NCBI RefSeq assembly: GCF_928368155.1
Contig: NZ_CAKMRU010000001.1
Span: 812,001-876,000, forward strand
Length of the DNA stretch: 64,000 bases
Direction of reading: 5' to 3'
Origin: Anaerococcus ihuae
GTDB taxonomy: Bacteria > Bacillota > Clostridia > Tissierellales > Peptoniphilaceae
The notes beneath the pieces were generated by a model. That model saw only the letters and a list, made by a program, of their open reading frames with translations. It ran no database searches and was not told the origin of the DNA. This document shows, piece after piece, positions 1 to 64,000 of this stretch. Positions within the stretch are counted from its first letter, which is position 1. The number at the start of each line of letters is the position of its first letter. Both the position numbers and the translations under genes were made by a program.

Positions 1-129
1 TCATCTTCATCTAATTTCACATCTTTTTCTTTGTTCAAATGATAATAGACTAAACTTCTTGTGACCCCAAGTAGTCTACACATTGCACTAATGCTATATT
101 TATCTCGGTTCGAGATAATGAGGTCTATT
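1..129 (-). pseudogene. IS3-family transposase OrfB, N-terminal fragment (cut by window edge)
   Basis: Read on the minus strand from 129 to the window edge, the frame encodes a typical start of an IS3-family Orf[19 protein letters not shown] followed by RLLGVTRSLVYYHL. That is the helix-turn-helix-like segment that precedes the DDE integrase core in IS3 transposases. The frame is -1 relative to OrfA, as is usual for IS3 elements, which make the OrfAB fusion by programmed frameshifting. The catalytic core would lie left of the window. OrfA just upstream is broken, so the element is probably inactive unless supplied in trans. Confidence 0.75.
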
Positions 130-420
130 TTTTGCCTAACAGTAGTGCAGCTAGCTTTAAAATATCATTCTCCATTTCAACCTGTTTCAATTTTTTACGA
201 AGTCTGATTATCTCTTTTTGTTTCGCATCCACATTATCAAAATGGTTACTCTAAGCAGCACACCAACTATTTATTTTTTGAGTTTTAAACTTTGGTAGAA
301 GTCTTGAACTCTTTATATTTACATAACTATTTGCCTCTATCACTATTATGACACGAACCCCTGCACAATGATCTAAAATTTTCAATTCTAACAAGTCTTT
401 TTCAGTATTTTTAACTTCAT
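125..420 (-). pseudogene. Decayed IS3-family OrfA (C-terminal part)
   Basis: The minus-strand frame ends at a TAG at 125-127 and encodes [10 protein letters not shown] then [18 protein letters not shown], the leucine-zipper-like end typical of IS3 OrfA. A run of six A residues (minus strand, 128-133) just before the stop suits the -1 frameshift into OrfB. The frame is interrupted by an in-frame TAG at 251-253, where relatives have Gln in a WCAAQSNHFDN context, and a second frame change seems needed near 420. The upstream part does not look like a normal OrfA helix-turn-helix. Bases 420-595 show nothing else recognisable. Confidence 0.6.
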
Positions 421-595
421 AAAAACCTCTTTGGCATTAATGCCTAATTCTTCTTTAGTTGTTAAAATTTTTTATTTTACCATCATCGTTCCCCTGATTT
501 TCAATTAATCTTCTTAGGTTATATAAGAAGTACATATCTTTTTAATCTTAAAGTTTTTAAGTCTTAATTTTAAAATTTTCAATCTTAGATATTAT

Positions 596-911
596 TTAAA
601 TCATTCCAAAATGCTCTAAAGCATCTTCGATTGCTTTTTCTTTTTCTTCTGGGCAATTTGGCACTCTTTGATTTTCTTTCTTACTAAAATTATAATTTTC
701 TCTCTCTATTAGACCATGTTTCCTTTTTATTTGTGCAATATATAGGCTTGAAACTTTTAGTCCGTATTTATCTAACACATACTTTTTAATTTCTCCATAA
801 GTTGCGCCTTTTGAAAAGTCAATTTCAGATAATTCATCTTCCCCTATTTCTATATCTAAATGATGTTCTGTATTTAGTTTGTACAACAGAGCTACCGTCT
901 CCACATGCGTT
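596..911 (-). pseudogene. Displaced 3' end of an rlmCD-type 23S rRNA methyltransferase gene
   Basis: The frame carries HVETVALLYKLN, the C-terminal signature of TrmA/RlmD-type uracil-5-methyltransferases, then about 90 residues rich in Glu and Lys ending KAIEDALEHFGMI. From memory, such a tail follows HVETV in many clostridial RlmCD-like proteins; its role is unknown to me. The SAM-binding and catalytic regions are missing. The frame stays open to an ATG at 989-991, but everything upstream of the HVET codons is unrelated to methyltransferase and overlaps the recombinase gene in another frame. I read it as a target-gene tail pushed away by an element that integrated at the HVET codons, not as a functional small gene. 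Confidence 0.7.
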
Positions 912-2654
912 GTCTTTTGATTGGGAACATAATTTTTTATCCTCGTCATTCTTGTAGGAGCACAATTTATTAATGTCATTGTCTTTGGCATTTTTTCTTT
1001 TATCTTTGAAATTATTAGAATCTTGACTATCTTTAACTCCTGTTTTGAAATAGAATGTTAAGTCATAAGGATGAACTGTTCCGTCTTTGTCAATTCTACC
1101 CACCACGACTTTATCAACTATGCTTTCAAATACTGTTCTATTAAATTCCTCTATAATTTCTTTGTTTTCTAAGACCTTTTTAAATTGCTTTAGTCTTTCT
1201 TTAATAGAGTTTTCATCTTTGATAGTTAGCTCTAGTGTTTTCTTTTCATCAAGTAATTCTTCTTTTTGTTTTGTAAGTTTTTTATACTTTTTAGCATAAA
1301 CTTCTTCGTCTATACTATCTTCTAAATGAAGATCAACTAACTTTCTTTCTTGACTAATGATTCTGTTTAATTCATTTTCTATCTTTTTCAAATCTTTGAC
1401 TAAAGTATTATCATTTATTTCTTCTTCAACAATTTTTAAAAAGTCATCTATTACTGTTGAATCTGCATGGCATAATTGCCTATAGCTTTCAACAAATGCT
1501 TTTTCTATTGCTGCTTCTTGTATTCCTTTTGAATGAGGGCAATATTTTTTACCTTTTTTAGTTGACCTTACACATTGCCAGTTTATTTTTTTGTAAATTG
1601 AACTTGTATGCCAAGTTCTTCTTGAAAGTATTTCTCCACAAAATCCACATTCAAGCATACTTGAAAAAGCATATTGTCTTGATAGTTTTTCTCTTTTTCT
1701 ATCCTTGTTAGCTATGGTGTTTCTGTTTTGTGCTCTCCTAAGTCTAATCTCCTGTGCCTTTTCAAAATCTTCTCTTGATATAATTGGCTCGTGATGATTT
1801 TCAATGTGATATTTATCAGATTCACCAAAGTTTGCTAGTCTTCTTTTTGTTATGGGATCAACTGTGAAGGTCTTTCCCATTAGTATATCGCCAATATACT
1901 TTTCATTTTTAATTATTCCTAACACTGTAGTATCAGACCATTTTGTTTTACCTCTCGGGGTGAGATATCCTTGCTCTTCTAGTTCTCTACCAATGACTGA
2001 GCCGCCATTGCCTTCTAAATATCTTTTAAAGATATATCTAACAATTTTGGCTTCTTCTTCATTTATAGAGATGCTTTTTGTTATAGGGTCATAATCATAT
2101 CCAAGGCAACCTTGAAAACCAATAAGCTCCCCTTTTTCCATTTTCATTTTCAGTCCTTTTTTTACATGGGCTGAGGTATTTTCTACTTCTTGTTGAGCTA
2201 CTGAACTTAATATTGTTAATAGTAACTCTCCATCCATTGTCACAGTATCTATATTTTCTTCTTCAAATACTACTCCAACATTGTTTTCCTTTAATAGTCT
2301 TACATACTTTAGGGTATCTAATGTATTTCTAGCAAATCTTGATATAGATTTAGTAATTATCATGTCTATATCTCCATTTTGGCAATCACTTATTAGCCTC
2401 ATGAAATCTGCTCTTTTAGTAGCAGTTGTTCCTGTTGTTGCTTCATCTGCATATATACCAGCCAGAGTCCAGTTCTTATTATTTTTTATTAGATTTGTGT
2501 AATAATTAACTTGCGATTTATATGATTCAAGTTGATCTTTACTATCAGTGCTAACTCGACAATATGCTGCAACTCGTTTTAAATCTAAATGTAGTGCATT
2601 TCTATTTCTAGCTCCTGTATTTGAAGCTTTTATTAATTTTACTTTAGTATTCAT
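834..2654 (-). CDS. Large serine recombinase (site-specific integrase)
   Basis: This 606-residue protein is likely to insert and excise the neighbouring mobile element. The N-terminal resolvase domain (about residues 27-170) has the nucleophile motif AYCRVST with Ser35, then SISRFARNT and a Gln/Glu-rich helix before SAHVKKGLKMK. The recombinase domain covers about 185-290. A zinc ribbon follows with CGFCG and a distal CVRS...CPH pair, then a long Lys/Glu coiled coil. A GGAGG site precedes the ATG. It lies next to an att-like site (891-910) as integrases usually do. Oddly, its last roughly 20 codons run through the displaced methyltransferase DNA in another frame, so the stop codon comes from the target side of the junction. 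Confidence 0.9.
   Translation of the reverse strand: MNTKVKLIKASNTGARNRNALHLDLKRVAAYCRVSTDSKDQLESYKSQVNYYTNLIKNNKNWTLAGIYADEATTGTTATKRADFMRLISDCQNGDIDMIITKSISRFARNTLDTLKYVRLLKENNVGVVFEEENIDTVTMDGELLLTILSSVAQQEVENTSAHVKKGLKMKMEKGELIGFQGCLGYDYDPITKSISINEEEAKIVRYIFKRYLEGNGGSVIGRELEEQGYLTPRGKTKWSDTTVLGIIKNEKYIGDILMGKTFTVDPITKRRLANFGESDKYHIENHHEPIISREDFEKAQEIRLRRAQNRNTIANKDRKREKLSRQYAFSSMLECGFCGEILSRRTWHTSSIYKKINWQCVRSTKKGKKYCPHSKGIQEAAIEKAFVESYRQLCHADSTVIDDFLKIVEEEINDNTLVKDLKKIENELNRIISQERKLVDLHLEDSIDEEVYAKKYKKLTKQKEELLDEKKTLELTIKDENSIKERLKQFKKVLENKEIIEEFNRTVFESIVDKVVVGRIDKDGTVHPYDLTFYFKTGVKDSQDSNNFKDKRKNAKDNDINKLCSYKNDEDKKLCSQSKDNACGDGSSVVQTKYRTSFRYRNRGR
891..910 (-). other. att-like site 1 (HVET codons)
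   Basis: Read on the minus strand this is ACGCATGTGGAGACGGTAGC, matching the sites at 15541-15560 and 18501-18520 around CAYGTGGAGAC. Protein-level similarity to the methyltransferase starts here and continues only to the left. It is the putative left attachment site of the larger element, directly beside its recombinase gene. Confidence 0.6.
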
Positions 2655-2709
2655 TTTACCTCCTTCCCATTTTGTATCTTTCTACAGTGTTATTATATCA
2701 CAAGATTGA

Positions 2710-2847
2710 CTACTTTCTATCTCTCTTCTTATAATCATTTTCTAGCCTGTTCTTAATTTTTGTATATTCCTTATCATTAATTAATTTAAGATCATAAAGT
2801 CTACATAAAATAGCAACTCTCATACTATAAATCTTTATTGCTTGCAT
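2710..2847 (-). CDS. Small basic protein upstream of the recombinase
   Basis: A 45-residue frame (MQAIKIYSMRVAILCRLYDL to the end KKRDRK) has a good AGGAGG site seven bases before its ATG and lies 55 bases upstream of the recombinase, on the same strand. The segment YDLKLINDKEYTKIKNRLEN looks like a short helical SHOCT-like motif, which is a loose resemblance only. Small proteins in this position are common in serine-recombinase elements, and some are recombination directionality factors, but nothing in the sequence proves that role. It is probably co-transcribed with the recombinase. Confidence 0.6.
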   Translation of the reverse strand: MQAIKIYSMRVAILCRLYDLKLINDKEYTKIKNRLENDYKKRDRK

Positions 2848-2985
2848 TTTAACCTCCTATGTAAGTTAATTTTTTTACCTTGTTAAGTGGATTAAATTTA
2901 AAATATACTAATCTCACATAATCAATTTCAAGAATCTTCACACTTCAAAGTATTTTGATTCTTATAGAAAGATGACAAATACCCC

Positions 2986-3001
2986 TCACTTTATAAAGTG
3001 A
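2986..3001. repeat. 16-bp perfect palindrome
   Basis: TCACTTTATAAAGTGA is its own reverse complement. It lies in the 306-base gap between the small protein upstream of the recombinase and the end of the ABC transporter operon. It has no T-run, so it is not a simple terminator. It could be an operator for the recombinase genes. Otherwise the gap 2848-3153 holds only the terminator at 3075-3109. Confidence 0.4.
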
Positions 3002-3074
3002 AATTTGCCCTCTTTGGTAACCAGAATTTTTATTTTTTTATAGTATTTTTGAGTTTCAATGATTAATTTGAACA

Positions 3075-3109
3075 TAAAAAGAGGACTTATGCTATTAGGC
3101 ATAAATCCT
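3075..3109 (-). terminator. Rho-independent terminator of the transporter operon
   Basis: On the minus strand AGGATTTATGC pairs with GCATAAGTCCT across a six-base loop, with one G-U type mismatch, and CTTTTTAT follows. It lies 45 bases past the last ABC gene, so it would end the long operon that starts at the tetR promoter near 12.86 kb. Confidence 0.65.
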
Positions 3110-3153
3110 ATTTTCTAAATTTTACTGTTTAAAGACTTTAATATTTCTTCCTA

Positions 3154-4899
3154 TCAATTATTTAATTTCCATGATTCCGCCTTAGCTTTTGCATTTATAA
3201 GGTCAGAATAAAGTCCATTATTTTTAATCAGTTCTTCATGATTTCCACGTTCTACTATTTCCCCATCTTTTAAAACTAAAATTTGATCTGCATTTCTTAT
3301 GGTTTTTAGTCTGTGGGCAATCATAATTACTGTTTTGTTTTTTGTTAATGATTCAATTGCTTCTTTAAGTTTATCTTCATTTTCTGGGTCTATATTTGCT
3401 GTTGCTTCATCAAATATAATTATGTCTGCATCTTTTAGCATAGCTCTTGCAATAGAAATTCTTTGTTTTTCTCCACCAGATAGGCTTGCTCCACCTTCCC
3501 CAATGATAGTGTCATATCCTTCTGGTAAAGCTTCTATAAATTCATGACATCTTGCTTTTTTTGCAGCTTCTACAACTTCTTCATGGCTTGCATTTTGTTT
3601 TCCAAATTTTATATTATTTTCAATTGTATCTTCAAATAGATATACATCTTGAAATACCATGGAAATTGAATCCATAAGGTTTTCTATCTTATAATCTTTA
3701 ATATTCTTTCCACCTATTAAAATTTCGCCAGAGTTTACATCCCAAAATCTTGCTATGAGATTACAAAATGTGGTCTTACCAGATCCAGATGGACCAACTA
3801 TGGCAGTCATGGTATTTTCTTTTATCTCTGCTGATACATTTTTTAAAATTGGTCTGTCATCATAAGAAAAGCTGACATTTTTAAAGACTATATCATGATT
3901 TTTTATAGGCTCTGTAATACTTCCTTCTCTCATATCAGGCATAGAGTCGATAAAACCTACAGAATCTATGGCATTTTCGCAAGCTCTTAGGATTGCCATG
4001 TTTGATCCTGCCCCGATTAAGCCTTCAAAGATAATAAAGGATGCCATAATCATAAGAATTGTTTCAGCAAGTGGAAGTTCACCAGATAAATTTAATTTTA
4101 AAGATACATAGACCATAGCTACTGTTGTTATTCCCATTACAATTCTTTGAATAACTGTGTATGGTGCTACAGATTTCTCCAGGTCTAAGAGTATTCTTGA
4201 TGTATCTTTTATAGACTTTCTCAAAGCCCTGTTATTTTCTCCACCAAGATTATAAGATTTTATAACCTGCATTCCTTGTAAAGTTGCTAATACTTCTTTT
4301 GTAAGTCTTGTCTGCGTTTCTGTCATTTTGTCTGCATTAGCTGATGATTTTTTCTCCATCATTGATGTAACGATGAAAAATACTACCACACCTGCTACTG
4401 CAACAAACCCTACCTTTACATTAAATATTAAAGTTCCAAGGAGAAAGACTAAAGTATTTAAAACTCCACCAAGTACAAGAACCAGTAGCATAGGCACCCA
4501 TTGCTCTGCTTGGGAAAGATTAGATGTGGCAATACTTGTAAGTCTTCCCAGTGAAAAGTCTGAAAAGAAACCCATGGGAACTCTTTTTATCTTCTCGCCT
4601 ATTTCTATTCTCTTATGGGCAGCCATAAAATATCCCGCGTGAGTTTGTGCCATTTGAGATGATTTTTGTGTCATGATTTTTCCAACAAGGGAAACTATTA
4701 AGATTCCAAGGCAAATAAAGATTGCCTTATAGTCTAAAGTTTTAGAGAATATATTTACTAGCATATAGTAAATTGCACCAAACTCAAGGGCATTAAATAC
4801 TGCGTGCAAAAATCCAGCGAGAATGGATTTCTTAATATTTACCTGTTCTTCTTTTGAAAAATTCCATATCTTTTTAAACACATTAAGCATTTTCATCAC
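3154..4899 (-). CDS. ABC exporter-fold protein, permease fused to ATPase (second half-transporter)
   Basis: The 581-residue protein has a six-helix ABC membrane domain (about residues 20-310) fused to a nucleotide-binding domain. The latter shows Walker A GPSGSGKTT, Q-loop VFQDVYLF, signature LSGGEKQR, Walker B IIIFDEATANID and switch IAHRL. It overlaps the preceding half-transporter by 17 bases, so the two almost certainly form a heterodimer. Exporter-fold pairs next to nickel/peptide-type importers include the YbtPQ and IrtAB class, which take up metal-siderophore complexes, and ordinary drug or peptide exporters. The sequence alone does not decide between import and export. It is the last gene of the TetR-led operon. 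Confidence 0.85.
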   Translation of the reverse strand: MMKMLNVFKKIWNFSKEEQVNIKKSILAGFLHAVFNALEFGAIYYMLVNIFSKTLDYKAIFICLGILIVSLVGKIMTQKSSQMAQTHAGYFMAAHKRIEIGEKIKRVPMGFFSDFSLGRLTSIATSNLSQAEQWVPMLLVLVLGGVLNTLVFLLGTLIFNVKVGFVAVAGVVVFFIVTSMMEKKSSANADKMTETQTRLTKEVLATLQGMQVIKSYNLGGENNRALRKSIKDTSRILLDLEKSVAPYTVIQRIVMGITTVAMVYVSLKLNLSGELPLAETILMIMASFIIFEGLIGAGSNMAILRACENAIDSVGFIDSMPDMREGSITEPIKNHDIVFKNVSFSYDDRPILKNVSAEIKENTMTAIVGPSGSGKTTFCNLIARFWDVNSGEILIGGKNIKDYKIENLMDSISMVFQDVYLFEDTIENNIKFGKQNASHEEVVEAAKKARCHEFIEALPEGYDTIIGEGGASLSGGEKQRISIARAMLKDADIIIFDEATANIDPENEDKLKEAIESLTKNKTVIMIAHRLKTIRNADQILVLKDGEIVERGNHEELIKNNGLYSDLINAKAKAESWKLNN

Positions 4900-6604
4900 C
4901 CCTTAAATTTGCAGCATACATTTCCTTATAAAGTTCTGATGACTTTAATAGTTCTTCATGAGTACCATAAGAATTTAATTTGCCATCTTTAATAACAAAT
5001 ATCCTATCTGCATCAACAATTGTCTTTAGCCTATGAGCGATTATGATTAAAGTTTTACCCTTAACTAGATTTGCCAAGGCGTTTTGTATGAGAGCTTCAT
5101 TTTCAGGATCTATATAAGAAGTTGCTTCATCTAAAATTACAATTGGTGCATTTTTTAGCATGGCACGAGCAATAGATATCCTTTGTCTTTCTCCTCCAGA
5201 TAGATGACCTCCACCTTCGCCAACTCTTGTATCATAACCGTTAGATAGATTCATAATAAAATCATGGCAGGCAGATTTTTTACATACATCTATAATTTCT
5301 TCGTCAGAGGCATTCTTATTTCCAAGCCTAATATTTTCCTTTATAGTCATATCAAAGAGGAAATTGTCTTGGGATACAAAAGAAATAAGTGAAGACAAGT
5401 TTTCGAGCGACACATCTTTTGTTTCTACTCCGCCAATTTTAATAGATCCCTTATCTACATTCCAAAATCCAGCAATAAGTTTTGCTATTGTGGACTTGCC
5501 TGACCCAGAAGGACCAACGAGGGCTGAAACATTAGATTCTTTTATTTCCATAGAAAGATTATCAATGACTTTCTTTTTTCCATCGTAAGAAAAGTCTACA
5601 TCTTGAAGTTCTATATTATAGGATTCTATTTTTTCTCCCTTGTCAATATTTTCTAACTCTCTTGAATCTAAAATTTTTCCTATTTCAGAAGTTATAGTTG
5701 ATATTCTTGACATATCATCCATATAGTTCATGATTTTTAAAATGCTAGAAACCGTAGCAAAGGATAAGACGATTAAGGTAATTAAATTTCCTAAATCAAT
5801 ACTTCCATTTATATAAAATAAAATCCCAAAGGGTATGATTGTAATAATTCCCATAGGAGAAAGTAATCTACCTATGGCAACCCTATTCATAGATTCACCC
5901 ATCCAGTTATAATAAAAGCTTGCATTATCATAAACTGCATCAGCATATTTTTTATAAGATGATTCGCTTTGATTAAAGGTCTTTATTACTTCTATCCCAT
6001 TTATATACTCAACAATGGAATTATTCATATGTTGACCAATAGCAACTGACTTTCCAAACATTTCTTTATAATGAGCGTTCATAACAGACATCATAATAGA
6101 CATTCCTACCACAAATGGAATTAGTGATAATAAAGTTAAACGCCAATCTAATGTAAACATGTAAATAAATAATAGAATAGGTCCTACTAAATTTGCAGTA
6201 AATTCTGGCACTAGGTGGGCAAGTGAAGTTTCCATAGAATCAACTTGCTCAACTATAATATTTTTTAATTCTCCAGATGTTCTTGAAAGAACATCTCCCA
6301 GTGGCATCTTAAAAAGTTTCTTAGAAATATCATTTCTAATTTCTCCTAATGAATTAAAGGTTGCGGTATGGGAAATACTTGTTGATATTCCTGCTGCCAC
6401 TTCTTTAATAACAAATGTTATTAAAATATTTATGCATAGGGGAGTATATAAATTCATATCATTTGCACCATTAATTAAGTTTACAACGATTTTTGCCATG
6501 TATATATAGGAAAAAAAACCTGCCACCACTCCCACTATCGCAAGTAGGACGGATGCAAAATATGATCCTTTTCTTTTACTTACATATTGTTTTATTAAAT
6601 CCAT
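4883..6604 (-). CDS. ABC exporter-fold protein, permease fused to ATPase (first half-transporter)
   Basis: A 573-residue half-transporter with an N-terminal six-helix domain and a C-terminal ATPase: Walker A GPSGSGKST, signature LSGGERQR, Walker B IVILDEATSYID, switch IAHRLKT. The intracellular loop segment MPLGDVLSRTSGELKNIIVEQVDSM is well conserved in this class. Both members of the pair keep a catalytic Glu after Walker B, so both ATP sites may be active. It starts 12 bases after the hydrolase gene and overlaps its partner. Partnering and operon position suggest a shared substrate with the hydrolase and the nickel/peptide-type importer upstream. Confidence 0.85.
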   Translation of the reverse strand: MDLIKQYVSKRKGSYFASVLLAIVGVVAGFFSYIYMAKIVVNLINGANDMNLYTPLCINILITFVIKEVAAGISTSISHTATFNSLGEIRNDISKKLFKMPLGDVLSRTSGELKNIIVEQVDSMETSLAHLVPEFTANLVGPILLFIYMFTLDWRLTLLSLIPFVVGMSIMMSVMNAHYKEMFGKSVAIGQHMNNSIVEYINGIEVIKTFNQSESSYKKYADAVYDNASFYYNWMGESMNRVAIGRLLSPMGIITIIPFGILFYINGSIDLGNLITLIVLSFATVSSILKIMNYMDDMSRISTITSEIGKILDSRELENIDKGEKIESYNIELQDVDFSYDGKKKVIDNLSMEIKESNVSALVGPSGSGKSTIAKLIAGFWNVDKGSIKIGGVETKDVSLENLSSLISFVSQDNFLFDMTIKENIRLGNKNASDEEIIDVCKKSACHDFIMNLSNGYDTRVGEGGGHLSGGERQRISIARAMLKNAPIVILDEATSYIDPENEALIQNALANLVKGKTLIIIAHRLKTIVDADRIFVIKDGKLNSYGTHEELLKSSELYKEMYAANLRGDENA

Positions 6605-6616
6605 AAAATCCCTTCC

Positions 6617-7285
6617 TTAATTTGTCATTAAAAAATTATAAATTTCTTTCGCCACAATTTCCCAATCGTTGTCAAGCATCATATCATGACAAATATCATT
6701 TAAAACTATAATTTTACTTTTTAATCTTTTCCCTGTCCTAATTGAAAATTTAACTGGTACACAATTATCATTCCAAGATGTTAAAACCAGTGTGGGTATG
6801 CTTGTAATGCTTTTGTTTGTTTTAAACCCTTTTAAAACTTGTATTTGTGCTTTAATTGGATCTTTCCTCAGTTTATTAATATAATATTCTTTATTATCTA
6901 CCCTATTTTCTGAAAAAAATAGGGTTTCTCTCGACTTTGTAAGCATTTTTATCCCTATAAACATCATTGATGTTAAAACATTTTTTATAGGTAAAGGTGA
7001 AATCAATATAATTTTATAGACTTTATTTGAATTAAATTTCGCGTAATTTAAAGCAACTAAACTTCCCATAGAATGGGCTACCAAAACAACTTTGTTATTA
7101 CATTTTTTTACTGTACTGTCTAAAATATCAATATAATCTTTTATTTCTATATCTTTGCTATTTTCCCATTTAAAATCTATTGCAAATGTTCTATGCCCTT
7201 TAACATTTAAGTAATTAACAAAATTATTCCAACACCACGCTCCATGCATTGAGCCATGTAAAAATATAATATCGATATTATTCAT
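6617..7285 (-). CDS. Alpha/beta hydrolase
   Basis: This 222-residue cytoplasmic protein has an alpha/beta hydrolase layout: oxyanion region HGSMHGAWCW near residue 10, nucleophile elbow AHSMG near residue 70, an Asp in NDNCVP near residue 173 and the catalytic His in DICHDMM near residue 197. No signal peptide is seen. Its substrate is unknown. Sitting between a NikA-like binding protein and a pair of ABC exporter-fold proteins, it might cleave an imported ester- or amide-linked ligand such as a metallophore or peptide, which is inference from context. The ATG at 7283-7285 follows a GGAAAC-like weak ribosome site. Confidence 0.8.
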   Translation of the reverse strand: MNNIDIIFLHGSMHGAWCWNNFVNYLNVKGHRTFAIDFKWENSKDIEIKDYIDILDSTVKKCNNKVVLVAHSMGSLVALNYAKFNSNKVYKIILISPLPIKNVLTSMMFIGIKMLTKSRETLFFSENRVDNKEYYINKLRKDPIKAQIQVLKGFKTNKSITSIPTLVLTSWNDNCVPVKFSIRTGKRLKSKIIVLNDICHDMMLDNDWEIVAKEIYNFLMTN

Positions 7286-7308
7286 TGCTAATGTTTCCTT
7301 TATAATAT

Positions 7309-7343
7309 AGTCTCTTTAGAAATGGAATATTTCTAAAGAGACT
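7309..7343 (-). other. 15-bp perfect stem-loop between binding-protein and hydrolase genes
   Basis: AGTCTCTTTAGAAAT and its exact complement flank a five-base loop, 17 bases past the binding-protein stop codon. No U-run follows on the minus strand. Such a stem can protect the 3' end of an abundant binding-protein message or act as a partial stop inside an operon. Confidence 0.55.
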
Positions 7344-7360
7344 TACATAAATATTATAAC

Positions 7361-9004
7361 TTATTTACTTGCCTTAGCTTTTACACTGTAAATATTGAAA
7401 AATTGTGGTGTACTTGTAAAGTCATATCCACCAATTTTGTCATTCCTATACAAAATCATTTCTTTTGAATAAGAAAGAGGCAAATCCATAGCGTTTTCGT
7501 TTGAATATACTATAGCTTTTTGTATATTATCTTTAATCTCCCCTTCGTTTGTAGAAGTGGAAGCCTTCTTTATTGCATCAATATATATGTTTGAATCAGA
7601 AAGTGCTTTTAACGGCATCAAATGTGGATCCATTTCAGTGATTGATTCTTGTAAAAACTTATGAGGTTCAGTATAAGAACCCTCTGTATTCCAGGTTGTC
7701 AAATGGAATTCTCCCTTTATACCATCTGTCCACCATGACATTTGATCTTTTTCAACTAGGTCAACATCTATACCTACTTCTTTTAATTGCGTCTTTATTG
7801 CAAGTGCAGTTTCCTTAGCAAGTACTAAATCTGACCAGTAAACATATTGAAGCTTTAATGGACTTCCGTCTTTTTCTCTAATTCCTGTATCTTTATTGAG
7901 TTTCCAACCCGCTTCATCTAACAAGCTATTTGCTTTTTCAGGAGCATAACTATAATTAGTTGGATAATTTGCATCACAATAAGCTACATCTTTAGGGAAT
8001 AAAGTTTCAGCTACATCTTCATATGAGTATGTTAAACTGTCGACAATGTCTTTTTTGTTAATTGCATAATTAATTGCTTGGCGAACTTTTAAATCTTCTA
8101 ATTCTTTTTTACTTGGATTTAAAATTAGATTCTTAGTCAAAGTCCTATTTTTATTGACTTCTCCAGTAACATCCTTAATTTCAGAACCTTTTTTGAAGTC
8201 ATCATAATTTATTAAATCTGCTCCATAAATTAAATCTATTTCCCCCTTATTTAAGGCTTGAAGTCTTGAGGAAGCATCGGGAATATATTTGACAATAACT
8301 TCATCATAATAAGGTTTTTCCCCATGATAATTTTCATTTCTAACAAATTTTGTATATTCTCCAGATTTAAATTCTTCATATACATAAGGACCTGTTCCTA
8401 TATTTTTGTTAAATTTCTCAAAGTTTCCCTCAGTAAATGACTTTGGAGATGGCATCCCCAATACATTTTGGAAACAAAAGCCATTTATATAAAATTTAGA
8501 CGGATTTTCATAGTGAACAGCAATCGTATTATCATCAATAACTTCTGTTGATTTTATCTCTGCAACAGCCCTTATGCCTGCAAAATTAGGGTTAGACTTA
8601 TCAAAATCTAATATCTTTTTTACTGCATCAGCATTAAAATCTTCACCATCTGAAAACTTTACCCCGTCCTTTAATTTAAAGACTAAAGTTTTGCCATCAT
8701 CTTTATATTCAAAGCTTTCAGCAAGTTTTGGTACAATTTCACCGTTTTCATAAGCTACTAGGGTTTCGTAAATTAAACCACAAGCCATATTATTTTCCTT
8801 ATTCATTGTTAAAGTCGTAAGGTTTGTCAGTTCTTTAGCAGTACATAAGGTTAAAACCTTCTTGCTTTCATCTTTTGTGTTTTCACTTGCTACATTTGAA
8901 TTTTCTTGTGCTTTTTCTTGATTCTTTTGGCAACCTCCTAGTAAAATTGAAAAACTAAATACAAGTGCCAATAAAACCATCATATTTTTTCTAAGTTTGA
9001 TCAT
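7361..9004 (-). CDS. Nickel/peptide-type ABC transporter substrate-binding lipoprotein
   Basis: The 547-residue protein begins with a lipoprotein signal (Lys/Arg start, hydrophobic run, lipobox LLGGC with Cys25) and continues as a family 5 solute-binding protein. Several stretches follow NikA/CntA closely: IYETLVAYENGEIVPKLAES, LKDGVKFSDGE, IGTGPYVYEE, VRNENYHGEKP, DLIYG, AINYAINKKDIVDSL with AETLFP, and GIREKDGSPL. This makes nickel, a nickel-ligand complex or a metallophore more likely than a plain oligopeptide, although specificity cannot be fixed by eye. It would sit on the outer membrane face and feed the permease pair encoded upstream. Confidence 0.85.
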   Translation of the reverse strand: MIKLRKNMMVLLALVFSFSILLGGCQKNQEKAQENSNVASENTKDESKKVLTLCTAKELTNLTTLTMNKENNMACGLIYETLVAYENGEIVPKLAESFEYKDDGKTLVFKLKDGVKFSDGEDFNADAVKKILDFDKSNPNFAGIRAVAEIKSTEVIDDNTIAVHYENPSKFYINGFCFQNVLGMPSPKSFTEGNFEKFNKNIGTGPYVYEEFKSGEYTKFVRNENYHGEKPYYDEVIVKYIPDASSRLQALNKGEIDLIYGADLINYDDFKKGSEIKDVTGEVNKNRTLTKNLILNPSKKELEDLKVRQAINYAINKKDIVDSLTYSYEDVAETLFPKDVAYCDANYPTNYSYAPEKANSLLDEAGWKLNKDTGIREKDGSPLKLQYVYWSDLVLAKETALAIKTQLKEVGIDVDLVEKDQMSWWTDGIKGEFHLTTWNTEGSYTEPHKFLQESITEMDPHLMPLKALSDSNIYIDAIKKASTSTNEGEIKDNIQKAIVYSNENAMDLPLSYSKEMILYRNDKIGGYDFTSTPQFFNIYSVKAKASK

Positions 9005-9006
9005 TT

Positions 9007-9717
9007 CTATCTCCTTTGCAATTTTCCTTCTCTAAATATTTTTCCTTTCTTTATTTCTATGATATAATCTGAAATCTGTTTTGCTTGATTTATATCATGA
9101 GTGATAAAAATATAAGAAATACTATGCTTAGATTGATAATAAAAAAGTAAATTTAATACTTTTTCAATCGTCAGTAAGTCAAGCCCAGCTGTAACCTCAT
9201 CTAGTATTAAAAAATCAGGATTAACCATAAGGGCTCTTATGAGCGACAATCTTCTTTGCTCGCCTCCAGATAGTTGGTGAACGGGCACATCTAATACTTC
9301 CTTTTTTAAATGTAAATCCTCGCAAAATAATAACACCTTTTCCTTTCTTTCCTTTTTCGACAAGTTTGTTAAATTAATAAGCCCTTCTTCCAAATTTTTA
9401 AAAGTGCTTATACCAGGATTTAAAGTACCAGATGTATCCTGGAAAACAGATTGGATATTTTTTCTATATTTTCTTATTTTTTTTAATTTTAATTTTGAGA
9501 TATCTACAGAATCATAGAGTATAGATCCTTCATCTATTCTTTCTAATCCTATTAATGCTTTTGCAATGGTGCTTTTACCAGATCCGCTTTCACCAATTAA
9601 ACTTAAGTTATCTCCCCTTTTAAGTGAAAAGGAAATTTGATCTAGAGCTTTAAATGTCCCCTTTACTGTTTCAAAAGAAAGACTAACATTACTCATAGCT
9701 ATTTCGTCCACTCCCAT
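9007..9717 (-). CDS. Nickel/peptide-type ABC transporter ATPase (second, NikE-like)
   Basis: A 236-residue ATP-binding subunit: Walker A GESGSGKST, Q-loop SVFQDTSGTLNP, signature LSGGEQRR, Walker B FLILDEVTAGLD, switch His in FITHD. The Q-loop Asn-Pro is typical of oligopeptide/nickel ATPases. It lacks the C-terminal extension (often an iron-sulfur-binding tail) of OppD/OppF proteins, as NikE does. It overlaps the previous ATPase gene by 19 bases, so the two are probably translated together and form the ATPase heterodimer. Confidence 0.85.
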   Translation of the reverse strand: MGVDEIAMSNVSLSFETVKGTFKALDQISFSLKRGDNLSLIGESGSGKSTIAKALIGLERIDEGSILYDSVDISKLKLKKIRKYRKNIQSVFQDTSGTLNPGISTFKNLEEGLINLTNLSKKERKEKVLLFCEDLHLKKEVLDVPVHQLSGGEQRRLSLIRALMVNPDFLILDEVTAGLDLLTIEKVLNLLFYYQSKHSISYIFITHDINQAKQISDYIIEIKKGKIFREGKLQRR

Positions 9718-10481
9718 TCACCTCCAGAATCTAATATCTTCTGACTACATTCAACAAATTTTCTTGTCCATTCCTCTTTAGGACTTTCAAATATATCTTT
9801 ACTACTACCCTTTTCTATAACACACCCATTTTCTATCACATAGATGCAGTCGCTATATTTTTTAAGAATTTCGGCATCGTGTGTTATTAATAAAATCCCT
9901 TTCCCTTTGAAATTTGCTTTAATCAATTCAAAAAATAATGATGAGTTATAATTGTCTAAGGCTGATGTTGGTTCATCAGCAATTATATAATCAGTATTTA
10001 GTCCCATAGATATCGCTAAAATCACACGCTGAATCATGCCTCCAGAGAGTTCAGTTGGATATGAATCTAAAACTCTTTCATATTCAAGATTGACGCTTTT
10101 GAGCTTATCTTTTGCTATACTTAATGCTTCTGATTTATTTATATTAAGATTAGCAATATATATTTCAACCATTTGACTTTTTATCTTTTTTCTTTTGTCA
10201 AAAGAAATCATGGGAAGTTGAGGAATAAAAGCGATGTTTCTATTGTTGCTATTGATATTATCTTTTTCCAATATATCGAAATCATCTATAGTAATAGTTC
10301 CAGAACTTACTTTTAAATCCTCTGATAAAATCCCAAGTATTGTGTTTACTAATGTAGTCTTTCCAGCACCACTGGGTCCAGTGAGACCAATAATTTTTCC
10401 CATAGGAATTCTAAGAGAAATATTATTTAAAAGATTGTTTCCTTTTTTATCTGTAACTTGTAATTGATTAACCAAAATCAT
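9699..10481 (-). CDS. Nickel/peptide-type ABC transporter ATPase (first, NikD-like)
   Basis: I start this at the ATG at 10479-10481 (MILVNQLQVTD), which follows GAAGGTGAAG and comes just after the permease stop. The longer open frame to 10547 runs inside the permease gene. The 260-residue product has Walker A GPSGAGKTT, signature LSGGMIQR, Walker B YIIADEPTSALD and switch LITHD, all typical of the NikD/DppD class. It drives uptake with the second ATPase. Confidence 0.85.
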   Translation of the reverse strand: MILVNQLQVTDKKGNNLLNNISLRIPMGKIIGLTGPSGAGKTTLVNTILGILSEDLKVSSGTITIDDFDILEKDNINSNNRNIAFIPQLPMISFDKRKKIKSQMVEIYIANLNINKSEALSIAKDKLKSVNLEYERVLDSYPTELSGGMIQRVILAISMGLNTDYIIADEPTSALDNYNSSLFFELIKANFKGKGILLITHDAEILKKYSDCIYVIENGCVIEKGSSKDIFESPKEEWTRKFVECSQKILDSGGEWEWTK

Positions 10482-10485
10482 ATCT

Positions 10486-11262
10486 TCACCTTCTATTCGC
10501 TTCTTTTGCAATAATATTAAAAGACATTGTAGTAATAAAAACTGCAAAAATAGGGTAAATTATGAGTTCTGGCTTAATAAATATTGAATCTCTCGCTTCT
10601 AAAATCATAGAACCCCACTCTACAACATTTTCTCCAAGTCCAATTCCTATAAATGAAAAACCAGTAATTGCTAAAATCATATCCGCACAGGACAAACAAA
10701 TATAATGAACTAAATCTAATAATATATTTGGTAGTATATGAACTAGAACCAACCTAGTCTTTGAAGCACCAAGTGAAATCATACAAGTGCAATAAGCTTT
10801 ATCATATTCAATATTTATTTGAGTTCTAACAAGTCTTAAAAATCTCAATATATATGAAACAACCAAAGCGATTAATGTAGTTTTTATTCCATTTCCCCAA
10901 GATGCTATAAATATAATTAAATAAGCAATTGGTGGTATAGCCGTTACAGCATTAATAATCGAATCTACTATTACATTCTTTTTCATGGTAACTTTTGACG
11001 TTAGTGTACCTAAAAGCAAACCTAAAGTAAAAACAATAATTGATGCCGTCATAACCATAAATAATGTAGTTTTCCCCCCGTACAGTATTCTCGATAAAAC
11101 GCACCTGCCCATACTATCATTTCCCAAAAGATACTTAGAACTTGGATTTGCAAATCTAAGGGGAAGATTAACTTCTAAGGGATCATTAGGGGCAAAAAAA
11201 CTTCCAAAAAATATAAATAAAATCACTAGGAAAGGAAATAATGTCCTTTTGTTTATTTTCAT
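10486..11262 (-). CDS. Nickel/peptide-type ABC permease (NikC-like)
   Basis: This 258-residue membrane protein begins with a short N-tail, then FAPNDPLEVNLPLRFANPSS and YLLGNDSMGRCVLSRILYGG. That is the classic DppC/NikC entry motif (GTDxxGRDxxSR type). Several hydrophobic helices follow, with the EAA loop around SLGASKTRLVLVHILPNIL. Its start overlaps the stop of the other permease by one base (TAATG), a sign of coupled translation. Confidence 0.85.
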   Translation of the reverse strand: MKINKRTLFPFLVILFIFFGSFFAPNDPLEVNLPLRFANPSSKYLLGNDSMGRCVLSRILYGGKTTLFMVMTASIIVFTLGLLLGTLTSKVTMKKNVIVDSIINAVTAIPPIAYLIIFIASWGNGIKTTLIALVVSYILRFLRLVRTQINIEYDKAYCTCMISLGASKTRLVLVHILPNILLDLVHYICLSCADMILAITGFSFIGIGLGENVVEWGSMILEARDSIFIKPELIIYPIFAVFITTMSFNIIAKEANRR

Positions 11263-12194
11263 TAATCTCCCCTTTCCTTTATCAAAAGATCGTTTATCAA
11301 ATCTGATATTATATTAGCAAGTGCAATAAATAATGCTAAAAAGAAAACCAACCCATGAATCATCGTTGCATCACGATTTATTACAGAATTTACAATCAAA
11401 TATCCAAATCCTGGAATAGAAAAAACTCCCTCAACTATTGCCACATTTGCAATCATAAGTCCAATACTCTGAAAGAAATTTGGAATTAACTTTACTATCG
11501 AGTTTGGCAATATATGTTTCATGAACAAAGTAAATTCCTTTAGACCATTTGCTCTAAAAAACATAATATAATATTCACCATTTTCTTTATCTAAAGCGTC
11601 TTTAAATAATGGATAATAAAAAGAAGCCCCAAATATCCCTAAAGTTATTGCAGGAAGTAGATAGTTTGTAATGCCAATATTACCTGCTACTGATAGCAAA
11701 TCCCACTTTACTGCAAATACATCAAGTAAGATAATAGCAATATAAAAGCTAGGAATTGAAACACCAATAAGGCATAAGAGATTTGTAAGTTTATTGATTA
11801 TCTTGCTCTTCCATAAGAAAGTAATGCATCCCAAAGATAATACCAAAACTACCTGTAATATTGCGGAAAAGAAAACAACAGATAAAGTTTTTGGCAAAGC
11901 CAACATTATATTATCCCAGACTGGTTTGCCATTACTTAAAGACTGTCCTAAGTCTAGAGAACAAAGATTTTTAATCCAGTTAAAATATTGCTTATATACA
12001 GGTTTGTCAAAACCAAATCTTATTCTTACTTCTTCAATTTGCTCAGGTGATGGACTTCCGATATGTCTTTTAGCATATGCAGTGGCTGGATCGACGGGAG
12101 ATAATTTCATTAAAACAAATGATAAAATACTAACAATTAATAATGTCATTATTAGCTCATAAAATTTCTTTAAAAATGTCTTTTTTGTATTCAT
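11262..12194 (-). CDS. Nickel/peptide-type ABC permease (NikB-like)
   Basis: The 310-residue permease opens with a membrane helix and the DppB/NikB landmark LSPVDPATAYAKRH, followed by RIRFGFDKPVYKQYFNW-like spacing (seen as VRIRFGFDKPVYKQYFNWIK). The later EAA-type loop reads FRANGLKEFTLFMKHILPNS. The segment NVAIVEGVFSIPGFGYL matches the usual VETVFSIPGLG motif. It lies 20 bases after tetR in the same direction and begins the transporter part of the operon. Confidence 0.85.
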   Translation of the reverse strand: MNTKKTFLKKFYELIMTLLIVSILSFVLMKLSPVDPATAYAKRHIGSPSPEQIEEVRIRFGFDKPVYKQYFNWIKNLCSLDLGQSLSNGKPVWDNIMLALPKTLSVVFFSAILQVVLVLSLGCITFLWKSKIINKLTNLLCLIGVSIPSFYIAIILLDVFAVKWDLLSVAGNIGITNYLLPAITLGIFGASFYYPLFKDALDKENGEYYIMFFRANGLKEFTLFMKHILPNSIVKLIPNFFQSIGLMIANVAIVEGVFSIPGFGYLIVNSVINRDATMIHGLVFFLALFIALANIISDLINDLLIKERGD

Positions 12195-12214
12195 TTTTAT
12201 ACCATAATTTAAGA

Positions 12215-12808
12215 TCAGCCTAATAATTCAGGAAATTTATTTTTCAAATATTCTTCTAACATCTTTTTGATTGTTTCTTTATTTTCAATAAAAATTTCTT
12301 TTTGATTTAAACTTTCATATCCTAAAATCAAAGTATTTACAAAGGTCACTAAAAACTCATCTTCAAAAATAGATGATAGCTTATCGTTTGGAGGAAATGT
12401 AGACGATAAAATTTCTGTGTTTGTTTCTTTTAAATTTTCAAACATTTCACACAATCTTTTATCTTCATTTTGTAGTTTCAAAAAAATTGCATAGATGCTT
12501 TTAAATTCATTTTCATCATAAATTCTTTCCATCATCATCTCAGTAATTGCGTCTAAAGTCGTTAACTTAGATGTGTCGATAGTTTTGCTTTTTTCTCCTC
12601 TATATTTGATTCCTAATTTCATAAAATCATAAATCATTTCGTAGGTTGATCCATAATGATAGTAAACACCACCTTTACTTAAACTTACTTTTTCTATAAC
12701 ATCTTCCATAGTTGTATTTTGGAAACCCTTTTCTAAGAAACATTTTTTTGCCGCTTCCAGAATTTCTAACTTCCTTTTTTCTCCAACTTTCAATTTTTTA
12801 TCATTCAA
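12215..12808 (-). CDS. TetR-family transcriptional regulator, first gene of the transporter operon
   Basis: I take the TTG at 12806-12808 as start because AGGAGA lies seven bases upstream. The frame is open to another TTG at 12824-12826 but that has no ribosome site. The 197-residue protein has the TetR helix-turn-helix (residues about 12-60: ILEAAKKCFLEKGFQNTTME, then DVIEKVSLSKGGVYYHYGS) and a helical ligand domain. It lies downstream of its own promoter and a palindrome overlapping the start site, so autorepression that also controls the transporter genes is likely. The inducer is unknown. Confidence 0.85.
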   Translation of the reverse strand: MNDKKLKVGEKRKLEILEAAKKCFLEKGFQNTTMEDVIEKVSLSKGGVYYHYGSTYEMIYDFMKLGIKYRGEKSKTIDTSKLTTLDAITEMMMERIYDENEFKSIYAIFLKLQNEDKRLCEMFENLKETNTEILSSTFPPNDKLSSIFEDEFLVTFVNTLILGYESLNQKEIFIENKETIKKMLEEYLKNKFPELLG

Positions 12809-12835
12809 AACTTTATCTCCTGTCAATAAATAATT

Positions 12836-12851
12836 CCGACGCTACCGTCAG
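12836..12851 (-). promoter_or_regulatory. Putative TetR operator
   Basis: GACG and CGTC flank a four-base centre, and the outer bases are partly symmetric (CTGACGGTAGCGTCGG on the minus strand). It lies between the -10 box and the tetR start codon. A bound repressor here would block transcription of tetR and the following eight genes. Confidence 0.5.
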
Positions 12852-12855
12852 TTTT

Positions 12856-12884
12856 ATTGTAACTCATTTGATAATTAATTTCAA
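12856..12884 (-). promoter_or_regulatory. Sigma-A promoter of the tetR-transporter operon
   Basis: On the minus strand the -35 TTGAAA (12879-12884) and -10 TACAAT (12856-12861) are 17 bases apart. The expected start point falls just upstream of or inside the palindrome at 12836-12851. Confidence 0.7.
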
Positions 12885-12950
12885 TACATGAAGGATTTTA
12901 AAATTTAGTAATCTTATTTAAGATATTTGCTTGAACGCCCTTTATACTTC

Positions 12951-13097
12951 TTTATTAATTTCTTTAAATGCGGTATAATTAATAAAACTTAATACACGCT
13001 TGACGCTTATAACTTTAATAGCAAGCACAGTAAGTGTACGGACACTTACGAAAAAATTAATGGAGCAGACCTTTACGGAATGCTCCATTTTTTTATT
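12951..13097 (+). ncRNA. Candidate short RNA or leader upstream of mobC
   Basis: A weak -35 (TTTATT, 12951-12956), 17-base spacer and TATAAT (12974-12979) would start a plus-strand RNA near 12986. It contains a stem-loop GTAAGTGT/ACACTTAC with an ACGG loop (13030-13049) and ends at a terminator-like hairpin GGAGCA/TGCTCC followed by a T-rich run (13062-13097). This gives about 110 bases without an open frame. It could be a stand-alone RNA, perhaps controlling mobilisation, or an attenuated leader of mobC. Confidence 0.35.
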
Positions 13098-13106
13098 TTT
13101 ACCTTG

Positions 13107-13127
13107 TTAGGGAGAACCCTAAGACCC
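13107..13127 (+). other. Putative oriT hairpin
   Basis: TTAGGG and CCCTAA form a stem with an AGAA loop, followed by GACCCCG, directly upstream of a MobC-type gene and a relaxase start. Small mobilisable elements usually place the nick region here. Identification rests on position and symmetry only. Confidence 0.4.
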
Positions 13128-13155
13128 CGAAATATATTTTATAAAGGAGAATAAA

Positions 13156-13512
13156 ATGGCAAATAGATTTAGAAATGAAAGAATAGAAATAAAACTAACT
13201 AAAGAAGAAAAAGAAGTTTTTGAAAAGAAAATGAAACTTGCAAATTGCAAAACTATGTCCCACTTTCTTAGAAAGTGCGTATTAGAAAAAGAAATTTATG
13301 TAGTAGACTTAGAACCATTTAGAAACCTACAATGGCTGCTTTCGAATGCAACAAATAATATAAATCAGATTGCAAAAGCTACTAATACAACTGGTGTTAT
13401 TTACAAAAATGAAATTGAATCAATTAATAAGCAGATAGAAAAATTATCAAGAGAAATATGGCAGATCCATTCCCTACTTCTTAATAAATCAAAAGAAAGT
13501 TCTGGTGATTAG
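13156..13512 (+). CDS. mobC: MobC-type relaxosome accessory protein
   Basis: The 118-residue protein starts with a ribbon-helix-helix-like segment (RNERIEIKLTKEEKEVFEKK, then CKTMSHFLRKCVL) and continues with LSNATNNINQIAKATNTTG, a hallmark of MobC/MbeC-type mobilisation proteins that help the relaxase bind oriT. A GGAGAATAAA ribosome site precedes the ATG. The relaxase frame starts one base after its stop codon, as in intact mob operons, but is cut off after 48 residues. MobC is therefore probably an orphan here. Confidence 0.8.
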   Translation: MANRFRNERIEIKLTKEEKEVFEKKMKLANCKTMSHFLRKCVLEKEIYVVDLEPFRNLQWLLSNATNNINQIAKATNTTGVIYKNEIESINKQIEKLSREIWQIHSLLLNKSKESSGD

Positions 13513-13513
13513 T

Positions 13514-13660
13514 ATGGCAATTACAAAAATACATCCTATAAAATCAACTCTAAATTTGGCAATAGATTATATAACCAAGAGTGAAAAAACTGATGAAAAA
13601 ATCTTGGTATCTTCATTCAAATGTCATCCATCTACTGCCCTTCAATTTATAAAAATATGA
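13514..13660 (+). pseudogene. Truncated MobA/VirD2-type relaxase (N-terminal 48 residues)
   Basis: The frame begins MAITKIHPIKSTLNLAIDYI and continues to CHPSTALQF, the usual start of PF03432-type relaxases including the segment just before the catalytic Tyr/His region. It then runs into a stop (TGA 13658-13660). The remaining several hundred residues, with the HUH metal-binding motif, are absent, and the sequence beyond is unrelated broken genes on the other strand. A deletion removed the relaxase body. Confidence 0.75.
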
Positions 13661-13768
13661 AAGATCATATTCTATAGCATATTTTGAAACAAAAAAAGAA
13701 GTAGATTAATTCTACTTCTCATACTTAATATTTTCTTGTCTATACTATTCCAAACAGTATCTGTTAAA

Positions 13769-13880
13769 TTACATCTCATTAATTCTATTTGAAATAATTA
13801 TCACTACTTCAATAATCTTATTAGAGGTCAAATCACCGATATACTTATTTTCAAGGTATAGGTCATAGAAGTCTCTCATT
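13769..13880 (-). pseudogene. Internally deleted remnant of an AbiEii-type toxin gene
   Basis: The frame reads MRDFYDLYLENKYIGDL, then TSNKIIEVVIIISNRINEM and stop. It matches two separate parts of the intact AbiEii at 16742-17584 (MRDFYDLYTLYK and ENKYIGDLTFDKVVDVVITISNRVSEM) joined by a deletion of about 60 codons. Similarity continues past the stop codon into the non-coding flank (compare 13745-13770 with 16722-16742), so a second abiE locus once lay here. Confidence 0.75.
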
Positions 13881-13889
13881 CATATTGTT

Positions 13890-14130
13890 TTACTTAAACA
13901 AATCAGAGTGTGAGCCAGTTCTTACTAAAGATAATACTAAAACATCTTCTATTTTTTCATATATCAGCAAAAAATCGTGCTCTATATGACATTCTCGAGT
14001 ACCCTTGTAAATTCCAGCTAAAGAATGATCTCTATATCTTTCATCAAGGGCTTCATCTTTTGTAATTTTCTCAATAATTTCAAACAGTTTTCAATATCTT
14101 TCCCTTGTTTTTTAGCCTGCTTTGTCCATT
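13890..14130 (-). pseudogene. Frameshifted YafQ/RelE-type mRNA interferase toxin remnant
   Basis: Two frames together give a YafQ-like toxin: KWTKQAKKQGKDIE in one, then after a one-base shift near 14085 LFEIIEKITKDEALDE, RYRDHSLAGIYKGTRECHIE and HDFLLIYEKIEDVLVLSLVRTGSHSDLF. The conserved catalytic-side segments (DHSL, RECHI, LIY, RTGSHSDLF) are recognisable. The N-terminus is missing or replaced and no antitoxin gene is visible beside it, so this is not expected to make an active toxin. Confidence 0.7.
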
Positions 14131-14361
14131 TTTCTCTTCTGCCATAGTTAGGAGAATATTCTCTTTTTCTTTTCTTAACTCTTCCACCCTGTCTGCAAGT
14201 TCAGCGTAGTCTTTCTGTGCATTAGCGACTTTTAAAAGCTCCTCTTGAAATTTTAGCATTTCATTGTCTATTTCCTCTATTCCACTACTTCCATCACTTG
14301 TGATGGCTTTTTCTATATTCTCTTTTATTATTTCTTTTAATTCGCCGTTATAGAATATCGG
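14080..14361 (-). pseudogene. C-terminal remnant of a second large serine recombinase
   Basis: The frame begins at PIFYNGELKEIIKENIEKAI and runs through IEEIDNEMLKFQEELLKVAN, AQKDYAELADRVEELRKEKE to a stop at 14080-14082. The coiled-coil pattern LKVANxxxDYxELAD is characteristic of the C-terminal region of large serine recombinases and differs from the recombinase at 834-2654. No resolvase domain is left. The last part overlaps the yafQ remnant in another frame. Bases 14362-14617 show no further recognisable gene. Confidence 0.6.
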
Positions 14362-14617
14362 TTGATTGATTACTATTACAAATACTTATTACAAATGTCT
14401 TTCATTTATTTTATTATTACGTTAGCATCACTTAAAATTAAGTTGTCCATATGCTTGAAATCGAATGTTTAAATAAATTATCCATAAATTTTAAAGAATT
14501 TAATTTCAAAAGTTTTCATTTCACAATTTAATATAATAGTCTTGATGATAAAAAAATAACTGCTTCCATCCACTAATATTTCCTAAACCTTTACATTAAT
14601 AATGCTCATATATATTT

Positions 14618-15385
14618 TTAGTCTTCCTCAAAATCAATAATAAATTCAGATATCACTGGTTGCAATTTATATAATGAACTTATTGCGTATGACATTTGAT
14701 CATATAAGATCTCATAACTATTTCTTTCTGAAAAAAATATTTTTTTTGATTCACTTTCAATTTTTCTATTCATGTAATTTATTCGATCATCATCGGTGGT
14801 TAAAGGATTTTCCTCCAACTTATTTGTTTCTAAAAGTATATTTTGGCAAATTTCAGTATCTTGTATTATATCATCCATTAATTCTTCAAAATCTGGAAGT
14901 TCAATAGATATCTTTACTTTATTAAACTCAATAGTACTTTCTAACAATTTAAACCTATGCTTCTTCGTGTTTATTTTTTTAATAAGGTATTCGTATTTAT
15001 TAATAGTATTTAATCTATAATCAGCAACAAATTCCCTAAACAAATCGTATCTTTTGATCATAGTTGAAATTTTTGAAATATCTTCTAATAAATAAAAAAG
15101 TTTATTTGACAACTTTAAATTTTCGATTTTATTCAAATAATCAATTATTTCAAAAGAAATTTCTATCATGTTATCTATTTGTCTTATTACTAATGTGTTT
15201 TTATGATTTCTTACTTGTTGTAAAATTTCAGCATTTTTTAATTCAAGTTCTAATTTTCTATTTTCTTTCAATTCTTTTTTTAGTATATTTTTAGCAACAA
15301 CTGCTGAAACAATTATAGCTAGCACTGATATACATGTAGAAATAACAAATTCAATATTATTTATCACATATTTAATAGGAATCAC
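14618..15385 (-). CDS. Uncharacterised membrane-anchored helical protein
   Basis: I do not recognise this 255-residue protein. One strong membrane helix lies at residues about 12-32 (FVISTCISVLAIIVSAVVA), and the rest is Lys/Glu-rich and predicted helical by eye, with long coiled-coil-like stretches (residues 35-60 and 195-225). The topology suggests a short outside N-terminus and a large cytoplasmic helical domain. It stands alone at the right end of the larger element, next to the att-like site at 15541-15560. Element ends often carry defence or addiction genes, but no enzyme motif is visible. Confidence 0.6.
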   Translation of the reverse strand: MIPIKYVINNIEFVISTCISVLAIIVSAVVAKNILKKELKENRKLELELKNAEILQQVRNHKNTLVIRQIDNMIEISFEIIDYLNKIENLKLSNKLFYLLEDISKISTMIKRYDLFREFVADYRLNTINKYEYLIKKINTKKHRFKLLESTIEFNKVKISIELPDFEELMDDIIQDTEICQNILLETNKLEENPLTTDDDRINYMNRKIESESKKIFFSERNSYEILYDQMSYAISSLYKLQPVISEFIIDFEED

Positions 15386-15503
15386 CTCAATAATGTTATA
15401 CTCACTAACTACCTATGTACTTATTAATTAATAATCTATTTTTCAATATCTACTATTTTTAATAACTTGAATTATTCAGATTACAAAAAATAGTATTGTC
15501 CCT

Positions 15504-15574
15504 CTATTTAAGATATTTCCCTTCGATTCTTGACATCAATACTACAGTCTCCACGTGTGATACATAGGCTTTTT
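15504..15574 (-). pseudogene. Second displaced 3' end of rlmCD
   Basis: On the minus strand the frame reads AYVSHVETVVLMSRIEGKYL-Lys-stop (stop 15504-15506). HVETVVLMSR is a standard end of RlmD-type proteins. Upstream of these codons the frame gives only about 20 unrelated residues (EISTKYEVNKIQKK) and then a stop. It differs from both the intact gene end (HVETIALIQKM) and the remnant at 596-911, so it is an independent displaced end. The gap 15386-15682 holds nothing else that I can identify. Confidence 0.6.
15541..15560 (-). other. att-like site 2 (HVET codons)
   Basis: On the minus strand TCACACGTGGAGACTGTAGT shares CRYGTGGAGACNRTAG with the sites at 891-910 and 18501-18520. It separates the larger accessory block from the abiE block. 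Confidence 0.6.
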
Positions 15575-15682
15575 TCTGAATCTTGTTTACTTCATACTTT
15601 GTTGATATTTCATTATTTTGTTGTCAATTCTATCTACTTCACCATTGATTTTGATTAGGCTATTTTGAATCAATATTTCTTA

Positions 15683-16615
15683 TTATTCATTCAAATGAAG
15701 CTCTCCCCAACACAAATAAAATAAATCATCTTCTTGAAGAGATAAATAAACCTTAAAAATTGTATTTAACATTTTTTTATTTTCTATAACTTCAAACTCG
15801 TAACTGCTATCTTTTAGTTCAGTGTTTTCTCTTATTTTATCCGTAACATAGTATAAAGCTAAATTGACATCACAGGCATTATTGTTCTTTTTTAAATATT
15901 CTATAGTCAACTCTTTTACTTTATCAGAATAGTTTTCAATGAAAAATTTTTCAAAATCTTTGTACGATTTTTCAAATCTCCAGGATATAATCTCATTCAT
16001 ACCTATTGAAAAACTAGATAAGTTAAGACTTGTAATGAGAATATCATAGTCTGTATTCCAATCAGTAAGAATTTGTCTTCTATATTTAATCACTTCTAAA
16101 AGTTCTTCTTTATCATTTTTTTTAATACAGCAATTTATTTTATCTATAATTTCGAATTCTCTTAAAAGATACTCTATGTAATCATATTCTAAATAAAACG
16201 AACAACTTTCATAATAATCAAGCCAATTTTTCGGATAAATAATAGGATAAAACATACCATTTTCTATTCTTGATATTTGGTTATTTACTGATTTTAGAAT
16301 TTGAGACAATATTGCCGCAGATTTTTTTGCTAATATATATCTATCCCTACCTTCTTTATTAATTGTGTAAAAAACTGCAAAAAAAGATATAAACGTTGCG
16401 CCCATAATTCCCAAGATAGTTATTTGATTATCCGTAAAATTTTCAGAAAAAATAATCAGAATAACTAGTCCCACTACAATTAACGCAAATATACTCATTA
16501 CACCTCTAAATGATAATGGTTTATTATTTCTTACAACGTTAAAATTGTGACTCGACATGACTGATTCTAAAATTTCAACATCATCAATTTTAAATTTATT
16601 TTTTTTATTAAACAT
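15683..16615 (-). CDS. Uncharacterised two-helix membrane protein
   Basis: The 310-residue product is not one I recognise. Two hydrophobic segments at residues about 39-58 (VMSIFALIVVGLVILIIF) and 66-85 (ITILGIMGATFISFFAVFY) are followed by roughly 220 residues of mixed helix with aromatic and acidic character (PKNWLDYYESCSFYLEYDYI). The start has a good GGAGGG site. It lies 126 bases downstream of abiEii in the same direction and could be co-transcribed with the toxin-antitoxin pair. No known catalytic motif is visible, so the name must stay hypothetical. Confidence 0.65.
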   Translation of the reverse strand: MFNKKNKFKIDDVEILESVMSSHNFNVVRNNKPLSFRGVMSIFALIVVGLVILIIFSENFTDNQITILGIMGATFISFFAVFYTINKEGRDRYILAKKSAAILSQILKSVNNQISRIENGMFYPIIYPKNWLDYYESCSFYLEYDYIEYLLREFEIIDKINCCIKKNDKEELLEVIKYRRQILTDWNTDYDILITSLNLSSFSIGMNEIISWRFEKSYKDFEKFFIENYSDKVKELTIEYLKKNNNACDVNLALYYVTDKIRENTELKDSSYEFEVIENKKMLNTIFKVYLSLQEDDLFYLCWGELHLNE

Positions 16616-16722
16616 TTAACCCTCCATTTTTATTTAAATTAACAAAAAAATAATATTAAATAGCAGGCCATAAAATAATTTTACATAGGACAATCGGATA
16701 TTTAAAATATTTATGTAATTTC

Positions 16723-16737
16723 CCAGACAGTGTCTGG
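16723..16737. repeat. Short perfect palindrome after abiEii
   Basis: CCAGACA and TGTCTGG flank a single central base, four bases past the abiEii stop codon. No U-run follows. A degraded version of the same sequence lies at 13745-13765, next to the abiEii remnant. Confidence 0.45.
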
Positions 16738-16741
16738 AATA

Positions 16742-17584
16742 TTACATCTCACTAACCCTATTTGAAATAGTTATCACTACATCAACAACCTTATCAAAGG
16801 TCAGATCTCCAATATACTTATTTTCACTGAGATATACTTCCCACAAGGATCTTTGGTATGAATCTTCTTTTATGTCCTCGATTATTTCCTCATAGTCTTT
16901 CATTATCTCCTGACTTCCTCTTTTGTCGGAAGTTCTTTCTATTGCTTCTTTTAAAATTTTATAATCTATCTCATCTTTTTTTAATTTGTAGAGGGTGTAT
17001 AGGTCGTAAAAGTCTCTCATTCGTGTTGTTGTTATATTTCTTCTGATTATGGTTTCATATTTTTCTGCGAGAATTGTTTCTAATGGATATGCCATTATTT
17101 TTATATCTTCTTGGCTAAAGATACAGGGATAAGTATATTCTATTTCCCTTGGCGTTATTGCATCTCCTGTTGTTAGGTCTAGTTTCATCGGGTTTTTGGT
17201 CTTTCCAACATTGGCTATTAATGATATTCTAAAGTTCTCGTACTCGTCCTCTTCCCTAATATAACTAATGTCTTTTATTTCAAATCTTATTCCATCATCG
17301 ACATCTATATTTATAATTTCATTTACGATTTCTTTTATTTTTTCTTCTTTTAGGGGTATGCCTTTTATGGTTGTGTCCATATCCATAGTTGTTCTATTTT
17401 CAATTCCAATTAAGGAAGATATTAGGAATCCTCCTTTTATTACAAAATTATTTTTGTAATTTGATTTGGATAGCCTTTCTAAAAATCTTTCGAAGAAATA
17501 TATTTGCAGAACTTCTTGTGACTTTAGATTTTTCTTCTCTGCCATGCTTCTTATCTTGCCCTTTATACTCTCGATATTAATCAC
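16742..17584 (-). CDS. abiEii: AbiEii-type nucleotidyltransferase toxin
   Basis: This 280-residue protein belongs to the AbiEii/toxin family of DNA polymerase beta-like nucleotidyltransferases, which in characterised members modify tRNA 3' ends and stop growth. Visible motifs are FVIKGGFLISS (phosphate-binding GG-S-type turn, residues about 46-56), the metal Asp pair in TTMDMDTTIKG (about 66-76), ETILAEKYETIIRR with the conserved Lys, and MRDFYDLYTL. It overlaps the antitoxin gene by four bases (ATGA). The pair is a typical type IV system that can stabilise elements and block phage. Confidence 0.9.
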   Translation of the reverse strand: MINIESIKGKIRSMAEKKNLKSQEVLQIYFFERFLERLSKSNYKNNFVIKGGFLISSLIGIENRTTMDMDTTIKGIPLKEEKIKEIVNEIINIDVDDGIRFEIKDISYIREEDEYENFRISLIANVGKTKNPMKLDLTTGDAITPREIEYTYPCIFSQEDIKIMAYPLETILAEKYETIIRRNITTTRMRDFYDLYTLYKLKKDEIDYKILKEAIERTSDKRGSQEIMKDYEEIIEDIKEDSYQRSLWEVYLSENKYIGDLTFDKVVDVVITISNRVSEM

Positions 17585-18168
17585 GATAATACCTCCATGT
17601 ATTTTCTAATTTCATTTTCTATTTTAAATAATCTACTGTATTTTATGAGTCGTCTTAGATTTTTATTTTGTGATTTAAAGTATCTTTTTATGGCTTCTGT
17701 AAAAATTTGCTTATCTATTTTTTCTCTGTCTATTATGATATCGCAAATTGTTCGATCTATATCGTAAACTGGAATAAGGTTGCCTTGTGGTGATTTTATT
17801 TCTGTCTTTCCTAGTTCGTATAAGTCTTTTTTTACATAGTGAACTTGTAGATCCTCATATCTTTTTTTGATATGGCTTGCATTATAGCCTTGGGGCACAG
17901 ATATATGAAATACATTTGGAGTTCTATCTGATAGGTCGTGGAGATAGAGGGCTGTTTGATGTGAAAATATAATTCGATTACTATTTGATGATATTAAAAC
18001 AAAATCGTCTATTACTTTTCCTTTTAATTGATATAGACCTGGTCTTAATCTTTCTAATTGTCCGATTTTTGTTAATTCTGATAGATTATGCCTAGTATAT
18101 CCAAGTTCTTCTGCTTCTTTGTTGGTGATTACTAAATTTTCTTGGATATATTCTTTAAGTGTATTCAT
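17581..18168 (-). CDS. abiEi: AbiEi-type antitoxin and repressor
   Basis: A 195-residue partner of the downstream toxin. It begins with the winged-helix region LVITNKEAEELGYTRHNLSE (residues about 12-32), then LRPGLYQL and FSHQTALYLHDLSDRTP, both standard for the AbiEi_1/AbiEi_4 family, and VYDIDRTICDII. AbiEi proteins neutralise AbiEii without stable binding and repress their own operon through inverted repeats. Such a repeat covers the promoter here. GAGGAGG lies eight bases before the ATG. Confidence 0.9.
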   Translation of the reverse strand: MNTLKEYIQENLVITNKEAEELGYTRHNLSELTKIGQLERLRPGLYQLKGKVIDDFVLISSNSNRIIFSHQTALYLHDLSDRTPNVFHISVPQGYNASHIKKRYEDLQVHYVKKDLYELGKTEIKSPQGNLIPVYDIDRTICDIIIDREKIDKQIFTEAIKRYFKSQNKNLRRLIKYSRLFKIENEIRKYMEVLS

Positions 18169-18188
18169 AGTCCGCCTCCTCTCGTTTA

Positions 18189-18214
18189 CGCTTTTATTAT
18201 ATGTTATAAAAGCG
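18189..18214 (-). promoter_or_regulatory. Putative AbiEi operator (inverted repeat)
   Basis: CGCTTTTAT and ATAAAAGCG are separated by eight bases and overlap the -10 box of the abiE promoter. This fits the known negative autoregulation of abiE operons by AbiEi. Confidence 0.6.
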
Positions 18215-18224
18215 AATATGTAAA
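18196..18224 (-). promoter_or_regulatory. Promoter of the abiE operon
   Basis: The -35 box TTTACA (18219-18224) and perfect -10 TATAAT (18196-18201) are 17 bases apart on the minus strand, about 28 bases before the abiEi start. Confidence 0.75.
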
Positions 18225-18356
18225 GTCGGCTTGTGAATGTTTCATATTTTGAAAAGGATGTAACGAATCCTTACTCCCTTTAACAAAAAAAGAGCAGCCT
18301 ATTACGCTACTCTTATAGAAAGTACAAAATGGGTTAATTATATTTTTTGTGTTTCC

Positions 18357-18497
18357 TCATACTAGTCTCAAAACTACTCTTACATCCATATAGTTTTTTT
18401 GGGTCTTTTTGACGTATCCTTCTTCATCTTTATCGAAGACAAAATGCTTATAAAACTGCTTAAAATGCAGGATTTCTATATTTACATCTTTTGTATC
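18357..18497 (-). other. Short open frame crossing the end of rlmCD (probable remnant)
   Basis: In a frame different from rlmCD, the codons DTKDVNIEILHFKQFYKHFV then FDKDEEGYVKKTQKNYMDVR run to a stop at 18357-18359. No start codon or ribosome site is apparent. It resembles the way the recombinase gene crosses att-like site 1, so it may be the tail of a lost element gene, but I cannot match it to a family. The rest of 18225-18356 shows nothing clear. Confidence 0.3.
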
Positions 18498-19849
18498 AAC
18501 GCTATAGTCTCCACATGCCTTGACCTAGGAAACTGGTCAAAGACTTGGTAGTTTTTTATTTTGTAGCCGTTTTCTTTGAAAATTTCTAGGTCTCTTACTT
18601 GGGTTTTTGGGTTGCAGGAGATGTAGATGAATTCTTCTGGGTCTATATCCATTATTTTTTTGATTGCTTTTGGGTTTATTCCTTCTCTTGGTGGATCTAG
18701 GACTACTATGTCGTATTTTCCTTTTACTAGGTCGATTTTTTCTAAAACGTCTCCTGCTATAAAGTCTATATTTTCGATTTGGTTTTCTTTTGCGTTGTCA
18801 AAGGCTTTTTCTACTGCTTCTTCTACTATTTCTATGCCCACAGCCTTATTTGCAGCTTTTGCAAATAATTGGGTTATGGTTCCTGTGCCTGAGTATAAAT
18901 CTAAGACATTTTTATTTTTATCTAGGCTTGATAATTCTATGGCTTTTTGGTAGATTTTTTCTGCTGTAAATACATTTGGTTGGAAGAATGAAAATGGGGA
19001 AATTTGAAATTTCAACTCATTCATTTTTTCTTCTATATATTTTTTCCCAAATAAAAGTTCCATTGAATCTACTTTTACTGCATCTGATAAACTGTCATTA
19101 ATCACATGATAAATAGAAACAATTCTTCCCTTTGTTTTGGCATTTAAAAGACTATTGGCAAATAAATCTCTTCTCATTGGATCAAAGGACGTATCTGAGC
19201 TTGTCACAAGTATGACCATTATTTCTCCAGTGTGCATGGCTTTTCTTACTATTAAATTACGCAAAAGTCCTGTGTGATCTTTCTTGTGGTAAAAACTTGC
19301 ATTTCTTTTTCTGAAATATTCTTGAACATATTTTCTAATTGTCTCGAAATCACCATCGACAATATTGCATCCATCTGTATCGACAATTTCATAAAATCTA
19401 TTTTGCCTGTGAAGGCCCAAAACAAGTGGTCCGTCCTTGTATGAATCTCCAAAAGTGTATTCCATTTTATTTCTGTATTCTTTTATTTTTGGGCTTCTAA
19501 CAATGGATAAATCTGAAACATCTATGTGAGCATTTTTCAAAAGTTTTTTTATCATGTTATGCTTTAATAGAAGTTCTGTTTCATATCCCATTTTTTGGTA
19601 AGAACATCCTCCACATATTCCTGCATGAGGGCAAAATTCTTTGGAATTTTCAATTTTTGATTCTTCCAAAACTTCCATAAATTTTCCTTTTTTATTTTTC
19701 CCCCTGTTTTTGGTGATTTTTACCCTGACATTTTGTCCCAAAACTCCGCCCTTAAATTGGACTGTTTTTTCATCATCAATTTTTCCTATAGAAATATTTG
19801 GATAGGACATATCAATTATTTCTACATCTTTTATCGCTTTTTCTCTCAT
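18482..19849 (-). CDS. rlmD: 23S rRNA (uracil-5-)-methyltransferase, RlmD/RlmCD family
   Basis: The 455-residue TrmA-family enzyme would methylate C5 of uracils in 23S rRNA using SAM. An N-terminal TRAM-like domain (about 8-60) is followed by the iron-sulfur cysteines in CPHAGICGGCSYQ. The SAM region shows VLDLYSGTGTIT, then DPPREGI, and the catalytic Cys in YISCNPKTQVRDL. The protein ends HVETIALIQKM. Those HVET codons form att-like site 3, so the last seven codons probably come from the inserted element. The start follows the helicase gene directly, suggesting co-transcription. Confidence 0.9.
   Translation of the reverse strand: MREKAIKDVEIIDMSYPNISIGKIDDEKTVQFKGGVLGQNVRVKITKNRGKNKKGKFMEVLEESKIENSKEFCPHAGICGGCSYQKMGYETELLLKHNMIKKLLKNAHIDVSDLSIVRSPKIKEYRNKMEYTFGDSYKDGPLVLGLHRQNRFYEIVDTDGCNIVDGDFETIRKYVQEYFRKRNASFYHKKDHTGLLRNLIVRKAMHTGEIMVILVTSSDTSFDPMRRDLFANSLLNAKTKGRIVSIYHVINDSLSDAVKVDSMELLFGKKYIEEKMNELKFQISPFSFFQPNVFTAEKIYQKAIELSSLDKNKNVLDLYSGTGTITQLFAKAANKAVGIEIVEEAVEKAFDNAKENQIENIDFIAGDVLEKIDLVKGKYDIVVLDPPREGINPKAIKKIMDIDPEEFIYISCNPKTQVRDLEIFKENGYKIKNYQVFDQFPRSRHVETIALIQKM
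18501..18520 (-). other. att-like site 3 inside the intact rlmCD gene
   Basis: The minus strand reads AGGCATGTGGAGACTATAGC, 17 bases from the stop codon. It matches sites 1 and 2. The 3' end of this gene is a known integration target (rum/rumA) for serine-recombinase ICEs and phages of streptococci and other Firmicutes. Confidence 0.65.
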
Positions 19850-22180
19850 TTATTCTCCTCTATTCCAAAATCTTTCAACCAAGATTTTTAATTCTTTTTT
19901 ATTTTTCACTTCAATAATATTTGACCAATGTCTTGGATATAGCCTTTTGTACTTATCCCACAAAAACCTATCATCAACCAAATAAATTATTCCCCTGTCC
20001 TTTTCTCCTCTTATAAGTCTTCCTGCTGCCTGGAAAATTTTATTTAAACCAGGATAGGTGTAGGAATAATCAAAACCGTTGTGGGATATTTGGTCAAAAT
20101 GATTTTTAATAAGATTTCTCTCATCACTTACTCCTGGCATTCCAACAGAAATTACCATGGAACCAATTAGCCTATCACCTTTTAGATCGACTCCTTCAGA
20201 AAATATTCCACCCAAAACCAAAAATGCAGTCTTTTCACTTTCGTAAGTAAAATTTTGCAAAAATTTGTGCCTTTCTATTGGAGTCATAGACCTTTCTTGA
20301 ACTAAAATATCATCATTATAATTTTCCTTGTAATATTCATAAACATCTGTTAGATAGGAAAATGAAGGGAAAAATATAAAATAATTTCCCTTTTTTGCAC
20401 CGATAAATTCATGTATTAGGTCGGCTATATCCATTAAATTATTATTCCTGTCCTTGTATCTCGTTGAAATCGGACTTGCCAAAAGAGCAAAATTTTTCTT
20501 ATCAAAGGGCAAATCTAAATGAACTTTCAAACTATCACAAGCACCAAGCATTTTTCTGTAAAAATTCATTGGAGAAAGGGTTGCTGAAAAAAATATACTC
20601 GACCTTGCAAGCTTATACTTTTCTTTTAAAACTTTTGAAGGATCAATACACTTAATTTCATAAATTTTTTCCATGGAATTTTCATCATAGGTCAAAGTTT
20701 GATAAAAACCCTCCATGAAATTATCAGAAATTTTTAAATGATGGTTTATTTCAAAAAACATATCTTCTATTTTATCATAATCATCTCTTTTTTTATCCTT
20801 TATCAAAATTTTTTCCAATTTTTTTGATAAAGTCATGAGTTTTTTGTCAAAATCATCATTATTATCAGTCGAATAATAAAATAATTTTTTCCCATAATTT
20901 TTATACATCTTTTCAAATTCATCCAAAATTGAGTCAATTGATTTAATGATTTTTAAGTCCTTTTTTAAATCCATGGAACTTCTTAATTCTTTAAAATTAG
21001 AATCAATTAAAGTGTGAGAAAACATACTTCTTGACCTTTCCAAAAGATTGTGAGCCTCATCAATTAAAAACAAATACTCATCAACATTTTCATCAAAAAA
21101 TCTTCTCAAATAAACATTTGGATCAAAAACATAATTATAATCACAAATTATAAGGTCAGAATAAAGAGCTATATCAAGCTCAAATTCAATAGGACAAAGC
21201 CAGTGCTTTTCTGAATAGGAAGTTATGATATCATAGTCCATTATATCTTCGTTTTCCAAAATATCTTTTAATCCATCATTTACCCTATCAAAATGCCCCC
21301 TTGCAAATGGACAATCCTCAGGATTGCAGGAAATCTCATCATTTAAACAAATCTTCTCCTTGCTTGTAATTGAAATTGCCTTAATCGATAGATTTTTTTC
21401 TTTCAACAAATACAAGGACTTTAAAGCTTCTTTTGCCGTAGTATTTTTTGAAGTAAGGTAGAAAATTTTATCACTCAAACCTTCGCCTAAAGATTTAACT
21501 GCAGGAAAAATTGTAGAAATAGTCTTTCCAGTTCCAGTCGGAGCATCGACAAATAAATTTTTCTTATCAAGAATTGCCCTATAAACAGCAACCGCCATCT
21601 TCCTTTGCCCTTTTCTGTAACCATCATAGGGAAAAGTCAAATTATTTGCACTGATATTTCTTTTTTCAAGATTTTGGGATAAAATTTTTGAGAAATTAAT
21701 ATATTCTTTTAATAAATTTATGTAAAATTCGTAAAGCTCGTCAAGACTTTTCTCTTTTTCAAAAGTTTTTATTTTATAATCATCTAATGATACATAAGTT
21801 AGTCTTATAGTGATTTTTTTTAAATCATTTTTTACACCATAAAAATACCCATAGCAAAAAGCTTGAGCCCAGTGTAGTTTATTTGAATCATCCAATTTGT
21901 CAAGATTTCTTGTGGTGGATTTTATTTCATCAATAATTATTTTTCCTTTCTTTTTCAAAAGACCATCAGCCCTACCCTCAACGTGAAATTCCATATCATC
22001 AATTTTAGTAATGTTTTTAAGATAAAATTCAGCTTGGTAGTTTTTATCATAAGATTTTTGAATTTTTTGATGGGCCTTGATTCCTTCGACCATCCTATTA
22101 TTGTCCCTAAAAGAATTATCTATATCCCCACTTCTCATAACAAATTCTATAAGTTTTCTAACAGAAGTTTTTATATGCAT
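19850..22180 (-). CDS. DinG/XPD-like ATP-dependent DNA helicase
   Basis: A 776-residue superfamily 2 helicase of the COG1199 group. Residues about 40-110 look like a PD-(D/E)XK-type nuclease-like region (HVEGRADGLL, IIIDEIKSTTR). The helicase core has Walker A VDAPTGTGKT, four cysteines for an iron-sulfur cluster (EKICLNDEISCNPEDCPFAR and HWLCPIE), the box LFLIDEAHNLLERS, and a C-terminal motif near FQAAGRLIRGEKDRG. Such enzymes unwind 5'-to-3' and act in repair or R-loop removal. It abuts rlmCD with no gap. Confidence 0.85.
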   Translation of the reverse strand: MHIKTSVRKLIEFVMRSGDIDNSFRDNNRMVEGIKAHQKIQKSYDKNYQAEFYLKNITKIDDMEFHVEGRADGLLKKKGKIIIDEIKSTTRNLDKLDDSNKLHWAQAFCYGYFYGVKNDLKKITIRLTYVSLDDYKIKTFEKEKSLDELYEFYINLLKEYINFSKILSQNLEKRNISANNLTFPYDGYRKGQRKMAVAVYRAILDKKNLFVDAPTGTGKTISTIFPAVKSLGEGLSDKIFYLTSKNTTAKEALKSLYLLKEKNLSIKAISITSKEKICLNDEISCNPEDCPFARGHFDRVNDGLKDILENEDIMDYDIITSYSEKHWLCPIEFELDIALYSDLIICDYNYVFDPNVYLRRFFDENVDEYLFLIDEAHNLLERSRSMFSHTLIDSNFKELRSSMDLKKDLKIIKSIDSILDEFEKMYKNYGKKLFYYSTDNNDDFDKKLMTLSKKLEKILIKDKKRDDYDKIEDMFFEINHHLKISDNFMEGFYQTLTYDENSMEKIYEIKCIDPSKVLKEKYKLARSSIFFSATLSPMNFYRKMLGACDSLKVHLDLPFDKKNFALLASPISTRYKDRNNNLMDIADLIHEFIGAKKGNYFIFFPSFSYLTDVYEYYKENYNDDILVQERSMTPIERHKFLQNFTYESEKTAFLVLGGIFSEGVDLKGDRLIGSMVISVGMPGVSDERNLIKNHFDQISHNGFDYSYTYPGLNKIFQAAGRLIRGEKDRGIIYLVDDRFLWDKYKRLYPRHWSNIIEVKNKKELKILVERFWNRGE

Positions 22181-22289
22181 TTAATCACCTTAATTTATTA
22201 TATCATTTTTAATATAATAATTTGAAATCAAAGGAAAATTTCAAAATAAAATTATTAATATTAGAAGATTTTATTATATTAACATAAAA

Positions 22290-22560
22290 ATTCTTCGCCC
22301 TCATCTTGAGCGTAGTCGAGAGATCTCTTGAGATCTCCGTGCAGTCGCCTCGCTCCTACTAAAACACTTTTGCTTCGTAAACATCTCCGTGCTTATGAAA
22401 ACTCATTTACTGCGTAAATTCTTCCGTGCTCTCGCACTAGTTTTCAGGATTTATAACCGAAATCAACGGTTATAAATCTGCACTAGTTTTAGGGATGATT
22501 GTGCCAAATCAAGGCACAATCATCTAGTCGATATGGTAGGTGGCGTAGTTTTATTTTGAT
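22290..22560. repeat. Modular intergenic repeat block with same-loop hairpins
   Basis: The gap 22181-22671 holds a structured block, not a gene. CCGTGC recurs three times about 40-50 bases apart, with a GAGATCTCTTGAGATCTC-like palindrome at the left. Two hairpins follow: a 12-bp stem GATTTATAACCG and a 12-bp stem GATGATTGTGCC, each closing the same loop AAATCAA and each preceded by CACTAGTTTT. The left part (TCGAGAxATCTCxTGAGATCTC and CCGTGC) also occurs inside the element at 26396-26615. Confidence 0.7.
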
Positions 22561-22612
22561 ATAGTATTATTTGATTTTTCATAATTTTTTTAATAAGAAA
22601 TAAAAAAGCACA

Positions 22613-22655
22613 AAAAAATATCCCTCTCAGGATATTTTCTTGAGAGAGATATAAT
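22613..22655 (-). terminator. Terminator of the albumin-binding-type surface protein gene
   Basis: On the minus strand ATATC-CTCTCA pairs with TGAGAG-GATAT around a ten-base loop, and seven T residues follow. It starts about 17 bases past the stop codon. Confidence 0.7.
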
Positions 22656-22671
22656 TTTTATTTAAAATAAA

Positions 22672-24183
22672 TTATTTTCTTTTTGATTTGAAAAGAGCTG
22701 CTGATGCTGCTGCAAGAGTTGCTACAACACCTGTAAGTCCTGCTACACCTGTTTGAACGTTGTTAGCTTTTCTATTTTCTTTTTTAACTTCTTTTGATTC
22801 TTTTGTTTCTTTAACTTTTCCGTTTTCATCAACTTTTGAGAAATCAAATAGTTTTGCAAATTTATCTTGATCTTTTTCTAAAGCTGCTAAAAATTCTTTT
22901 GAAGATTTATCATCTTTAATAAGCTTAATAAATTCATCCCAGATGTCTTTGTTTTCAGGATCTTTTTCAGCTTCTTCTTTGATTTTACTAAAGTCAAATA
23001 AATCACTTATATCTTTATCATCATCTTTGTTAGCTAAATCTTTAATTTTTTCAATATCAAGTAAATCATCAAGTGATGGTTTTTTATCATCTTCAGGCTT
23101 TTTATCGTCTTCTGAGTTTTCAGGTTCTTCTGGATCAACTGGTTTTTCTGCGTGAGCTTTTAAAATTTCAGCTTTCAAAGCTTCTACGCCTTCAACTGTT
23201 TTAGCTTTGTTGATTTGGTCAAAATAGATTTGTCCTGTGATTCCTGCTGCTTTTAATTCTTCGATTGCTTCTTTTTTAGCATTTGCAAGATTCCATTCGT
23301 CTATTGTTACTTTTTTATCATCAGAAGGTTTCTCTTCTGGCTTTTTATCTTCTTCTGGTTTTTTATCATCAGAAGGTTTTTCTTCTTTTTTCTTTTGTAA
23401 TTCTAACCATTGATCAATAGTTAATCTTCTTGTTTTTGAAGCTTCTTTTTCATTCCAATCATCTATTGTTGTTAGGTTTTCTTTTGCCCATTCAAGACCT
23501 GCATCTTTAGCTTGTTCTACATCATAAACAGTTGTTGCTTCATTAACTCTTTTTACGAATTCATTTTTACTGTTACCAAGTCCAGCTTTTTGAAGTTCAG
23601 CTAATGCTGCTGCCTTTGCATCTGCCAAAGGTTTTTTTGCAGCTTCTTCTTTTGCTTTTGCTTCTGCTTCTTTTTTATTGTAATCATCTATGCTTATTAA
23701 ACCGTTTTCTTTTGCAGATTTAAGCGCAGCTTCTTTAGCTTGTTCTACAGAATATAAATCTGCAGCATTATCTATTTGACTATTATAAGCATCTAAATGA
23801 AGTCCAGCTGCTTTAAGTTCAGCTTTTGCTGCTAATTTTGCTTTTCCTAAAGGTGTTTTAGCTAATTCTTGATTTTTCTTATTTTGGTTAGCTAAAATTT
23901 CATTTGTTTTTTGTTCAATATTATAAACATTATTTGGATAAGCAAGAACATCTTTTTGATTTTCAAATGGTACGCCAGCATCATCTAATTGTTTTTTAGC
24001 TTTAGCTTGAGCTTCACTGATTTTTTGTGCATCTGTTTTTCCAGGTGCATCATTTGTTCCAACTGATTCAGTAGCTGGTTTTGCTGCTGCTTCTTCAGCT
24101 TTTGTAAAGTTAGGTGCAAGTACGCTAACTGATAGTGCTAGGGCTACAACTGAACCCAATACTAATTTTTTATTATTTTTCAT
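22672..24183 (-). CDS. Cell-wall surface protein with GA-type albumin-binding modules
   Basis: The 503-residue protein has a signal peptide (cleavage about residue 29) and GA-like three-helix repeats at about 109-158, 184-235 and 300-346, with a weaker one at 54-98. The last repeat, TIDEWNLANAKKEAIEELKA then AGITGQIYFDQINKAKTVEG, is very close to the GA module of Finegoldia protein PAB, which binds serum albumin. Pro/Lys/Asp spacers surround it (265-292, 346-370). The C-terminus has a hydrophobic segment and Lys/Arg tail after NNVQTG (474-479), a variant of the LPXTG sortase signal. Albumin binding is inferred for the last module; the others are divergent. Confidence 0.8.
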   Translation of the reverse strand: MKNNKKLVLGSVVALALSVSVLAPNFTKAEEAAAKPATESVGTNDAPGKTDAQKISEAQAKAKKQLDDAGVPFENQKDVLAYPNNVYNIEQKTNEILANQNKKNQELAKTPLGKAKLAAKAELKAAGLHLDAYNSQIDNAADLYSVEQAKEAALKSAKENGLISIDDYNKKEAEAKAKEEAAKKPLADAKAAALAELQKAGLGNSKNEFVKRVNEATTVYDVEQAKDAGLEWAKENLTTIDDWNEKEASKTRRLTIDQWLELQKKKEEKPSDDKKPEEDKKPEEKPSDDKKVTIDEWNLANAKKEAIEELKAAGITGQIYFDQINKAKTVEGVEALKAEILKAHAEKPVDPEEPENSEDDKKPEDDKKPSLDDLLDIEKIKDLANKDDDKDISDLFDFSKIKEEAEKDPENKDIWDEFIKLIKDDKSSKEFLAALEKDQDKFAKLFDFSKVDENGKVKETKESKEVKKENRKANNVQTGVAGLTGVVATLAAASAALFKSKRK

Positions 24184-24194
24184 AATTCACTCCT

Positions 24195-24240
24195 TAATAT
24201 TATTTTTATATCACCATTATATATATATATAAAGTCAAGT
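24195..24240 (-). promoter_or_regulatory. Probable promoter of the surface protein gene
   Basis: On the minus strand a strong -35 TTGACT is followed by an alternating TA tract ending TATAATGG and then TGATATAA. The best spaced -10 is TGATAT (17 bases), though TATAAT in the tract may also serve. The remaining bases up to 24400 contain A+T-rich repeats with no gene. Confidence 0.45.
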
Positions 24241-24400
24241 AAAAATATTTGAAATATAAATACTTCTTTTACTAAATTTAAAATTTTTACTCTAAAAAAT
24301 ATTTTTTCTACCGCCATTATATATTTCAAGGAAAAATATTGAAAATAATGGTATTTAAATCGAAGTTAATATGTATAATTTTTAAAAAATATTTTAATCA

Positions 24401-24452
24401 AAAAAAAGAGAATTTTGTAAAATAATTTTAAAATTATTACAAAATCCTCTTA
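24401..24452 (-). terminator. Terminator after the TPM-domain gene
   Basis: A long stem (AAGAG-ATTTTGTAATAATTT with its near-complement) is followed by eight T residues on the minus strand, three bases past the stop codon at 24456-24458. Confidence 0.8.
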
Positions 24453-24455
24453 AAT

Positions 24456-25262
24456 TTATATTCCTCTGCTAGCTCCGCCGCCTCCGGATGATCCTCCTCC
24501 ACCGGAGAAACCTCCTCCAGAAAATCCGCCAGAGCCTCCGGAAAATCCTCCAAAAGATCCTCCTCCAAAGCCCCCGAATCCACCGCCGAAGCCTCCATAT
24601 CCTCCGCTTCTAAAGCCTCCTCTACCTGAGAAAAGTCTTGAGAATATGATAAAAATTATAAATATTATTATTAATGTTCTTAAATCTATTTCGTCGTCTT
24701 CATCTTCTCTTAGCCTGTCAGCATATTCGTCATAATCACCAGTCAATTCTACTTGATATTCTTCTAGAATTTGTGAAACAATGGCGTTGAAGCCTTCTGT
24801 TATTCCTTTGGAAAAATCACCCTCTCTCATATAATCTAGCATATATTCGTCGATAATTCTTCCAACCTTACCATCATTTAATCTTCCTTCTAATCCGTAG
24901 CCTGTGATAATTGAAATATCTTTTTTATCTTGGCCTTTTCTTTGGGAAATTAAAATCAAAACTCCATTATCTTTTTCCTTATCTCCAATTTTCCATTTAT
25001 TTAAAAGATCTGTTCCAACTTGCATGGGTTGATCTTCTACATTTTTTAAAGAAACATAAATCACTTGAGCTCCTGTTTTTTGTTCAAGTTCTTTGTTTAC
25101 TTTTGTAAGATGGTCCTTGGTTTCTTGGTCAATCAAATTGAGTTCATCGTAGTAGTAAGTATTTGGTGATTCTGGCAAATCATCTGAAAAAGATGTGGAA
25201 GGTAGAAAAAGAAGAATAAAGGCAAATAAAATAGTTACTATTACATTCTTTCTTTTTCTCAT
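24456..25262 (-). CDS. TPM-domain (YgcG/Psb32-type) secreted membrane protein
   Basis: The 268-residue protein has a signal peptide (residues 1-26), a TPM domain (about 33-165: NYYYDELNLIDQETK-like opening, VYVSLKN, NGVLILISQRKGQ, GYGLEGRLNDGKVGRII), then acidic residues, one membrane helix (LRTLIIIFIIFIIF, about 195-208) and a tail of more than 50 residues that is almost only Gly, Ser and Phe. Proteins of this type pair with LemA, and their biochemical role is unsettled. It lies seven bases after lemA and is probably translated from the same message. Confidence 0.85.
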   Translation of the reverse strand: MRKRKNVIVTILFAFILLFLPSTSFSDDLPESPNTYYYDELNLIDQETKDHLTKVNKELEQKTGAQVIYVSLKNVEDQPMQVGTDLLNKWKIGDKEKDNGVLILISQRKGQDKKDISIITGYGLEGRLNDGKVGRIIDEYMLDYMREGDFSKGITEGFNAIVSQILEEYQVELTGDYDEYADRLREDEDDEIDLRTLIIIFIIFIIFSRLFSGRGGFRSGGYGGFGGGFGGFGGGSFGGFSGGSGGFSGGGFSGGGGSSGGGGASRGI

Positions 25263-25269
25263 AGTATAC

Positions 25270-25857
25270 CTAGCTACCGAAATTTACCTGTGGAGCATCT
25301 TGAGCTGATTGATCAGCTTCAAAATATTCTGCCTTATCAAATCCCATCATTTTTGCAAAAATACTTGTAGGAAATGATTTAACTTTTGTATTATATGCTT
25401 TTACTTCACTATTATAATTTTTTCTTTCTACTGAAATTCTATTTTCAGTTCCAGCAAGCTCATCCATTAGTTGGGTAAATTGTTTATCAGCCTTTAAATC
25501 TGGATAAGCTTCAGCTACTACATTGATATTTCTTATAGCTTGAGACATTTGTTCATTTGCCTCTGCCAATTCTTTTGGGCCTTTTGCATTTTTTATTCCT
25601 GATCTTGCATTTGTTACTTCTGTTAAGGTGTCTTTTTCGTGTTTTGAGTATCCTTTTACAGTATTTACAAGATTTGGAATCAAGTCTGCTCTTCTTTGAA
25701 CAACATTTTGAACTTGTGCATATGATTCATCAAGTTGTTCTTTTTGTTTTACAAGTCCGTTGTAAGATGGAATCAAAATTATTAATGCTAAAGCAATAAT
25801 TGCAATTATTGCAATAGCAACTCCACCCAGACCTTTTCTTTTTTTATTTATTTCCAT
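25270..25857 (-). CDS. lemA: LemA family protein
   Basis: A 195-residue protein with an N-terminal membrane helix (GVAIAIIAIIALALIILI) and the helical LemA domain: YAQVQNVVQRRADLIPNLVN, VTNARSGIK, AYPDLKADKQF, LAGTENRISVERKNYN and FPTSIFAKMMGF. These are family hallmarks. LemA proteins face the outside and often accompany TPM-domain proteins, as here. Function is not settled. GGAGGAT precedes the ATG. Confidence 0.9.
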   Translation of the reverse strand: MEINKKRKGLGGVAIAIIAIIALALIILIPSYNGLVKQKEQLDESYAQVQNVVQRRADLIPNLVNTVKGYSKHEKDTLTEVTNARSGIKNAKGPKELAEANEQMSQAIRNINVVAEAYPDLKADKQFTQLMDELAGTENRISVERKNYNSEVKAYNTKVKSFPTSIFAKMMGFDKAEYFEADQSAQDAPQVNFGS

Positions 25858-25883
25858 TTTATCCTCCTAAATTTATTTCTACT

Positions 25884-26384
25884 TTAATTATACCCATCTA
25901 GGAGGATTACTTTTCCACTTTCTAAAGATTTTTTAATATCAATTGTTCTTTGATTTGAAGATCCTTTGAATTTTAATCTTAAATCTTTTAATTCTTCTAC
26001 AAAAAGTCCATCAACTAAAACATCACACATTGATAAAAGTTTTTTTGCATTTTCAATATTTACCAGAATTTCATATAAAAAACCAGAAAAAATCCAAATC
26101 GGCTTGTCTGATTCTTTTCTAATTTTTTTTACAATTTCAATTAAATCTTCTGTAGATTCAAAAGGCTCTCCTCCCAAAATTGTAAGTCCCTCTATCTCAT
26201 CTTTTTTTAAATATGAAATAATTTCTTGAGTTTGTTCATCTGTCCACAAATTTCCAAAATTTGGATCCATATATTCTTCATTAAAACAATTTTTGCAATT
26301 TGCATGACATCCTGTGACAAAAAATGAAGTCCTAATCCCCGGTCCATTTGCCACATCATATTTTCTAATTTGCCCGTATCTCAT
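25884..26384 (-). CDS. nrdG: Anaerobic ribonucleotide reductase activating protein
   Basis: I start at the ATG at 26382-26384 (MRYGQIRKYDVANGPGIRTS) because GGAGGAT precedes it. A longer frame to 26510 reads through the repeat element. The 166-residue radical-SAM enzyme has the cluster motif CHANCKNC, NGPGIRTSFFVTGC, TILGGEPFE and a C-terminal DGYN. It makes the glycyl radical on NrdD. It follows nrdD in the same direction, with the 220-base palindromic element between them. Confidence 0.9.
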   Translation of the reverse strand: MRYGQIRKYDVANGPGIRTSFFVTGCHANCKNCFNEEYMDPNFGNLWTDEQTQEIISYLKKDEIEGLTILGGEPFESTEDLIEIVKKIRKESDKPIWIFSGFLYEILVNIENAKKLLSMCDVLVDGLFVEELKDLRLKFKGSSNQRTIDIKKSLESGKVILLDGYN

Positions 26385-26395
26385 AAATCCTCCAT

Positions 26396-26615
26396 AAAAA
26401 AAGTCTACTAATGTAGACTCAGACTGTTGACAAAATAGAAACATTTCCCATTTCGAGCGAACGTAGTAAGTCGAGAAATCTCGTGAGATCTCTCCGTGCG
26501 TTCGTTTCACTCACTTAGTCGAGATGGTACATAGCTTAATTTTTATTTTAAAATAAAATATTATCTACATTCATACTTTGTCTACGCTCTAAATCTACTT
26601 GTGTAGACTTTTTAT
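26396..26615. repeat. Palindromic intergenic element, copy 1
   Basis: The ends are near-inverted copies: AAAAAGTCTAC...GTAGAC then TCAGACTGTTGACAAA at the left, and TTTGTCTACGCTCTAAA then TCTACTTGTGTAGACTTTTT at the right. Each end is itself a terminator-like hairpin with a T-run pointing outward. The interior has a CGAACG/CGTTCG stem and a TCGAGAAATCTCGTGAGATC segment shared with 22310-22350. The other member is at 40416-40665. No coding frame is likely. Confidence 0.75.
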
Positions 26616-28735
26616 TATATATGCAAAACTCTTGCCTTTATTTCTTTGGTTCTTCCTTCGTTCCAGAAATTTTCTCCCAAATATCCGCAAGTTCTTCTTA
26701 CAACCGTAAGTTTTGATCTTTCTTTATTTCCACATTGTGGACAATACCATTCATTGTCGTCATTTAAAAGCATTTCACCATCATAACCACATTCTGCACA
26801 ATAGTCAGATTTTGTATTAAATTCTGCATATTGGATATGGTCATAAATATATTCAACAATTGTTCCTAGTGCTTCTAAATTATTTGCCATATTTGGAATT
26901 TCTACATAGGAAATACAACCACCTGATGACATATCTTGAAATTCTGATTCAAAATCAAATTTTTCAAAAGCAGAAATTTCTTCTCTTACATCAACGTGGA
27001 AAGAATTTGTGTAATATCCCTTGTCAGTTACATCTTCTATTTCTCCAAATCTTTTTCTATCGATTGATGCGAACCTATTTGTAAGATTTTCTGCTGGAGT
27101 TCCGTAAACTGCAAATTGAAGTCCAGTTTCTTTTATCCATTCTTCTTTTTTCTTATTTAATAAGTTCATTATTTTAAGAGCAAATTCTTTTCCTTCCTTA
27201 CTTGTATGACTTACTCCTTTTACAAGTTTACATGCTTCATAAATTCCAATATATCCAATTGTAACTGTTGCATAGGCATTTTTTAAAAGTGGTTCTATTC
27301 TTTGGTGAGGTTTAAGTCTTGCTATTGCTCCATGTTGAAAATGGATTGGTGATGAGTCGCTTGTTACATCTTTTAGGTGCTCATATCTTAAAATTCCAAC
27401 TCTTTTTACAAGATCCATTCTTTTATTTAAAATTTCAAAGAATTTTTCCTCATCATTTTTTGCAAGAATTCCAATTTGTGGAAGATTTATTGTACAAACT
27501 CCTATATTAAACCTGCCATCGAATTTATAATTCCCATTTTCATCCTTATATGGTGGCAAAAATGCCCTGCATCCCATTGGAGAAAATACATTTCCCTCGT
27601 AATTTTCTCTCATTTTTTTGGCTGAGATATAATCTGGATACATTCTTTTAGCTGTACATTTTATAGATAATTCTGTAAGATAGTGATATTTGCTTCCTTT
27701 TTTTACATTATTTTCATCCAAAACATAGATTAATTTTGGAAATGCTGGTGTAACATAAACCCCTGCTTCGTTTTTTATTCCTTGAAGTCTTTGTTTTAAT
27801 ATTTCTTCAATTATTCTTACAGTTTGGTCTATATATGGGTCATTTTCATCTGTGTGCATAAACAAGGTAACAAAAGGTGCTTGACCGTTTGATGTCATGA
27901 GAGTATTTATTTGGTATTGGATAGTTTGAATTCCAGATTCCAAATCTCTTTGAGTCAATTTTTCAGCCATAGCCTTTATTTCTTCTTCACTAGATAAAAT
28001 TTCTTTTGCCAATTTATAATTTTTCTTGTAAGAAACTTCCAAGTATTTTGAAAGACATGAAATATTTATAGACTGACCTCCATATTGGTTTGAGGCGATT
28101 TGGGCAATAATTTGGGTCATAACATTACAAGCTACTTGGAAAGATTTTGGCGTTTCGATTGTCTTTCCGTTTATAACTGTCCCCTTATCAAGCATATCTT
28201 TCATATTTACCAAGCAACAATTGAAAATTGGTTGGATTAAATAATCAAGATCGTGGATATGGATTGCTCCATTTTCATGAGCTTCTACAAGGTCTGCATC
28301 AATTAATTTTCTTTTTGCCAAATCTTTTGACACTTCTCCTGCTATCAAATCTCTTTGAGTTGAAGCGATCAATGGATTTTTGTTGGAATTTTCATCCATT
28401 ACATCAATATTTGTTCTTTCAAGTAGGCCAATTATATCATCATCCGTAGTATTTGCTGCTCTTTTGTAGGCTTGGACTGACCTATAAGCTTCGTATGATT
28501 TTGCTGTTGCAGGATTTTTCTTATCAATTAGTTTGTAATAAACTTGGTCTTCAATTTGATAAATTGAAATTTCTCTTTTATCTTTGGATCTGTCTTCTAT
28601 TTCATTTGCAATTTCTTCTGCCTGATTTTCAATATAAACACCATTTGGTGAGTTCATAGCTTTTTCTATAGCTATTTTTATTTTATCTTTGTCAAAATTT
28701 ACTTTTTGACCATTTCTTTTAACAACTTTAACCAT
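26615..28735 (-). CDS. nrdD: Anaerobic (class III) ribonucleoside-triphosphate reductase
   Basis: The 706-residue enzyme makes deoxyribonucleotides without oxygen. An ATP-cone domain (residues 1-90, VVKRNGQKVNFDKDKI) precedes the catalytic barrel (NCCLVNMKDML, GGQSINISCL). The C-terminus has four zinc cysteines (CAECGYDGE and YCPQCG) and the glycyl-radical loop RTCGYLGENFWNEGRTKEI. The ATG has a GGAGTG ribosome site. Two NrdR boxes overlap the promoter, which fits repression when deoxynucleotides are plentiful. Confidence 0.95.
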   Translation of the reverse strand: MVKVVKRNGQKVNFDKDKIKIAIEKAMNSPNGVYIENQAEEIANEIEDRSKDKREISIYQIEDQVYYKLIDKKNPATAKSYEAYRSVQAYKRAANTTDDDIIGLLERTNIDVMDENSNKNPLIASTQRDLIAGEVSKDLAKRKLIDADLVEAHENGAIHIHDLDYLIQPIFNCCLVNMKDMLDKGTVINGKTIETPKSFQVACNVMTQIIAQIASNQYGGQSINISCLSKYLEVSYKKNYKLAKEILSSEEEIKAMAEKLTQRDLESGIQTIQYQINTLMTSNGQAPFVTLFMHTDENDPYIDQTVRIIEEILKQRLQGIKNEAGVYVTPAFPKLIYVLDENNVKKGSKYHYLTELSIKCTAKRMYPDYISAKKMRENYEGNVFSPMGCRAFLPPYKDENGNYKFDGRFNIGVCTINLPQIGILAKNDEEKFFEILNKRMDLVKRVGILRYEHLKDVTSDSSPIHFQHGAIARLKPHQRIEPLLKNAYATVTIGYIGIYEACKLVKGVSHTSKEGKEFALKIMNLLNKKKEEWIKETGLQFAVYGTPAENLTNRFASIDRKRFGEIEDVTDKGYYTNSFHVDVREEISAFEKFDFESEFQDMSSGGCISYVEIPNMANNLEALGTIVEYIYDHIQYAEFNTKSDYCAECGYDGEMLLNDDNEWYCPQCGNKERSKLTVVRRTCGYLGENFWNEGRTKEIKARVLHI

Positions 28736-28763
28736 ATCTGCACTCCTTTTTTAATACTCTTCT

Positions 28764-28813
28764 AGTATACCATATATAGATATATTAAAACAAGAGAGCA
28801 CTATATATTGTGT
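28764..28813 (-). promoter_or_regulatory. nrdD promoter with paired NrdR boxes
   Basis: A strong NrdR box GCACTATATATTGTGT (28798-28813) matches the consensus ACACWATATATWGTGT at 15 of 16 positions. A weaker one (28767-28782) lies 15 bases away, the usual spacing. On the minus strand a -35 TTGTTT (28788-28793) and -10 TATACT (28764-28769) are 18 bases apart, so the weak box covers the -10. nrdR itself is not in the window. Confidence 0.7.
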
Positions 28814-28933
28814 TTTTAGGTTTTTTGTATGTATATTTCTTTCGAATCTCTGGGATTTTTTCTGTGTCTTTGTATAAATATAATTTAAAAAATAATTTTC
28901 AAAAATAAAATTCTTCCTATTTTAGGGCAAAGA

Positions 28934-28970
28934 AAAAGAGAAAATCTCAAAAAGAAATTTTCTCTTTTTA
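28934..28970 (-). terminator. Terminator of the dnaJ-like/clpB operon
   Basis: The near-perfect stem AAAGAGAAAAT with ATTTTCTCTTT and a short A/T loop is followed by T-rich sequence on the minus strand, about 10 bases past the clpB stop. Confidence 0.7.
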
Positions 28971-28980
28971 TATTTATTCT

Positions 28981-31560
28981 TTAATTTTTAACTTCATATA
29001 CCAATTCATTATTTTTATCTAAATCTATAATGACATGATCGCCTTCCATGATATTTCCTTCAATAATTTTTCTTCCTAGATTTGTTTCAATATTTGCTTG
29101 CAAGAATCTTTTTATTGGTCTTGCACCATATTCAACATCATATGATTTATCAAGAATATATTCATGAGCCTTTTTACTAAGTTCAATTGTAATATCACGA
29201 TCTTCTAGTCTTTTTGAAATATCTGCAATTAATAGGTCAATAATTTTAAATATTTGATCACTTGTTAGTGGCTTAAACATAACTATGTCATCAATTCTGT
29301 TTAAAAATTCTGGCTTAAAAGAATTTCTTAGTGATGAATCAACAAGTTTTCTGTTTTCTTCATCAATTGTTCCATCTTCTTTTAGTCCATCTATCAAATA
29401 AGTTGAACCAATATTTGAAGTCATAATTATAATTGTGTTTTTGAAGTTTACTGTTCTTCCTTGACTATCTGTAAGTCTTCCGTCATCCAAAACTTGTAAT
29501 AAAATATTAAAAACATCTGGGTGAGCTTTTTCAATTTCGTCAAATAAAATTACTGAATAAGGATTACGTCTTACAGCCTCAGTCAATTGTCCGCCTTCTT
29601 CGTAACCAACATAACCTGGTGCTGCACCGATTAATCTTGATACAGAATATTTTTCCATGTATTCTGACATATCAATTCTAATCATATTTTTTTCACTATC
29701 AAACATAGCTTCTGCAAGTGATTTTGCAAGTTCGGTTTTACCAACTCCTGTTGGTCCGAGGAAAATGAAGGAACCTATTGGTTTATTTATATCTTTTAAT
29801 CCAGATCTTGCCCTAATTATTGCATCTGATACACTATCAACTGCTTCATCTTGTCCAATAACTCTTTCGTGCAACTTGTCAGAAAGTCCCAAAATCTTAC
29901 TTCTTTCACTTTCTACAAGTTTATTTACAGGAATGTTTGTCCAATTTGAAACTACATCAGCAATGTCTTCATCAGTAACTTCTTCTTTTATAGATGAATT
30001 ATTTTCTTGGTCCTTTTCTTTTTCTTTTAATTTATTTTCAAGTTCTGTAAGTTTTCCATATTTAAGCTCAGATAATTTTTCAAAATCGTAATTTCTTTCA
30101 GCTTTTTCGATTTCTACTTTTACCTTGTCAATTTCTTCTTTAATATCTTTTACAGAATTTATAGAATCTTTTTGACTTTTCCACTTATTAAAATCAGCCT
30201 CGTATCTTTCCTTAGCATCTGCCAATTCTTTTTCCAATGATTCTAATCTTTTTTTACTCTTTTCGTCATCTTCTTTTTTAAGGGCTGCAATTTCAATTTG
30301 AACTTGTAAAATTCTTCTTTTTTCTTCATCCAAATATTCTGGCATTGTATCAATTTCAGTTCTTACAGTTGCGCAAGCCTCATCCATCAAATCTATTGCC
30401 TTATCTGGTAAAAATCTGTCGGTTATATAACGGTTTGAAAGCTCTGCTGCAGCTATAACTGCTTGATCTTGAATTCTTATTCCATGATAAATTTCATATT
30501 TATCTTTAATTCCCCTTAAAATTGAAATCGTATCTTCCACACTTGGCTCATCAACCAAAACTTTTTGGAATCTTCTTTCAAGTGCCCCATCTTTTTCAAT
30601 ATATTCTCTGTATTCATTTAAAGTTGTTGCACCAATTACTTTTATTTCTCCACGAGCAAGCATTGGTTTCATTATATTTGAAGCATCCATTGAACCTTCA
30701 GTTTTACCAGCCCCAACAATTGTGTGAAGCTCGTCGATAAACATAATAATTTGTCCTTCAGATTTTTTTACTTCATCTATAACTGACTTTAATCTTTCTT
30801 CGAATTGTCCCCTATATTTTGCACCTGCAACTAAGCTTGCCATATCAAGGGCAAAAATTGTTCTTCCTTGAAGTGGTTCTGGCACATCTTTATTTACAAT
30901 TCTTTGAGCAAGGCCTTCAACAATTGCAGTTTTACCAACGCCAGGTTTACCAATTAAAACCGGATTATTTTTCTTTCTTCTTGAAAGAATTCTTTGGCAA
31001 TTTCTAATTTCTGTATCACGACCAATGACTGGGTCGATTTTTCCTTCCCTTGCCTCTTTAGTCAAATTTCTGCCATATTTTTCCAAGGGATTATTTGTTT
31101 CTTCAGGATTATCACTCGTAACTTTTTGACCATTTCTGACCTTTTTGAGCTCATTTGAAAAATTTTTGGAATTTAAACCAATTTCCTTAAAATAATCGCT
31201 TAATTCTGTATTTTCATTTAAGATAGTTAAGAAAATATGCTCAGTTGATATGAAAGAATCTCCCATTTTCTTTGCACAATCTTCACTTTTTAATAAAACT
31301 CTTTGAAAAATTGTGTTTGGATAAATATTTGCTGAACCAGATTGGCTAGGCAAACTTTCCATTTTTTCTTGCATTTTGTTAAGTACTTTTTTGTACAAGC
31401 CCATATTAGCTAAAACTTGGCTTACAAATGAATTTGAATCTTCAACCAAAGCGTAAGCTAGGTGGATTATGCCAACTTCTGGGTTGGCATTTTTTATAGC
31501 TAGTTGACTTGCTTCATTAATAGCTTCTGTAGATTTTTGAGTAAATTTGTTAAAATCCAT
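28981..31560 (-). CDS. clpB: ATP-dependent disaggregase ClpB
   Basis: An 859-residue ring ATPase that threads aggregated proteins with DnaK help. The N-domain (1-145) starts [19 protein letters not shown]1 has Walker [14 protein letters not shown] and [14 protein letters not shown] coiled-coil M-domain spans about 410-525. NBD2 has [16 protein letters not shown] and [15 protein letters not shown]. This full-length M-domain separates ClpB from ClpC. Nine bases separate it from the upstream dnaJ-like gene, and both lie behind a CtsR box. Confidence 0.95.
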
Positions 31561-31569
31561 AATATCCTC

Positions 31570-32511
31570 CTATTTTAAATCTTTTAATTTTTTGTATAGG
31601 TCAATTTGATCTTTGTTCAAATTTTTTGGATTATCGATAAGAATTTCAATATAAAGATTTCCAATTTTTCCTTTTAAATCCTTATATCCCTTACCCTTAA
31701 TCCTAATTTTGTTTCCTGCTTCAATTCTTTCCGGAATATTTATTTTAAATTTTCCATTTGGACTATCGACTGTGATTTTTTCACCAAAGTAAGCATCCCA
31801 AGGAGAAATTCTTTCTCTTTTAATAATATCAAGCCCCTCGAGCCTATAGGTTGAATCTCCTTCAATATTTACTTTTACATAAATATCAGCATTCAAATTA
31901 TATTTTGAACCATCAATTTTCAAATTTTTTCCACTTGTCATTCCGCTAGGAATATTTATATTCACTTCTTTAATAGAATTTGTTTCTTTATCTTTTATTT
32001 TGAGTGTCCTAGACACCCCACTCATCGCTTCATCTAGTGATATTTTAACTTTAGCTTTAATTTTCGATTTTTTTATTTTTGTGTTTTCATTTTTAAAACT
32101 TGATCCGAACCCTCCAAAATTTCTTGAAGAAGATCTAGCTCCTCCAAATAAGGTTTCAAAAAAATCTGAAAATCCAGAGGATCCTCCCGTGCTGCTTGTA
32201 TAGGTATAAGATCCGTTTCCAGCTCCAAAATTTGAAAATATATCTGAAAAACCATATTGAGATGGGTCAAAATTTTGACCTTGACTAAAGTTTCCACTTT
32301 GTCCAAACATATCATATTGTTTTCTCTTATTTTCATCAGATAAAACTTCGTATGCTTCATTTATTTTTGCAAATTTTTTGCTGGCTTCTTTATCATCAGG
32401 ATGAAGGTCAGGGTGGTATTTTTTTGCAAGCTTTCTATAAGCTTTTTTAATTTCATCAGCATTTGCTTTTTTATCTACACCTAATATTTCATAATAATCT
32501 TGATATTTCAT
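31570..32511 (-). CDS. DnaJ-like (CbpA-type) co-chaperone
   Basis: The 313-residue protein has a J-domain (residues 4-68, with HPD in [10 protein letters not shown]), a Gly/Ser/Phe-rich linker (75-140) and two C-terminal substrate-binding beta domains ([30 protein letters not shown]). It lacks the cysteine zinc module of true DnaJ, so it is a type II J-protein. Being first in an operon with clpB, it may be the J-protein that recruits DnaK to ClpB-bound aggregates, which is inference. Confidence 0.85.
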
Positions 32512-32527
32512 AAAACCCCCATCATTC

Positions 32528-32580
32528 TCTGACCATCTTTGACCTTAATCTTACTATACTAAGTTTGAATAAATTTTCAA
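32528..32580 (-). promoter_or_regulatory. Promoter with CtsR operator for the dnaJ-like/clpB operon
   Basis: On the minus strand GGTCAAAGATGGTCAGA (32528-32544) matches the CtsR direct repeat GGTCAAANANGGTCAAA with one mismatch. Just upstream are -10 TATAGT (32553-32558) and -35 TTGAAA (32575-32580), 16 bases apart. A bound CtsR would cover the start point. ctsR is not in the window. Confidence 0.75.
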
Positions 32581-32646
32581 GGAAATTATATTAAATTTTG
32601 AAAATATTTAATAGAATTTTTTTAATATTTTTTTAAAAATTTTCAA

Positions 32647-32673
32647 AATAAAAAACCTTCAAATTAATGAAGG
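32647..32673 (-). terminator. Terminator after apt
   Basis: CCTTC and GAAGG flank an A/T loop and are followed by TTTTTTATTTT on the minus strand, seven bases past the apt stop. Confidence 0.75.
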
Positions 32674-32679
32674 CTAATT

Positions 32680-33198
32680 TTAGTGATCATATTCAATTAT
32701 AGAAATTACTTTATAATCTTTTAATTCTTCACGAGCTTTAAGGCTTGTTAACTCTATTAAAAATTCTAAGCAAACAACTTCTCCACCTATAGATTCTACA
32801 AGACTTGCGCAAGCTTTTGCTGATCCTCCTGTTGCAATCAAGTCATCTACTATTACAACCTTGTCTCCTTTTTCTAAAGAATCTTCATGAATTTCTATTG
32901 TGCTTTGACCGTATTCTAAATCATATGATAAAGATTTAATCTCTCCTGGAAGTTTTCCTGGTTTTCTTACTGGGATAAATCCTACATTTAACCTATCAGC
33001 AAGGGCTGCTCCAAAAATAAATCCTCTTGATTCGATTCCAATAATGTAATCAAATTCAAAATCTTTTAATTTTTCTTCCATAAGATCTAAAGTTTCTTGG
33101 TAAGCCTCTTTGTTTTTTAGAAGGGTTGTTATGTCTTTAAATGATATTCCTTCTTGTGGGTAATCTTCAATTACTCTAATAGTTGATTTAATATCCAT
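32680..33198 (-). CDS. apt: Adenine phosphoribosyltransferase
   Basis: A 172-residue purine-salvage enzyme that converts adenine and PRPP to AMP. It opens IKSTIRVIEDYPQEGISFKD and carries ESRGFIFG, VRKPGKLPGE and the PRPP loop VVIVDDLIATGGSAKA, all diagnostic for Apt. The length is typical. It lies ten bases after the LCP gene, probably in one message with the genes upstream. GGAGAAAAT precedes the ATG. Confidence 0.95.
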   Translation of the reverse strand: MDIKSTIRVIEDYPQEGISFKDITTLLKNKEAYQETLDLMEEKLKDFEFDYIIGIESRGFIFGAALADRLNVGFIPVRKPGKLPGEIKSLSYDLEYGQSTIEIHEDSLEKGDKVVIVDDLIATGGSAKACASLVESIGGEVVCLEFLIELTSLKAREELKDYKVISIIEYDH

Positions 33199-33208
33199 AT
33201 TTTCTCCT

Positions 33209-34114
33209 TTATTCTCCTAATAAATAATTGTACAATATTTTATTTCTAATATCTATAGTTTCTTCATTGTCTGGTATATAATATGAAATTCCATCTATCA
33301 TATCAGGATAGCCTGGTATGGTTTGAGTATTTATTTCTGCATCATCAATATTTCTAAATGCCCAAGCAAAAGATAAAATTGTTGACATTTTTATATTTGA
33401 ATCCATATTATCATTAACCTTTGAAATTACTCCTGGAATTTTAATTATATTTTTAACTTTTGTCATATTTTTTATAAATTGTACAACAAAATCTTGTTGG
33501 CAAGCAATTCTTCCTAAATCTGCATTTGCATAGCCTTTTCTAAACCTACAATAATCAAGAGCTTCTTTTCCATTGAAATGATGAAGTCCAGGCTCTATTT
33601 CTTGAGCCTCAGCAATTTGTTGAGGAACATCTATATCGACTCCTCCCAATTGATCTACTCCATCTTCTACTGCCTTAAAACTAACTTCTGCATAATAATC
33701 AAGATCTATATACAAAAAATCTCTTATAGTTCTAATTGTATCTCCCATTCCTCCATAGGAATGAGCTGCATTAATTTTATCTAAATTTCCATCAACATAA
33801 ACTCTAGTATCCCTTGGGATAGAAATAATATCAATAGTTTTATTACTTTTATTCATTAAAACAAGCATTAATGTGTCAGTTCTTGTGTTTACTTTTTCAC
33901 CTGTAGAATCTACTCCTGCAAAAACGAATAATAACTCATCTTTATTTTTTTGTTCAATTTTATTATCATTTGAAAGATCATTTCCACTAAATTTATTTTC
34001 ATCATTTACAACTTGTGATGAAATAAATCCTTTGACTAGTGTAAAAGCAGCAAATACTGTAATTATCATCAGTAATATTAATAGTGCTTTTAGTATTATT
34101 TTTTTAATTTTCAT
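33209..34114 (-). CDS. LytR-CpsA-Psr family envelope ligase
   Basis: The 301-residue protein has an N-terminal membrane anchor (ILKALLILLMIITVFAAFTLV) and an extracellular LCP domain: FVFAGVDSTGEKVNTRTDTL, ISIPRDTRVYVDG, KINAAHSYGG, GLHHFNGKEALDYCRFRKGY. These Asp and Arg residues hold the pyrophosphate of polyprenyl substrates. LCP enzymes attach teichoic acids or polysaccharides to peptidoglycan. It lies in the same run as an LTA-synthase-like gene, which suits envelope work. Confidence 0.9.
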   Translation of the reverse strand: MKIKKIILKALLILLMIITVFAAFTLVKGFISSQVVNDENKFSGNDLSNDNKIEQKNKDELLFVFAGVDSTGEKVNTRTDTLMLVLMNKSNKTIDIISIPRDTRVYVDGNLDKINAAHSYGGMGDTIRTIRDFLYIDLDYYAEVSFKAVEDGVDQLGGVDIDVPQQIAEAQEIEPGLHHFNGKEALDYCRFRKGYANADLGRIACQQDFVVQFIKNMTKVKNIIKIPGVISKVNDNMDSNIKMSTILSFAWAFRNIDDAEINTQTIPGYPDMIDGISYYIPDNEETIDIRNKILYNYLLGE

Positions 34115-34123
34115 CTATTCTCC

Positions 34124-34597
34124 TTAAAAGAAAAAACTTGAAAAAGTATAAATAATTAGGCCAGCTATTAGATTTCCTAAAGCTATTGTAAGTAAAGATT
34201 TTTTCTTATTTAAACCAAGAATTGATGCAATCAAAGATCCCATCCAAACTCCTGTTCCTGGCAAAGGAATAGCTACAAATAAAAATAAACCTAAATATTC
34301 ATATTTTTTTATATTTCCTTGTTTTTTCTTTGCTTTTTTTTCTGCCCATCCTGCTAATTTTTTTAGACTGTCTTTTGTTTTCATATAAGAAATAATTGGC
34401 ATAATCCACAAAAGAATAAAAATTGCTGGAATTGTTGATCCAATAATTGAATATAAATAAGCATTTATCGGTTTAAATCCCATGGCAAGTCCAATTGGTA
34501 TTGAACCTTTAAGTTCAATAAGCGGTAGCATGCTTATAATTAATAAGGCTATTTCATTAGAAAAAGTCGATCTAATTAAATCTATTAGATTTTGCAT
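34124..34597 (-). CDS. Small integral membrane protein (Sm_multidrug_ex type)
   Basis: A 157-residue hydrophobic protein with about four helices. The motifs LPLIELKGSIPIGLAMGF and FLFVAIPLPGTGVWMGSLIA mark the PF06695 family, labelled small multidrug export protein on weak evidence. The paired re-entrant-like segments with Pro-Leu-Pro resemble the DedA/VTT superfamily. The true substrate is unknown. It sits nine bases upstream of the LCP gene. Confidence 0.8.
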   Translation of the reverse strand: MQNLIDLIRSTFSNEIALLIISMLPLIELKGSIPIGLAMGFKPINAYLYSIIGSTIPAIFILLWIMPIISYMKTKDSLKKLAGWAEKKAKKKQGNIKKYEYLGLFLFVAIPLPGTGVWMGSLIASILGLNKKKSLLTIALGNLIAGLIIYTFSSFFF

Positions 34598-34649
34598 TAA
34601 TTTCCCTTCTTTTCTTTTTGTAATTATTATATCACATTATTTGTCCAAC

Positions 34650-34683
34650 AAAAAAACCGAAACCAAGATTTACTTGATTTCGG
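34650..34683 (-). terminator. Terminator after the LTA-synthase-like gene
   Basis: CCGAAATCAAG pairs with CTTGGTTTCGG around a TAAAT loop, and seven T residues follow on the minus strand. The stem begins within ten bases of the stop codon. Confidence 0.8.
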
Positions 34684-34689
34684 AAAATT

Positions 34690-37251
34690 TTATTTAGAAG
34701 CTTCATTAAAATATTTGTCTGATTTTGTATCTTGCTTCATTTCATAATAAATTAATGAATTTAATTTATTATTTCTTTTTTGAAACTCTTCATCCTTGCT
34801 TACTTCAAGGCCATCATTATTAAATATTTGTTTTGTTGTAAGAATTGGATAATCCTTATGCATATCTAACATATATTTTTCGTAAGCTGATAATTTTATA
34901 CCACCAGCTTTTTGAAGTAGGTAAGGTGTTAGGTAATTTAGTGACATATTTACATCTTTTTCTTCATCTATATCATAGTTTGCCCAGATAGTAAATGGAG
35001 TGTAGAATACATCTTTATTTGTGTAATTATCGCTTGATTTTATCAATTTCATAAAGATGTCGTAGTTTTGTGGTTGATGGTCACCAAAAATACAAAGAAT
35101 TGTTGGTTCATCATATGATTTGAAAAATTCTACAAGATTTTTTAAATCCTCATCAGATTTTTTTAATAAATTTACGTAATGGCTAGTACCCTTGTCATCA
35201 CCATTATTTTCATTTAAAACTTTTATATCTCCAGGAACGTTTGAAGTGTAGCCTCCATGATTTTGCATGGTAACAAGATAAGCAAAAAGTGGTTTATCAT
35301 CTGATTTATTTTCAAATTGTTCTTTAATTTTATCAAATGCAACTGAATCTTTCATAAAGCTATTTGTTGATTCAAAACTTTCTGGACTATTATCATAATC
35401 TCCCAAAAATGCTATATTTTTAAATCCTAAATTTGGCCAAACTTCTTGTCTAGAATAATTTGTTGGTTTGTTTGGATGGGTTATGAAAGTATTGTAACCT
35501 TGGTTTTCCAAAACTCTGCCCACAGATGTGTGACCTTCTTTAACGTATTGTTGGAATGGATATGCTCCTAATGGGAAGAATGTCAATGGTACTGAAGTTA
35601 AGGCTTCGTATTCTGAATTTACCGTTCCTCCACCTAAAACTGAAACATAAGAATTTCCTTGGATTGCATTTTCATCTAGAGATCTTTGGAATGCAATAGG
35701 ATTTTCGCTTAATTTTAAATTTCCTTTTCCATAATAATCTGCTAGGGCTTCTGATTGAATTATTACTATATTTGGTTTTTTATTTTCTTTTGTTCCTATA
35801 TCTTTGTTGTAATATTCTTCAAGAGTATCTTCAACTTCTTTTTCGTCATAACCTTTTGGTGCTGTTAGAATTTGGTTTGCAAAAATTCTATAGAAACTAT
35901 AAGGTGAACCTTCTACATAATAAGTTCTAGATGGTCTCCACAAGTTTACTCCTACACCGTTTTGTTTTATAAAATAATTTACACTAACAACAGTGATTAG
36001 TGCAAAAATTGCTGAATATCCTGCCAATTGTTTCACATAAGATATTTTTGAAATTTTGATTTTTCCTTCATTTATTGAAGAAATGATCAATAACCACAAG
36101 CTTGCAAGTGAAAATGCCATTAATGAATGACCATTTAATTCAATAACTGTATCTTTTGCAACATCAGCTGCAACACCAAGGGAACCCAAAAATGCTGGGA
36201 TAAGTGGTGAATCTCTCAAAATATATAAGGCATCATTAGCTATACCAAATGCAATTGATAAAACTAAAATAAAAATCATTGATAATCTTTTTTTTCTTAT
36301 TACTATATATATTAAAACTTGAATCAAAAATAGGATTAGAGCATTTATTAAAATATAAATAAGCTCCATTGATCCAAAATTTGGATTGTAGGCAGATTCT
36401 AATATATAAAACGACATAAATGGATTTAGGATAAATAAAATCCAATTTGTAATATCAAGAGCCTTAATATTTGATTTTCTCTTGTAAATACTTTTCATTC
36501 CAAGTGATGCCAAAAATACAGTTGAAACAAATAAAATTAAATCTTGATAGGTATAAGGGGCGTGGAAGAAAGTAAAATATTTTTCTTCTGGAATGTGTGC
36601 TTTTAACTTGCTAAGACCAAAAATAGATACGCCCAAGATTATAAAGTTCAAAATATAATCTTTGCCTATGTATAGAATTTCTTTTTTCTTATCAGAAGCT
36701 TCTTCTATTCTTCTAATTAAATTATATATAAAGAAAGAAAATAGAACTATTGATCCGATAAAAATTAATGTTTGTGTAAGAATTGATACAAAGTCTGTGT
36801 AATGTATATCTACATATGACCTGTTATCAGATGAACTTGCATACATTGTCATTGTATGGTCTTTTAGATAAGTCATAACAGCTGTAGAATATTTTGGACT
36901 TGTTTCAAAATTTACACTTAATTTATTAAACATCAAGCCTGGGCTTGGTTTAATTGATAATTTATTTCCCTTGCTATAACCATTTGTTTGGACTGGATAA
37001 CCTGTATCGGTTTTTGATTTTGTCCACCCCTTCATTTCAACCTTATCAAGGTCTAATAATTTATCTCCAATATAAATTGAATTTATTTTGAAATTATCTG
37101 AATAATCGCTAGCCGGTTCAGATTGGCTTATTTCTATGTTTTCATTTGTATAAACTTTGTAAGAAAAATCTTCAATAAAGCTTTGCATAAAAAGCATTAT
37201 TATCAAAGATATTACAAATGAAGAAATTTTTAATTTTTTATCTCTTTTCAT
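34690..37251 (-). CDS. LTA-synthase-family membrane sulfatase-fold protein
   Basis: An 853-residue polytopic protein. One helix (about 13-27) precedes an extracellular region of about 120 residues, then roughly ten further helices (about 157-425). The C-terminal sulfatase fold (about 495-800) shows NIVIIQSEALADYYGKGN (metal Glu), GGGTVNSEYEALTSVP (presumed Thr nucleophile) and CIFGDHQPQNYD (metal Asp/His). Such enzymes transfer glycerol-phosphate or phosphoethanolamine to envelope polymers. It is longer than LtaS (about 650), so polymer and exact reaction are open. It is transcribed away from the decarboxylase gene. Confidence 0.8.
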   Translation of the reverse strand: MKRDKKLKISSFVISLIIMLFMQSFIEDFSYKVYTNENIEISQSEPASDYSDNFKINSIYIGDKLLDLDKVEMKGWTKSKTDTGYPVQTNGYSKGNKLSIKPSPGLMFNKLSVNFETSPKYSTAVMTYLKDHTMTMYASSSDNRSYVDIHYTDFVSILTQTLIFIGSIVLFSFFIYNLIRRIEEASDKKKEILYIGKDYILNFIILGVSIFGLSKLKAHIPEEKYFTFFHAPYTYQDLILFVSTVFLASLGMKSIYKRKSNIKALDITNWILFILNPFMSFYILESAYNPNFGSMELIYILINALILFLIQVLIYIVIRKKRLSMIFILVLSIAFGIANDALYILRDSPLIPAFLGSLGVAADVAKDTVIELNGHSLMAFSLASLWLLIISSINEGKIKISKISYVKQLAGYSAIFALITVVSVNYFIKQNGVGVNLWRPSRTYYVEGSPYSFYRIFANQILTAPKGYDEKEVEDTLEEYYNKDIGTKENKKPNIVIIQSEALADYYGKGNLKLSENPIAFQRSLDENAIQGNSYVSVLGGGTVNSEYEALTSVPLTFFPLGAYPFQQYVKEGHTSVGRVLENQGYNTFITHPNKPTNYSRQEVWPNLGFKNIAFLGDYDNSPESFESTNSFMKDSVAFDKIKEQFENKSDDKPLFAYLVTMQNHGGYTSNVPGDIKVLNENNGDDKGTSHYVNLLKKSDEDLKNLVEFFKSYDEPTILCIFGDHQPQNYDIFMKLIKSSDNYTNKDVFYTPFTIWANYDIDEEKDVNMSLNYLTPYLLQKAGGIKLSAYEKYMLDMHKDYPILTTKQIFNNDGLEVSKDEEFQKRNNKLNSLIYYEMKQDTKSDKYFNEASK

Positions 37252-37425
37252 TTTTTCCTCGCTTTTCTAATATTAATTTTGTATTTATAAAATGTTAAAT
37301 TCATGTTAACTTTTTCGATACAATTATACATTATATCACAGATTATGTAAATATCATGTTATATTTTTTAAAATAATTTACAAATTTTTTTGTAGTATAA
37401 TAATTTTAATAGAAAGGATAAAAAA

Positions 37426-38766
37426 ATGCTAAATGAAAAATTAGATTTATATCTAGAAGAAGATTATTATCCCTTTGCCATGCCGGGACATAAGAGGAAT
37501 AAAAAAATCTTAAATAAAAAAATTTCCTATGATAGGGATATAACTGAAATTAGGGATTTTGATAATTTAAATAATCCAAAAAATCTTTTTAAGCTTATGG
37601 AAAAAAAATTAGCCAAAATTTATTCAGCTAATGATTTTATAATATCAACAAATGGTTCCACTTGTGGAATTCTTGCAACACTTAGGGCCCTTACAAAAAA
37701 TAATAAAAAAATCCTAGTCCAAAGAAATTCTCACAAGTCTGTTTTTAATGCTATTGAAGTTTTTGATCTTGATCCTGACTATATAAAGGTAAAAATTGAT
37801 GAAAATGATATGGCCTATGACATTGATTATGAAGATTTAAAGGAAAAAATCCAAAAAAATTCTTATTCTTTAATTTTTATAACATCACCTTCCTACGAGG
37901 GTTATATGGTCAATTTGAAAAAAATCCAAAAAATCATTGAGGATAAAAATATTTTTTTAGTTCTTGATATGGCTCACGGTTCTCATACAATTTTGTCATC
38001 TTATAAAGACAATTTTTCCTACGACCTTGCCATAACTTCATTTCACAAAAATTTGTCGGCTCTTACTCCTGCAAGTGGAATTATTATAAAAAATAAAAAT
38101 ATAGACAAAAAAGAAATCAGAAGAAATATGGCAATTTTTCAAACATCTTCCCCATCTTATCTTATAAGTGGATCAATTGATGATATGATTGATAAATTTC
38201 CTAGATTTTTTGACCTTCGGGATGACTTAGTTAAAAATTTAAATTCTTTCTACAAAACAAAGCTTGAAAATTTAAAATTTATAAATTCTAAAAATAAGGA
38301 TATTTCAAAAATTCTTATTTCTTGCAAAAACACAAATATAAATGGAAATGACCTTGCTGATTTATTATATAAAGAAAAAATTGAAATCGAGATGGCAAGT
38401 GCGACCTATGTAATTTTAATTTCTAGTATTTTTGATACAAAAGAAGGATTTGAAAGGCTAAAAAATGCCCTTATAAAAATTGATAAAAAAATAAAGTATA
38501 AAAAATCTGATTTTTCTTTTGAATTTATAGAATGTGAAAAAAAATATTCTATTAGTGAAAGTTTTTCAAAAGAATATCACCTTGAAAATTTAGAAAAATC
38601 TAGTGGGAAAATTTCAGCATCATATGTATACGCCTACCCTCCTGGTATTCCTCTTTTAATTCCTGGAGAAATCATAAATCAAAAAATAATAAATCAAATC
38701 AAATACCTTGATAGCATGGGTTTTGATTTATCTTTGAATGACTTTTCAATTCCTGTTATAGATTGA
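37426..38766 (+). CDS. Orn/Lys/Arg decarboxylase-family PLP enzyme
   Basis: The 446-residue fold-type I enzyme opens PFAMPGHKRN, the standard first motif of this family, and has STNGSTCGILA (PLP phosphate), LVLDMAHGSH (Asp binding the PLP nitrogen) and the Schiff-base Lys in SFHKNLSALTPASG. The C-terminal domain has AYPPGIPLLIPGE. The length fits the short YaaO-like subgroup. It would make a polyamine precursor such as cadaverine, putrescine or agmatine, and which one cannot be read from sequence. AGAAAGGA precedes the ATG, and TATAAT at about 37396 is a possible -10. Confidence 0.88.
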   Translation: MLNEKLDLYLEEDYYPFAMPGHKRNKKILNKKISYDRDITEIRDFDNLNNPKNLFKLMEKKLAKIYSANDFIISTNGSTCGILATLRALTKNNKKILVQRNSHKSVFNAIEVFDLDPDYIKVKIDENDMAYDIDYEDLKEKIQKNSYSLIFITSPSYEGYMVNLKKIQKIIEDKNIFLVLDMAHGSHTILSSYKDNFSYDLAITSFHKNLSALTPASGIIIKNKNIDKKEIRRNMAIFQTSSPSYLISGSIDDMIDKFPRFFDLRDDLVKNLNSFYKTKLENLKFINSKNKDISKILISCKNTNINGNDLADLLYKEKIEIEMASATYVILISSIFDTKEGFERLKNALIKIDKKIKYKKSDFSFEFIECEKKYSISESFSKEYHLENLEKSSGKISASYVYAYPPGIPLLIPGEIINQKIINQIKYLDSMGFDLSLNDFSIPVID

Positions 38767-38791
38767 CAAAGACCCAAGCTTTTGATATTAT
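38763..38791 (+). promoter_or_regulatory. Strong promoter of scfA
   Basis: A perfect -35 TTGACA (38763-38768), 17-base spacer and -10 TATTAT (38786-38791). The -35 overlaps the stop codon of the decarboxylase gene. This gives scfA its own strong start. Confidence 0.8.
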
Positions 38792-38818
38792 AAATCTATA
38801 GAAAAAAAGGAGATACAT

Positions 38819-38968
38819 ATGAAAAGAATTATTACTTTAAATACAAGAAATCTTCACAAAAGCAAAAAAGACGGTGGCTGTGGCGAATGTCAAACATCTT
38901 GCCAATCAGCTTGCAAAACATCTTGTGGAGTTGCTAACCAAGAATGTGTTAACACAAAAAATAAATAA
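38819..38968 (+). CDS. scfA: SCIFF ranthipeptide precursor
   Basis: A 49-residue peptide, MKRIITLNTRNLHKSKKDGG followed by a segment with six cysteines (positions 21, 24, 28, 32, 36 and 43) and ending TKNK. This is the SCIFF family (six cysteines in forty-five), a nearly universal clostridial peptide modified by a radical-SAM enzyme that forms thioether links, now grouped with ranthipeptides. AAAAGGAGAT lies upstream of the ATG. The maturase gene follows 64 bases downstream. The biological role, possibly quorum or redox related, is unsettled. Confidence 0.93.
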   Translation: MKRIITLNTRNLHKSKKDGGCGECQTSCQSACKTSCGVANQECVNTKNK

Positions 38969-38990
38969 GGGCAAGACCCTTATTTTTTTA
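38964..38990 (+). terminator. Terminator between scfA and its maturase gene
   Basis: AATAAGGG and CCCTTATT with a CAAGA loop, followed by TTTTTATTG. The stem begins in the scfA stop region. It should make peptide message more abundant than maturase message. Weak -35/-10 elements around 38991-39020 could restart transcription. Confidence 0.75.
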
Positions 38991-39032
38991 TTGTATAATT
39001 CTTAGTATTTTACTATAAATTAAGGAGAAATA

Positions 39033-40418
39033 ATGATACACCAATATAAGGCAAAGGGCTATAATATTGTTTTGGATGTTTATTCTGGATCAGTTCATTT
39101 GGTTGATGAAATTTCCTACGATATTATTAGTCTTTTAAATAAAAATATAGAAAAAGAAAAAATTGAAGAAGAAATTATGGACCTTCACAAAATAAATAAG
39201 GACCAATTTGATGAAGCCTATGAAGAAGTTAAAAGTTTAGTGTCAGAAAAAGTTTTATTTTCAGACGATGATTTCAAAGACTTGACCATTGATTTGGACA
39301 AAAGAAAAACTTACTTAAAAGCAATGTGCTTAAATGTAAGTCACACTTGCAATTTATCTTGTGAGTATTGTTTTGCAAAAGAAGGTCGTTACCATGGTCC
39401 CGAAGCAATAATGACAGATGAGGTTGCAAAAAAATCTATTGATTTTCTTTTGGAAAATTCTGGATCTCACTATAATCTAGACATAGATTTTTTTGGTGGA
39501 GAACCGCTTTTAAATTGGGATTTGGTAAAAAATACTGTAGATTACGCAAGAAGTAAAGAAAAAGAATTTAATAAGCACTTTAATTTCACTTTAACCACAA
39601 ATGGAATGCTTTTAGATGATGAAAAAATCGAATATCTAAACAAAAATATGAAAAATGTTGTGCTTTCCCTTGATGGAAGAAAAGAAAAACACGATGAATT
39701 TAGGAAAACTTCTGACGGCAGAGGATCTTTTGATAAAATCGTTCCAAATTTTCAAAAACTAGTAAAAGCTCGTGGGGACAAAGAATATTACATGAGAGGA
39801 ACCTTTACTGCAAATAATTTAGATTTTACAGAAGATATAAAAACATATTTAGATTTAGGATTTAAAAGAACATCTCTTGAGCCAGTTGTTGGAAATAATG
39901 AAGAAGATTATGCCCTAAAAGAAGAACATCTACCAAGAATTTACCAAGAATATGAAAAACTTGCAGATATGATGATTGATGCAATTGATAAAGATGACAA
40001 ATTTATTTTCTACCATTATATGATAGATTTAAACAATGGCCCTTGCGTTTACAAAAGAATTTCCGGATGTGGATCAGGCTCAGAGTATATGGCAGTAACA
40101 CCAACCGGAGACCTATTCCCTTGCCATCAATTTGTTGGAAACGATGATTTTAAAATAGGAAATGTCTTTGAAGGAATAAAAAAAGAAGAAATAATCAAAG
40201 ATTTTAAGAAAAATAATTTATACAGTCAAGAAAAATGCAAAGAATGCTGGGCACAAATGTATTGTTCAGGCGGCTGTGCAGCAAATAATTACAATGCAGG
40301 CGGAGATATAAATAAAATTTACGATTACGGTTGTAAGGTCTTCAAAAAAAGAATAGAAATGGCCCTAGCCGTAAAAATCCACGAATTTTTGAAAGAAAAT
40401 GAAAAAGAAAATGCATAA
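39033..40418 (+). CDS. scfB: SCIFF radical-SAM maturase
   Basis: The 461-residue enzyme has an N-terminal peptide-recognition (RRE-like) region (residues 1-85), the radical-SAM cluster CNLSCEYCFAKEG (about 105-118), FFGGEPLLNW, and a C-terminal SPASM domain with cysteines in CGSGSEYMAVTPTGDLFPC and CKECWAQMYCSGGCAANNYN. It forms thioether bonds on the ScfA cysteines. The order scfA-scfB is standard. AAGGAG precedes the ATG. Confidence 0.93.
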   Translation: MIHQYKAKGYNIVLDVYSGSVHLVDEISYDIISLLNKNIEKEKIEEEIMDLHKINKDQFDEAYEEVKSLVSEKVLFSDDDFKDLTIDLDKRKTYLKAMCLNVSHTCNLSCEYCFAKEGRYHGPEAIMTDEVAKKSIDFLLENSGSHYNLDIDFFGGEPLLNWDLVKNTVDYARSKEKEFNKHFNFTLTTNGMLLDDEKIEYLNKNMKNVVLSLDGRKEKHDEFRKTSDGRGSFDKIVPNFQKLVKARGDKEYYMRGTFTANNLDFTEDIKTYLDLGFKRTSLEPVVGNNEEDYALKEEHLPRIYQEYEKLADMMIDAIDKDDKFIFYHYMIDLNNGPCVYKRISGCGSGSEYMAVTPTGDLFPCHQFVGNDDFKIGNVFEGIKKEEIIKDFKKNNLYSQEKCKECWAQMYCSGGCAANNYNAGGDINKIYDYGCKVFKKRIEMALAVKIHEFLKENEKENA

Positions 40419-40665
40419 AAAATAAGATGTCTTAGCACCTTCAGACTGTTGACAAAGTATACAAATCCTCATGCTAAGAATATCATACGGAAAAAATTGA
40501 TTTGATTTCAAATTTTAAAATTCGTTAAAAAAACGCACTGTTTGAGCGTTAGCGAGTTTGCGTTTTTAGAATTTTAGAATTTAGAAATCAACAATTTTTG
40601 AAGTCCGATATTCGTGCTTGAGGGTTTGTCTACGCTCTAAAGGTGCCTTAGCACCTTATTTTTTT
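40416..40665. repeat. Palindromic intergenic element, copy 2
   Basis: It fills the gap between the scfB stop and the comF stop. The ends are AATAAGATGTCTTAGCACCT then TCAGACTGTTGACAAA, and TTTGTCTACGCTCTAAA then a matching GGTGCCTTAGCACC hairpin with a T-run. These constant 16-17-base inner ends equal those of 26396-26615, while the outer hairpins and the interior differ. The interior is one large imperfect hairpin with arms of about 80 bases (centre near 40540). It also acts as a two-way terminator for the convergent genes. Confidence 0.75.
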
Positions 40666-41288
40666 ACCCTATGACTTGAAGCTATGGCTATAGCTTCAAT
40701 TTTTTTTGGATTTGATTTTTCTATTGTTTTGATAATTTCTTTTACCGTATTTGAACTTGTAATAATATCATCAAAAATCAAAATATTTTTTCCAGTCAAA
40801 TCTCCCCTAAATTCAAAGGAATTTCTCAAATTTTTCGCCCTATCTTCAAGGGATAATTTGTGTTGAGCTTTTGTATTTTTAATTTTTTTAAATCCCTTAA
40901 GATAAGTCATATCGGTATTTTTTATAAAATAATCACAGATTAATTTTACATGGTCAAAGCCTCTTAGATTTAAAACAGAATTTGAAGAAGGACAAGTCAA
41001 AATATAATCAAAATCATCCATATTTTTCTCCTTTAAAAATTCATAAAGCATTTGACCAAAAACCTTATACAAAGAAGTATTCCTATTAAATTTATAATCA
41101 GAAATCAAGTGAGCCATAAATGGATTATAAAAATACAAGGCTCTCGCCTTATGATTTAAAATTTCAAATTCATTATCAACATAATCAAGCTTTGAAAGGC
41201 AATTTTCACACAAGAAAAATTTCTCCCTTTCTTCTTCCTTACAAAAAAGGCACAAATCATCATCTAAAAATAATAAATCCCCAATCAT
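40656..41288 (-). CDS. comF: ComF-family phosphoribosyltransferase-like protein
   Basis: I start at the ATG at 41286-41288, which overlaps the recD2 stop codon (ATGA). A longer frame exists to 41318 inside recD2. The 210-residue protein has an N-terminal zinc motif with CLFCKEEE and CENCLSKL, the segment LTCPSSNSVLNLRGFDH, and the PRPP-loop-like ILIFDDIITSSNT. ComF helps DNA import in competent bacteria, but many non-competent species also keep it. It is the last gene of its run. Confidence 0.88.
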   Translation of the reverse strand: MIGDLLFLDDDLCLFCKEEEREKFFLCENCLSKLDYVDNEFEILNHKARALYFYNPFMAHLISDYKFNRNTSLYKVFGQMLYEFLKEKNMDDFDYILTCPSSNSVLNLRGFDHVKLICDYFIKNTDMTYLKGFKKIKNTKAQHKLSLEDRAKNLRNSFEFRGDLTGKNILIFDDIITSSNTVKEIIKTIEKSNPKKIEAIAIASSHRVKK

Positions 41289-43438
41289 TTTAAGGCCTCT
41301 GATAATTCTCTTATCCAAAAACTCAAATTAGTTAATCTTTTTGACTCATTATTATTTCTTACCATTTGTTTTAAAATTCTTTTTTCTCCAAGTAAAACAA
41401 CCAATTTTTTTGCCCTTGTAATTGCTGTATAAAGTAAATTTCTATTTAAAAGCATATAAGCTGTGCTCATCATTGGAATTAAAACACAATCGAATTCAGA
41501 TCCTTGAGATTTATGGATTGTGATTGCATAAGAAAGATCCAAATCTTTTATGTCTTCTTTTTTGTAGGATACTATATTTCCATCATAAAATTCAACTTTT
41601 AATTCTTCTCTTTCTCCATCAATATCAATAATTCTTCCAATATCCCCATTGTAGACCCCATCATCGAAATTTCCAGGATCTAGACTTACAAGGTCATAAT
41701 TATTTCTAACCTGCATTACCTTATCATTTAATTTAAAAATTTTATTATTAATTTTAATGCAATTTGGGTTTTTATTTAATTCTTTTTGACAAAGATCATT
41801 AATACCTACCACACCCCACGAGGATTTTTTCCCTGGGGCAAGAATTTGAATATCATTAATTGGATCTAGCTTATAATAATTAGGAAGTCTAAATTTAACC
41901 AAATCGAGCAAGTCTTTTTCAAAATTTTTGGAATTTGAATCAATAAAGAAAAAATCCTTATTTTTTTGGTTTAAAACTGGATATAGACCATCATTTATCC
42001 TGTGAGCATTTACAACAATATTGCTCTCTTTTGCCTGCCTAAATATTTTTTTAAGCCTAACAGATTTTATATCTGTATCCAAAATATCTTTTAAAACATT
42101 TCCAGGCCCCACACTTGGAAGTTGATTATGATCTCCAACCAAAATTAAGGCAGTGTTAGTAGACAAGGATTTCAATAATTTATCCATTAATTTTATATCA
42201 ATCATTGACGCCTCATCAACAATTACATAATCACATTCCAAAGGATTTTCTTCATTATATTCTGGAATTGGGCTATCAGGTTTTATTCCTATAAGTCTAT
42301 GGATTGTAAGAGCAGAATTATCTGTAGATTCTTGCATTCTTTTTGCAGCCCTTCCAGTAGGAGCTGCAAGATTAAATTTTAGCTCATTTTCGTCCAAAAT
42401 ATTACAAATCGCTTTAATAATTGTTGTTTTTCCAGTTCCAGGACCCCCAGTAATTACCAAAAGCATATTATTAAATGCTTCTTTTATGGCAATTTCTTGT
42501 TCTTTTGAAAAAGCATCCAAATCTTCATTAATTTCTATATCAAATATGTATTTTTCATTTTGAAGTCTTGATAAGTTAATGGCTGTAGATTTTTCTGCCT
42601 TGTAAATATCTTTATCATAAACAAATTCTTCTTCATCAATTTTTATTATTTGAATTTTTGACTTCAATAGATCTTCATTAATTTGATCATTTATTTTATT
42701 TTTATCAACTTTTATCAAGTCAAAAGTTTTATTCAACAAATCTTCTCTTTTAATAGCACAAGATCCACTCATTTCCGAATCATTTTTTAAAATATAAGAA
42801 AGTGCAGCTGAAATTCTAAATTTAGAATCATTTTCCATTTGCATATTTATGGCTATATTATCAGCCATAACAAAGCCAATTCCTGAAATATCTTCTGATA
42901 ATTTGTAAGGATTTGTTTTTACTATTGAAATTGTGTTATCTCCGTAGGCCTTATAAATTTTATTTGCCAAATTAAATGAAATATTTAAACCTTGAAGATA
43001 TAAGAGGGCCTCCCTGCTATCTTTTGCTTCAATGGTAGATTCTTTTATTTTTCCAAGTTTTTTCTTTCCAATTCCTTGAATTGATAAAAGTTTATTAGGC
43101 TCATTAAAAACAATATCAATTGCTTGGTCACCAAATTTTTCATAAATTAATTCGGCAGTTTTTTTACCAATCAACTCAATATTTCCACTAGAAAGATAAG
43201 AAATAATTGCTTTTTTACCAGAAGGCTTTTTAATTTTTGCACTTTCTACATTTATTTGCTCCCCATATTTATCATGATAAATTAATTCCCCTTCAATAAT
43301 AATTTGATCATTTTCATTAAAAAAAGGCATAATTCCAGTACAAGTTATAGGTGAGTCAGAAGTTTCCAAGGATAAAACCGTGTATCCATTTTCTTCATTT
43401 CTATAAATTATACTTTTAATTATGCCTTCAAATTTCAT
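41285..43438 (-). CDS. recD2: RecD2-type DNA helicase
   Basis: A 717-residue superfamily 1 helicase of the RecD2/TraA type. It has an N-terminal OB-like domain (1-75), helix-hairpin-helix motifs (LIGKKTAELIYEKFG, LLSIQGIGKKKLGKI), Walker A ITGGPGTGKTT, Walker B YVIVDEASMID, LVGDHNQLPSVGPGN and the C-terminal SYAITIHKSQGSEF. RecD2 acts 5'-to-3' in repair and replication restart without RecBC. It follows murA by two bases. Confidence 0.9.
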   Translation of the reverse strand: MKFEGIIKSIIYRNEENGYTVLSLETSDSPITCTGIMPFFNENDQIIIEGELIYHDKYGEQINVESAKIKKPSGKKAIISYLSSGNIELIGKKTAELIYEKFGDQAIDIVFNEPNKLLSIQGIGKKKLGKIKESTIEAKDSREALLYLQGLNISFNLANKIYKAYGDNTISIVKTNPYKLSEDISGIGFVMADNIAINMQMENDSKFRISAALSYILKNDSEMSGSCAIKREDLLNKTFDLIKVDKNKINDQINEDLLKSKIQIIKIDEEEFVYDKDIYKAEKSTAINLSRLQNEKYIFDIEINEDLDAFSKEQEIAIKEAFNNMLLVITGGPGTGKTTIIKAICNILDENELKFNLAAPTGRAAKRMQESTDNSALTIHRLIGIKPDSPIPEYNEENPLECDYVIVDEASMIDIKLMDKLLKSLSTNTALILVGDHNQLPSVGPGNVLKDILDTDIKSVRLKKIFRQAKESNIVVNAHRINDGLYPVLNQKNKDFFFIDSNSKNFEKDLLDLVKFRLPNYYKLDPINDIQILAPGKKSSWGVVGINDLCQKELNKNPNCIKINNKIFKLNDKVMQVRNNYDLVSLDPGNFDDGVYNGDIGRIIDIDGEREELKVEFYDGNIVSYKKEDIKDLDLSYAITIHKSQGSEFDCVLIPMMSTAYMLLNRNLLYTAITRAKKLVVLLGEKRILKQMVRNNNESKRLTNLSFWIRELSEALK

Positions 43439-43440
43439 TA

Positions 43441-44718
43441 TTAATTTACCTGTTTTCTTTCAATAAGAGCACCAAGTTTTGTAAACTTTTCGATTAGATA
43501 ACTATATCCCCTATCTATATGGTAGATATCAGATATTTTTGTTTCTCCATCTGCTACAAGACCTGCAAGAATTAAAGCAGCTCCTGCTCTTAAATCTGTA
43601 GCTTTTACTTCTGCTCCATGAAGTTTATCAACTCCAACAATTACCGCCCTGTTTCCTTCAGTAATTATTGCAGCTCCCATCTTTTTAAGCTCATCAACAT
43701 GCATAAACCTATTTTCAAATACAGTTTCTACAACCGAAGATTCGCCCTTACAAACTGTCATCAATGCCATAAATTGAGATTGAGCATCTGTAGGAAAACC
43801 TGGATAAGGTAGGGTTTTAATATTTGTAGATTTTAATTTTCCATTAGCCTTAACCCTAATCATATCTTCATCTTCAATTTCTTGAATTTGTGCACCCATT
43901 TCAATTAATTTTGCAATAATTGGTCTGATGTGAGAACCCAAAACATTTTTCACTAAAATATCTCCACCAGTAATAGCTGCAGCAAGCATATAAGTTGCAG
44001 CTTCAATCCTATCTGGAACTATGGTGTGTCTTGTTCCCTTTAATTTCTCTACACCTTTAATAGTAATATTAGATGTTCCAGCCCCAATTATACTTGCACC
44101 CATTTTTGATAAAAATGAAGCAAGATCTACAATTTCTGGTTCTTTTGCTGCATTTTCAATTACAGTTTCACCTTCGGCCATAGTCGCTGCCATCATAATA
44201 TTTTCTGTAGCCCCAACTGATGGAAAATCTAAATAAATTACATTTCCTTTTAATCCATTTTTTGTTCTAGAAGATATTTCTTCATGGCTCATTATAGTTT
44301 CAGCACCAAGAGCTTCAAAACCTTTTAAATGTAAATCAATTGGTCTTTTTCCAATATTACATCCACCTGGAGCTTTTGTTATTGCATGACCAAATCTTGA
44401 TAAGAGTGGTCCCATTACAATAAATGATGCTCTCATTTTATCCATTAAGTCAAAAGGAGTTTCATATTTATCAACCTTTGAAGAATCAATTCTAAGACTT
44501 GTTTCTGTAATATATTCAACCTTAGCATTTAAACTTCTTAAAATTTCCACCATTACTTCAATGTCTTTAAGCTTTGGAACCTCATCTAAAATCACTTCCT
44601 CTGTTGCCAAAAGACTTGCAGCAAGGATTGGGAGGGCTGAATTTTTTGCTCCAGAAATATATACTTCTCCCTTTAATGGTCCGTTTTCTCTTACTACTAA
44701 TATTTCTTCTTTACTCAT
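43441..44718 (-). CDS. murA: UDP-N-acetylglucosamine 1-carboxyvinyltransferase
   Basis: The 425-residue enzyme performs the first committed step of peptidoglycan synthesis, adding enolpyruvate from PEP to UDP-GlcNAc. It starts LVVRENGPLKGEVYISGAKN-like (seen as ILVVRENGPLKGEV and ISGAKNSALP) and has the fosfomycin-target Cys in APGGCNIGKRPIDLH, with LRAGAALILAGLVADG near the end. Gram-positive bacteria often have two murA copies, and only this one is in the window. It lies nine bases after upp. Confidence 0.95.
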   Translation of the reverse strand: MSKEEILVVRENGPLKGEVYISGAKNSALPILAASLLATEEVILDEVPKLKDIEVMVEILRSLNAKVEYITETSLRIDSSKVDKYETPFDLMDKMRASFIVMGPLLSRFGHAITKAPGGCNIGKRPIDLHLKGFEALGAETIMSHEEISSRTKNGLKGNVIYLDFPSVGATENIMMAATMAEGETVIENAAKEPEIVDLASFLSKMGASIIGAGTSNITIKGVEKLKGTRHTIVPDRIEAATYMLAAAITGGDILVKNVLGSHIRPIIAKLIEMGAQIQEIEDEDMIRVKANGKLKSTNIKTLPYPGFPTDAQSQFMALMTVCKGESSVVETVFENRFMHVDELKKMGAAIITEGNRAVIVGVDKLHGAEVKATDLRAGAALILAGLVADGETKISDIYHIDRGYSYLIEKFTKLGALIERKQVN

Positions 44719-44727
44719 ACTATCCCC

Positions 44728-45357
44728 TTATTTGGTACCAAATAATCTATCTCCAGCATCTCCAAGTCCTGGAACAATATAGCAATCATCATTTAATTTT
44801 TCATCTAATTGAGCTATATAAATATCTACGTCAGGATGTTCTTCTTGAACTTTTTTAATTCCCTCTGGTGCTGCTATAATATTTAATAATTTTAAAGAGG
44901 TGCATCCTTTTTCTTTTAATCTTTGGATAGCATCACAAGCTGATCCGCCTGTTGCAAGCATTGGATCTATTACTAGCATATCTCTTTTGTTAGAATCTTT
45001 AGGAATTTTCAAATAATATTCTATAGGTTTCATTGTTTTTTCATCCCTATACATTCCTATATGACCAACTCTTGCAGCTGGAAAAACTTCAATTAATCCA
45101 TCAACCATACCAAGACCCGCCCTAAGAATTGGAATTATTCCTAGTTTTTTTCCTGAAAGTCTATAGCCTGTTGTTTTACAAATTGGTGTTTCTATATCAT
45201 ATTCTTCTAAGGTAAAATCCTTACTTGCTTCATAAGCTAGAAGAATTGTTATTTCTCTTATTATTGATCTAAATTCATTAGAACCTGTATTTTTATCTCT
45301 TAATATTGAAATTTTATGTTTGATCACTGGATGATCTAGAACTGTTACTTTACCCAT
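44728..45357 (-). CDS. upp: Uracil phosphoribosyltransferase
   Basis: I start at the ATG at 45355-45357 ([20 protein letters not shown]), five bases after AGGAGAT. The open frame extends six codons further without support. The 209-residue length is standard. Motifs: [31 protein letters not shown] with the PRPP loop [12 protein letters not shown], and [16 protein letters not shown] at the end. It makes UMP from uracil and PRPP. Confidence 0.95.
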
Positions 45358-45367
45358 CATATCTCCT

Positions 45368-46405
45368 TTATACATTAAAAATATTTCCAGATGCTGATTT
45401 TTTCATCCTATTCATTATACTCTTTCCAAGCCCAATGTCTTCAACTCCTTGGGCAAGAATAATATCCACATTTTTTCTATCCAAATCCCTTAGAGCTTCA
45501 AATAAAACGTGACTCATTTCGATTAAATTATCCCTGTTTCCCAAAGAAAGTGTAGTATAGGAAGAAAATTTCTCAGTATCCTTATCAAAAACCAATATTC
45601 CTACTTTTTTTCCTTCATTTTTATATTTTAAAGCTAAATCTTCTATTTTTTCAACACTTTTATCTCCAACAAAAACTTGCATTTTTGCCTTAGGCGCATA
45701 ATGTTTATATTTTTGACCAGGAGATCTTGGAACCTTTGAATCATCAACCAAGGAATCATCTAAACATACATTTGGAATAAATTTTTTAATATATTCGTAA
45801 GTATAATAACCCGGTCTTAAAATACAAGGATTTTCTAAACTCATATCTATTACTGTTGATTCAATTCCAATATCAGAACTTCCTCCATCAATTATCAAAG
45901 GAATTCTTTCATTCATATCAAAATAAACATCCTTGGCGTTTGTTGGGGAAGGTCTACCCGAAATATTTGCAGAAGGCGCTGCAATTGGTGTGTCACAAAA
46001 TTTAATAAATTCTCTTGCAAGCTTATCTTTTGGTCTTCTAACAGCAACCGTATCCCCGCCTCCTGTAATTATATCAGGAATTATTGGACTTTTTTTAAGT
46101 ATTACTGTAAGAGGGCCTGGCCAAAGATTTTTTATTAAAAATTTTGTCCTATCATCAACTTTTTCAACTAATTCGTCAAGCTTATAATCTTCATCAATAT
46201 GAAGAATTAAGGGATTATCTTCTGGCCTATTTTTCGCCTTGAAAATTTTCTTGGCTGCACTTGGATTTAATCCATCTGCTCCCAAGCCATAAACTGTCTC
46301 AGTTGGGAAAGCCACTAGCTCTCCCTTTTTTATAATATCAGCTGCATGGTTTAGGATATTTTCATCTATATTTTCTCTATCTATTTTCAATATCTCTGTT
46401 TGCAT
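45368..46405 (-). CDS. tsaC: Threonylcarbamoyl-AMP synthase
   Basis: A 345-residue Sua5/YwlC-type protein: the YrdC domain (1-200) has [41 protein letters not shown] and [13 protein letters not shown]-terminal Sua5 domain follows (about 225-340). It makes the activated intermediate for t6A37 on ANN-reading tRNAs. It overlaps the upstream cation transporter gene by 29 bases and sits among translation genes, as ywlC does in Bacillus. mtaB elsewhere in the window acts on the same t6A residue. Confidence 0.93.
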
Positions 46406-47381
46406 TTTTAACTGACTTTCTTAAATTTTCTATTATTTTTTTATTTTCGTCATTTTCAATTAAACAATAAGTTGGATCCATATGGATTGTTATAGAAATA
46501 TTTAGCTCTTTTAGAAGTTTCATTTCAACATTAGTAACTGCTTGATGCATAATTCCAACACTAATATTTGAAGGAACTTCCACATCACAACTTCCTACAA
46601 GTTTTCCTCTACCATATTCATGGATTTTTAAATCGTGGTATCCACGTATAAAATCTCCCGATAAAATTATATCTTCAACTTCTTTGTGAAGTTCAATGCT
46701 TATTCCTTTTCCTAAAAGCTTATCGATAGTATCCAAAAATAAATCTAAGCCTGGCTTAAATACTATAATTGAAAGAATTATTCCAAGTAAAGCATCTAGG
46801 TTAAAACTAATATATTTTTGCAAAGTAACCGCAATTATTATTGATATTGTTGAAAGAATATCATTTCTCGCATCAATCATTACAGCAAAATTTAGTTTTG
46901 AATCTAATTTTTTATCTAGGTTTCTATTTAAAAAATAAATGTAGAATTTAAAGCCTAGGGAGAATATCAAAATTATTATACTTAATCTTGAAAATTTTGG
47001 TAAATTTCCCTTATAAAAACTATCTATAGAATTTGTAAACAATAAAAATCCTACAATCATTATTAAAATTGAAACAAGAAAACTTGCTATATATTCACTT
47101 CTTCCATGACCATATGGGTGGTTTGCATCTGCAGGCTTACTACTTGCTTTTGCTCCTATTAAAGTAATTAGACTTGTCAGTGCATCACTCATATTATTAA
47201 AAGCATCTCCCAAAATTGCTGATGACGATGCAATTAATCCTATAGTAATTTTTATTATAAATAAAAATATATTTATTAATATACCGACAAGACCCGATAG
47301 GGAGATCAATTTTAATCTTACATTTTGATCTTCGATAGATTTGTAATTTTCTACAAATCTTTTTGCAAGAATTTCAAACAA
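46377..47381 (-). CDS. Cation diffusion facilitator family transporter
   Basis: The 334-residue protein has about six membrane helices (30-215) and a C-terminal cytoplasmic domain. Metal-site motifs are LGDAFNNMSDALTS in helix 2, ANHPYGHGRSEYIASF and MIDARNDILST in helix 5, giving the usual Asp/His arrangement. CDF proteins export zinc, manganese, iron or cobalt in exchange for protons, and the metal is not certain from sequence. The start codon directly follows the prfA stop. Confidence 0.88.
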   Translation of the reverse strand: MFEILAKRFVENYKSIEDQNVRLKLISLSGLVGILINIFLFIIKITIGLIASSSAILGDAFNNMSDALTSLITLIGAKASSKPADANHPYGHGRSEYIASFLVSILIMIVGFLLFTNSIDSFYKGNLPKFSRLSIIILIFSLGFKFYIYFLNRNLDKKLDSKLNFAVMIDARNDILSTISIIIAVTLQKYISFNLDALLGIILSIIVFKPGLDLFLDTIDKLLGKGISIELHKEVEDIILSGDFIRGYHDLKIHEYGRGKLVGSCDVEVPSNISVGIMHQAVTNVEMKLLKELNISITIHMDPTYCLIENDENKKIIENLRKSVKNANRDIENR

Positions 47382-48455
47382 TTAATCTTCTCCCATTGTC
47401 TTTAATTTTCTAGTTTGGTCTTCTGTAATCAATGATTCTATCATTTCTTCAATATTTCCATCTAAAAAGTCATCTAATTGATAAATAGTTTTATTTATCC
47501 TGTGATCTGTAATTCTTCCTTGTGGATAATTGTATGTTCTAATTCTTTCAGACCTATCTCCTGTTCCTACTTGAGATTTTCTATTATCTGAAATTTCTTT
47601 TTGTCTTTTTTGCTCTTCTATTTCATATAGTCTTGCCCTTAAAACTCTCATTGCCTTATCTTTATTTTTAATTTGAGATTTTTCATCTTGGCAAGTTACT
47701 ACAAGTCCTGTTGGAATATGGGTAAGTCTTACGGCAGAATCTGTTGTATTTACACTTTGTCCACCGTTTCCACTTGACCTATAAACATCTGTTCTTATAT
47801 CATTTGGGTCAATTTTTATATCAACTTCATCAGCTTCTGGCAAAACAGCCACTGTAGCTGTTGATGTGTGAATTCTTCCACCTGATTCTGTTTCTGGAAC
47901 TCTTTGGACTCTGTGAACTCCAGATTCATATTTTAATTTTGAATAAGCACCTTCACCTCTTACAATAAAAGTAGCTTCTTTCATTCCACCGATTCCTTGA
48001 CTTGATACGTCAATATCTTCAGTTTTGTAGCCTTGTTTATCAGCATACATATGATACATCCTGTAAAGATTTCCAGCAAAAAGACCAGCTTCTTCTCCAC
48101 CGGCTCCTGCTCTTATCTCCACAATTACATCCTTGTGATCGTTAGGATCAGTTGGGATAAGTAAAATTTTTAAATCTTCATTGTATTTTTCAAGATTTTT
48201 TTTATTTTCATCAATTTCAGATTTTAAAAGATCAATCATTTCCTTATCTTCAGCTTCTTTTAAAAGCTCATTATTTTCATTAATCATATCTTCTGCATCT
48301 GTTATTTGGGTGTATTTTTCAACAATTGGTTTTAATTGATTGTATTCTCTTGAAACTTTTTTAAACTTTTCTGTATCTGATAAAACTTCAGGATCAGCAA
48401 GTTTTTTTTCTAATTCTTTGAAATTTTCTCTCATATGTTCTAGATTTTCTAACAT
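47382..48455 (-). CDS. prfA: Peptide chain release factor 1
   Basis: A 357-residue factor that releases peptides at UAA and UAG. The GGQ loop reads SSGNGGQSVNTTDSAVRLTH (about 228-247). The codon-recognition segment is RVPETESGGRIHTSTATVAV, where RF1 has the PxT-like motif (here PETE upstream of GGRIHTS). It lies nine bases after prmC, whose product methylates this Gln. Confidence 0.95.
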   Translation of the reverse strand: MLENLEHMRENFKELEKKLADPEVLSDTEKFKKVSREYNQLKPIVEKYTQITDAEDMINENNELLKEAEDKEMIDLLKSEIDENKKNLEKYNEDLKILLIPTDPNDHKDVIVEIRAGAGGEEAGLFAGNLYRMYHMYADKQGYKTEDIDVSSQGIGGMKEATFIVRGEGAYSKLKYESGVHRVQRVPETESGGRIHTSTATVAVLPEADEVDIKIDPNDIRTDVYRSSGNGGQSVNTTDSAVRLTHIPTGLVVTCQDEKSQIKNKDKAMRVLRARLYEIEEQKRQKEISDNRKSQVGTGDRSERIRTYNYPQGRITDHRINKTIYQLDDFLDGNIEEMIESLITEDQTRKLKTMGED

Positions 48456-48464
48456 ATATCCTCC

Positions 48465-49256
48465 TTAGATACAAGCCTTAATTATTCTATCAAAATCATT
48501 AAAATCCTTATAGGACTCAATATTCTTATATCCATATTCATTTAGTAAATTTAATATAGGTTCTTTTTGATCATAACCTATCTCTAGATATATTTTACCA
48601 TTTTTATTAAGAAAGTTTTTCGCATTTTTAATAATTTCTTTATAAAAGTCTAGCCCGTCTTCTCCACCGTACAAGGCATTTTGAGGTTCATAGGATAATT
48701 TCTCATCCAAATTATCAAAATCTTTTTTATTAATATAAGGTGGATTTGAAACAATAAGGTCAAACTTTTCCTTTATATTTGAAAATATATCACTTTCAAT
48801 AAAATTAACATTATTAATATTTAACTTAATCTTATTTTCATTTGCAAGATCTATGGCATCTTTTGATATATCTATGCCAAGAATTTTAGAATCTTTTAGA
48901 TTTTTTGAAAGAGCAAGAGAAATTGCTCCACTTCCTGTGCCTATATCAAGAATTTTTTTACTATTATTTTCATCTTTTATTATTAAGTCAACTAAAATTT
49001 CTGTTTCATACCTAGGTATTAATGCTCTTTTGTCAACCAATAAATCTAAACCATAAAAATTCCACTTGCCAATTGCATATTGGAGTGGATATCCTTTATT
49101 AATCTTATCTTGTATTTTCAAAATTTCATCTTCAATATTTTTACCCAATACTTTTTCTTGGTCTAAAAACAAAAGATTTTTCTTTGTATTTAATAAATAT
49201 GTAAGAGCTATAATCAAATCATTATTCTCTGTTTCTAAAATATCTTTAATTTTCAT
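48465..49256 (-). CDS. prmC: Release factor glutamine methyltransferase
   Basis: The 263-residue SAM enzyme has LIPRYETEILVDLII, ILDIGTGSGAISLALSKN and the catalytic NPPY in VSNPPYINKKDF, with YGGEDGLDFY after it. It methylates the GGQ glutamine of RF1 and RF2. The prmC-prfA pairing supports the call. It follows rpmE across a terminator-like hairpin at 49265-49297, so its expression may depend on read-through. Confidence 0.93.
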   Translation of the reverse strand: MKIKDILETENNDLIIALTYLLNTKKNLLFLDQEKVLGKNIEDEILKIQDKINKGYPLQYAIGKWNFYGLDLLVDKRALIPRYETEILVDLIIKDENNSKKILDIGTGSGAISLALSKNLKDSKILGIDISKDAIDLANENKIKLNINNVNFIESDIFSNIKEKFDLIVSNPPYINKKDFDNLDEKLSYEPQNALYGGEDGLDFYKEIIKNAKNFLNKNGKIYLEIGYDQKEPILNLLNEYGYKNIESYKDFNDFDRIIKACI

Positions 49257-49264
49257 AAATACAT

Positions 49265-49297
49265 ATAAAAAATAAGGTTAGATACCTAACCTTATTT
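49265..49297 (-). terminator. Hairpin terminator after rpmE
   Basis: AAATAAGGTTAG and CTAACCTTATTT form a perfect 12-bp stem with a four-base loop and a TTTTTTAT tail on the minus strand. It overlaps the end of rpmE and probably reduces transcription into prmC. Confidence 0.75.
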
Positions 49298-49498
49298 ATT
49301 TCTTCCATATTTTTTATTGAATTTTTCAACATTACCACCACGATCAGAAAATCTTTGTTTTCCTGTATAGAATGGATGGCATTGTGAACATACTTCAACT
49401 TTTATTTCTTCTTCTGTTGATCCAACAGTAAATTCATTACCACATGATGTGCAAGTAACTTTTGCTTGGTGGTATGCTGGATGTAGTTCTTTTTTCAT
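49292..49498 (-). CDS. rpmE: 50S ribosomal protein L31, zinc-binding form
   Basis: I start at ATG 49496-49498 (MKKELHPAYHQAKVTCTSCG), with AGAGGTG upstream, giving 68 residues. Four zinc ligands appear as CTSCGNEF and CSQCHPFYTG, so this is the C+ form used when zinc is sufficient. KQRFSDRGGNVEKFNKKYG is the standard end. The rho-rpmE-prfA order resembles Bacillus, here with a VTT membrane protein between rho and rpmE. Confidence 0.95.
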   Translation of the reverse strand: MKKELHPAYHQAKVTCTSCGNEFTVGSTEEEIKVEVCSQCHPFYTGKQRFSDRGGNVEKFNKKYGRNK

Positions 49499-49562
49499 AT
49501 AAACACCTCTTCTTGTCTCTTTCAATAAGCAATAATGATTATACCATATGAATATTTATCTT

Positions 49563-50153
49563 TCAAGCAAAACTTTTAAATATTGTTTTAATTCCTAAAA
49601 CAAGTCCCATCGAATAAATAAATATTGAAGGCGGCTTACAAAAAATAATTATTTTTACAAAAGTTATTAATTTCATATCGGTAAGTCCTGAAAAATAACA
49701 CAAAAAATCATCAGGTGCTACTGGAAGTAAAATCGCCCAAGCAAAAAATTTGTCATATTTTTCATGGTTTAACCACTTATCATATTTTTTGAAATTTTCT
49801 TCACCAAAAATCGCAAGAACAACTTCCTTACCAAAAAATCTTGAAATTAAAAATACTATAATAGAACCAAGACAAATAGAAATATAATTATAAATGAAAC
49901 CCCACAAAGGTCCAAACATAACTACACCAAAAGCTGTAGTTATTCCACCAGGTATTACTGGAATTATAATTTGGATTATTTGTAAAAGCATAAAAATAAG
50001 TGGAGCCCAAATCCCATATTGTTGCAAAAATTTTTGAAGACTTGCAACTGATGTAAATATTCCCATCTTATAACCCTTGTAACCCAAATAAATGGAAATC
50101 AAAATTATAAGAATACTTGTAATATTTATAATAGTTTTTGCTTTAACTTTCAT
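49563..50153 (-). CDS. TVP38/TMEM64-type (VTT domain) membrane protein
   Basis: I prefer the ATG at 50151-50153 (MKVKAKTIIN), preceded by TTAGGA; a frame seven codons longer exists. The 196-residue protein has about five hydrophobic segments with the VTT/SNARE-associated core: QIIIPVIPGGITTAFGVVMF, GPLWGFIYNYISICLGS and FLISRFFGKE. Family members may move lipids or polyprenyl carriers across the membrane, and the role here is not known. Confidence 0.8.
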   Translation of the reverse strand: MKVKAKTIINITSILIILISIYLGYKGYKMGIFTSVASLQKFLQQYGIWAPLIFMLLQIIQIIIPVIPGGITTAFGVVMFGPLWGFIYNYISICLGSIIVFLISRFFGKEVVLAIFGEENFKKYDKWLNHEKYDKFFAWAILLPVAPDDFLCYFSGLTDMKLITFVKIIIFCKPPSIFIYSMGLVLGIKTIFKSFA

Positions 50154-50210
50154 AAAAAATCCTAACTTTATCACTACATCCTCAATTTAACTTATATAAT
50201 AAATTTATGG

Positions 50211-51560
50211 TTAATTTTTGTAAGTTTTGTTGATTATTTCTAGAAATTCTTTGTTTGATTTACACTTTTTCATTAAATTTATCAATTCATTTGTAAAATC
50301 GGCCTTATCTTTCATGTCGGAATTTCTAAGTTTATATCCAGTCTCAAGCTCTTTTTCATTTAATAATAAATTGTCTTTTCTGGTTGATGATTTTTCTATA
50401 TCAATTGCAGGAAAAATTCTTCTTTGGGCAAGTTTTCTATCAAGATGCAATTCCATATTTCCTGTTCCCTTAAATTCTTCATAAACCATATCATCCATTC
50501 TTGAACCTGTATCAACAAGAGCCGTAGCAATAATTGTAAGCGATCCACCATTTTCTATATTTCTTGCAGCTCCAAAAAATTTCTTTGGTCCAACAAGGGC
50601 TAAAGGATCAAGACCTCCTGAAAGAGTCCTTCCTGATTGGGGTGTCATAATATTATAGGCTCTTGCAAGTCTTGTGATTGAATCTAATAAAATCACAACG
50701 TCTTTATTATCTTCCACAAGTCTTTTTGCCCTTTCAAGAACCATCTCTTGCATATAAATATGATTTTGTGGTGGCTTATCAAAAGTTGATGCAGCAACTT
50801 CTGTTCTTGTAAGCTCATTATTTTTGTCTCTGTATTGGTTTACAAATCTCTTAAAATCTGTAACTTCTTCTGGTCTTTCATCAATTAATAAAACTAAAAT
50901 TTTCAAATCATCAAAGTTTTTTTCAAGAGCATATTCAATATCTTTAATCAAAGTAGTTTTTCCAGCTTTTGGTTGAGAAACAATAAGCCCTCTTTGACCT
51001 CTTCCAATAGGAGCAATTATGTCAATAATTCTTTGGGAAATTTTATCATTACTTGTTTCAAGTTTTAATCTTTGGTTTGGGTAAATTGGTGTGAGTGATT
51101 CAAAATTAGACCTATTAAAAGCATCTGCTGCCCTTAGGCCATTTACATCTGAGACGAAAATTAGGGGTGAAAATTTATCTTTATCTTTTTTTACTCTTGC
51201 AATTCCTTTAATAAAATCGCCTGTTTTAAGTCTAAACATTTTTACTTGTTTAGGAGAAACATATATATCATCATTACTAGATTCATAAAGTTCAGTTCTT
51301 AAAAATCCAAAACCATCTTCATGAAGATCTAAAAGTCCTTCGCAATTAAATTTTTCTCCAAGATCGAAATTTTCATTTTCATCATTATCTTCATTGGTAG
51401 AGTTTTTTCCTTCTGATAAATCTTCACGACTCTTATATGTATCTTTGATTATTTCTATAAGATCATTTTTTCTATAAGATGAAAGAGATTTTATGGAAAG
51501 TTCTTTGCCGATTTCTCTTAATTCATCTAACTTCAGTTTATCTAAATTATTAATATCCAT
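50211..51560 (-). CDS. rho: Transcription termination factor Rho
   Basis: The 449-residue hexameric RNA helicase has an N-terminal Rho_N helical domain (KLDELREIGKELSIKSLSSY), an acidic Asn/Glu-rich insert (residues about 48-68), the RNA-binding cold-shock-like domain (GLLDLHEDGFGFLR), Walker A QPKAGKTTLI, and the Q/R-loop region RLARAYNIMTPQSGRTLSGG. No unusual long insert is seen. Its own gene lies downstream of fba, separated by an intrinsic terminator. Confidence 0.95.
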   Translation of the reverse strand: MDINNLDKLKLDELREIGKELSIKSLSSYRKNDLIEIIKDTYKSREDLSEGKNSTNEDNDENENFDLGEKFNCEGLLDLHEDGFGFLRTELYESSNDDIYVSPKQVKMFRLKTGDFIKGIARVKKDKDKFSPLIFVSDVNGLRAADAFNRSNFESLTPIYPNQRLKLETSNDKISQRIIDIIAPIGRGQRGLIVSQPKAGKTTLIKDIEYALEKNFDDLKILVLLIDERPEEVTDFKRFVNQYRDKNNELTRTEVAASTFDKPPQNHIYMQEMVLERAKRLVEDNKDVVILLDSITRLARAYNIMTPQSGRTLSGGLDPLALVGPKKFFGAARNIENGGSLTIIATALVDTGSRMDDMVYEEFKGTGNMELHLDRKLAQRRIFPAIDIEKSSTRKDNLLLNEKELETGYKLRNSDMKDKADFTNELINLMKKCKSNKEFLEIINKTYKN

Positions 51561-51586
51561 TTTTTTCCTTTGTATATAAAAATATA

Positions 51587-51604
51587 CGGAGCCCTAAGGC
51601 TCCG
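51587..51604 (-). terminator. Terminator after fba
   Basis: CGGAGCC and GGCTCCG flank a short TTAG-type loop and are followed by TATATTTTTATA on the minus strand, ten bases past the fba stop. Confidence 0.75.
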
Positions 51605-51613
51605 ATTTTATTT

Positions 51614-52483
51614 TTATTTTTCTGCTGAATTTTCGCATTCGAAAAATTCTATTTTTTCTCTTACCTTATCTTTGATTGCTTCATAGCCTGGTTTTAAAAC
51701 TTTTCTTGGGTCAAATCCCTTACCTACTTTGTCTTTTCCTTCTTCGAAATATTTTCTTGTTGCCTCTGTAAATACGATTTGGCATTCAGTGTTGATGTTG
51801 ATTTTAGAAACTCCTCTTTCAATAGCTTTTTTAACTTGTTCTTCAGGAATTCCTGTACCACCGTGTAAAACTAGAGGGATTTTTCCAACTGCATCTTTAA
51901 TTTCTTCAAGTCTTTTAAAATTAAGTCCTTGCCAATCATCAGGATAAACTCCGTGAATATTTCCAATACCTGCAGCTAAGAAGTCTACTCCAAGTGAAGC
52001 AATTTTTTTGCATTCTTCAGGATCTGCTAATTCTCCTGCAGAAACAACTCCATCTTCTTCTCCACCAATTCCACCAACTTCAGCTTCTACAGAAACATTT
52101 TTAGAGTGGCAAAGCTCTACTATTTCTTTTGTTTTTTCAATATTTTCATCGATTGGAAGGCTAGATCCATCAAACATTATTGAAGTAAATCCAGCTTCTA
52201 AAGCTTTTTTTGCACCTTCATATGAGCCGTGATCTAAGTGAAGAGCAACTGGAACTGTTATGTTTAAATCTTTATCAAGTCCTTCAACCATTTTAGAAAC
52301 TACATTAAATCCACCCATATATTTTGCAGCACCTTCAGATACTCCCAAAATAACTGCAGATTTCTTTTCTTCACAAGTTTCAAGGATTGCCTTTGTCCAT
52401 TCAAGGTTATTTATATTGAATTGTCCAATTCCATAACCATTTTCGTAAGCTTTGTCTAACATTTCTTTTGCATTAACTAACAT
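51614..52483 (-). CDS. fba: Class II fructose-1,6-bisphosphate aldolase
   Basis: I start at ATG 52481-52483 (MLVNAKEMLDKAYENGYGIG), after AAGGAG; the frame two codons longer begins with GTG. The 289-residue zinc enzyme has the ligands in ALHLDHGSYEGAKKA, IMFDGSSLPIDEN, VEAEVGGIGGEEDG and LVLHGGTGIPEEQV. It cleaves fructose-1,6-bisphosphate in glycolysis and works in reverse in gluconeogenesis. Short class II enzymes of this kind are typical of Firmicutes. Confidence 0.93.
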   Translation of the reverse strand: MLVNAKEMLDKAYENGYGIGQFNINNLEWTKAILETCEEKKSAVILGVSEGAAKYMGGFNVVSKMVEGLDKDLNITVPVALHLDHGSYEGAKKALEAGFTSIMFDGSSLPIDENIEKTKEIVELCHSKNVSVEAEVGGIGGEEDGVVSAGELADPEECKKIASLGVDFLAAGIGNIHGVYPDDWQGLNFKRLEEIKDAVGKIPLVLHGGTGIPEEQVKKAIERGVSKININTECQIVFTEATRKYFEEGKDKVGKGFDPRKVLKPGYEAIKDKVREKIEFFECENSAEK

Positions 52484-52503
52484 ATTCACTCCTTAAATAT
52501 TTC

Positions 52504-52791
52504 TTAATTATTTATCGTAAAATCATTTTTCTCTAGACTATCTTTGCTAATAGAAACTAAAGAAGGTATTTGATTAATACCCAATTTCTTCATTAATTCC
52601 CCATTTTTATCAACATCTATAATTATTTTTCCTATATTTTTGTATGAGTCTTCTTCCTCTTTTAAAAATTCTTTTTTCATATTTTGAGAAAAATTTGACC
52701 AATTTGCATGAAATAGGGCAATTATTTTTTTATTATCTAGTAAAATATTTTCCAAAAATTCTTTTGAAATTTTATAATCAACTATTTGCAT
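52504..52791 (-). CDS. Thioredoxin-fold protein lacking the catalytic CXXC
   Basis: This 95-residue protein follows the thioredoxin pattern: KKIIALFHANWSNFSQNMKK aligns with the active-site strand and helix, then IIIDVDKNGELMKKLGINQI and PSLVSI supply the cis-Pro region. Where thioredoxin has WCGPC it has WSNFS, so no disulfide chemistry is possible at that site. It overlaps proS by ten bases. It may be a binding or adaptor protein, or a decaying thioredoxin. Confidence 0.65.
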   Translation of the reverse strand: MQIVDYKISKEFLENILLDNKKIIALFHANWSNFSQNMKKEFLKEEEDSYKNIGKIIIDVDKNGELMKKLGINQIPSLVSISKDSLEKNDFTINN

Positions 52792-54500
52792 AAGTCTTCT
52801 TTTATTGAGCTTATTATTTTTTCAATAGCTTCATCAGTTGTCATTTTTAAATTTTCCATATCTGATCTTTTTGAAAATTCTACTATATCATCTTTGGCAT
52901 CTTTTCCTACTGTAATCCTATAAGGAACTCCAACAAGGTCTCTGTCGTTAAATTTAACTCCAGCTCTTTCTTTCCTATCGTCAAGCATTACTTCTATGCC
53001 TTGATTTAATAATTCATTATAAATTTTTTCTGCTATTTCTTTTTGTTCTTCTTTATTTTTATTTACAAGGGTTATCCAAGCTTCAAATGGTGCAACTTTT
53101 GTTGGCCAAATTATTCCATTATCATCATAATGTTGCTCGATTATTGCTGAAATTGATCTTGTAATTCCAATTCCATATGATCCCATTATAAATGGTTTTT
53201 GTTTTCCATTTTCATCTAAGAAATAAGCTTCAAGACTTTCTGAATATTTGGTTCCCAATTGGAAGATATTTCCAACTTCTATTCCACGAGCAATTTGAAG
53301 TTTTTCTTTTCCATCAAGAGAAAGGTCTCCTTCTTTTGCTGTCAATAAATCACTGGCTACCTCACCATCAAAATCTCTTTTGTAATTTGCATTTATATAG
53401 TGGTGGTCAGTTTTATTTGATCCAATTACTAAGTTTTTATATCTTGTAATAGATTTATCAACAATTACTCTTACATCTTCTTTTAAATCTTTTGGTCCTG
53501 TAAAGCCTGGCTCAGCTCCTGTGATTTTTCTGATTGTTTCATCATCCATCATTTCGATTTCGTGTTCTGGAACTTTTAAATATGAAATTAATTTTGCCAT
53601 ATTTAATTCCCTATCTCCAGGAACAATAACAAGTACTGGTTCACCTTGGACTAATAAATCAACAGCTTTTGCACATTTATTTTTATCTATTTTTAGAAAA
53701 TTAGAAACTTCTTCGATTGTTTTTGCATCTTTTGTTTCTACTAATTCTAAATCTTTTTCTTCTTCATTTTCATCAATTTCAAGGAAAAATTTTGCAGATT
53801 CATCGGTAGCTGCGTAATTTGAATTTTCCGTATAGAAAATTTCTCCTTCACCTGTTTCTGCAAGGGCCATAAATTCATGGCTTGTATTTCCGCCCATTGC
53901 TCCTGAATCACCTTCTACGATTTTATAATCAAGATCTAGTGCGTCAAAAACTTCTACATAAGCATCCCACATCTTTTGGTAGGATTTTTCTAAGCCCTCC
54001 ATATCAACATCGAATGAATATGCATCTTTCATTATAAAATCTCTTGACCTATTTATTCCAAATCTTGGTCTTTTTTCATCCCTAAATTTTGAAACTATTT
54101 GGTATAAATTTAATGGAAGTTGCTTGTAAGAATTTATTTCATCTTTGATTAAAGTTGTAAATTGTTCTTCAGCTGTTGGTCCTAGGCAATATTCCCTGTC
54201 GTGTCTATCTTTTATTTTAAACATTTCAGGTCCAAAATTTTCCCATCTTCCAGATTTTTCCCAAATTTCTTTACTTTGTAAAACTGAAGTGGAAACTTCT
54301 ATAGAATCATATTTTTCCATAGATTTTCTTACAATATTTTCTATTTTATTTATTACTCTCATGCCAAGTGGTAAGTAGGAATAGACTCCTGATGAAGTTT
54401 TTCTTATAAAAGCTCCCCTTACCAAAAGCTTGTGACTTTGTGTTTCTGCATCTTGAGGATCATCTCTTAATGTAGGCATATAATAGTTCGATAATCTCAT
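52782..54500 (-). CDS. proS: Prolyl-tRNA synthetase (bacterial type)
   Basis: The 572-residue class II synthetase has motif 1 near SGVYSYLPLGMRVINKIENI, motif 2 in FRDEKRPRFGINRSRDFIMK with DAYSFD, an inserted YbaK-like editing domain (about 230-395, with LVQGEPVLVIVPGDRELNMA), motif 3 in MGSYGIGITRSISAI, and a C-terminal anticodon domain. The editing insert marks the bacterial form that clears Ala-tRNA(Pro). No T-box leader is visible in the 66 bases before it. Confidence 0.95.
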   Translation of the reverse strand: MRLSNYYMPTLRDDPQDAETQSHKLLVRGAFIRKTSSGVYSYLPLGMRVINKIENIVRKSMEKYDSIEVSTSVLQSKEIWEKSGRWENFGPEMFKIKDRHDREYCLGPTAEEQFTTLIKDEINSYKQLPLNLYQIVSKFRDEKRPRFGINRSRDFIMKDAYSFDVDMEGLEKSYQKMWDAYVEVFDALDLDYKIVEGDSGAMGGNTSHEFMALAETGEGEIFYTENSNYAATDESAKFFLEIDENEEEKDLELVETKDAKTIEEVSNFLKIDKNKCAKAVDLLVQGEPVLVIVPGDRELNMAKLISYLKVPEHEIEMMDDETIRKITGAEPGFTGPKDLKEDVRVIVDKSITRYKNLVIGSNKTDHHYINANYKRDFDGEVASDLLTAKEGDLSLDGKEKLQIARGIEVGNIFQLGTKYSESLEAYFLDENGKQKPFIMGSYGIGITRSISAIIEQHYDDNGIIWPTKVAPFEAWITLVNKNKEEQKEIAEKIYNELLNQGIEVMLDDRKERAGVKFNDRDLVGVPYRITVGKDAKDDIVEFSKRSDMENLKMTTDEAIEKIISSIKEDLCK

Positions 54501-54566
54501 TTATCCTCCAACTTTTTATAATTTTTTATCCTTAAAAATATTATCACAGTTAGTTTTTTTAATCAA

Positions 54567-55058
54567 TTAATCTACGATTGTAACTGTTTGAACTTCTTCG
54601 CCACATTTTGCGTCAAAGTTTATTTCTGATAAAATATTTTCTTCAAGATTTGCAACTATGCAAGGTGTAATTATTGAAGGAACCTTATCTTTTATTTTTT
54701 CAATATCTACTGATAAAACCTTATCGCCATTATTTACCTTATCTCCAACTTTAACGTGTGGAGTAAAGCCTTCGCCTTTTAATTCTACAGTTTCAAGTCC
54801 AAAATGAACCAAAACTTCTAGCCCTTCTTCTGTTTTAATTCCAATTGCGTGATATCCATCTGGTTGAAGAGTAACTTCTCCACTAACTGGAGCAAATACT
54901 TCCCCTTCTTCTGGCATAACTGCAAAACCATCCCCAACCATTTTTTCAGCAAAAACTGGATCTGGAACTTCTTCTAATTTTACAACTTTTCCATTAACTG
55001 GATTTGCTATTGAAACTTTCTTTTCTATCTTTTTTTTCTTTTTAAAAAAATCAAACAT
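54567..55058 (-). CDS. Stand-alone glucose-type PTS EIIA domain protein
   Basis: A 163-residue EIIA(Glc)/Crr-like protein: after a Lys-rich start (MFDFFKKKKKIEKK) come ANPVNGKVVKLEEVPDPVFA, VMPEEGEVFAPVSGEV, YHAIGIKTEEG and the phospho-His in VLVHFGLETVELKGEG. It accepts phosphate from HPr and passes it to EIIB of sugar permeases, and may have regulatory partners. No EIIBC gene is nearby, so it probably serves a permease encoded elsewhere. Confidence 0.88.
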   Translation of the reverse strand: MFDFFKKKKKIEKKVSIANPVNGKVVKLEEVPDPVFAEKMVGDGFAVMPEEGEVFAPVSGEVTLQPDGYHAIGIKTEEGLEVLVHFGLETVELKGEGFTPHVKVGDKVNNGDKVLSVDIEKIKDKVPSIITPCIVANLEENILSEINFDAKCGEEVQTVTIVD

Positions 55059-55061
55059 AAT

Positions 55062-57149
55062 TTACTCCTTTATATTTTTCATTGATAAACCGATTCTTTC
55101 TCTTTTTTTATCAATTTCAATTACTCTTACTCTTATTATATCAGAATTTGTAACAATCTCATTAGGATCTTTTATAAATTTGTCACTCATATTTGAAATA
55201 TGGACAAGCCCGTCAATTCCTACTCCAATATCTACAAAGCAACCAAATTCTGTAATATTTCTAACGGTTCCTTCTAAAATATCTCCTTCATTGAGATCAT
55301 CGATTGATAAAACTTCACTTTTTGTAACAACTTCTGGAAGCTCATCTCTAGGATCACGTCCTGGTTTTTTTAATTCTTCTATTATATCCTTTAAAGTTAA
55401 TACCCCAACTTCAAGATCTTTTGCACATTTTTCTAAATTTATTTCATCTAAATTAAAATCTACAAGTTTTTTTGCTATTTTATAGCTTTCTGGATGGACG
55501 GCAGTATTATCCAAAAAATTTGGTGAATCAGGAAATCTCAAAAATCCTGCTGCCATCTTGTAAGTTTTATCACCAAGTCCTTTGACTTTTTTTAAATCAC
55601 GTCTTTCTTTTATCTCACCATTTTTAAAATCTTCTTCTATTCTTTTTGCAAGATTTAAATTCAAACCTGAAACATAGGACAATAGTTTGTAAGAGGCATT
55701 ATTTATATTTACACCAACTTCATTTACACTATCTTCCACAACTTTTGAAAGCTCTTCGTCCAATTTTTTTTGATTTATATCATGTTGATATTGACCAACA
55801 CCCAAGTGTTTTGGATCAATTTTTACAAGCTCTGCCATTGGGTCTTGAAGCCTTCTCGCCATAGAAACTGCTCCTCTTATTGTTACATCAAGATCTGGAA
55901 ATTCTTCTTCTCCAAGTTTTGATGCTGAATAAACTGAAGCTCCCGCCTCATTTACAATTGCATAAGAAACTCCATCAACTTCTTTTAATAATTTATTTAC
56001 AACAATTTCAGTTTCCCTGCTTGCAGTTGCATTTCCCAAGGCGATTATATCTACTTGATATTTACTTATTAAATTTTTCAAAACTTCGATTGCTTCTTTT
56101 TCTTTAGAATGAGGTTTTACTGGATAAATTACTGCTTGATCCAAATATTTTCCATGCTTATCAATTACTGCAACCTTGCAACCAGTTCTAAAACCTGGAT
56201 CAAGACCGATTATATTTTTATCTTTGATAGGTCTTTGTAAGATATATGGTTTTAAATTTTTTGAAAATACCTTAATTGATTCTTCTTCCGCTTTTTCGGT
56301 TAATTTATTTTTAATTTCTGTACTTATACCAGGAAGCAAAAGTCTTTTGTATGAATCTTCTATGGCTTTTTTTATCAAATCTTCTGTATAATCGTTATTT
56401 GATTTATAAAGATTTTTAATTAAAGTTAGGTTGTAAGCATCTGTAAATTCTAATTTTACAGTCAAATCACCATTTTTTTCTGCCCTATTTAAGGCTAAAA
56501 TTTGAAAAGGTTTGAGATTTTTGATTTTTTCATTAAAACCGTAATAATTTTCATAAGTTAAATCTTCATCTTCCTTTTTTTCTGCCAAAATTCTTGCCCT
56601 AACAAGCCCATCTCTTCTTATTATATTTTTTGCCTCGATATTGTTTGCAACATCTTCTGCTAAAATATCCAAGGACTTGTTTATAGCATCAGCTTCGTCA
56701 TCAATTCCTTCTTTTATGTATTTTTTTGCAAGAAGAAGTGCCTCTTTTTCATTTTGAGCCTTCATCAAAATTTCATCCAAAAGATCCATTAGACCAAGCT
56801 CTTTTGCCTTGTCAGCTCTTGTTTTTCTTTTTTTCTTAAAAGGAGCGTATATATCTTCAAGTTCAGTCAAAGTTTTGGCTTGGTCAATTTTTTCTTTTAA
56901 CTCATCATCAAGTTTTTCTTGATTTTCTAAAGAAGATAGAATTTCTTCTTTTCTTTTTTCAAAATTTCTAAGCCTTGTTAGACCACTTTCAATATCTCTA
57001 ATTTCAATATCTTTTAAATCACCCGTTTTTTCTTTTCTATACCTTGCAATGAAAGCAACAGTAGAGCCTTCATCAAGCAATTTTATAACTTCATCAATGC
57101 TATTTTGATTGATATTTAATTCATTGGAAAGAATTTTCGAAATTTCCAT
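55062..57149 (-). CDS. tex: Tex-family RNA-binding transcription accessory protein
   Basis: I start at ATG 57147-57149 (MEISKILSNELNINQNSIDE) with GAGGTAATA upstream; an open frame reaches 57212 without a ribosome site. The 695-residue protein has the Tex N-terminal helices (AFIARYRKEKTGDL), a YqgF RNase H-like domain (IIGLDPGFRTGCKVAVID, IALGNATASRETE), helix-hairpin-helix motifs (VGVNINNASYKLLSYVSGLN, LKKVKGLGDKTYKMAAGFLR) and a C-terminal S1 domain (EGTVRNITEFGCFVDIGVGI). It lies three bases upstream of the EIIA gene. Confidence 0.93.
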   Translation of the reverse strand: MEISKILSNELNINQNSIDEVIKLLDEGSTVAFIARYRKEKTGDLKDIEIRDIESGLTRLRNFEKRKEEILSSLENQEKLDDELKEKIDQAKTLTELEDIYAPFKKKRKTRADKAKELGLMDLLDEILMKAQNEKEALLLAKKYIKEGIDDEADAINKSLDILAEDVANNIEAKNIIRRDGLVRARILAEKKEDEDLTYENYYGFNEKIKNLKPFQILALNRAEKNGDLTVKLEFTDAYNLTLIKNLYKSNNDYTEDLIKKAIEDSYKRLLLPGISTEIKNKLTEKAEEESIKVFSKNLKPYILQRPIKDKNIIGLDPGFRTGCKVAVIDKHGKYLDQAVIYPVKPHSKEKEAIEVLKNLISKYQVDIIALGNATASRETEIVVNKLLKEVDGVSYAIVNEAGASVYSASKLGEEEFPDLDVTIRGAVSMARRLQDPMAELVKIDPKHLGVGQYQHDINQKKLDEELSKVVEDSVNEVGVNINNASYKLLSYVSGLNLNLAKRIEEDFKNGEIKERRDLKKVKGLGDKTYKMAAGFLRFPDSPNFLDNTAVHPESYKIAKKLVDFNLDEINLEKCAKDLEVGVLTLKDIIEELKKPGRDPRDELPEVVTKSEVLSIDDLNEGDILEGTVRNITEFGCFVDIGVGIDGLVHISNMSDKFIKDPNEIVTNSDIIRVRVIEIDKKRERIGLSMKNIKE

Positions 57150-57423
57150 TATTACCTCGCTAACTTCATCTAAAATCACAAAAGGGACTCTTGAAAATTT
57201 ATGAGCATTCATAGTTTTGTAAGAGCACCTTTAAAAATCATATATTTCATTAAATACAGATATACTATACCCTAATAGACCATTAATTCGAAAAATGAAT
57301 ATAATTTATTAAATTTATAAGGAATCATAAAAAAATAATACTTTTGTATTGAATTAGAATCTAGTATCATTAGTATATAAATATCTATATATTTTTATAT
57401 GAAGTGTAAGGAGATATGAAGAT

Positions 57424-57915
57424 ATGAGTAAAAAGAAGAAATCATTTTTAATAATTACAACTATTCTAATCATAAGTATTAGTTTTATTTTAAAAAATAA
57501 AACTAATAATGGAAAAGTAAAAACACCTAGACCAGATGATATTAGTAGTATTACATTTATTAAAGTTATTGATAATAGAGGAATTAATAGAAGAAAGGTT
57601 TATAAAAAATCGCATATAAATAAATTTTTAAACACAATAAAAAATTCGGAAAGAACAAATAATGAAAGTATCTCAAATTTTCCTGATAAAAATGAATTTA
57701 TTATAACCGCTTTTAAACTTAAAGAAGGTGGTTTTATTATAAGCTCAATTTATGAAGAAGATAATAGCATTTATTTTGAACAAGCTTTTAATAATATTTT
57801 TAAATTAAATTCTAACTATAATTTAGACTTACTATTAGAAATGATTTCCGAAGAAGAAAACAATAAAGAAGATATTTCAGTAAATATTGAAGATCTAACT
57901 GATAGTGATTTTTAA
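57424..57915 (+). CDS. Uncharacterised membrane-anchored protein
   Basis: I do not recognise this 163-residue protein with certainty. A basic start and one membrane helix (FLIITTILIISISFIL, residues 8-23) precede an extracytoplasmic domain of about 135 residues with a beta-like pattern (ISSITFIKVIDNRG, FIITAFKLKEGGFIISSIY) and an acidic end. It faintly recalls the DUF5301 group. AAGGAG is ten bases upstream, and a four-codon reading frame ATG-AAG-ATA-TGA ends on the start codon. It stands alone on the plus strand. Confidence 0.65.
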   Translation: MSKKKKSFLIITTILIISISFILKNKTNNGKVKTPRPDDISSITFIKVIDNRGINRRKVYKKSHINKFLNTIKNSERTNNESISNFPDKNEFIITAFKLKEGGFIISSIYEEDNSIYFEQAFNNIFKLNSNYNLDLLLEMISEEENNKEDISVNIEDLTDSDF

Positions 57916-58003
57916 ATATTATTTTAAGAAGTACAATTTTTTAAAATTAATCTCTTTTTCTATATTCAAATTTTTATGATTTTTATATAGAAATTTTCTA
58001 AGA

Positions 58004-58044
58004 ATAAAAAGCCCTTGCAAATCATCAATAATTTGCACGGGCTT
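58004..58044. terminator. Two-way terminator between convergent genes
   Basis: AAGCCC-TGCAAAT pairs with ATTTGCA-GGGCTT across an eight-base loop. The minus strand continues GGGCTTTTTATT, and the plus strand continues less cleanly. It ends the minus-strand gene at 58048-59214 and may also serve the plus-strand gene. Confidence 0.75.
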
Positions 58045-58047
58045 AAA

Positions 58048-59214
58048 TTAATTTTCTGTTATATAATTTATTTTATATTTTGGGAAATTCATGGAAATTG
58101 TTCTTCCTTGAAATTTATCTCCAAAATCCCTATCAAGCTCATATAGGTTTGATGGGTCATAAAAAACAACCTTTGAATTCTTTGCTTTTTGTGGGATTAA
58201 ATCAAGTTGAAATTTATATTTTGACCTATTATTTGAATAATCCAAAAGTAAATCTATAAATCTTCCATAATCATAGTCATTGTAATTTTCAAATTCCAAA
58301 TCGACCTTAAACTCACTATCTTGCCTAATATCTGCAATACATTTATCAGATTTATAAGATTTTTTAACACCATCTGATAAATTTGTCAAAGAAATCATAG
58401 TAACAAGTTTGCTATTTTTATCATTAATTAAATTTATCAAATCAGTCTGATCCATCGTATCCTTAAAATCATCCAAATTTATAGGGTCAAATGAATTCTT
58501 ATTAAGCTCTTCTTTGATATCATCCAAATTAAGTTTTCTAGTTTCTGTTTTATCAAAATCATCTTCGATTTTTTCTTCCTTTTTCAAAACTTTTCTATCA
58601 GAATTTTTGCTTTTTTGTGGAGAGTTTTTCCTAAAAGGAATATTTAAATCATCAAATCTCATCCTACCCTTATTCATTTTTACCTTATCAACTCTTTTGT
58701 AAGTATTAAATAAAGTTGTAAATACCATGAACAAAAAAGATAAACTTGTAAGTAAATGTAGGATATTTTTATAAATTCCCTCATCAGGATTAAACAAATT
58801 TAATACGAGCATCATCAAAAATGGAAGAGAACCCGTATAAGAAAAAAATCTTTTTATAGGATTATTTCCAGATTTTTCTTTTTTTATTGGGTCTTTATCT
58901 TTAAAAAGCTCCCTTTTTCTTTTTTCTTTCAAAAATCTTTTAATATTTTTATAGGCAAAAATAATAAATCCTAAAGCATAAAGTACATAAATTATTAACT
59001 TAATACTAGGATAATTCAAGTATATATTAAAAGGCAAGACCCTTAAAATCATATCAAATATAAAAGTCATAGCTAATAAAAACATACCAGCCTTTAATAA
59101 AATTTTTGATATCAAAAATAAAATAAGAAGACTAAGCAAGATAATTACAATTGCTAGAGGAAAATTTATTCTATTTAAAATATCAAATATTCTATCATAA
59201 TTTAAATTATTCAT
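58048..59214 (-). CDS. Uncharacterised multi-helix membrane protein with cytoplasmic tail
   Basis: A 388-residue protein I cannot assign. About five hydrophobic segments occur: residues 18-38 (FPLAIVIILLSLLILFLI), 41-60, 71-88 (IKLIIYVLYALGFIIFAY), 125-142 and 148-165. A Lys/Glu/Asp-rich linker (180-250) with KLNLDDIKEELNKNSFDPIN follows, then a folded C-terminal part of about 120 residues (MISLTNLSDGVKKSYKSDKC, then VDLEFENYNDYDYGRFIDLL). It is monocistronic, next to tRNA-Thr. Nothing suggests horizontal origin. Confidence 0.65.
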   Translation of the reverse strand: MNNLNYDRIFDILNRINFPLAIVIILLSLLILFLISKILLKAGMFLLAMTFIFDMILRVLPFNIYLNYPSIKLIIYVLYALGFIIFAYKNIKRFLKEKRKRELFKDKDPIKKEKSGNNPIKRFFSYTGSLPFLMMLVLNLFNPDEGIYKNILHLLTSLSFLFMVFTTLFNTYKRVDKVKMNKGRMRFDDLNIPFRKNSPQKSKNSDRKVLKKEEKIEDDFDKTETRKLNLDDIKEELNKNSFDPINLDDFKDTMDQTDLINLINDKNSKLVTMISLTNLSDGVKKSYKSDKCIADIRQDSEFKVDLEFENYNDYDYGRFIDLLLDYSNNRSKYKFQLDLIPQKAKNSKVVFYDPSNLYELDRDFGDKFQGRTISMNFPKYKINYITEN

Positions 59215-59271
59215 ATTACCACCTTTGAAATAATTATACCAAATAAAAAAGAAATTTAAAATCTATATATA

Positions 59272-59299
59272 TTGAATAAAAAGCAAATTTTCGTATAAT
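59272..59299 (+). promoter_or_regulatory. tRNA-Thr promoter
   Basis: The -35 TTGAAT (59272-59277) and -10 TATAAT (59294-59299) are 16 bases apart, ending ten bases before the tRNA. Confidence 0.7.
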
Positions 59300-59309
59300 A
59301 ATATCACAG

Positions 59310-59385
59310 GCTGGAATAGCTCAATCGGTAGAGCAATTGTATCGTAAACAAAAGGTTGCGGGTTCAAGTCCTGTTTCCAGCTCCA
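59310..59385 (+). tRNA. tRNA-Thr (anticodon CGT)
   Basis: The 76-base gene folds into a cloverleaf. The acceptor stem GCTGGAA pairs with TTCCAGC, the D stem GCTC with GAGC, and the anticodon loop ATCGTAA gives CGT at 59343-59345 (reads ACG). The T arm has TTCAAGT, and T73 with encoded CCA follows. The anticodon stem has an A-A mismatch at its outer pair and the T stem uses G-T pairs. The overall sequence GCTGGAATAGCTCA is typical of bacterial tRNA-Thr. Confidence 0.92.
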
Positions 59386-59390
59386 AACAA

Positions 59391-59439
59391 AAAGGCTCTT
59401 GCAAAATTATAAAAATTTATTAATTTTGTAAGAGCCTTT
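59391..59439. terminator. Two-way terminator between tRNA-Thr and mtaB
   Basis: A 19-bp near-perfect stem (AAAGGCTCTT-CAAAATTA and complement) lies between the tRNA and the mtaB stop, with A- and T-rich flanks on both sides. Confidence 0.75.
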
Positions 59440-59460
59440 AAAGTTTAAATTTTAAAAAAA

Positions 59461-60759
59461 TTATTCTACAATATCTCCAATTAAATAATCATCAATTCTT
59501 TGGGTGATTTTTACATTTTTTATTTCATTTATTTCAACATTATCTTTTGTATGAACTCTTAAATAATTTGTAGAATATCCTGATTTGTAGCCGTCAAGAT
59601 CTGTTTTTGTTTCAAATAAAACTGATAAAGTTTTTCCAATTTGCTTATCTAAAAATTCATTAGAAATTTCTTTTTCAATTTTTGATAATTCCTTAGACCT
59701 TCTTTTTTTGATATTTCCATCAACTTGATTTTTCATACTAGCTGCCTTGGTCCCATCTCTTTTTGAATATTTGAAAAGATGAGTTTTTGAAAATTTTATA
59801 TCATTTACAAATTTTTTAGTTTCCTCGTGATTTTTTTCGCTTTCATTTGGAAAACCAACAATTATATCTGTTGTAAGTCCTGCATTTGGAAAATATTCTC
59901 TGATTAAATCAACTTTTTGTTTGAAAACTTTAGTATCATATTTTCTATTCATAAGTTTTAAAACATCATCGGATCCAGATTGGAGGGATAAATGAAAATG
60001 ATCACAGGCTTTTTTTGTATCTTTCATTCTTTGTAAAAACTCCCTATCAATATGTCTTGGTTCCATTGAAGAAAGTCTAATTCTTTCAATTCCATCAATT
60101 TTTGCAATGTGTTCAATTACATCTATTAATGAAATATCCAAATCAAAATCTTTTCCATAACTTGCAACATGAATTCCTGTTAATACAATTTCTTTATATC
60201 CGTTATCCCTAAGTCTTTTTGCCTCATCAATTATTGAAACCAAATCTCTTGATGCAATATTTCCTCTTGCATAAGGAATCAAACAATATGAACAATACAT
60301 ATTGCAACCGTCTTGAATTTTCATATAAGCACGGGTCATATCACTTTGATTTGAAATTTCCAAATCTTCAATGGCCTCTCCAATTGAAAATTCTTCCACA
60401 TCTTCCATTTTTTTATCATTTTTGATGAAATTTTCGCAAAGATCAACAACTTCTTCTTTGTTACGAGATCCCAAAATTATATCTACGCCTTCAATACTTT
60501 TAACTTCTTCAGCCTTTACTTGTGAATAACAACCTATAACTGCAATTATGGCATCTTTATTTTCTTTTCTAGCCTTAGAAATTGTTTGTCTAGATTTACG
60601 ATCACTCATATTTGTAACTGTACAAGTATTTATAACGTAAATATCAGCATTTTTTTCTTTTTTTTCAAAACCCCTTTTTTTGAATAATTCTTCAATTGCT
60701 TCTGATTCATATTGGTTTACCTTACAGCCTAGGGTTTTTATGTTAAATGTTTTTTTCAT
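59461..60759 (-). CDS. mtaB: tRNA t6A37 methylthiotransferase MtaB
   Basis: The 432-residue radical-SAM enzyme adds methylthio to t6A37, giving ms2t6A. The N-terminal cluster cysteines lie in TLGCKVNQYESE, VINTCTVTN and VIGCYSQVK, and the radical-SAM cluster in QDGCNMYCSYCLIPYARG. A C-terminal TRAM domain follows. The opening MKKTFNIKTLGCKVNQYE separates MtaB from MiaB and RimO. Its start shares a base with the dnaJ stop, so the two are coupled. Confidence 0.93.
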   Translation of the reverse strand: MKKTFNIKTLGCKVNQYESEAIEELFKKRGFEKKEKNADIYVINTCTVTNMSDRKSRQTISKARKENKDAIIAVIGCYSQVKAEEVKSIEGVDIILGSRNKEEVVDLCENFIKNDKKMEDVEEFSIGEAIEDLEISNQSDMTRAYMKIQDGCNMYCSYCLIPYARGNIASRDLVSIIDEAKRLRDNGYKEIVLTGIHVASYGKDFDLDISLIDVIEHIAKIDGIERIRLSSMEPRHIDREFLQRMKDTKKACDHFHLSLQSGSDDVLKLMNRKYDTKVFKQKVDLIREYFPNAGLTTDIIVGFPNESEKNHEETKKFVNDIKFSKTHLFKYSKRDGTKAASMKNQVDGNIKKRRSKELSKIEKEISNEFLDKQIGKTLSVLFETKTDLDGYKSGYSTNYLRVHTKDNVEINEIKNVKITQRIDDYLIGDIVE

Positions 60760-61871
60760 TAATCAAACAAATCCTTTAATTTTTCAAAAAAGTTCCTATC
60801 TTCTTTTACCTCATCGCCTGATATTTCAGAAAACTCTTTTAATTTTTCTTTTTGTTCTTTGGATAATTTTGTAGGTGTAATAACTTTTACATAGAAATAA
60901 AGGTCTCCTTGCCTTTTAAGCCTGTCTGATTTTATACCTTCATTTTTAATCCTAAACTTAGTGCCTGTTTGAGTTCCAGAAGGAATATGATATTCTTGGG
61001 TTGTTGTTAGAGTTGGCACATCAATATTTCCACCCAAAGCTGCTGTTACAAAAGAAATTGGCATTTCATAATATATATCAAGCCCATCTCTTTTAAATAT
61101 ATCATGCTCTTCTACTTTTAGAATTATATACAAATCACCATAAGATCCACCATTTTCTCCAGCATTTCCCTTTCCAACAACTCTCATTACAGAATCATTT
61201 TCAACACCGGATGGAATATCAATTTTTATTTTTTCATTTTTGATTTTTCTTCCTGTACCATGGCAATCTGGACATTTTTCTTCAATAATTTCACCGGTTC
61301 CGTGGCAATTATCACAAGTGGTTTGACGAGAAACTGTTCCAAATGGAGTTTTGCTAATATTATTTATCACACCAGATCCATTACACTTAGGGCAAGTTTT
61401 GATTTTGCTTTCATCTTTTGCACCTTTTCCATGACATGTTTCACACTCAACTTCCCTTCTCACTTGAATTTCCTTAGAAATTCCAAAAGCTGATTCTTGG
61501 AAAGTTAGTTTAACAACTTTTTGGATATCAGATCCCTTTCTTGGTCTTTTTCTGTTTTGACTTCTTCCTTGAGAAAAAATATCGCCAAATATATCTCCAA
61601 ATATATCTCCAAATCCACCAAAATCACCAGAAAATCCTCCAGCTCCTCCATTTTCAAAGGCAGCTGATCCGTAGGTATCATATTGACGTTTTTTTTGCGG
61701 ATCAGATAAGATTTCGTAGGCTTCAGAAATTTCTTTAAATTTTTCTTGAGCCTCTTCGTCATCTGGATTTAAGTCTGGATGGTATTTTTTTGCAAGTTTC
61801 CTATATTTTCTTTTCAATTCAGAATCAGTGACATTTTTGTCAACTTCTAATAATTCATATGGGTCTTTCAT
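60759..61871 (-). CDS. dnaJ: Chaperone DnaJ
   Basis: A 370-residue type I J-protein: J-domain (1-70, with HPD in KYHPDLNPDD), Gly/Phe region with GGAGGFSGDFGGFGDIFGDI, zinc domain with four CXXCXGXG repeats (CETCHGKG, CPKCNGSG, CDNCHGTG, CPDCHGTG; about 140-205) and the C-terminal substrate domain. It presents substrates to DnaK and starts ATP hydrolysis. A terminator separates it from dnaK, and it may use its own promoter. Confidence 0.95.
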   Translation of the reverse strand: MKDPYELLEVDKNVTDSELKRKYRKLAKKYHPDLNPDDEEAQEKFKEISEAYEILSDPQKKRQYDTYGSAAFENGGAGGFSGDFGGFGDIFGDIFGDIFSQGRSQNRKRPRKGSDIQKVVKLTFQESAFGISKEIQVRREVECETCHGKGAKDESKIKTCPKCNGSGVINNISKTPFGTVSRQTTCDNCHGTGEIIEEKCPDCHGTGRKIKNEKIKIDIPSGVENDSVMRVVGKGNAGENGGSYGDLYIILKVEEHDIFKRDGLDIYYEMPISFVTAALGGNIDVPTLTTTQEYHIPSGTQTGTKFRIKNEGIKSDRLKRQGDLYFYVKVITPTKLSKEQKEKLKEFSEISGDEVKEDRNFFEKLKDLFD

Positions 61872-61919
61872 TTATCCTCCAATATAAAAAAAATAAATTA
61901 TTGCTAATTTATTTGTCTA

Positions 61920-61975
61920 TCTTAATTTATAATTTTATGTTTTTATCTAAGCTCAACTATTATACCACTTTGATA
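61920..61975 (-). promoter_or_regulatory. Possible dnaJ promoter
   Basis: On the minus strand a perfect TATAAT follows GTGG about 105 bases before the dnaJ start, with only a weak T/A-rich -35. Together with the terminator upstream it suggests dnaJ can be transcribed apart from dnaK. Confidence 0.4.
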
Positions 61976-62012
61976 AAAAAATTAAATTATATTTTAAAAT
62001 TTAAAATAAAAA

Positions 62013-62046
62013 TAAAGAATAAGAAGCAGGGCTTCCTATTCTTTAA
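62013..62046 (-). terminator. Terminator after dnaK
   Basis: AAAGAAT-GGAAGC pairs with GCTTC-TATTCTTT around a short CCCT loop, and TATTTTTATTTT follows on the minus strand, about 14 bases past the dnaK stop. Confidence 0.75.
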
Positions 62047-62059
62047 GTTTTATTTATTT

Positions 62060-63880
62060 TTATTCTTCGTCATCATCTACAACTTCATAATCTGCATCTA
62101 CTACATCGTCGTCTGCTTTTCCAGCATTTTGTCCTTCTTGACTTGCTTGAGCATTTTTATACATTGCTTCACTCATTGAGTAGATTTCTTCTTGTAGAGC
62201 TTCTGTTTTTGCTTTGATATCTTCTGTATTGTCAGCTTTAATGCTCGCTTCAAGATCTTTGATTTTTTCTTCAATCTTATCTTTTTCGCTTCCTTCAATT
62301 TTTGCTTCTTCAAGAGTTTTTCTTGCTTGGTAAACTAATGATTCAGCATTGTTTTTAACTTCAATACTTTCTTTTTTCTTTTTATCATCTTCAGCAAATT
62401 TTTCAGCTTCTTTTACTTTTTTATCTATTTCTTCATCAGTTAAGTTTGTTGATGATGTGATAGTAATTTTTTGTTCTTTTCCACTTCCTTGGTCTTTTGC
62501 TGATACATTTACAATACCATTTGCATCGATATCAAATGTAACTTCAATTTGTGGAACTCCACGTCTTGCTGCAGGAATTCCTGTAAGTTGAAATCTACCA
62601 AGTGTGGTGTTATCTGCTGCCATTTCTCTTTCACCTTGTACAACGTGAATATCTACATCAGTTTGTCCGTCTGCAGCTGTTGTAAAGATTTGAGATTTTT
62701 TAGTTGGAATTGTTGTATTTCTTTCGATTAATTTTGTAGCAACTCCACCAAGAGTTTCAATTCCTAATGAAAGTGGTGTTACATCAAGAAGTAATAAATC
62801 TTTAACTTCTCCTGTTAAAACTCCACCTTGAATTGCAGCACCAAGTGCAACACATTCGTCTGGGTTTATATCTCTTTGTGGTTCTTTTCCAATTATATTT
62901 TTAACTAGATCTTGAACTGCAGGTATTCTTGATGATCCACCTACAAGTAAAACTTTTTCGATATCGCTTGATGATAGTGATGCATCTTTTAGGGCATCTT
63001 CAACTGGTTTTCTTGTTGCTTCAACTAAATCATGTGTCAATTCATCAAATTTTGCTCTTGTAACTGTCAAATCTAAGTGAACTGGTTGTCCATCTACTGC
63101 TGTAATAAATGGTAGATTTACATTTGTTGTTTTTGTTGATGATAATTCTTTTTTAGCTTTTTCTGCTGCATCTTTTAATCTTTGCATAGCTGTAAGATCT
63201 TTTGTTAAATCTACACCAGTTTCTTTTTTAAATTCAGCTGCTAGATATTCAACCAATCTATTATCAAAGTCATCTCCACCTAATTTATTATTTCCTCTTG
63301 TAGATAAAACTTCAAATACTCCATCGCCTACTTCTAGAATTGATACGTCGAATGTACCACCACCAAGGTCATAAACCATAATTTTTGCTTGGTCAGTTTC
63401 TTTATCCATTCCGTATGCAAGGGCTGCAGCTGTTGGTTCGTTTATAATTCTTTTTACATTTAAGCCTGCAATTTTTCCAGCGTCTTTTGTAGCTTGTCTT
63501 TGAGCATCTGTAAAGTAAGCAGGAACTGTTATTACTGCATCTGTTACTGTATCGTTTAAATATCCTTCTGCATCTGATTTTAATTTTTGTAAAATCATTG
63601 CTGAAACTTCTTCTGGTGTATAAGAATTTCCATCAATTTCATTTGTTTTATAATCAGATCCCATTTCTCTTTTTATTGATGAGATTGTTCTATCTGGATT
63701 TGTTATTGCTTGTCTTTTTGCAGTTTCTCCAACAAGTCTTTCTCCATCTTTTGTAAATGCTACAACTGATGGTGTTGTTCTATTACCCTCAGTATTTGGG
63801 ATTATTGTTGAATCCCCACCTTCCATAACGGCAACTGCTGAGTTTGTTGTTCCTAAGTCAATTCCTATAATTTTTGCCAT
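62060..63880 (-). CDS. dnaK: Chaperone DnaK (Hsp70)
   Basis: The 606-residue Hsp70 begins [20 protein letters not shown]. It has the ATPase motifs [19 protein letters not shown] and [14 protein letters not shown], the linker [17 protein letters not shown], a substrate-binding beta domain and a helical lid ending in an acidic tail [17 protein letters not shown]. Gram-positive-type absence of the proteobacterial 24-residue ATPase insert is consistent. grpE lies directly upstream. The CIRCE/HrcA region would be outside the window. Confidence 0.97.
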
Positions 63881-63892
63881 ATAAATTTCCTC

Positions 63893-64000
63893 CTATTTTG
63901 CAACTTTAACCATACTTGGTCTTATAACTCTATCATTTAGTTTGTATCCTTTTTGATAGGTTTCTATAATATAATTTGATTTGAAATCTTCGTTTTCTTC
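63893..64000 (-). CDS. grpE: Nucleotide exchange factor GrpE, C-terminal end (cut by window)
   Basis: The frame entering from the right edge encodes [20 protein letters not shown] followed by MVKVAK and a TAG stop at 63893-63895. This is the standard end of GrpE, whose beta domain opens the DnaK nucleotide site. Twelve bases separate the stop from the dnaK start codon, giving the usual grpE-dnaK-dnaJ order. Confidence 0.92.

What the first reader, a model, noticed from the sequence alone, without database searches (positions are those of the whole stretch)
891..18520. Three copies of an rlmCD 3'-end site mark tandem integration of serine-recombinase elements
The minus strand carries CAYGTGGAGACNRTAG at 891-910, 15541-15560 and 18501-18520, each coding His-Val-Glu-Thr. 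The rightmost lies in the intact methyltransferase. The other two are followed (leftward) by different methyltransferase ends and preceded by unrelated DNA. A large serine recombinase abuts the leftmost site. This is what two successive insertions into the same gene end would leave. The 3' end of rum/rumA is a known target for serine-recombinase ICEs and phages in Firmicutes. The three different C-termini imply different donors.
Basis: partly seen in the sequence, partly recalled or inferred. Interest (0 to 1): 0.72.

Follow-up and report, generated by a model that had tools for sequence, protein, structure and literature searches.

The report
Stacked insertions swapping gene tails
Several mobile DNA elements have stacked end to end at the tail of a ribosomal-RNA methyltransferase gene in an Anaerococcus-type bacterium, and each insertion appears to swap the end of that host protein with the end of the element's own DNA-inserting enzyme, in one family handing over a conserved domain.

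Summary
The three sites are real (exact, minus strand; 0 of 100 shuffles give three) and are attachment sites of serine-recombinase elements. They belong to a larger array: at least five sites and four units over about 40.8 kb, continuing left of the window. RlmD and its conserved chromosomal flank are 60 kb apart here but 1.3 and 2.6 kb apart in relatives G025 and G012. Site B is a true junction: each side occurs alone, with other partners, in other genomes. The 'different methyltransferase ends' are interchangeable element left ends; even the end on the intact RlmD is element-borne. Each recombinase gene runs through its own site, so integration exchanges the 3' ends of recombinase and methyltransferase genes. 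That exchange is published for streptococcal rumA elements, there with a change of frame. The variant here: for one recombinase family (LSR-b) the frame is shared, and a conserved 99-residue domain lies on recombinases in viral contigs and at array junctions, and on methyltransferases after integration (in frame in 72 of 72 methyltransferase and 9 of 9 LSR-b contexts). Tandem integration: supported. What the domain does: open.

The parts
18482..19849 (-). rlmD (rumA), target gene, 455 aa, ending HVETIALIQKM; the last 7 residues are element-borne
   Evidence: TIGR00479 above cut-off; the stretch from just before HVET through AbiE is 95.8% (G029) and 92.9% (G027) identical, while those RlmD proteins are about 63-64% identical to this one
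18501..18520 (-). site C; proposed crossover dinucleotide GA at 18510-18511
   Evidence: GA of the Glu codon near-invariant in 137 tail and 55 type-1 contexts
18360..18518 (-). type-1 left end: in a second frame encodes the C-terminal peptide of LSR-a (ACGDYSVDTK...RLV)
   Evidence: peptide in 95 of 249 genomes; variable sites by codon position 5/5/21 of 40 each in 28 distinct sequences; in frame with LSR-a in 4 of 4 contexts, but the four fusions read are each interrupted
17581..18168 (-). AbiEi antitoxin, cargo of unit X
   Evidence: PF13338 37.6 bits, cut-off 25; PADLOC AbiEi 3.8e-69
16742..17584 (-). AbiEii nucleotidyltransferase toxin, cargo of unit X
   Evidence: PF08843 138.8 bits, cut-off 22.5; PADLOC AbiEii 5.8e-104
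15551..18510 (-). unit X, about 2.96 kb, no recombinase gene found
   Evidence: flanked by sites B and C; X-side sequence occurs without Y in G085, G012, G153, G015
15541..15560 (-). site B; proposed crossover at 15550-15551; the left end after it reads VVLMSRIEGKYLK
   Evidence: both sides occur separately in other genomes with breaks near B
901..15550 (-). unit Y, about 14.65 kb: MobC/NikA-like gene, TetR-like gene, peptide/nickel-type ABC importer (below the equivalog cut-offs), two ABC exporters, LSR-a at its right end
   Evidence: related element in G029, G007, G008 and in A. prevotii pAPRE01
13156..13512 (+). MobC/NikA-like mobilization protein
   Evidence: PF21983 46.4 bits, cut-off 27
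13743..13853 (-). remnant of a second abiEii 3' end
   Evidence: 82% repeat of 16716-16826
834..2654 (-). LSR-a, large serine recombinase of unit Y; its last about 22 codons lie beyond the crossover and belong to the next unit
   Evidence: Pfam domains; PHROG integrase 9.5e-141
891..910 (-). site A; proposed crossover at 900-901
   Evidence: the 99.1% identical relative of unit Y at a second methyltransferase stops matching at window 892
599..895 (-). tail: left end of unit Z, 99-residue conserved domain VALLYKLN...HFGMI; unit Z continues left of the window (about 12.8 kb)
   Evidence: same unit directly joined to RlmD in G020 (98.8% over 9,423 bp); domain found on LSR-b-type recombinases and on methyltransferases

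Best explanation
The rlmD 3' end is the attachment site of several families of large serine recombinase (LSR) elements that share one crossover point, inferred to be the GA of the conserved His-Val-Glu-Thr glutamate codon. Each element has a left end, which becomes the new 3' end of whatever lies upstream, and a right end, which in units with a recombinase is the 3' part of its own recombinase gene. Because left and right ends of different elements can join, elements stack: here RlmD|X|Y|Z|W|a further left end (anatomy shown; order of events inferred). Integration therefore swaps the C-termini of recombinase and methyltransferase. For LSR-a the left end is coded in two frames, one for RlmD and one for LSR-a. 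For LSR-b (unit Z) the frames coincide and the swapped piece is a conserved 99-residue tail that is most likely an original C-terminal domain of this recombinase family. RlmD stays an open gene with a new tail (shown); that it stays active, that the units excise, and that losing the tail changes the recombinase are inferred.
For: Sites. Near-uninterrupted loci: RlmD stop to conserved flank 1.3 kb in G025 and 2.6 kb in G012, 60 kb here. G020 carries Z directly on RlmD, G029 a Y-type unit. Site B as junction. 197 distinct contexts: tail in frame with methyltransferase 72 of 72 and LSR-b 9 of 9, out of frame with LSR-a 18 of 18; type-1 peptide in frame with LSR-a 4 of 4, out of frame with LSR-b 11 of 11 and methyltransferase 26 of 26. 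LSR-b proteins are alike up to about ..QVE, then 28 of 31 loci have short methyltransferase-type ends, 2 the 99-residue tail, 1 stops early. Tail upstream of LSR-b on the same strand within 60 kb for 27 of 45, median 13.0 kb; opposite strand 0 of 45. Tail domain on LSR-b-type recombinases in 36 of 38 viral-contig loci, on methyltransferases in 52 of 88 frames from the best 80 genomic loci.
Against: 53 of 197 contexts had an upstream partner I could not assign. 18 of 45 LSR-b matches have no tail upstream within 60 kb on their contig. Unit X has no recombinase and W only a 624-bp LSR-a remnant at its right end; site E is degenerate. All four LSR-a/peptide fusions read are interrupted: a stop at the junction (L225), a stop in the last third (L222, L223), a frameshift (L224); no intact LSR-a with its whole peptide was seen. 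Most viral matches cover only tail residues 31-99; 5 of 38 loci show the rlmD-type junction in an LSR-b-type frame. I first took the end at site E for the native rlmD end because G001 and G007 share it; the check finds it 91% identical over 206 bp (G001 against L382) at a paralogous gene of another genus and similar after recombinase ends elsewhere, so it is probably one more mobile end and the true edge of the array is unknown. No excised circle was observed.
Confidence: 0.87

Rival explanations
1. The array was assembled elsewhere (for instance on a plasmid) and entered this chromosome as one or two blocks, so the sites are genuine attachment sites but not a record of successive insertions in this lineage.
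For: X-B-Y is 100% identical over 2,801 bp in G030, about 5 kb from that genome's RlmC-like paralogue; A. prevotii plasmid pAPRE01 carries a Y-like cargo, LSR-a, tail, LSR-b and AbiEi in one row; a relative of unit Y 99.1% identical over 5,712 bp sits at a second methyltransferase of the same genome.
Against: G020 carries Z, and G029 a Y-type unit, next to RlmD, which single-unit integration explains directly; the order differs between G020 and this genome.
Confidence: 0.4
2. The tail is an old part of RlmD and the elements picked it up from methyltransferase genes.
For: 52 of 88 genomic tail frames are methyltransferase fusions, across Clostridia and beyond.
Against: In the genus the tail adjoins RlmD in 2 of 31 genomes; the tails of those two are 98% identical although their RlmD proteins are 89% and 64% identical to ours; 36 of 38 viral-contig loci carry the domain on recombinases, most without the rlmD-type junction. 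No tree was built.
Confidence: 0.1
3. The repeats are ordinary paralogous or duplicated methyltransferase ends, without integration.
For: All three read HVET, and the end at site B resembles other rlmD ends.
Against: No methyltransferase body upstream of A or B; a recombinase gene runs through A; both sides of B occur apart.
Confidence: 0.02

Closest known systems
Streptococcal ICEs with a single serine integrase in rumA (Ambroset et al. 2016, PMC4701971; passages read)
   Same: Same target, recombinase gene at one end with attR inside it, reciprocal exchange of rumA and integrase 3' ends, altered C-termini of both.
   Different: That paper says the exchange changes the frame of both proteins; this fits LSR-a here but not LSR-b, where the frame is shared and a conserved domain moves.
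Tandem elements: S. suis rum/rplL tandem MGEs (PMC5053989), ICESp1109 at rum (PMC11911784), ICE-IME1-IME2 accretions in streptococci (PMC5357655); passages read
   Same: Elements stacked at shared sites; erm(TR)-type cargo in ICESp1109.
   Different: The passages describe two, at most three, elements, typically three sites; here at least four units and five sites, one without a recombinase.
Mx8 prophage, attP inside a tyrosine integrase gene (as cited in PMC4701971)
   Same: Integration replaces the integrase C-terminus; integrated form reported as less active.
   Different: Tyrosine recombinase; the passage mentions no domain handed to a host enzyme.
SCC elements of staphylococci (recalled: rlmH 3' end, Ccr serine recombinases)
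   Same: Serine recombinases, rRNA methyltransferase 3' end, composite arrays.
   Different: Different target gene; LSR-a and LSR-b score far below the Ccr cut-offs.

Membership tests
rumA/rlmD-site serine-integrase element | Inserted at the 3' end of rumA/rlmD with short direct repeats | tested here: met
rumA/rlmD-site serine-integrase element | Single serine integrase at one end, att site inside its gene | tested here: met
   Y and Z; X has none, W only a remnant
rumA/rlmD-site serine-integrase element | Reciprocal 3'-end exchange with change of reading frame of both proteins | tested here: inconclusive
   Frame differs for LSR-a (18 of 18 and 26 of 26) but is shared for LSR-b (72 of 72 and 9 of 9)
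rumA/rlmD-site serine-integrase element | Excises as a circle and re-integrates | not testable with these tools
   no reads or cultures
Integrative mobilizable element (unit Y) | Own relaxase or mobilization genes | tested here: inconclusive
   MobC/NikA-like gene present; ORF 13439-13660 looks like a shortened relaxase by recall only, no Pfam match
Integrative conjugative element (ICE) | Conjugation module inside the unit | tested here: inconclusive
   none among the ORFs of X and Y scanned; the two ATPase-like ORFs 9007-9717 and 9699-10547 and small ORFs were not scanned
SCC element | CcrA, CcrB or CcrC recombinase | tested here: not met
   best CcrB 137.9 and 218.3 bits, cut-off 900
AbiE type IV toxin-antitoxin | Adjacent AbiEi and AbiEii genes | tested here: met

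The most novel reading that the evidence does not exclude
Integration is a self-acting switch: the tail domain sets the direction or activity of LSR-b. The free element makes tailed recombinase and integrates; integration cuts the tail off the recombinase gene and gives it to the host's RlmD, so the integrated element makes a tail-less enzyme with changed activity, and the host methyltransferase carries the missing domain, perhaps as a partner or inhibitor in trans.
Probability: 0.25. Interest if true: 0.85.

Novelty: new variant of a known kind. Interest (0 to 1): 0.58.

Why it matters
Insertion at rumA/rlmD is described in the passages I read as gene disruption or as a frame-changing exchange. 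Here the methyltransferase stays open and is re-tailed, and in one family the exchanged piece is a conserved domain shared by a recombinase and a host rRNA enzyme. That would explain the long C-terminal extension seen here on many RlmD-type proteins as recombinase-derived, gives a sequence mark for elements at this site, and makes a testable case of integration controlling the integrase's own form. It also shows how different recombinases can build arrays, here next to a resistance gene outside the window.

Tried and rejected
Tail and structure: no convincing Pfam match in 26 members (best E 0.0078), none in NCBIfam (best E 0.019), no PDB sequence by phmmer up to E 1, one insignificant by profile (E 0.35), one weak PHROG of unknown function (5.2e-05). 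AlphaFold model of the tail: helices at 33-44, 50-59 and 83-95, mean pLDDT 69.5, residues 1-28 below 50; Foldseek gave nothing at E 0.001 in PDB (85 matches up to E 10) or BFVD (66). No function is claimed from fold. The second structure job was not used.

Novelty searches. In the passages read I saw no in-frame exchange of a conserved domain. Most subscription papers are not held.
Full report
Setting. Relative G006 has a contig of the same length, with a tail at the same place, as A. prevotii plasmid pAPRE01, and G013 a contig of the length of an Anaerococcus hydrogenalis contig; so the genus is Anaerococcus. 'Own' is the reverse strand running from the window leftwards: own = 22001 minus window position.

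The sites. The motif is exact at three places and at no other with two mismatches; 0 of 100 shuffles reached three. Leftwards: RlmD, site C, unit X (AbiEi, AbiEii, a 310-aa protein without family), site B, unit Y (MobC-like gene, TetR-like gene, ABC importer, two ABC exporters, LSR-a), site A, then a 99-residue tail.

The array goes on outside the window. Left of site A lie unit Z with an Erm(A) gene (510.5 bits, cut-off 475) and a second recombinase, LSR-b; site D (own 33894); unit W with ABC-transporter-like ORFs (read by eye) and a 624-bp LSR-a remnant, 95.5% identical; and the degenerate site E (own 44258). From C to E this is about 40.8 kb, units about 2.96, 14.65, 12.8 and 10.4 kb.

The outer edge. 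After E comes an end (..LLSRK) with a terminator-like repeat shared with the RlmD end of G001 and with the far end of the Y-type unit in G007. I first read this as the native end. contradicts that: G001 and the paralogous gene end of G161, another genus (L382), are 91.3% identical over 206 bp there, and similar ends follow recombinases in other loci. So this is probably one more mobile end, and G001 is not a proven empty site. Better comparators are G025 and G012, where the RlmD stop is 1.3 and 2.6 kb from a flank that lies 60 kb away here (own 63510). Similarity to G013 begins at own 51205, so the array ends somewhere between own 44.3 and 63.5 kb.

What the ends are. From just before HVET through AbiE, G029 is 95.8% and G027 92.9% identical to ours, though their RlmD proteins are about 63-64% identical; G010, G028 and G002 show pieces of about 91-92% with RlmD at 60-62%. 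So the short end IALIQKM on the intact gene is element-borne (type-1 left end). By eye, the type-1 end overlaps RlmD in 13 of 31 genomes of the genus and lies within about 100 bp in two more (G030, G003); the tail adjoins RlmD in two others (G013, G020). G020 has Z directly on RlmD and a Y-type unit after it, the reverse of our order.

Site B. Of 249 genomes 54 match the stretch around B, most in short pieces elsewhere in it. X-side sequence without Y ends near B in G085, G012, G153 and G015; Y-left-end sequence without X starts within 10 bp of B in G010, G119, G006, G017 and, over 46 bp, G132; in G158 and G076 it starts about 80-100 bp further in. Read directly, the Y left end follows an RlmD body in G119, LSR-a in G006 and LSR-b in G017; in G010 it follows a sequence like a methyltransferase fragment by eye, unassigned. 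X-B-Y whole is 100% identical in G030.

The exchange. Of 31 LSR-b loci, all are alike to about ..QVE; 28 then end in short methyltransferase-type tails, 2 in the 99-residue tail and 1 stops early. The tail lies in 68 of 249 genomes, LSR-b in 38 of 249. Of 45 LSR-b matches 27 have a tail upstream on the same strand within 60 kb (median 13.0 kb), 8 one downstream, none one on the other strand. In 197 distinct contexts (137 tail, 55 type-1, 5 of the site-B end) frames are strict: tail in frame with methyltransferases (72 of 72) and LSR-b (9 of 9) but not LSR-a (18 of 18); type-1 peptide in frame with LSR-a (4 of 4) but not LSR-b (11 of 11) or methyltransferases (26 of 26; 25 in one frame, 1 in the other); 53 unassigned. 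Contexts were gathered by searching for the ends, so they are no random sample. The peptide varies mainly at third positions (5/5/21 of 40 each, 28 distinct sequences, other frames closed), as does the tail (25/8/47 of 99 each, 23 distinct close sequences). Against this, the four LSR-a/peptide fusions read are all interrupted.

Where the tail comes from. In viral contigs 36 of 38 loci carry the domain in LSR-b-type recombinase frames, some two in a row; 5 of the 38 show the rlmD-type junction there. Of 11 phage-collection records I read the tail context in 9: three recombinase fusions, two methyltransferase fusions, four standalone or cut. Of 281 genomic relatives the best 80 were kept; 88 frames gave 52 methyltransferase, 1 recombinase (F. 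prausnitzii), 34 short and 1 other; one short frame at a contig edge (L303) is not interpretable. In one genus G127 RlmD is tailed and its LSR-b ends VESVCLMSRV, while untailed sisters with the same 40-residue RlmD stretch end VETVCLMSRKD and VETVVLMSRKM; the protein ends resemble each other but the DNA behind them differs, so this is suggestive only.

Crossover. The G and A of the Glu codon are at 1.00 and 0.99 in 137 tail contexts and both 1.00 in 55 type-1 contexts. I infer GA as the shared crossover dinucleotide, which would let LSR-a and LSR-b elements stack.

Second target. In the same genome a Y-type element sits at a paralogous methyltransferase; 5,712 bp are 99.1% identical and the match stops at window 892, at the site.

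Known and new. Ambroset et al. 2016 (PMC4701971, passages) report exchange of rumA and integrase 3' ends in streptococci with frame change and cite Mx8. Tandem rum elements (PMC5053989, PMC11911784), IME accretions (PMC5357655), similarity of Tn1806 to pAPRE01 (PMC3055811), phage m46.1 at rum (PMC4288039), a prophage at RlmD (PMC12785378) and IMEs in rumA described as disruption (PMC5704250) are in print; of each I saw passages only. New, as far as my searches reach, is the in-frame exchange of a conserved recombinase domain and the frame rule. Function of the tail is unknown: the model is a small helical domain of modest confidence without structural match.

Noticed in passing
L031:17092-17823 (left of the window, unit Z): Erm(A) 23S rRNA methyltransferase gene, above the NCBIfam cut-off, inside the unit whose left end is window 599-895.
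   Followed up: partly
L226 (G000:C1:415600-435500): A second insertion at a paralogous RlmC-like methyltransferase in the same genome, with an LSR-a identical over the 248 residues searched.
   Followed up: partly
L161 (A. prevotii pAPRE01, 43612-59691): A plasmid typed as conjugative carries a row of the same modules: LSR-a, two tails, MobQ, LSR-b and AbiEi.
   Followed up: partly
L051:17639-17738, L382, L033, L057: An LMSRK-type end with terminator is shared by RlmD, a paralogue in another genus and recombinase ends: probably a further mobile left end.
   Followed up: partly
window 13743-13889: Remnants of a second abiEii gene inside unit Y, 82-88% like the intact copy.
   Followed up: no
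window 14618-15385 and 15683-16615: Two ORFs of 255 and 310 aa without a match in Pfam, PHROGs or PADLOC, on either side of site B; possible defence cargo.
   Followed up: no
L238, L239, L240, L242, L250: Viral contigs with two consecutive serine recombinases, each with the tail domain or its start.
   Followed up: partly
L292, L275, L276: Tails at least 97% identical in records titled Hoylesella buccalis, Gordonibacter and Fusobacterium naviforme: transfer between phyla or misassigned contigs.
   Followed up: no
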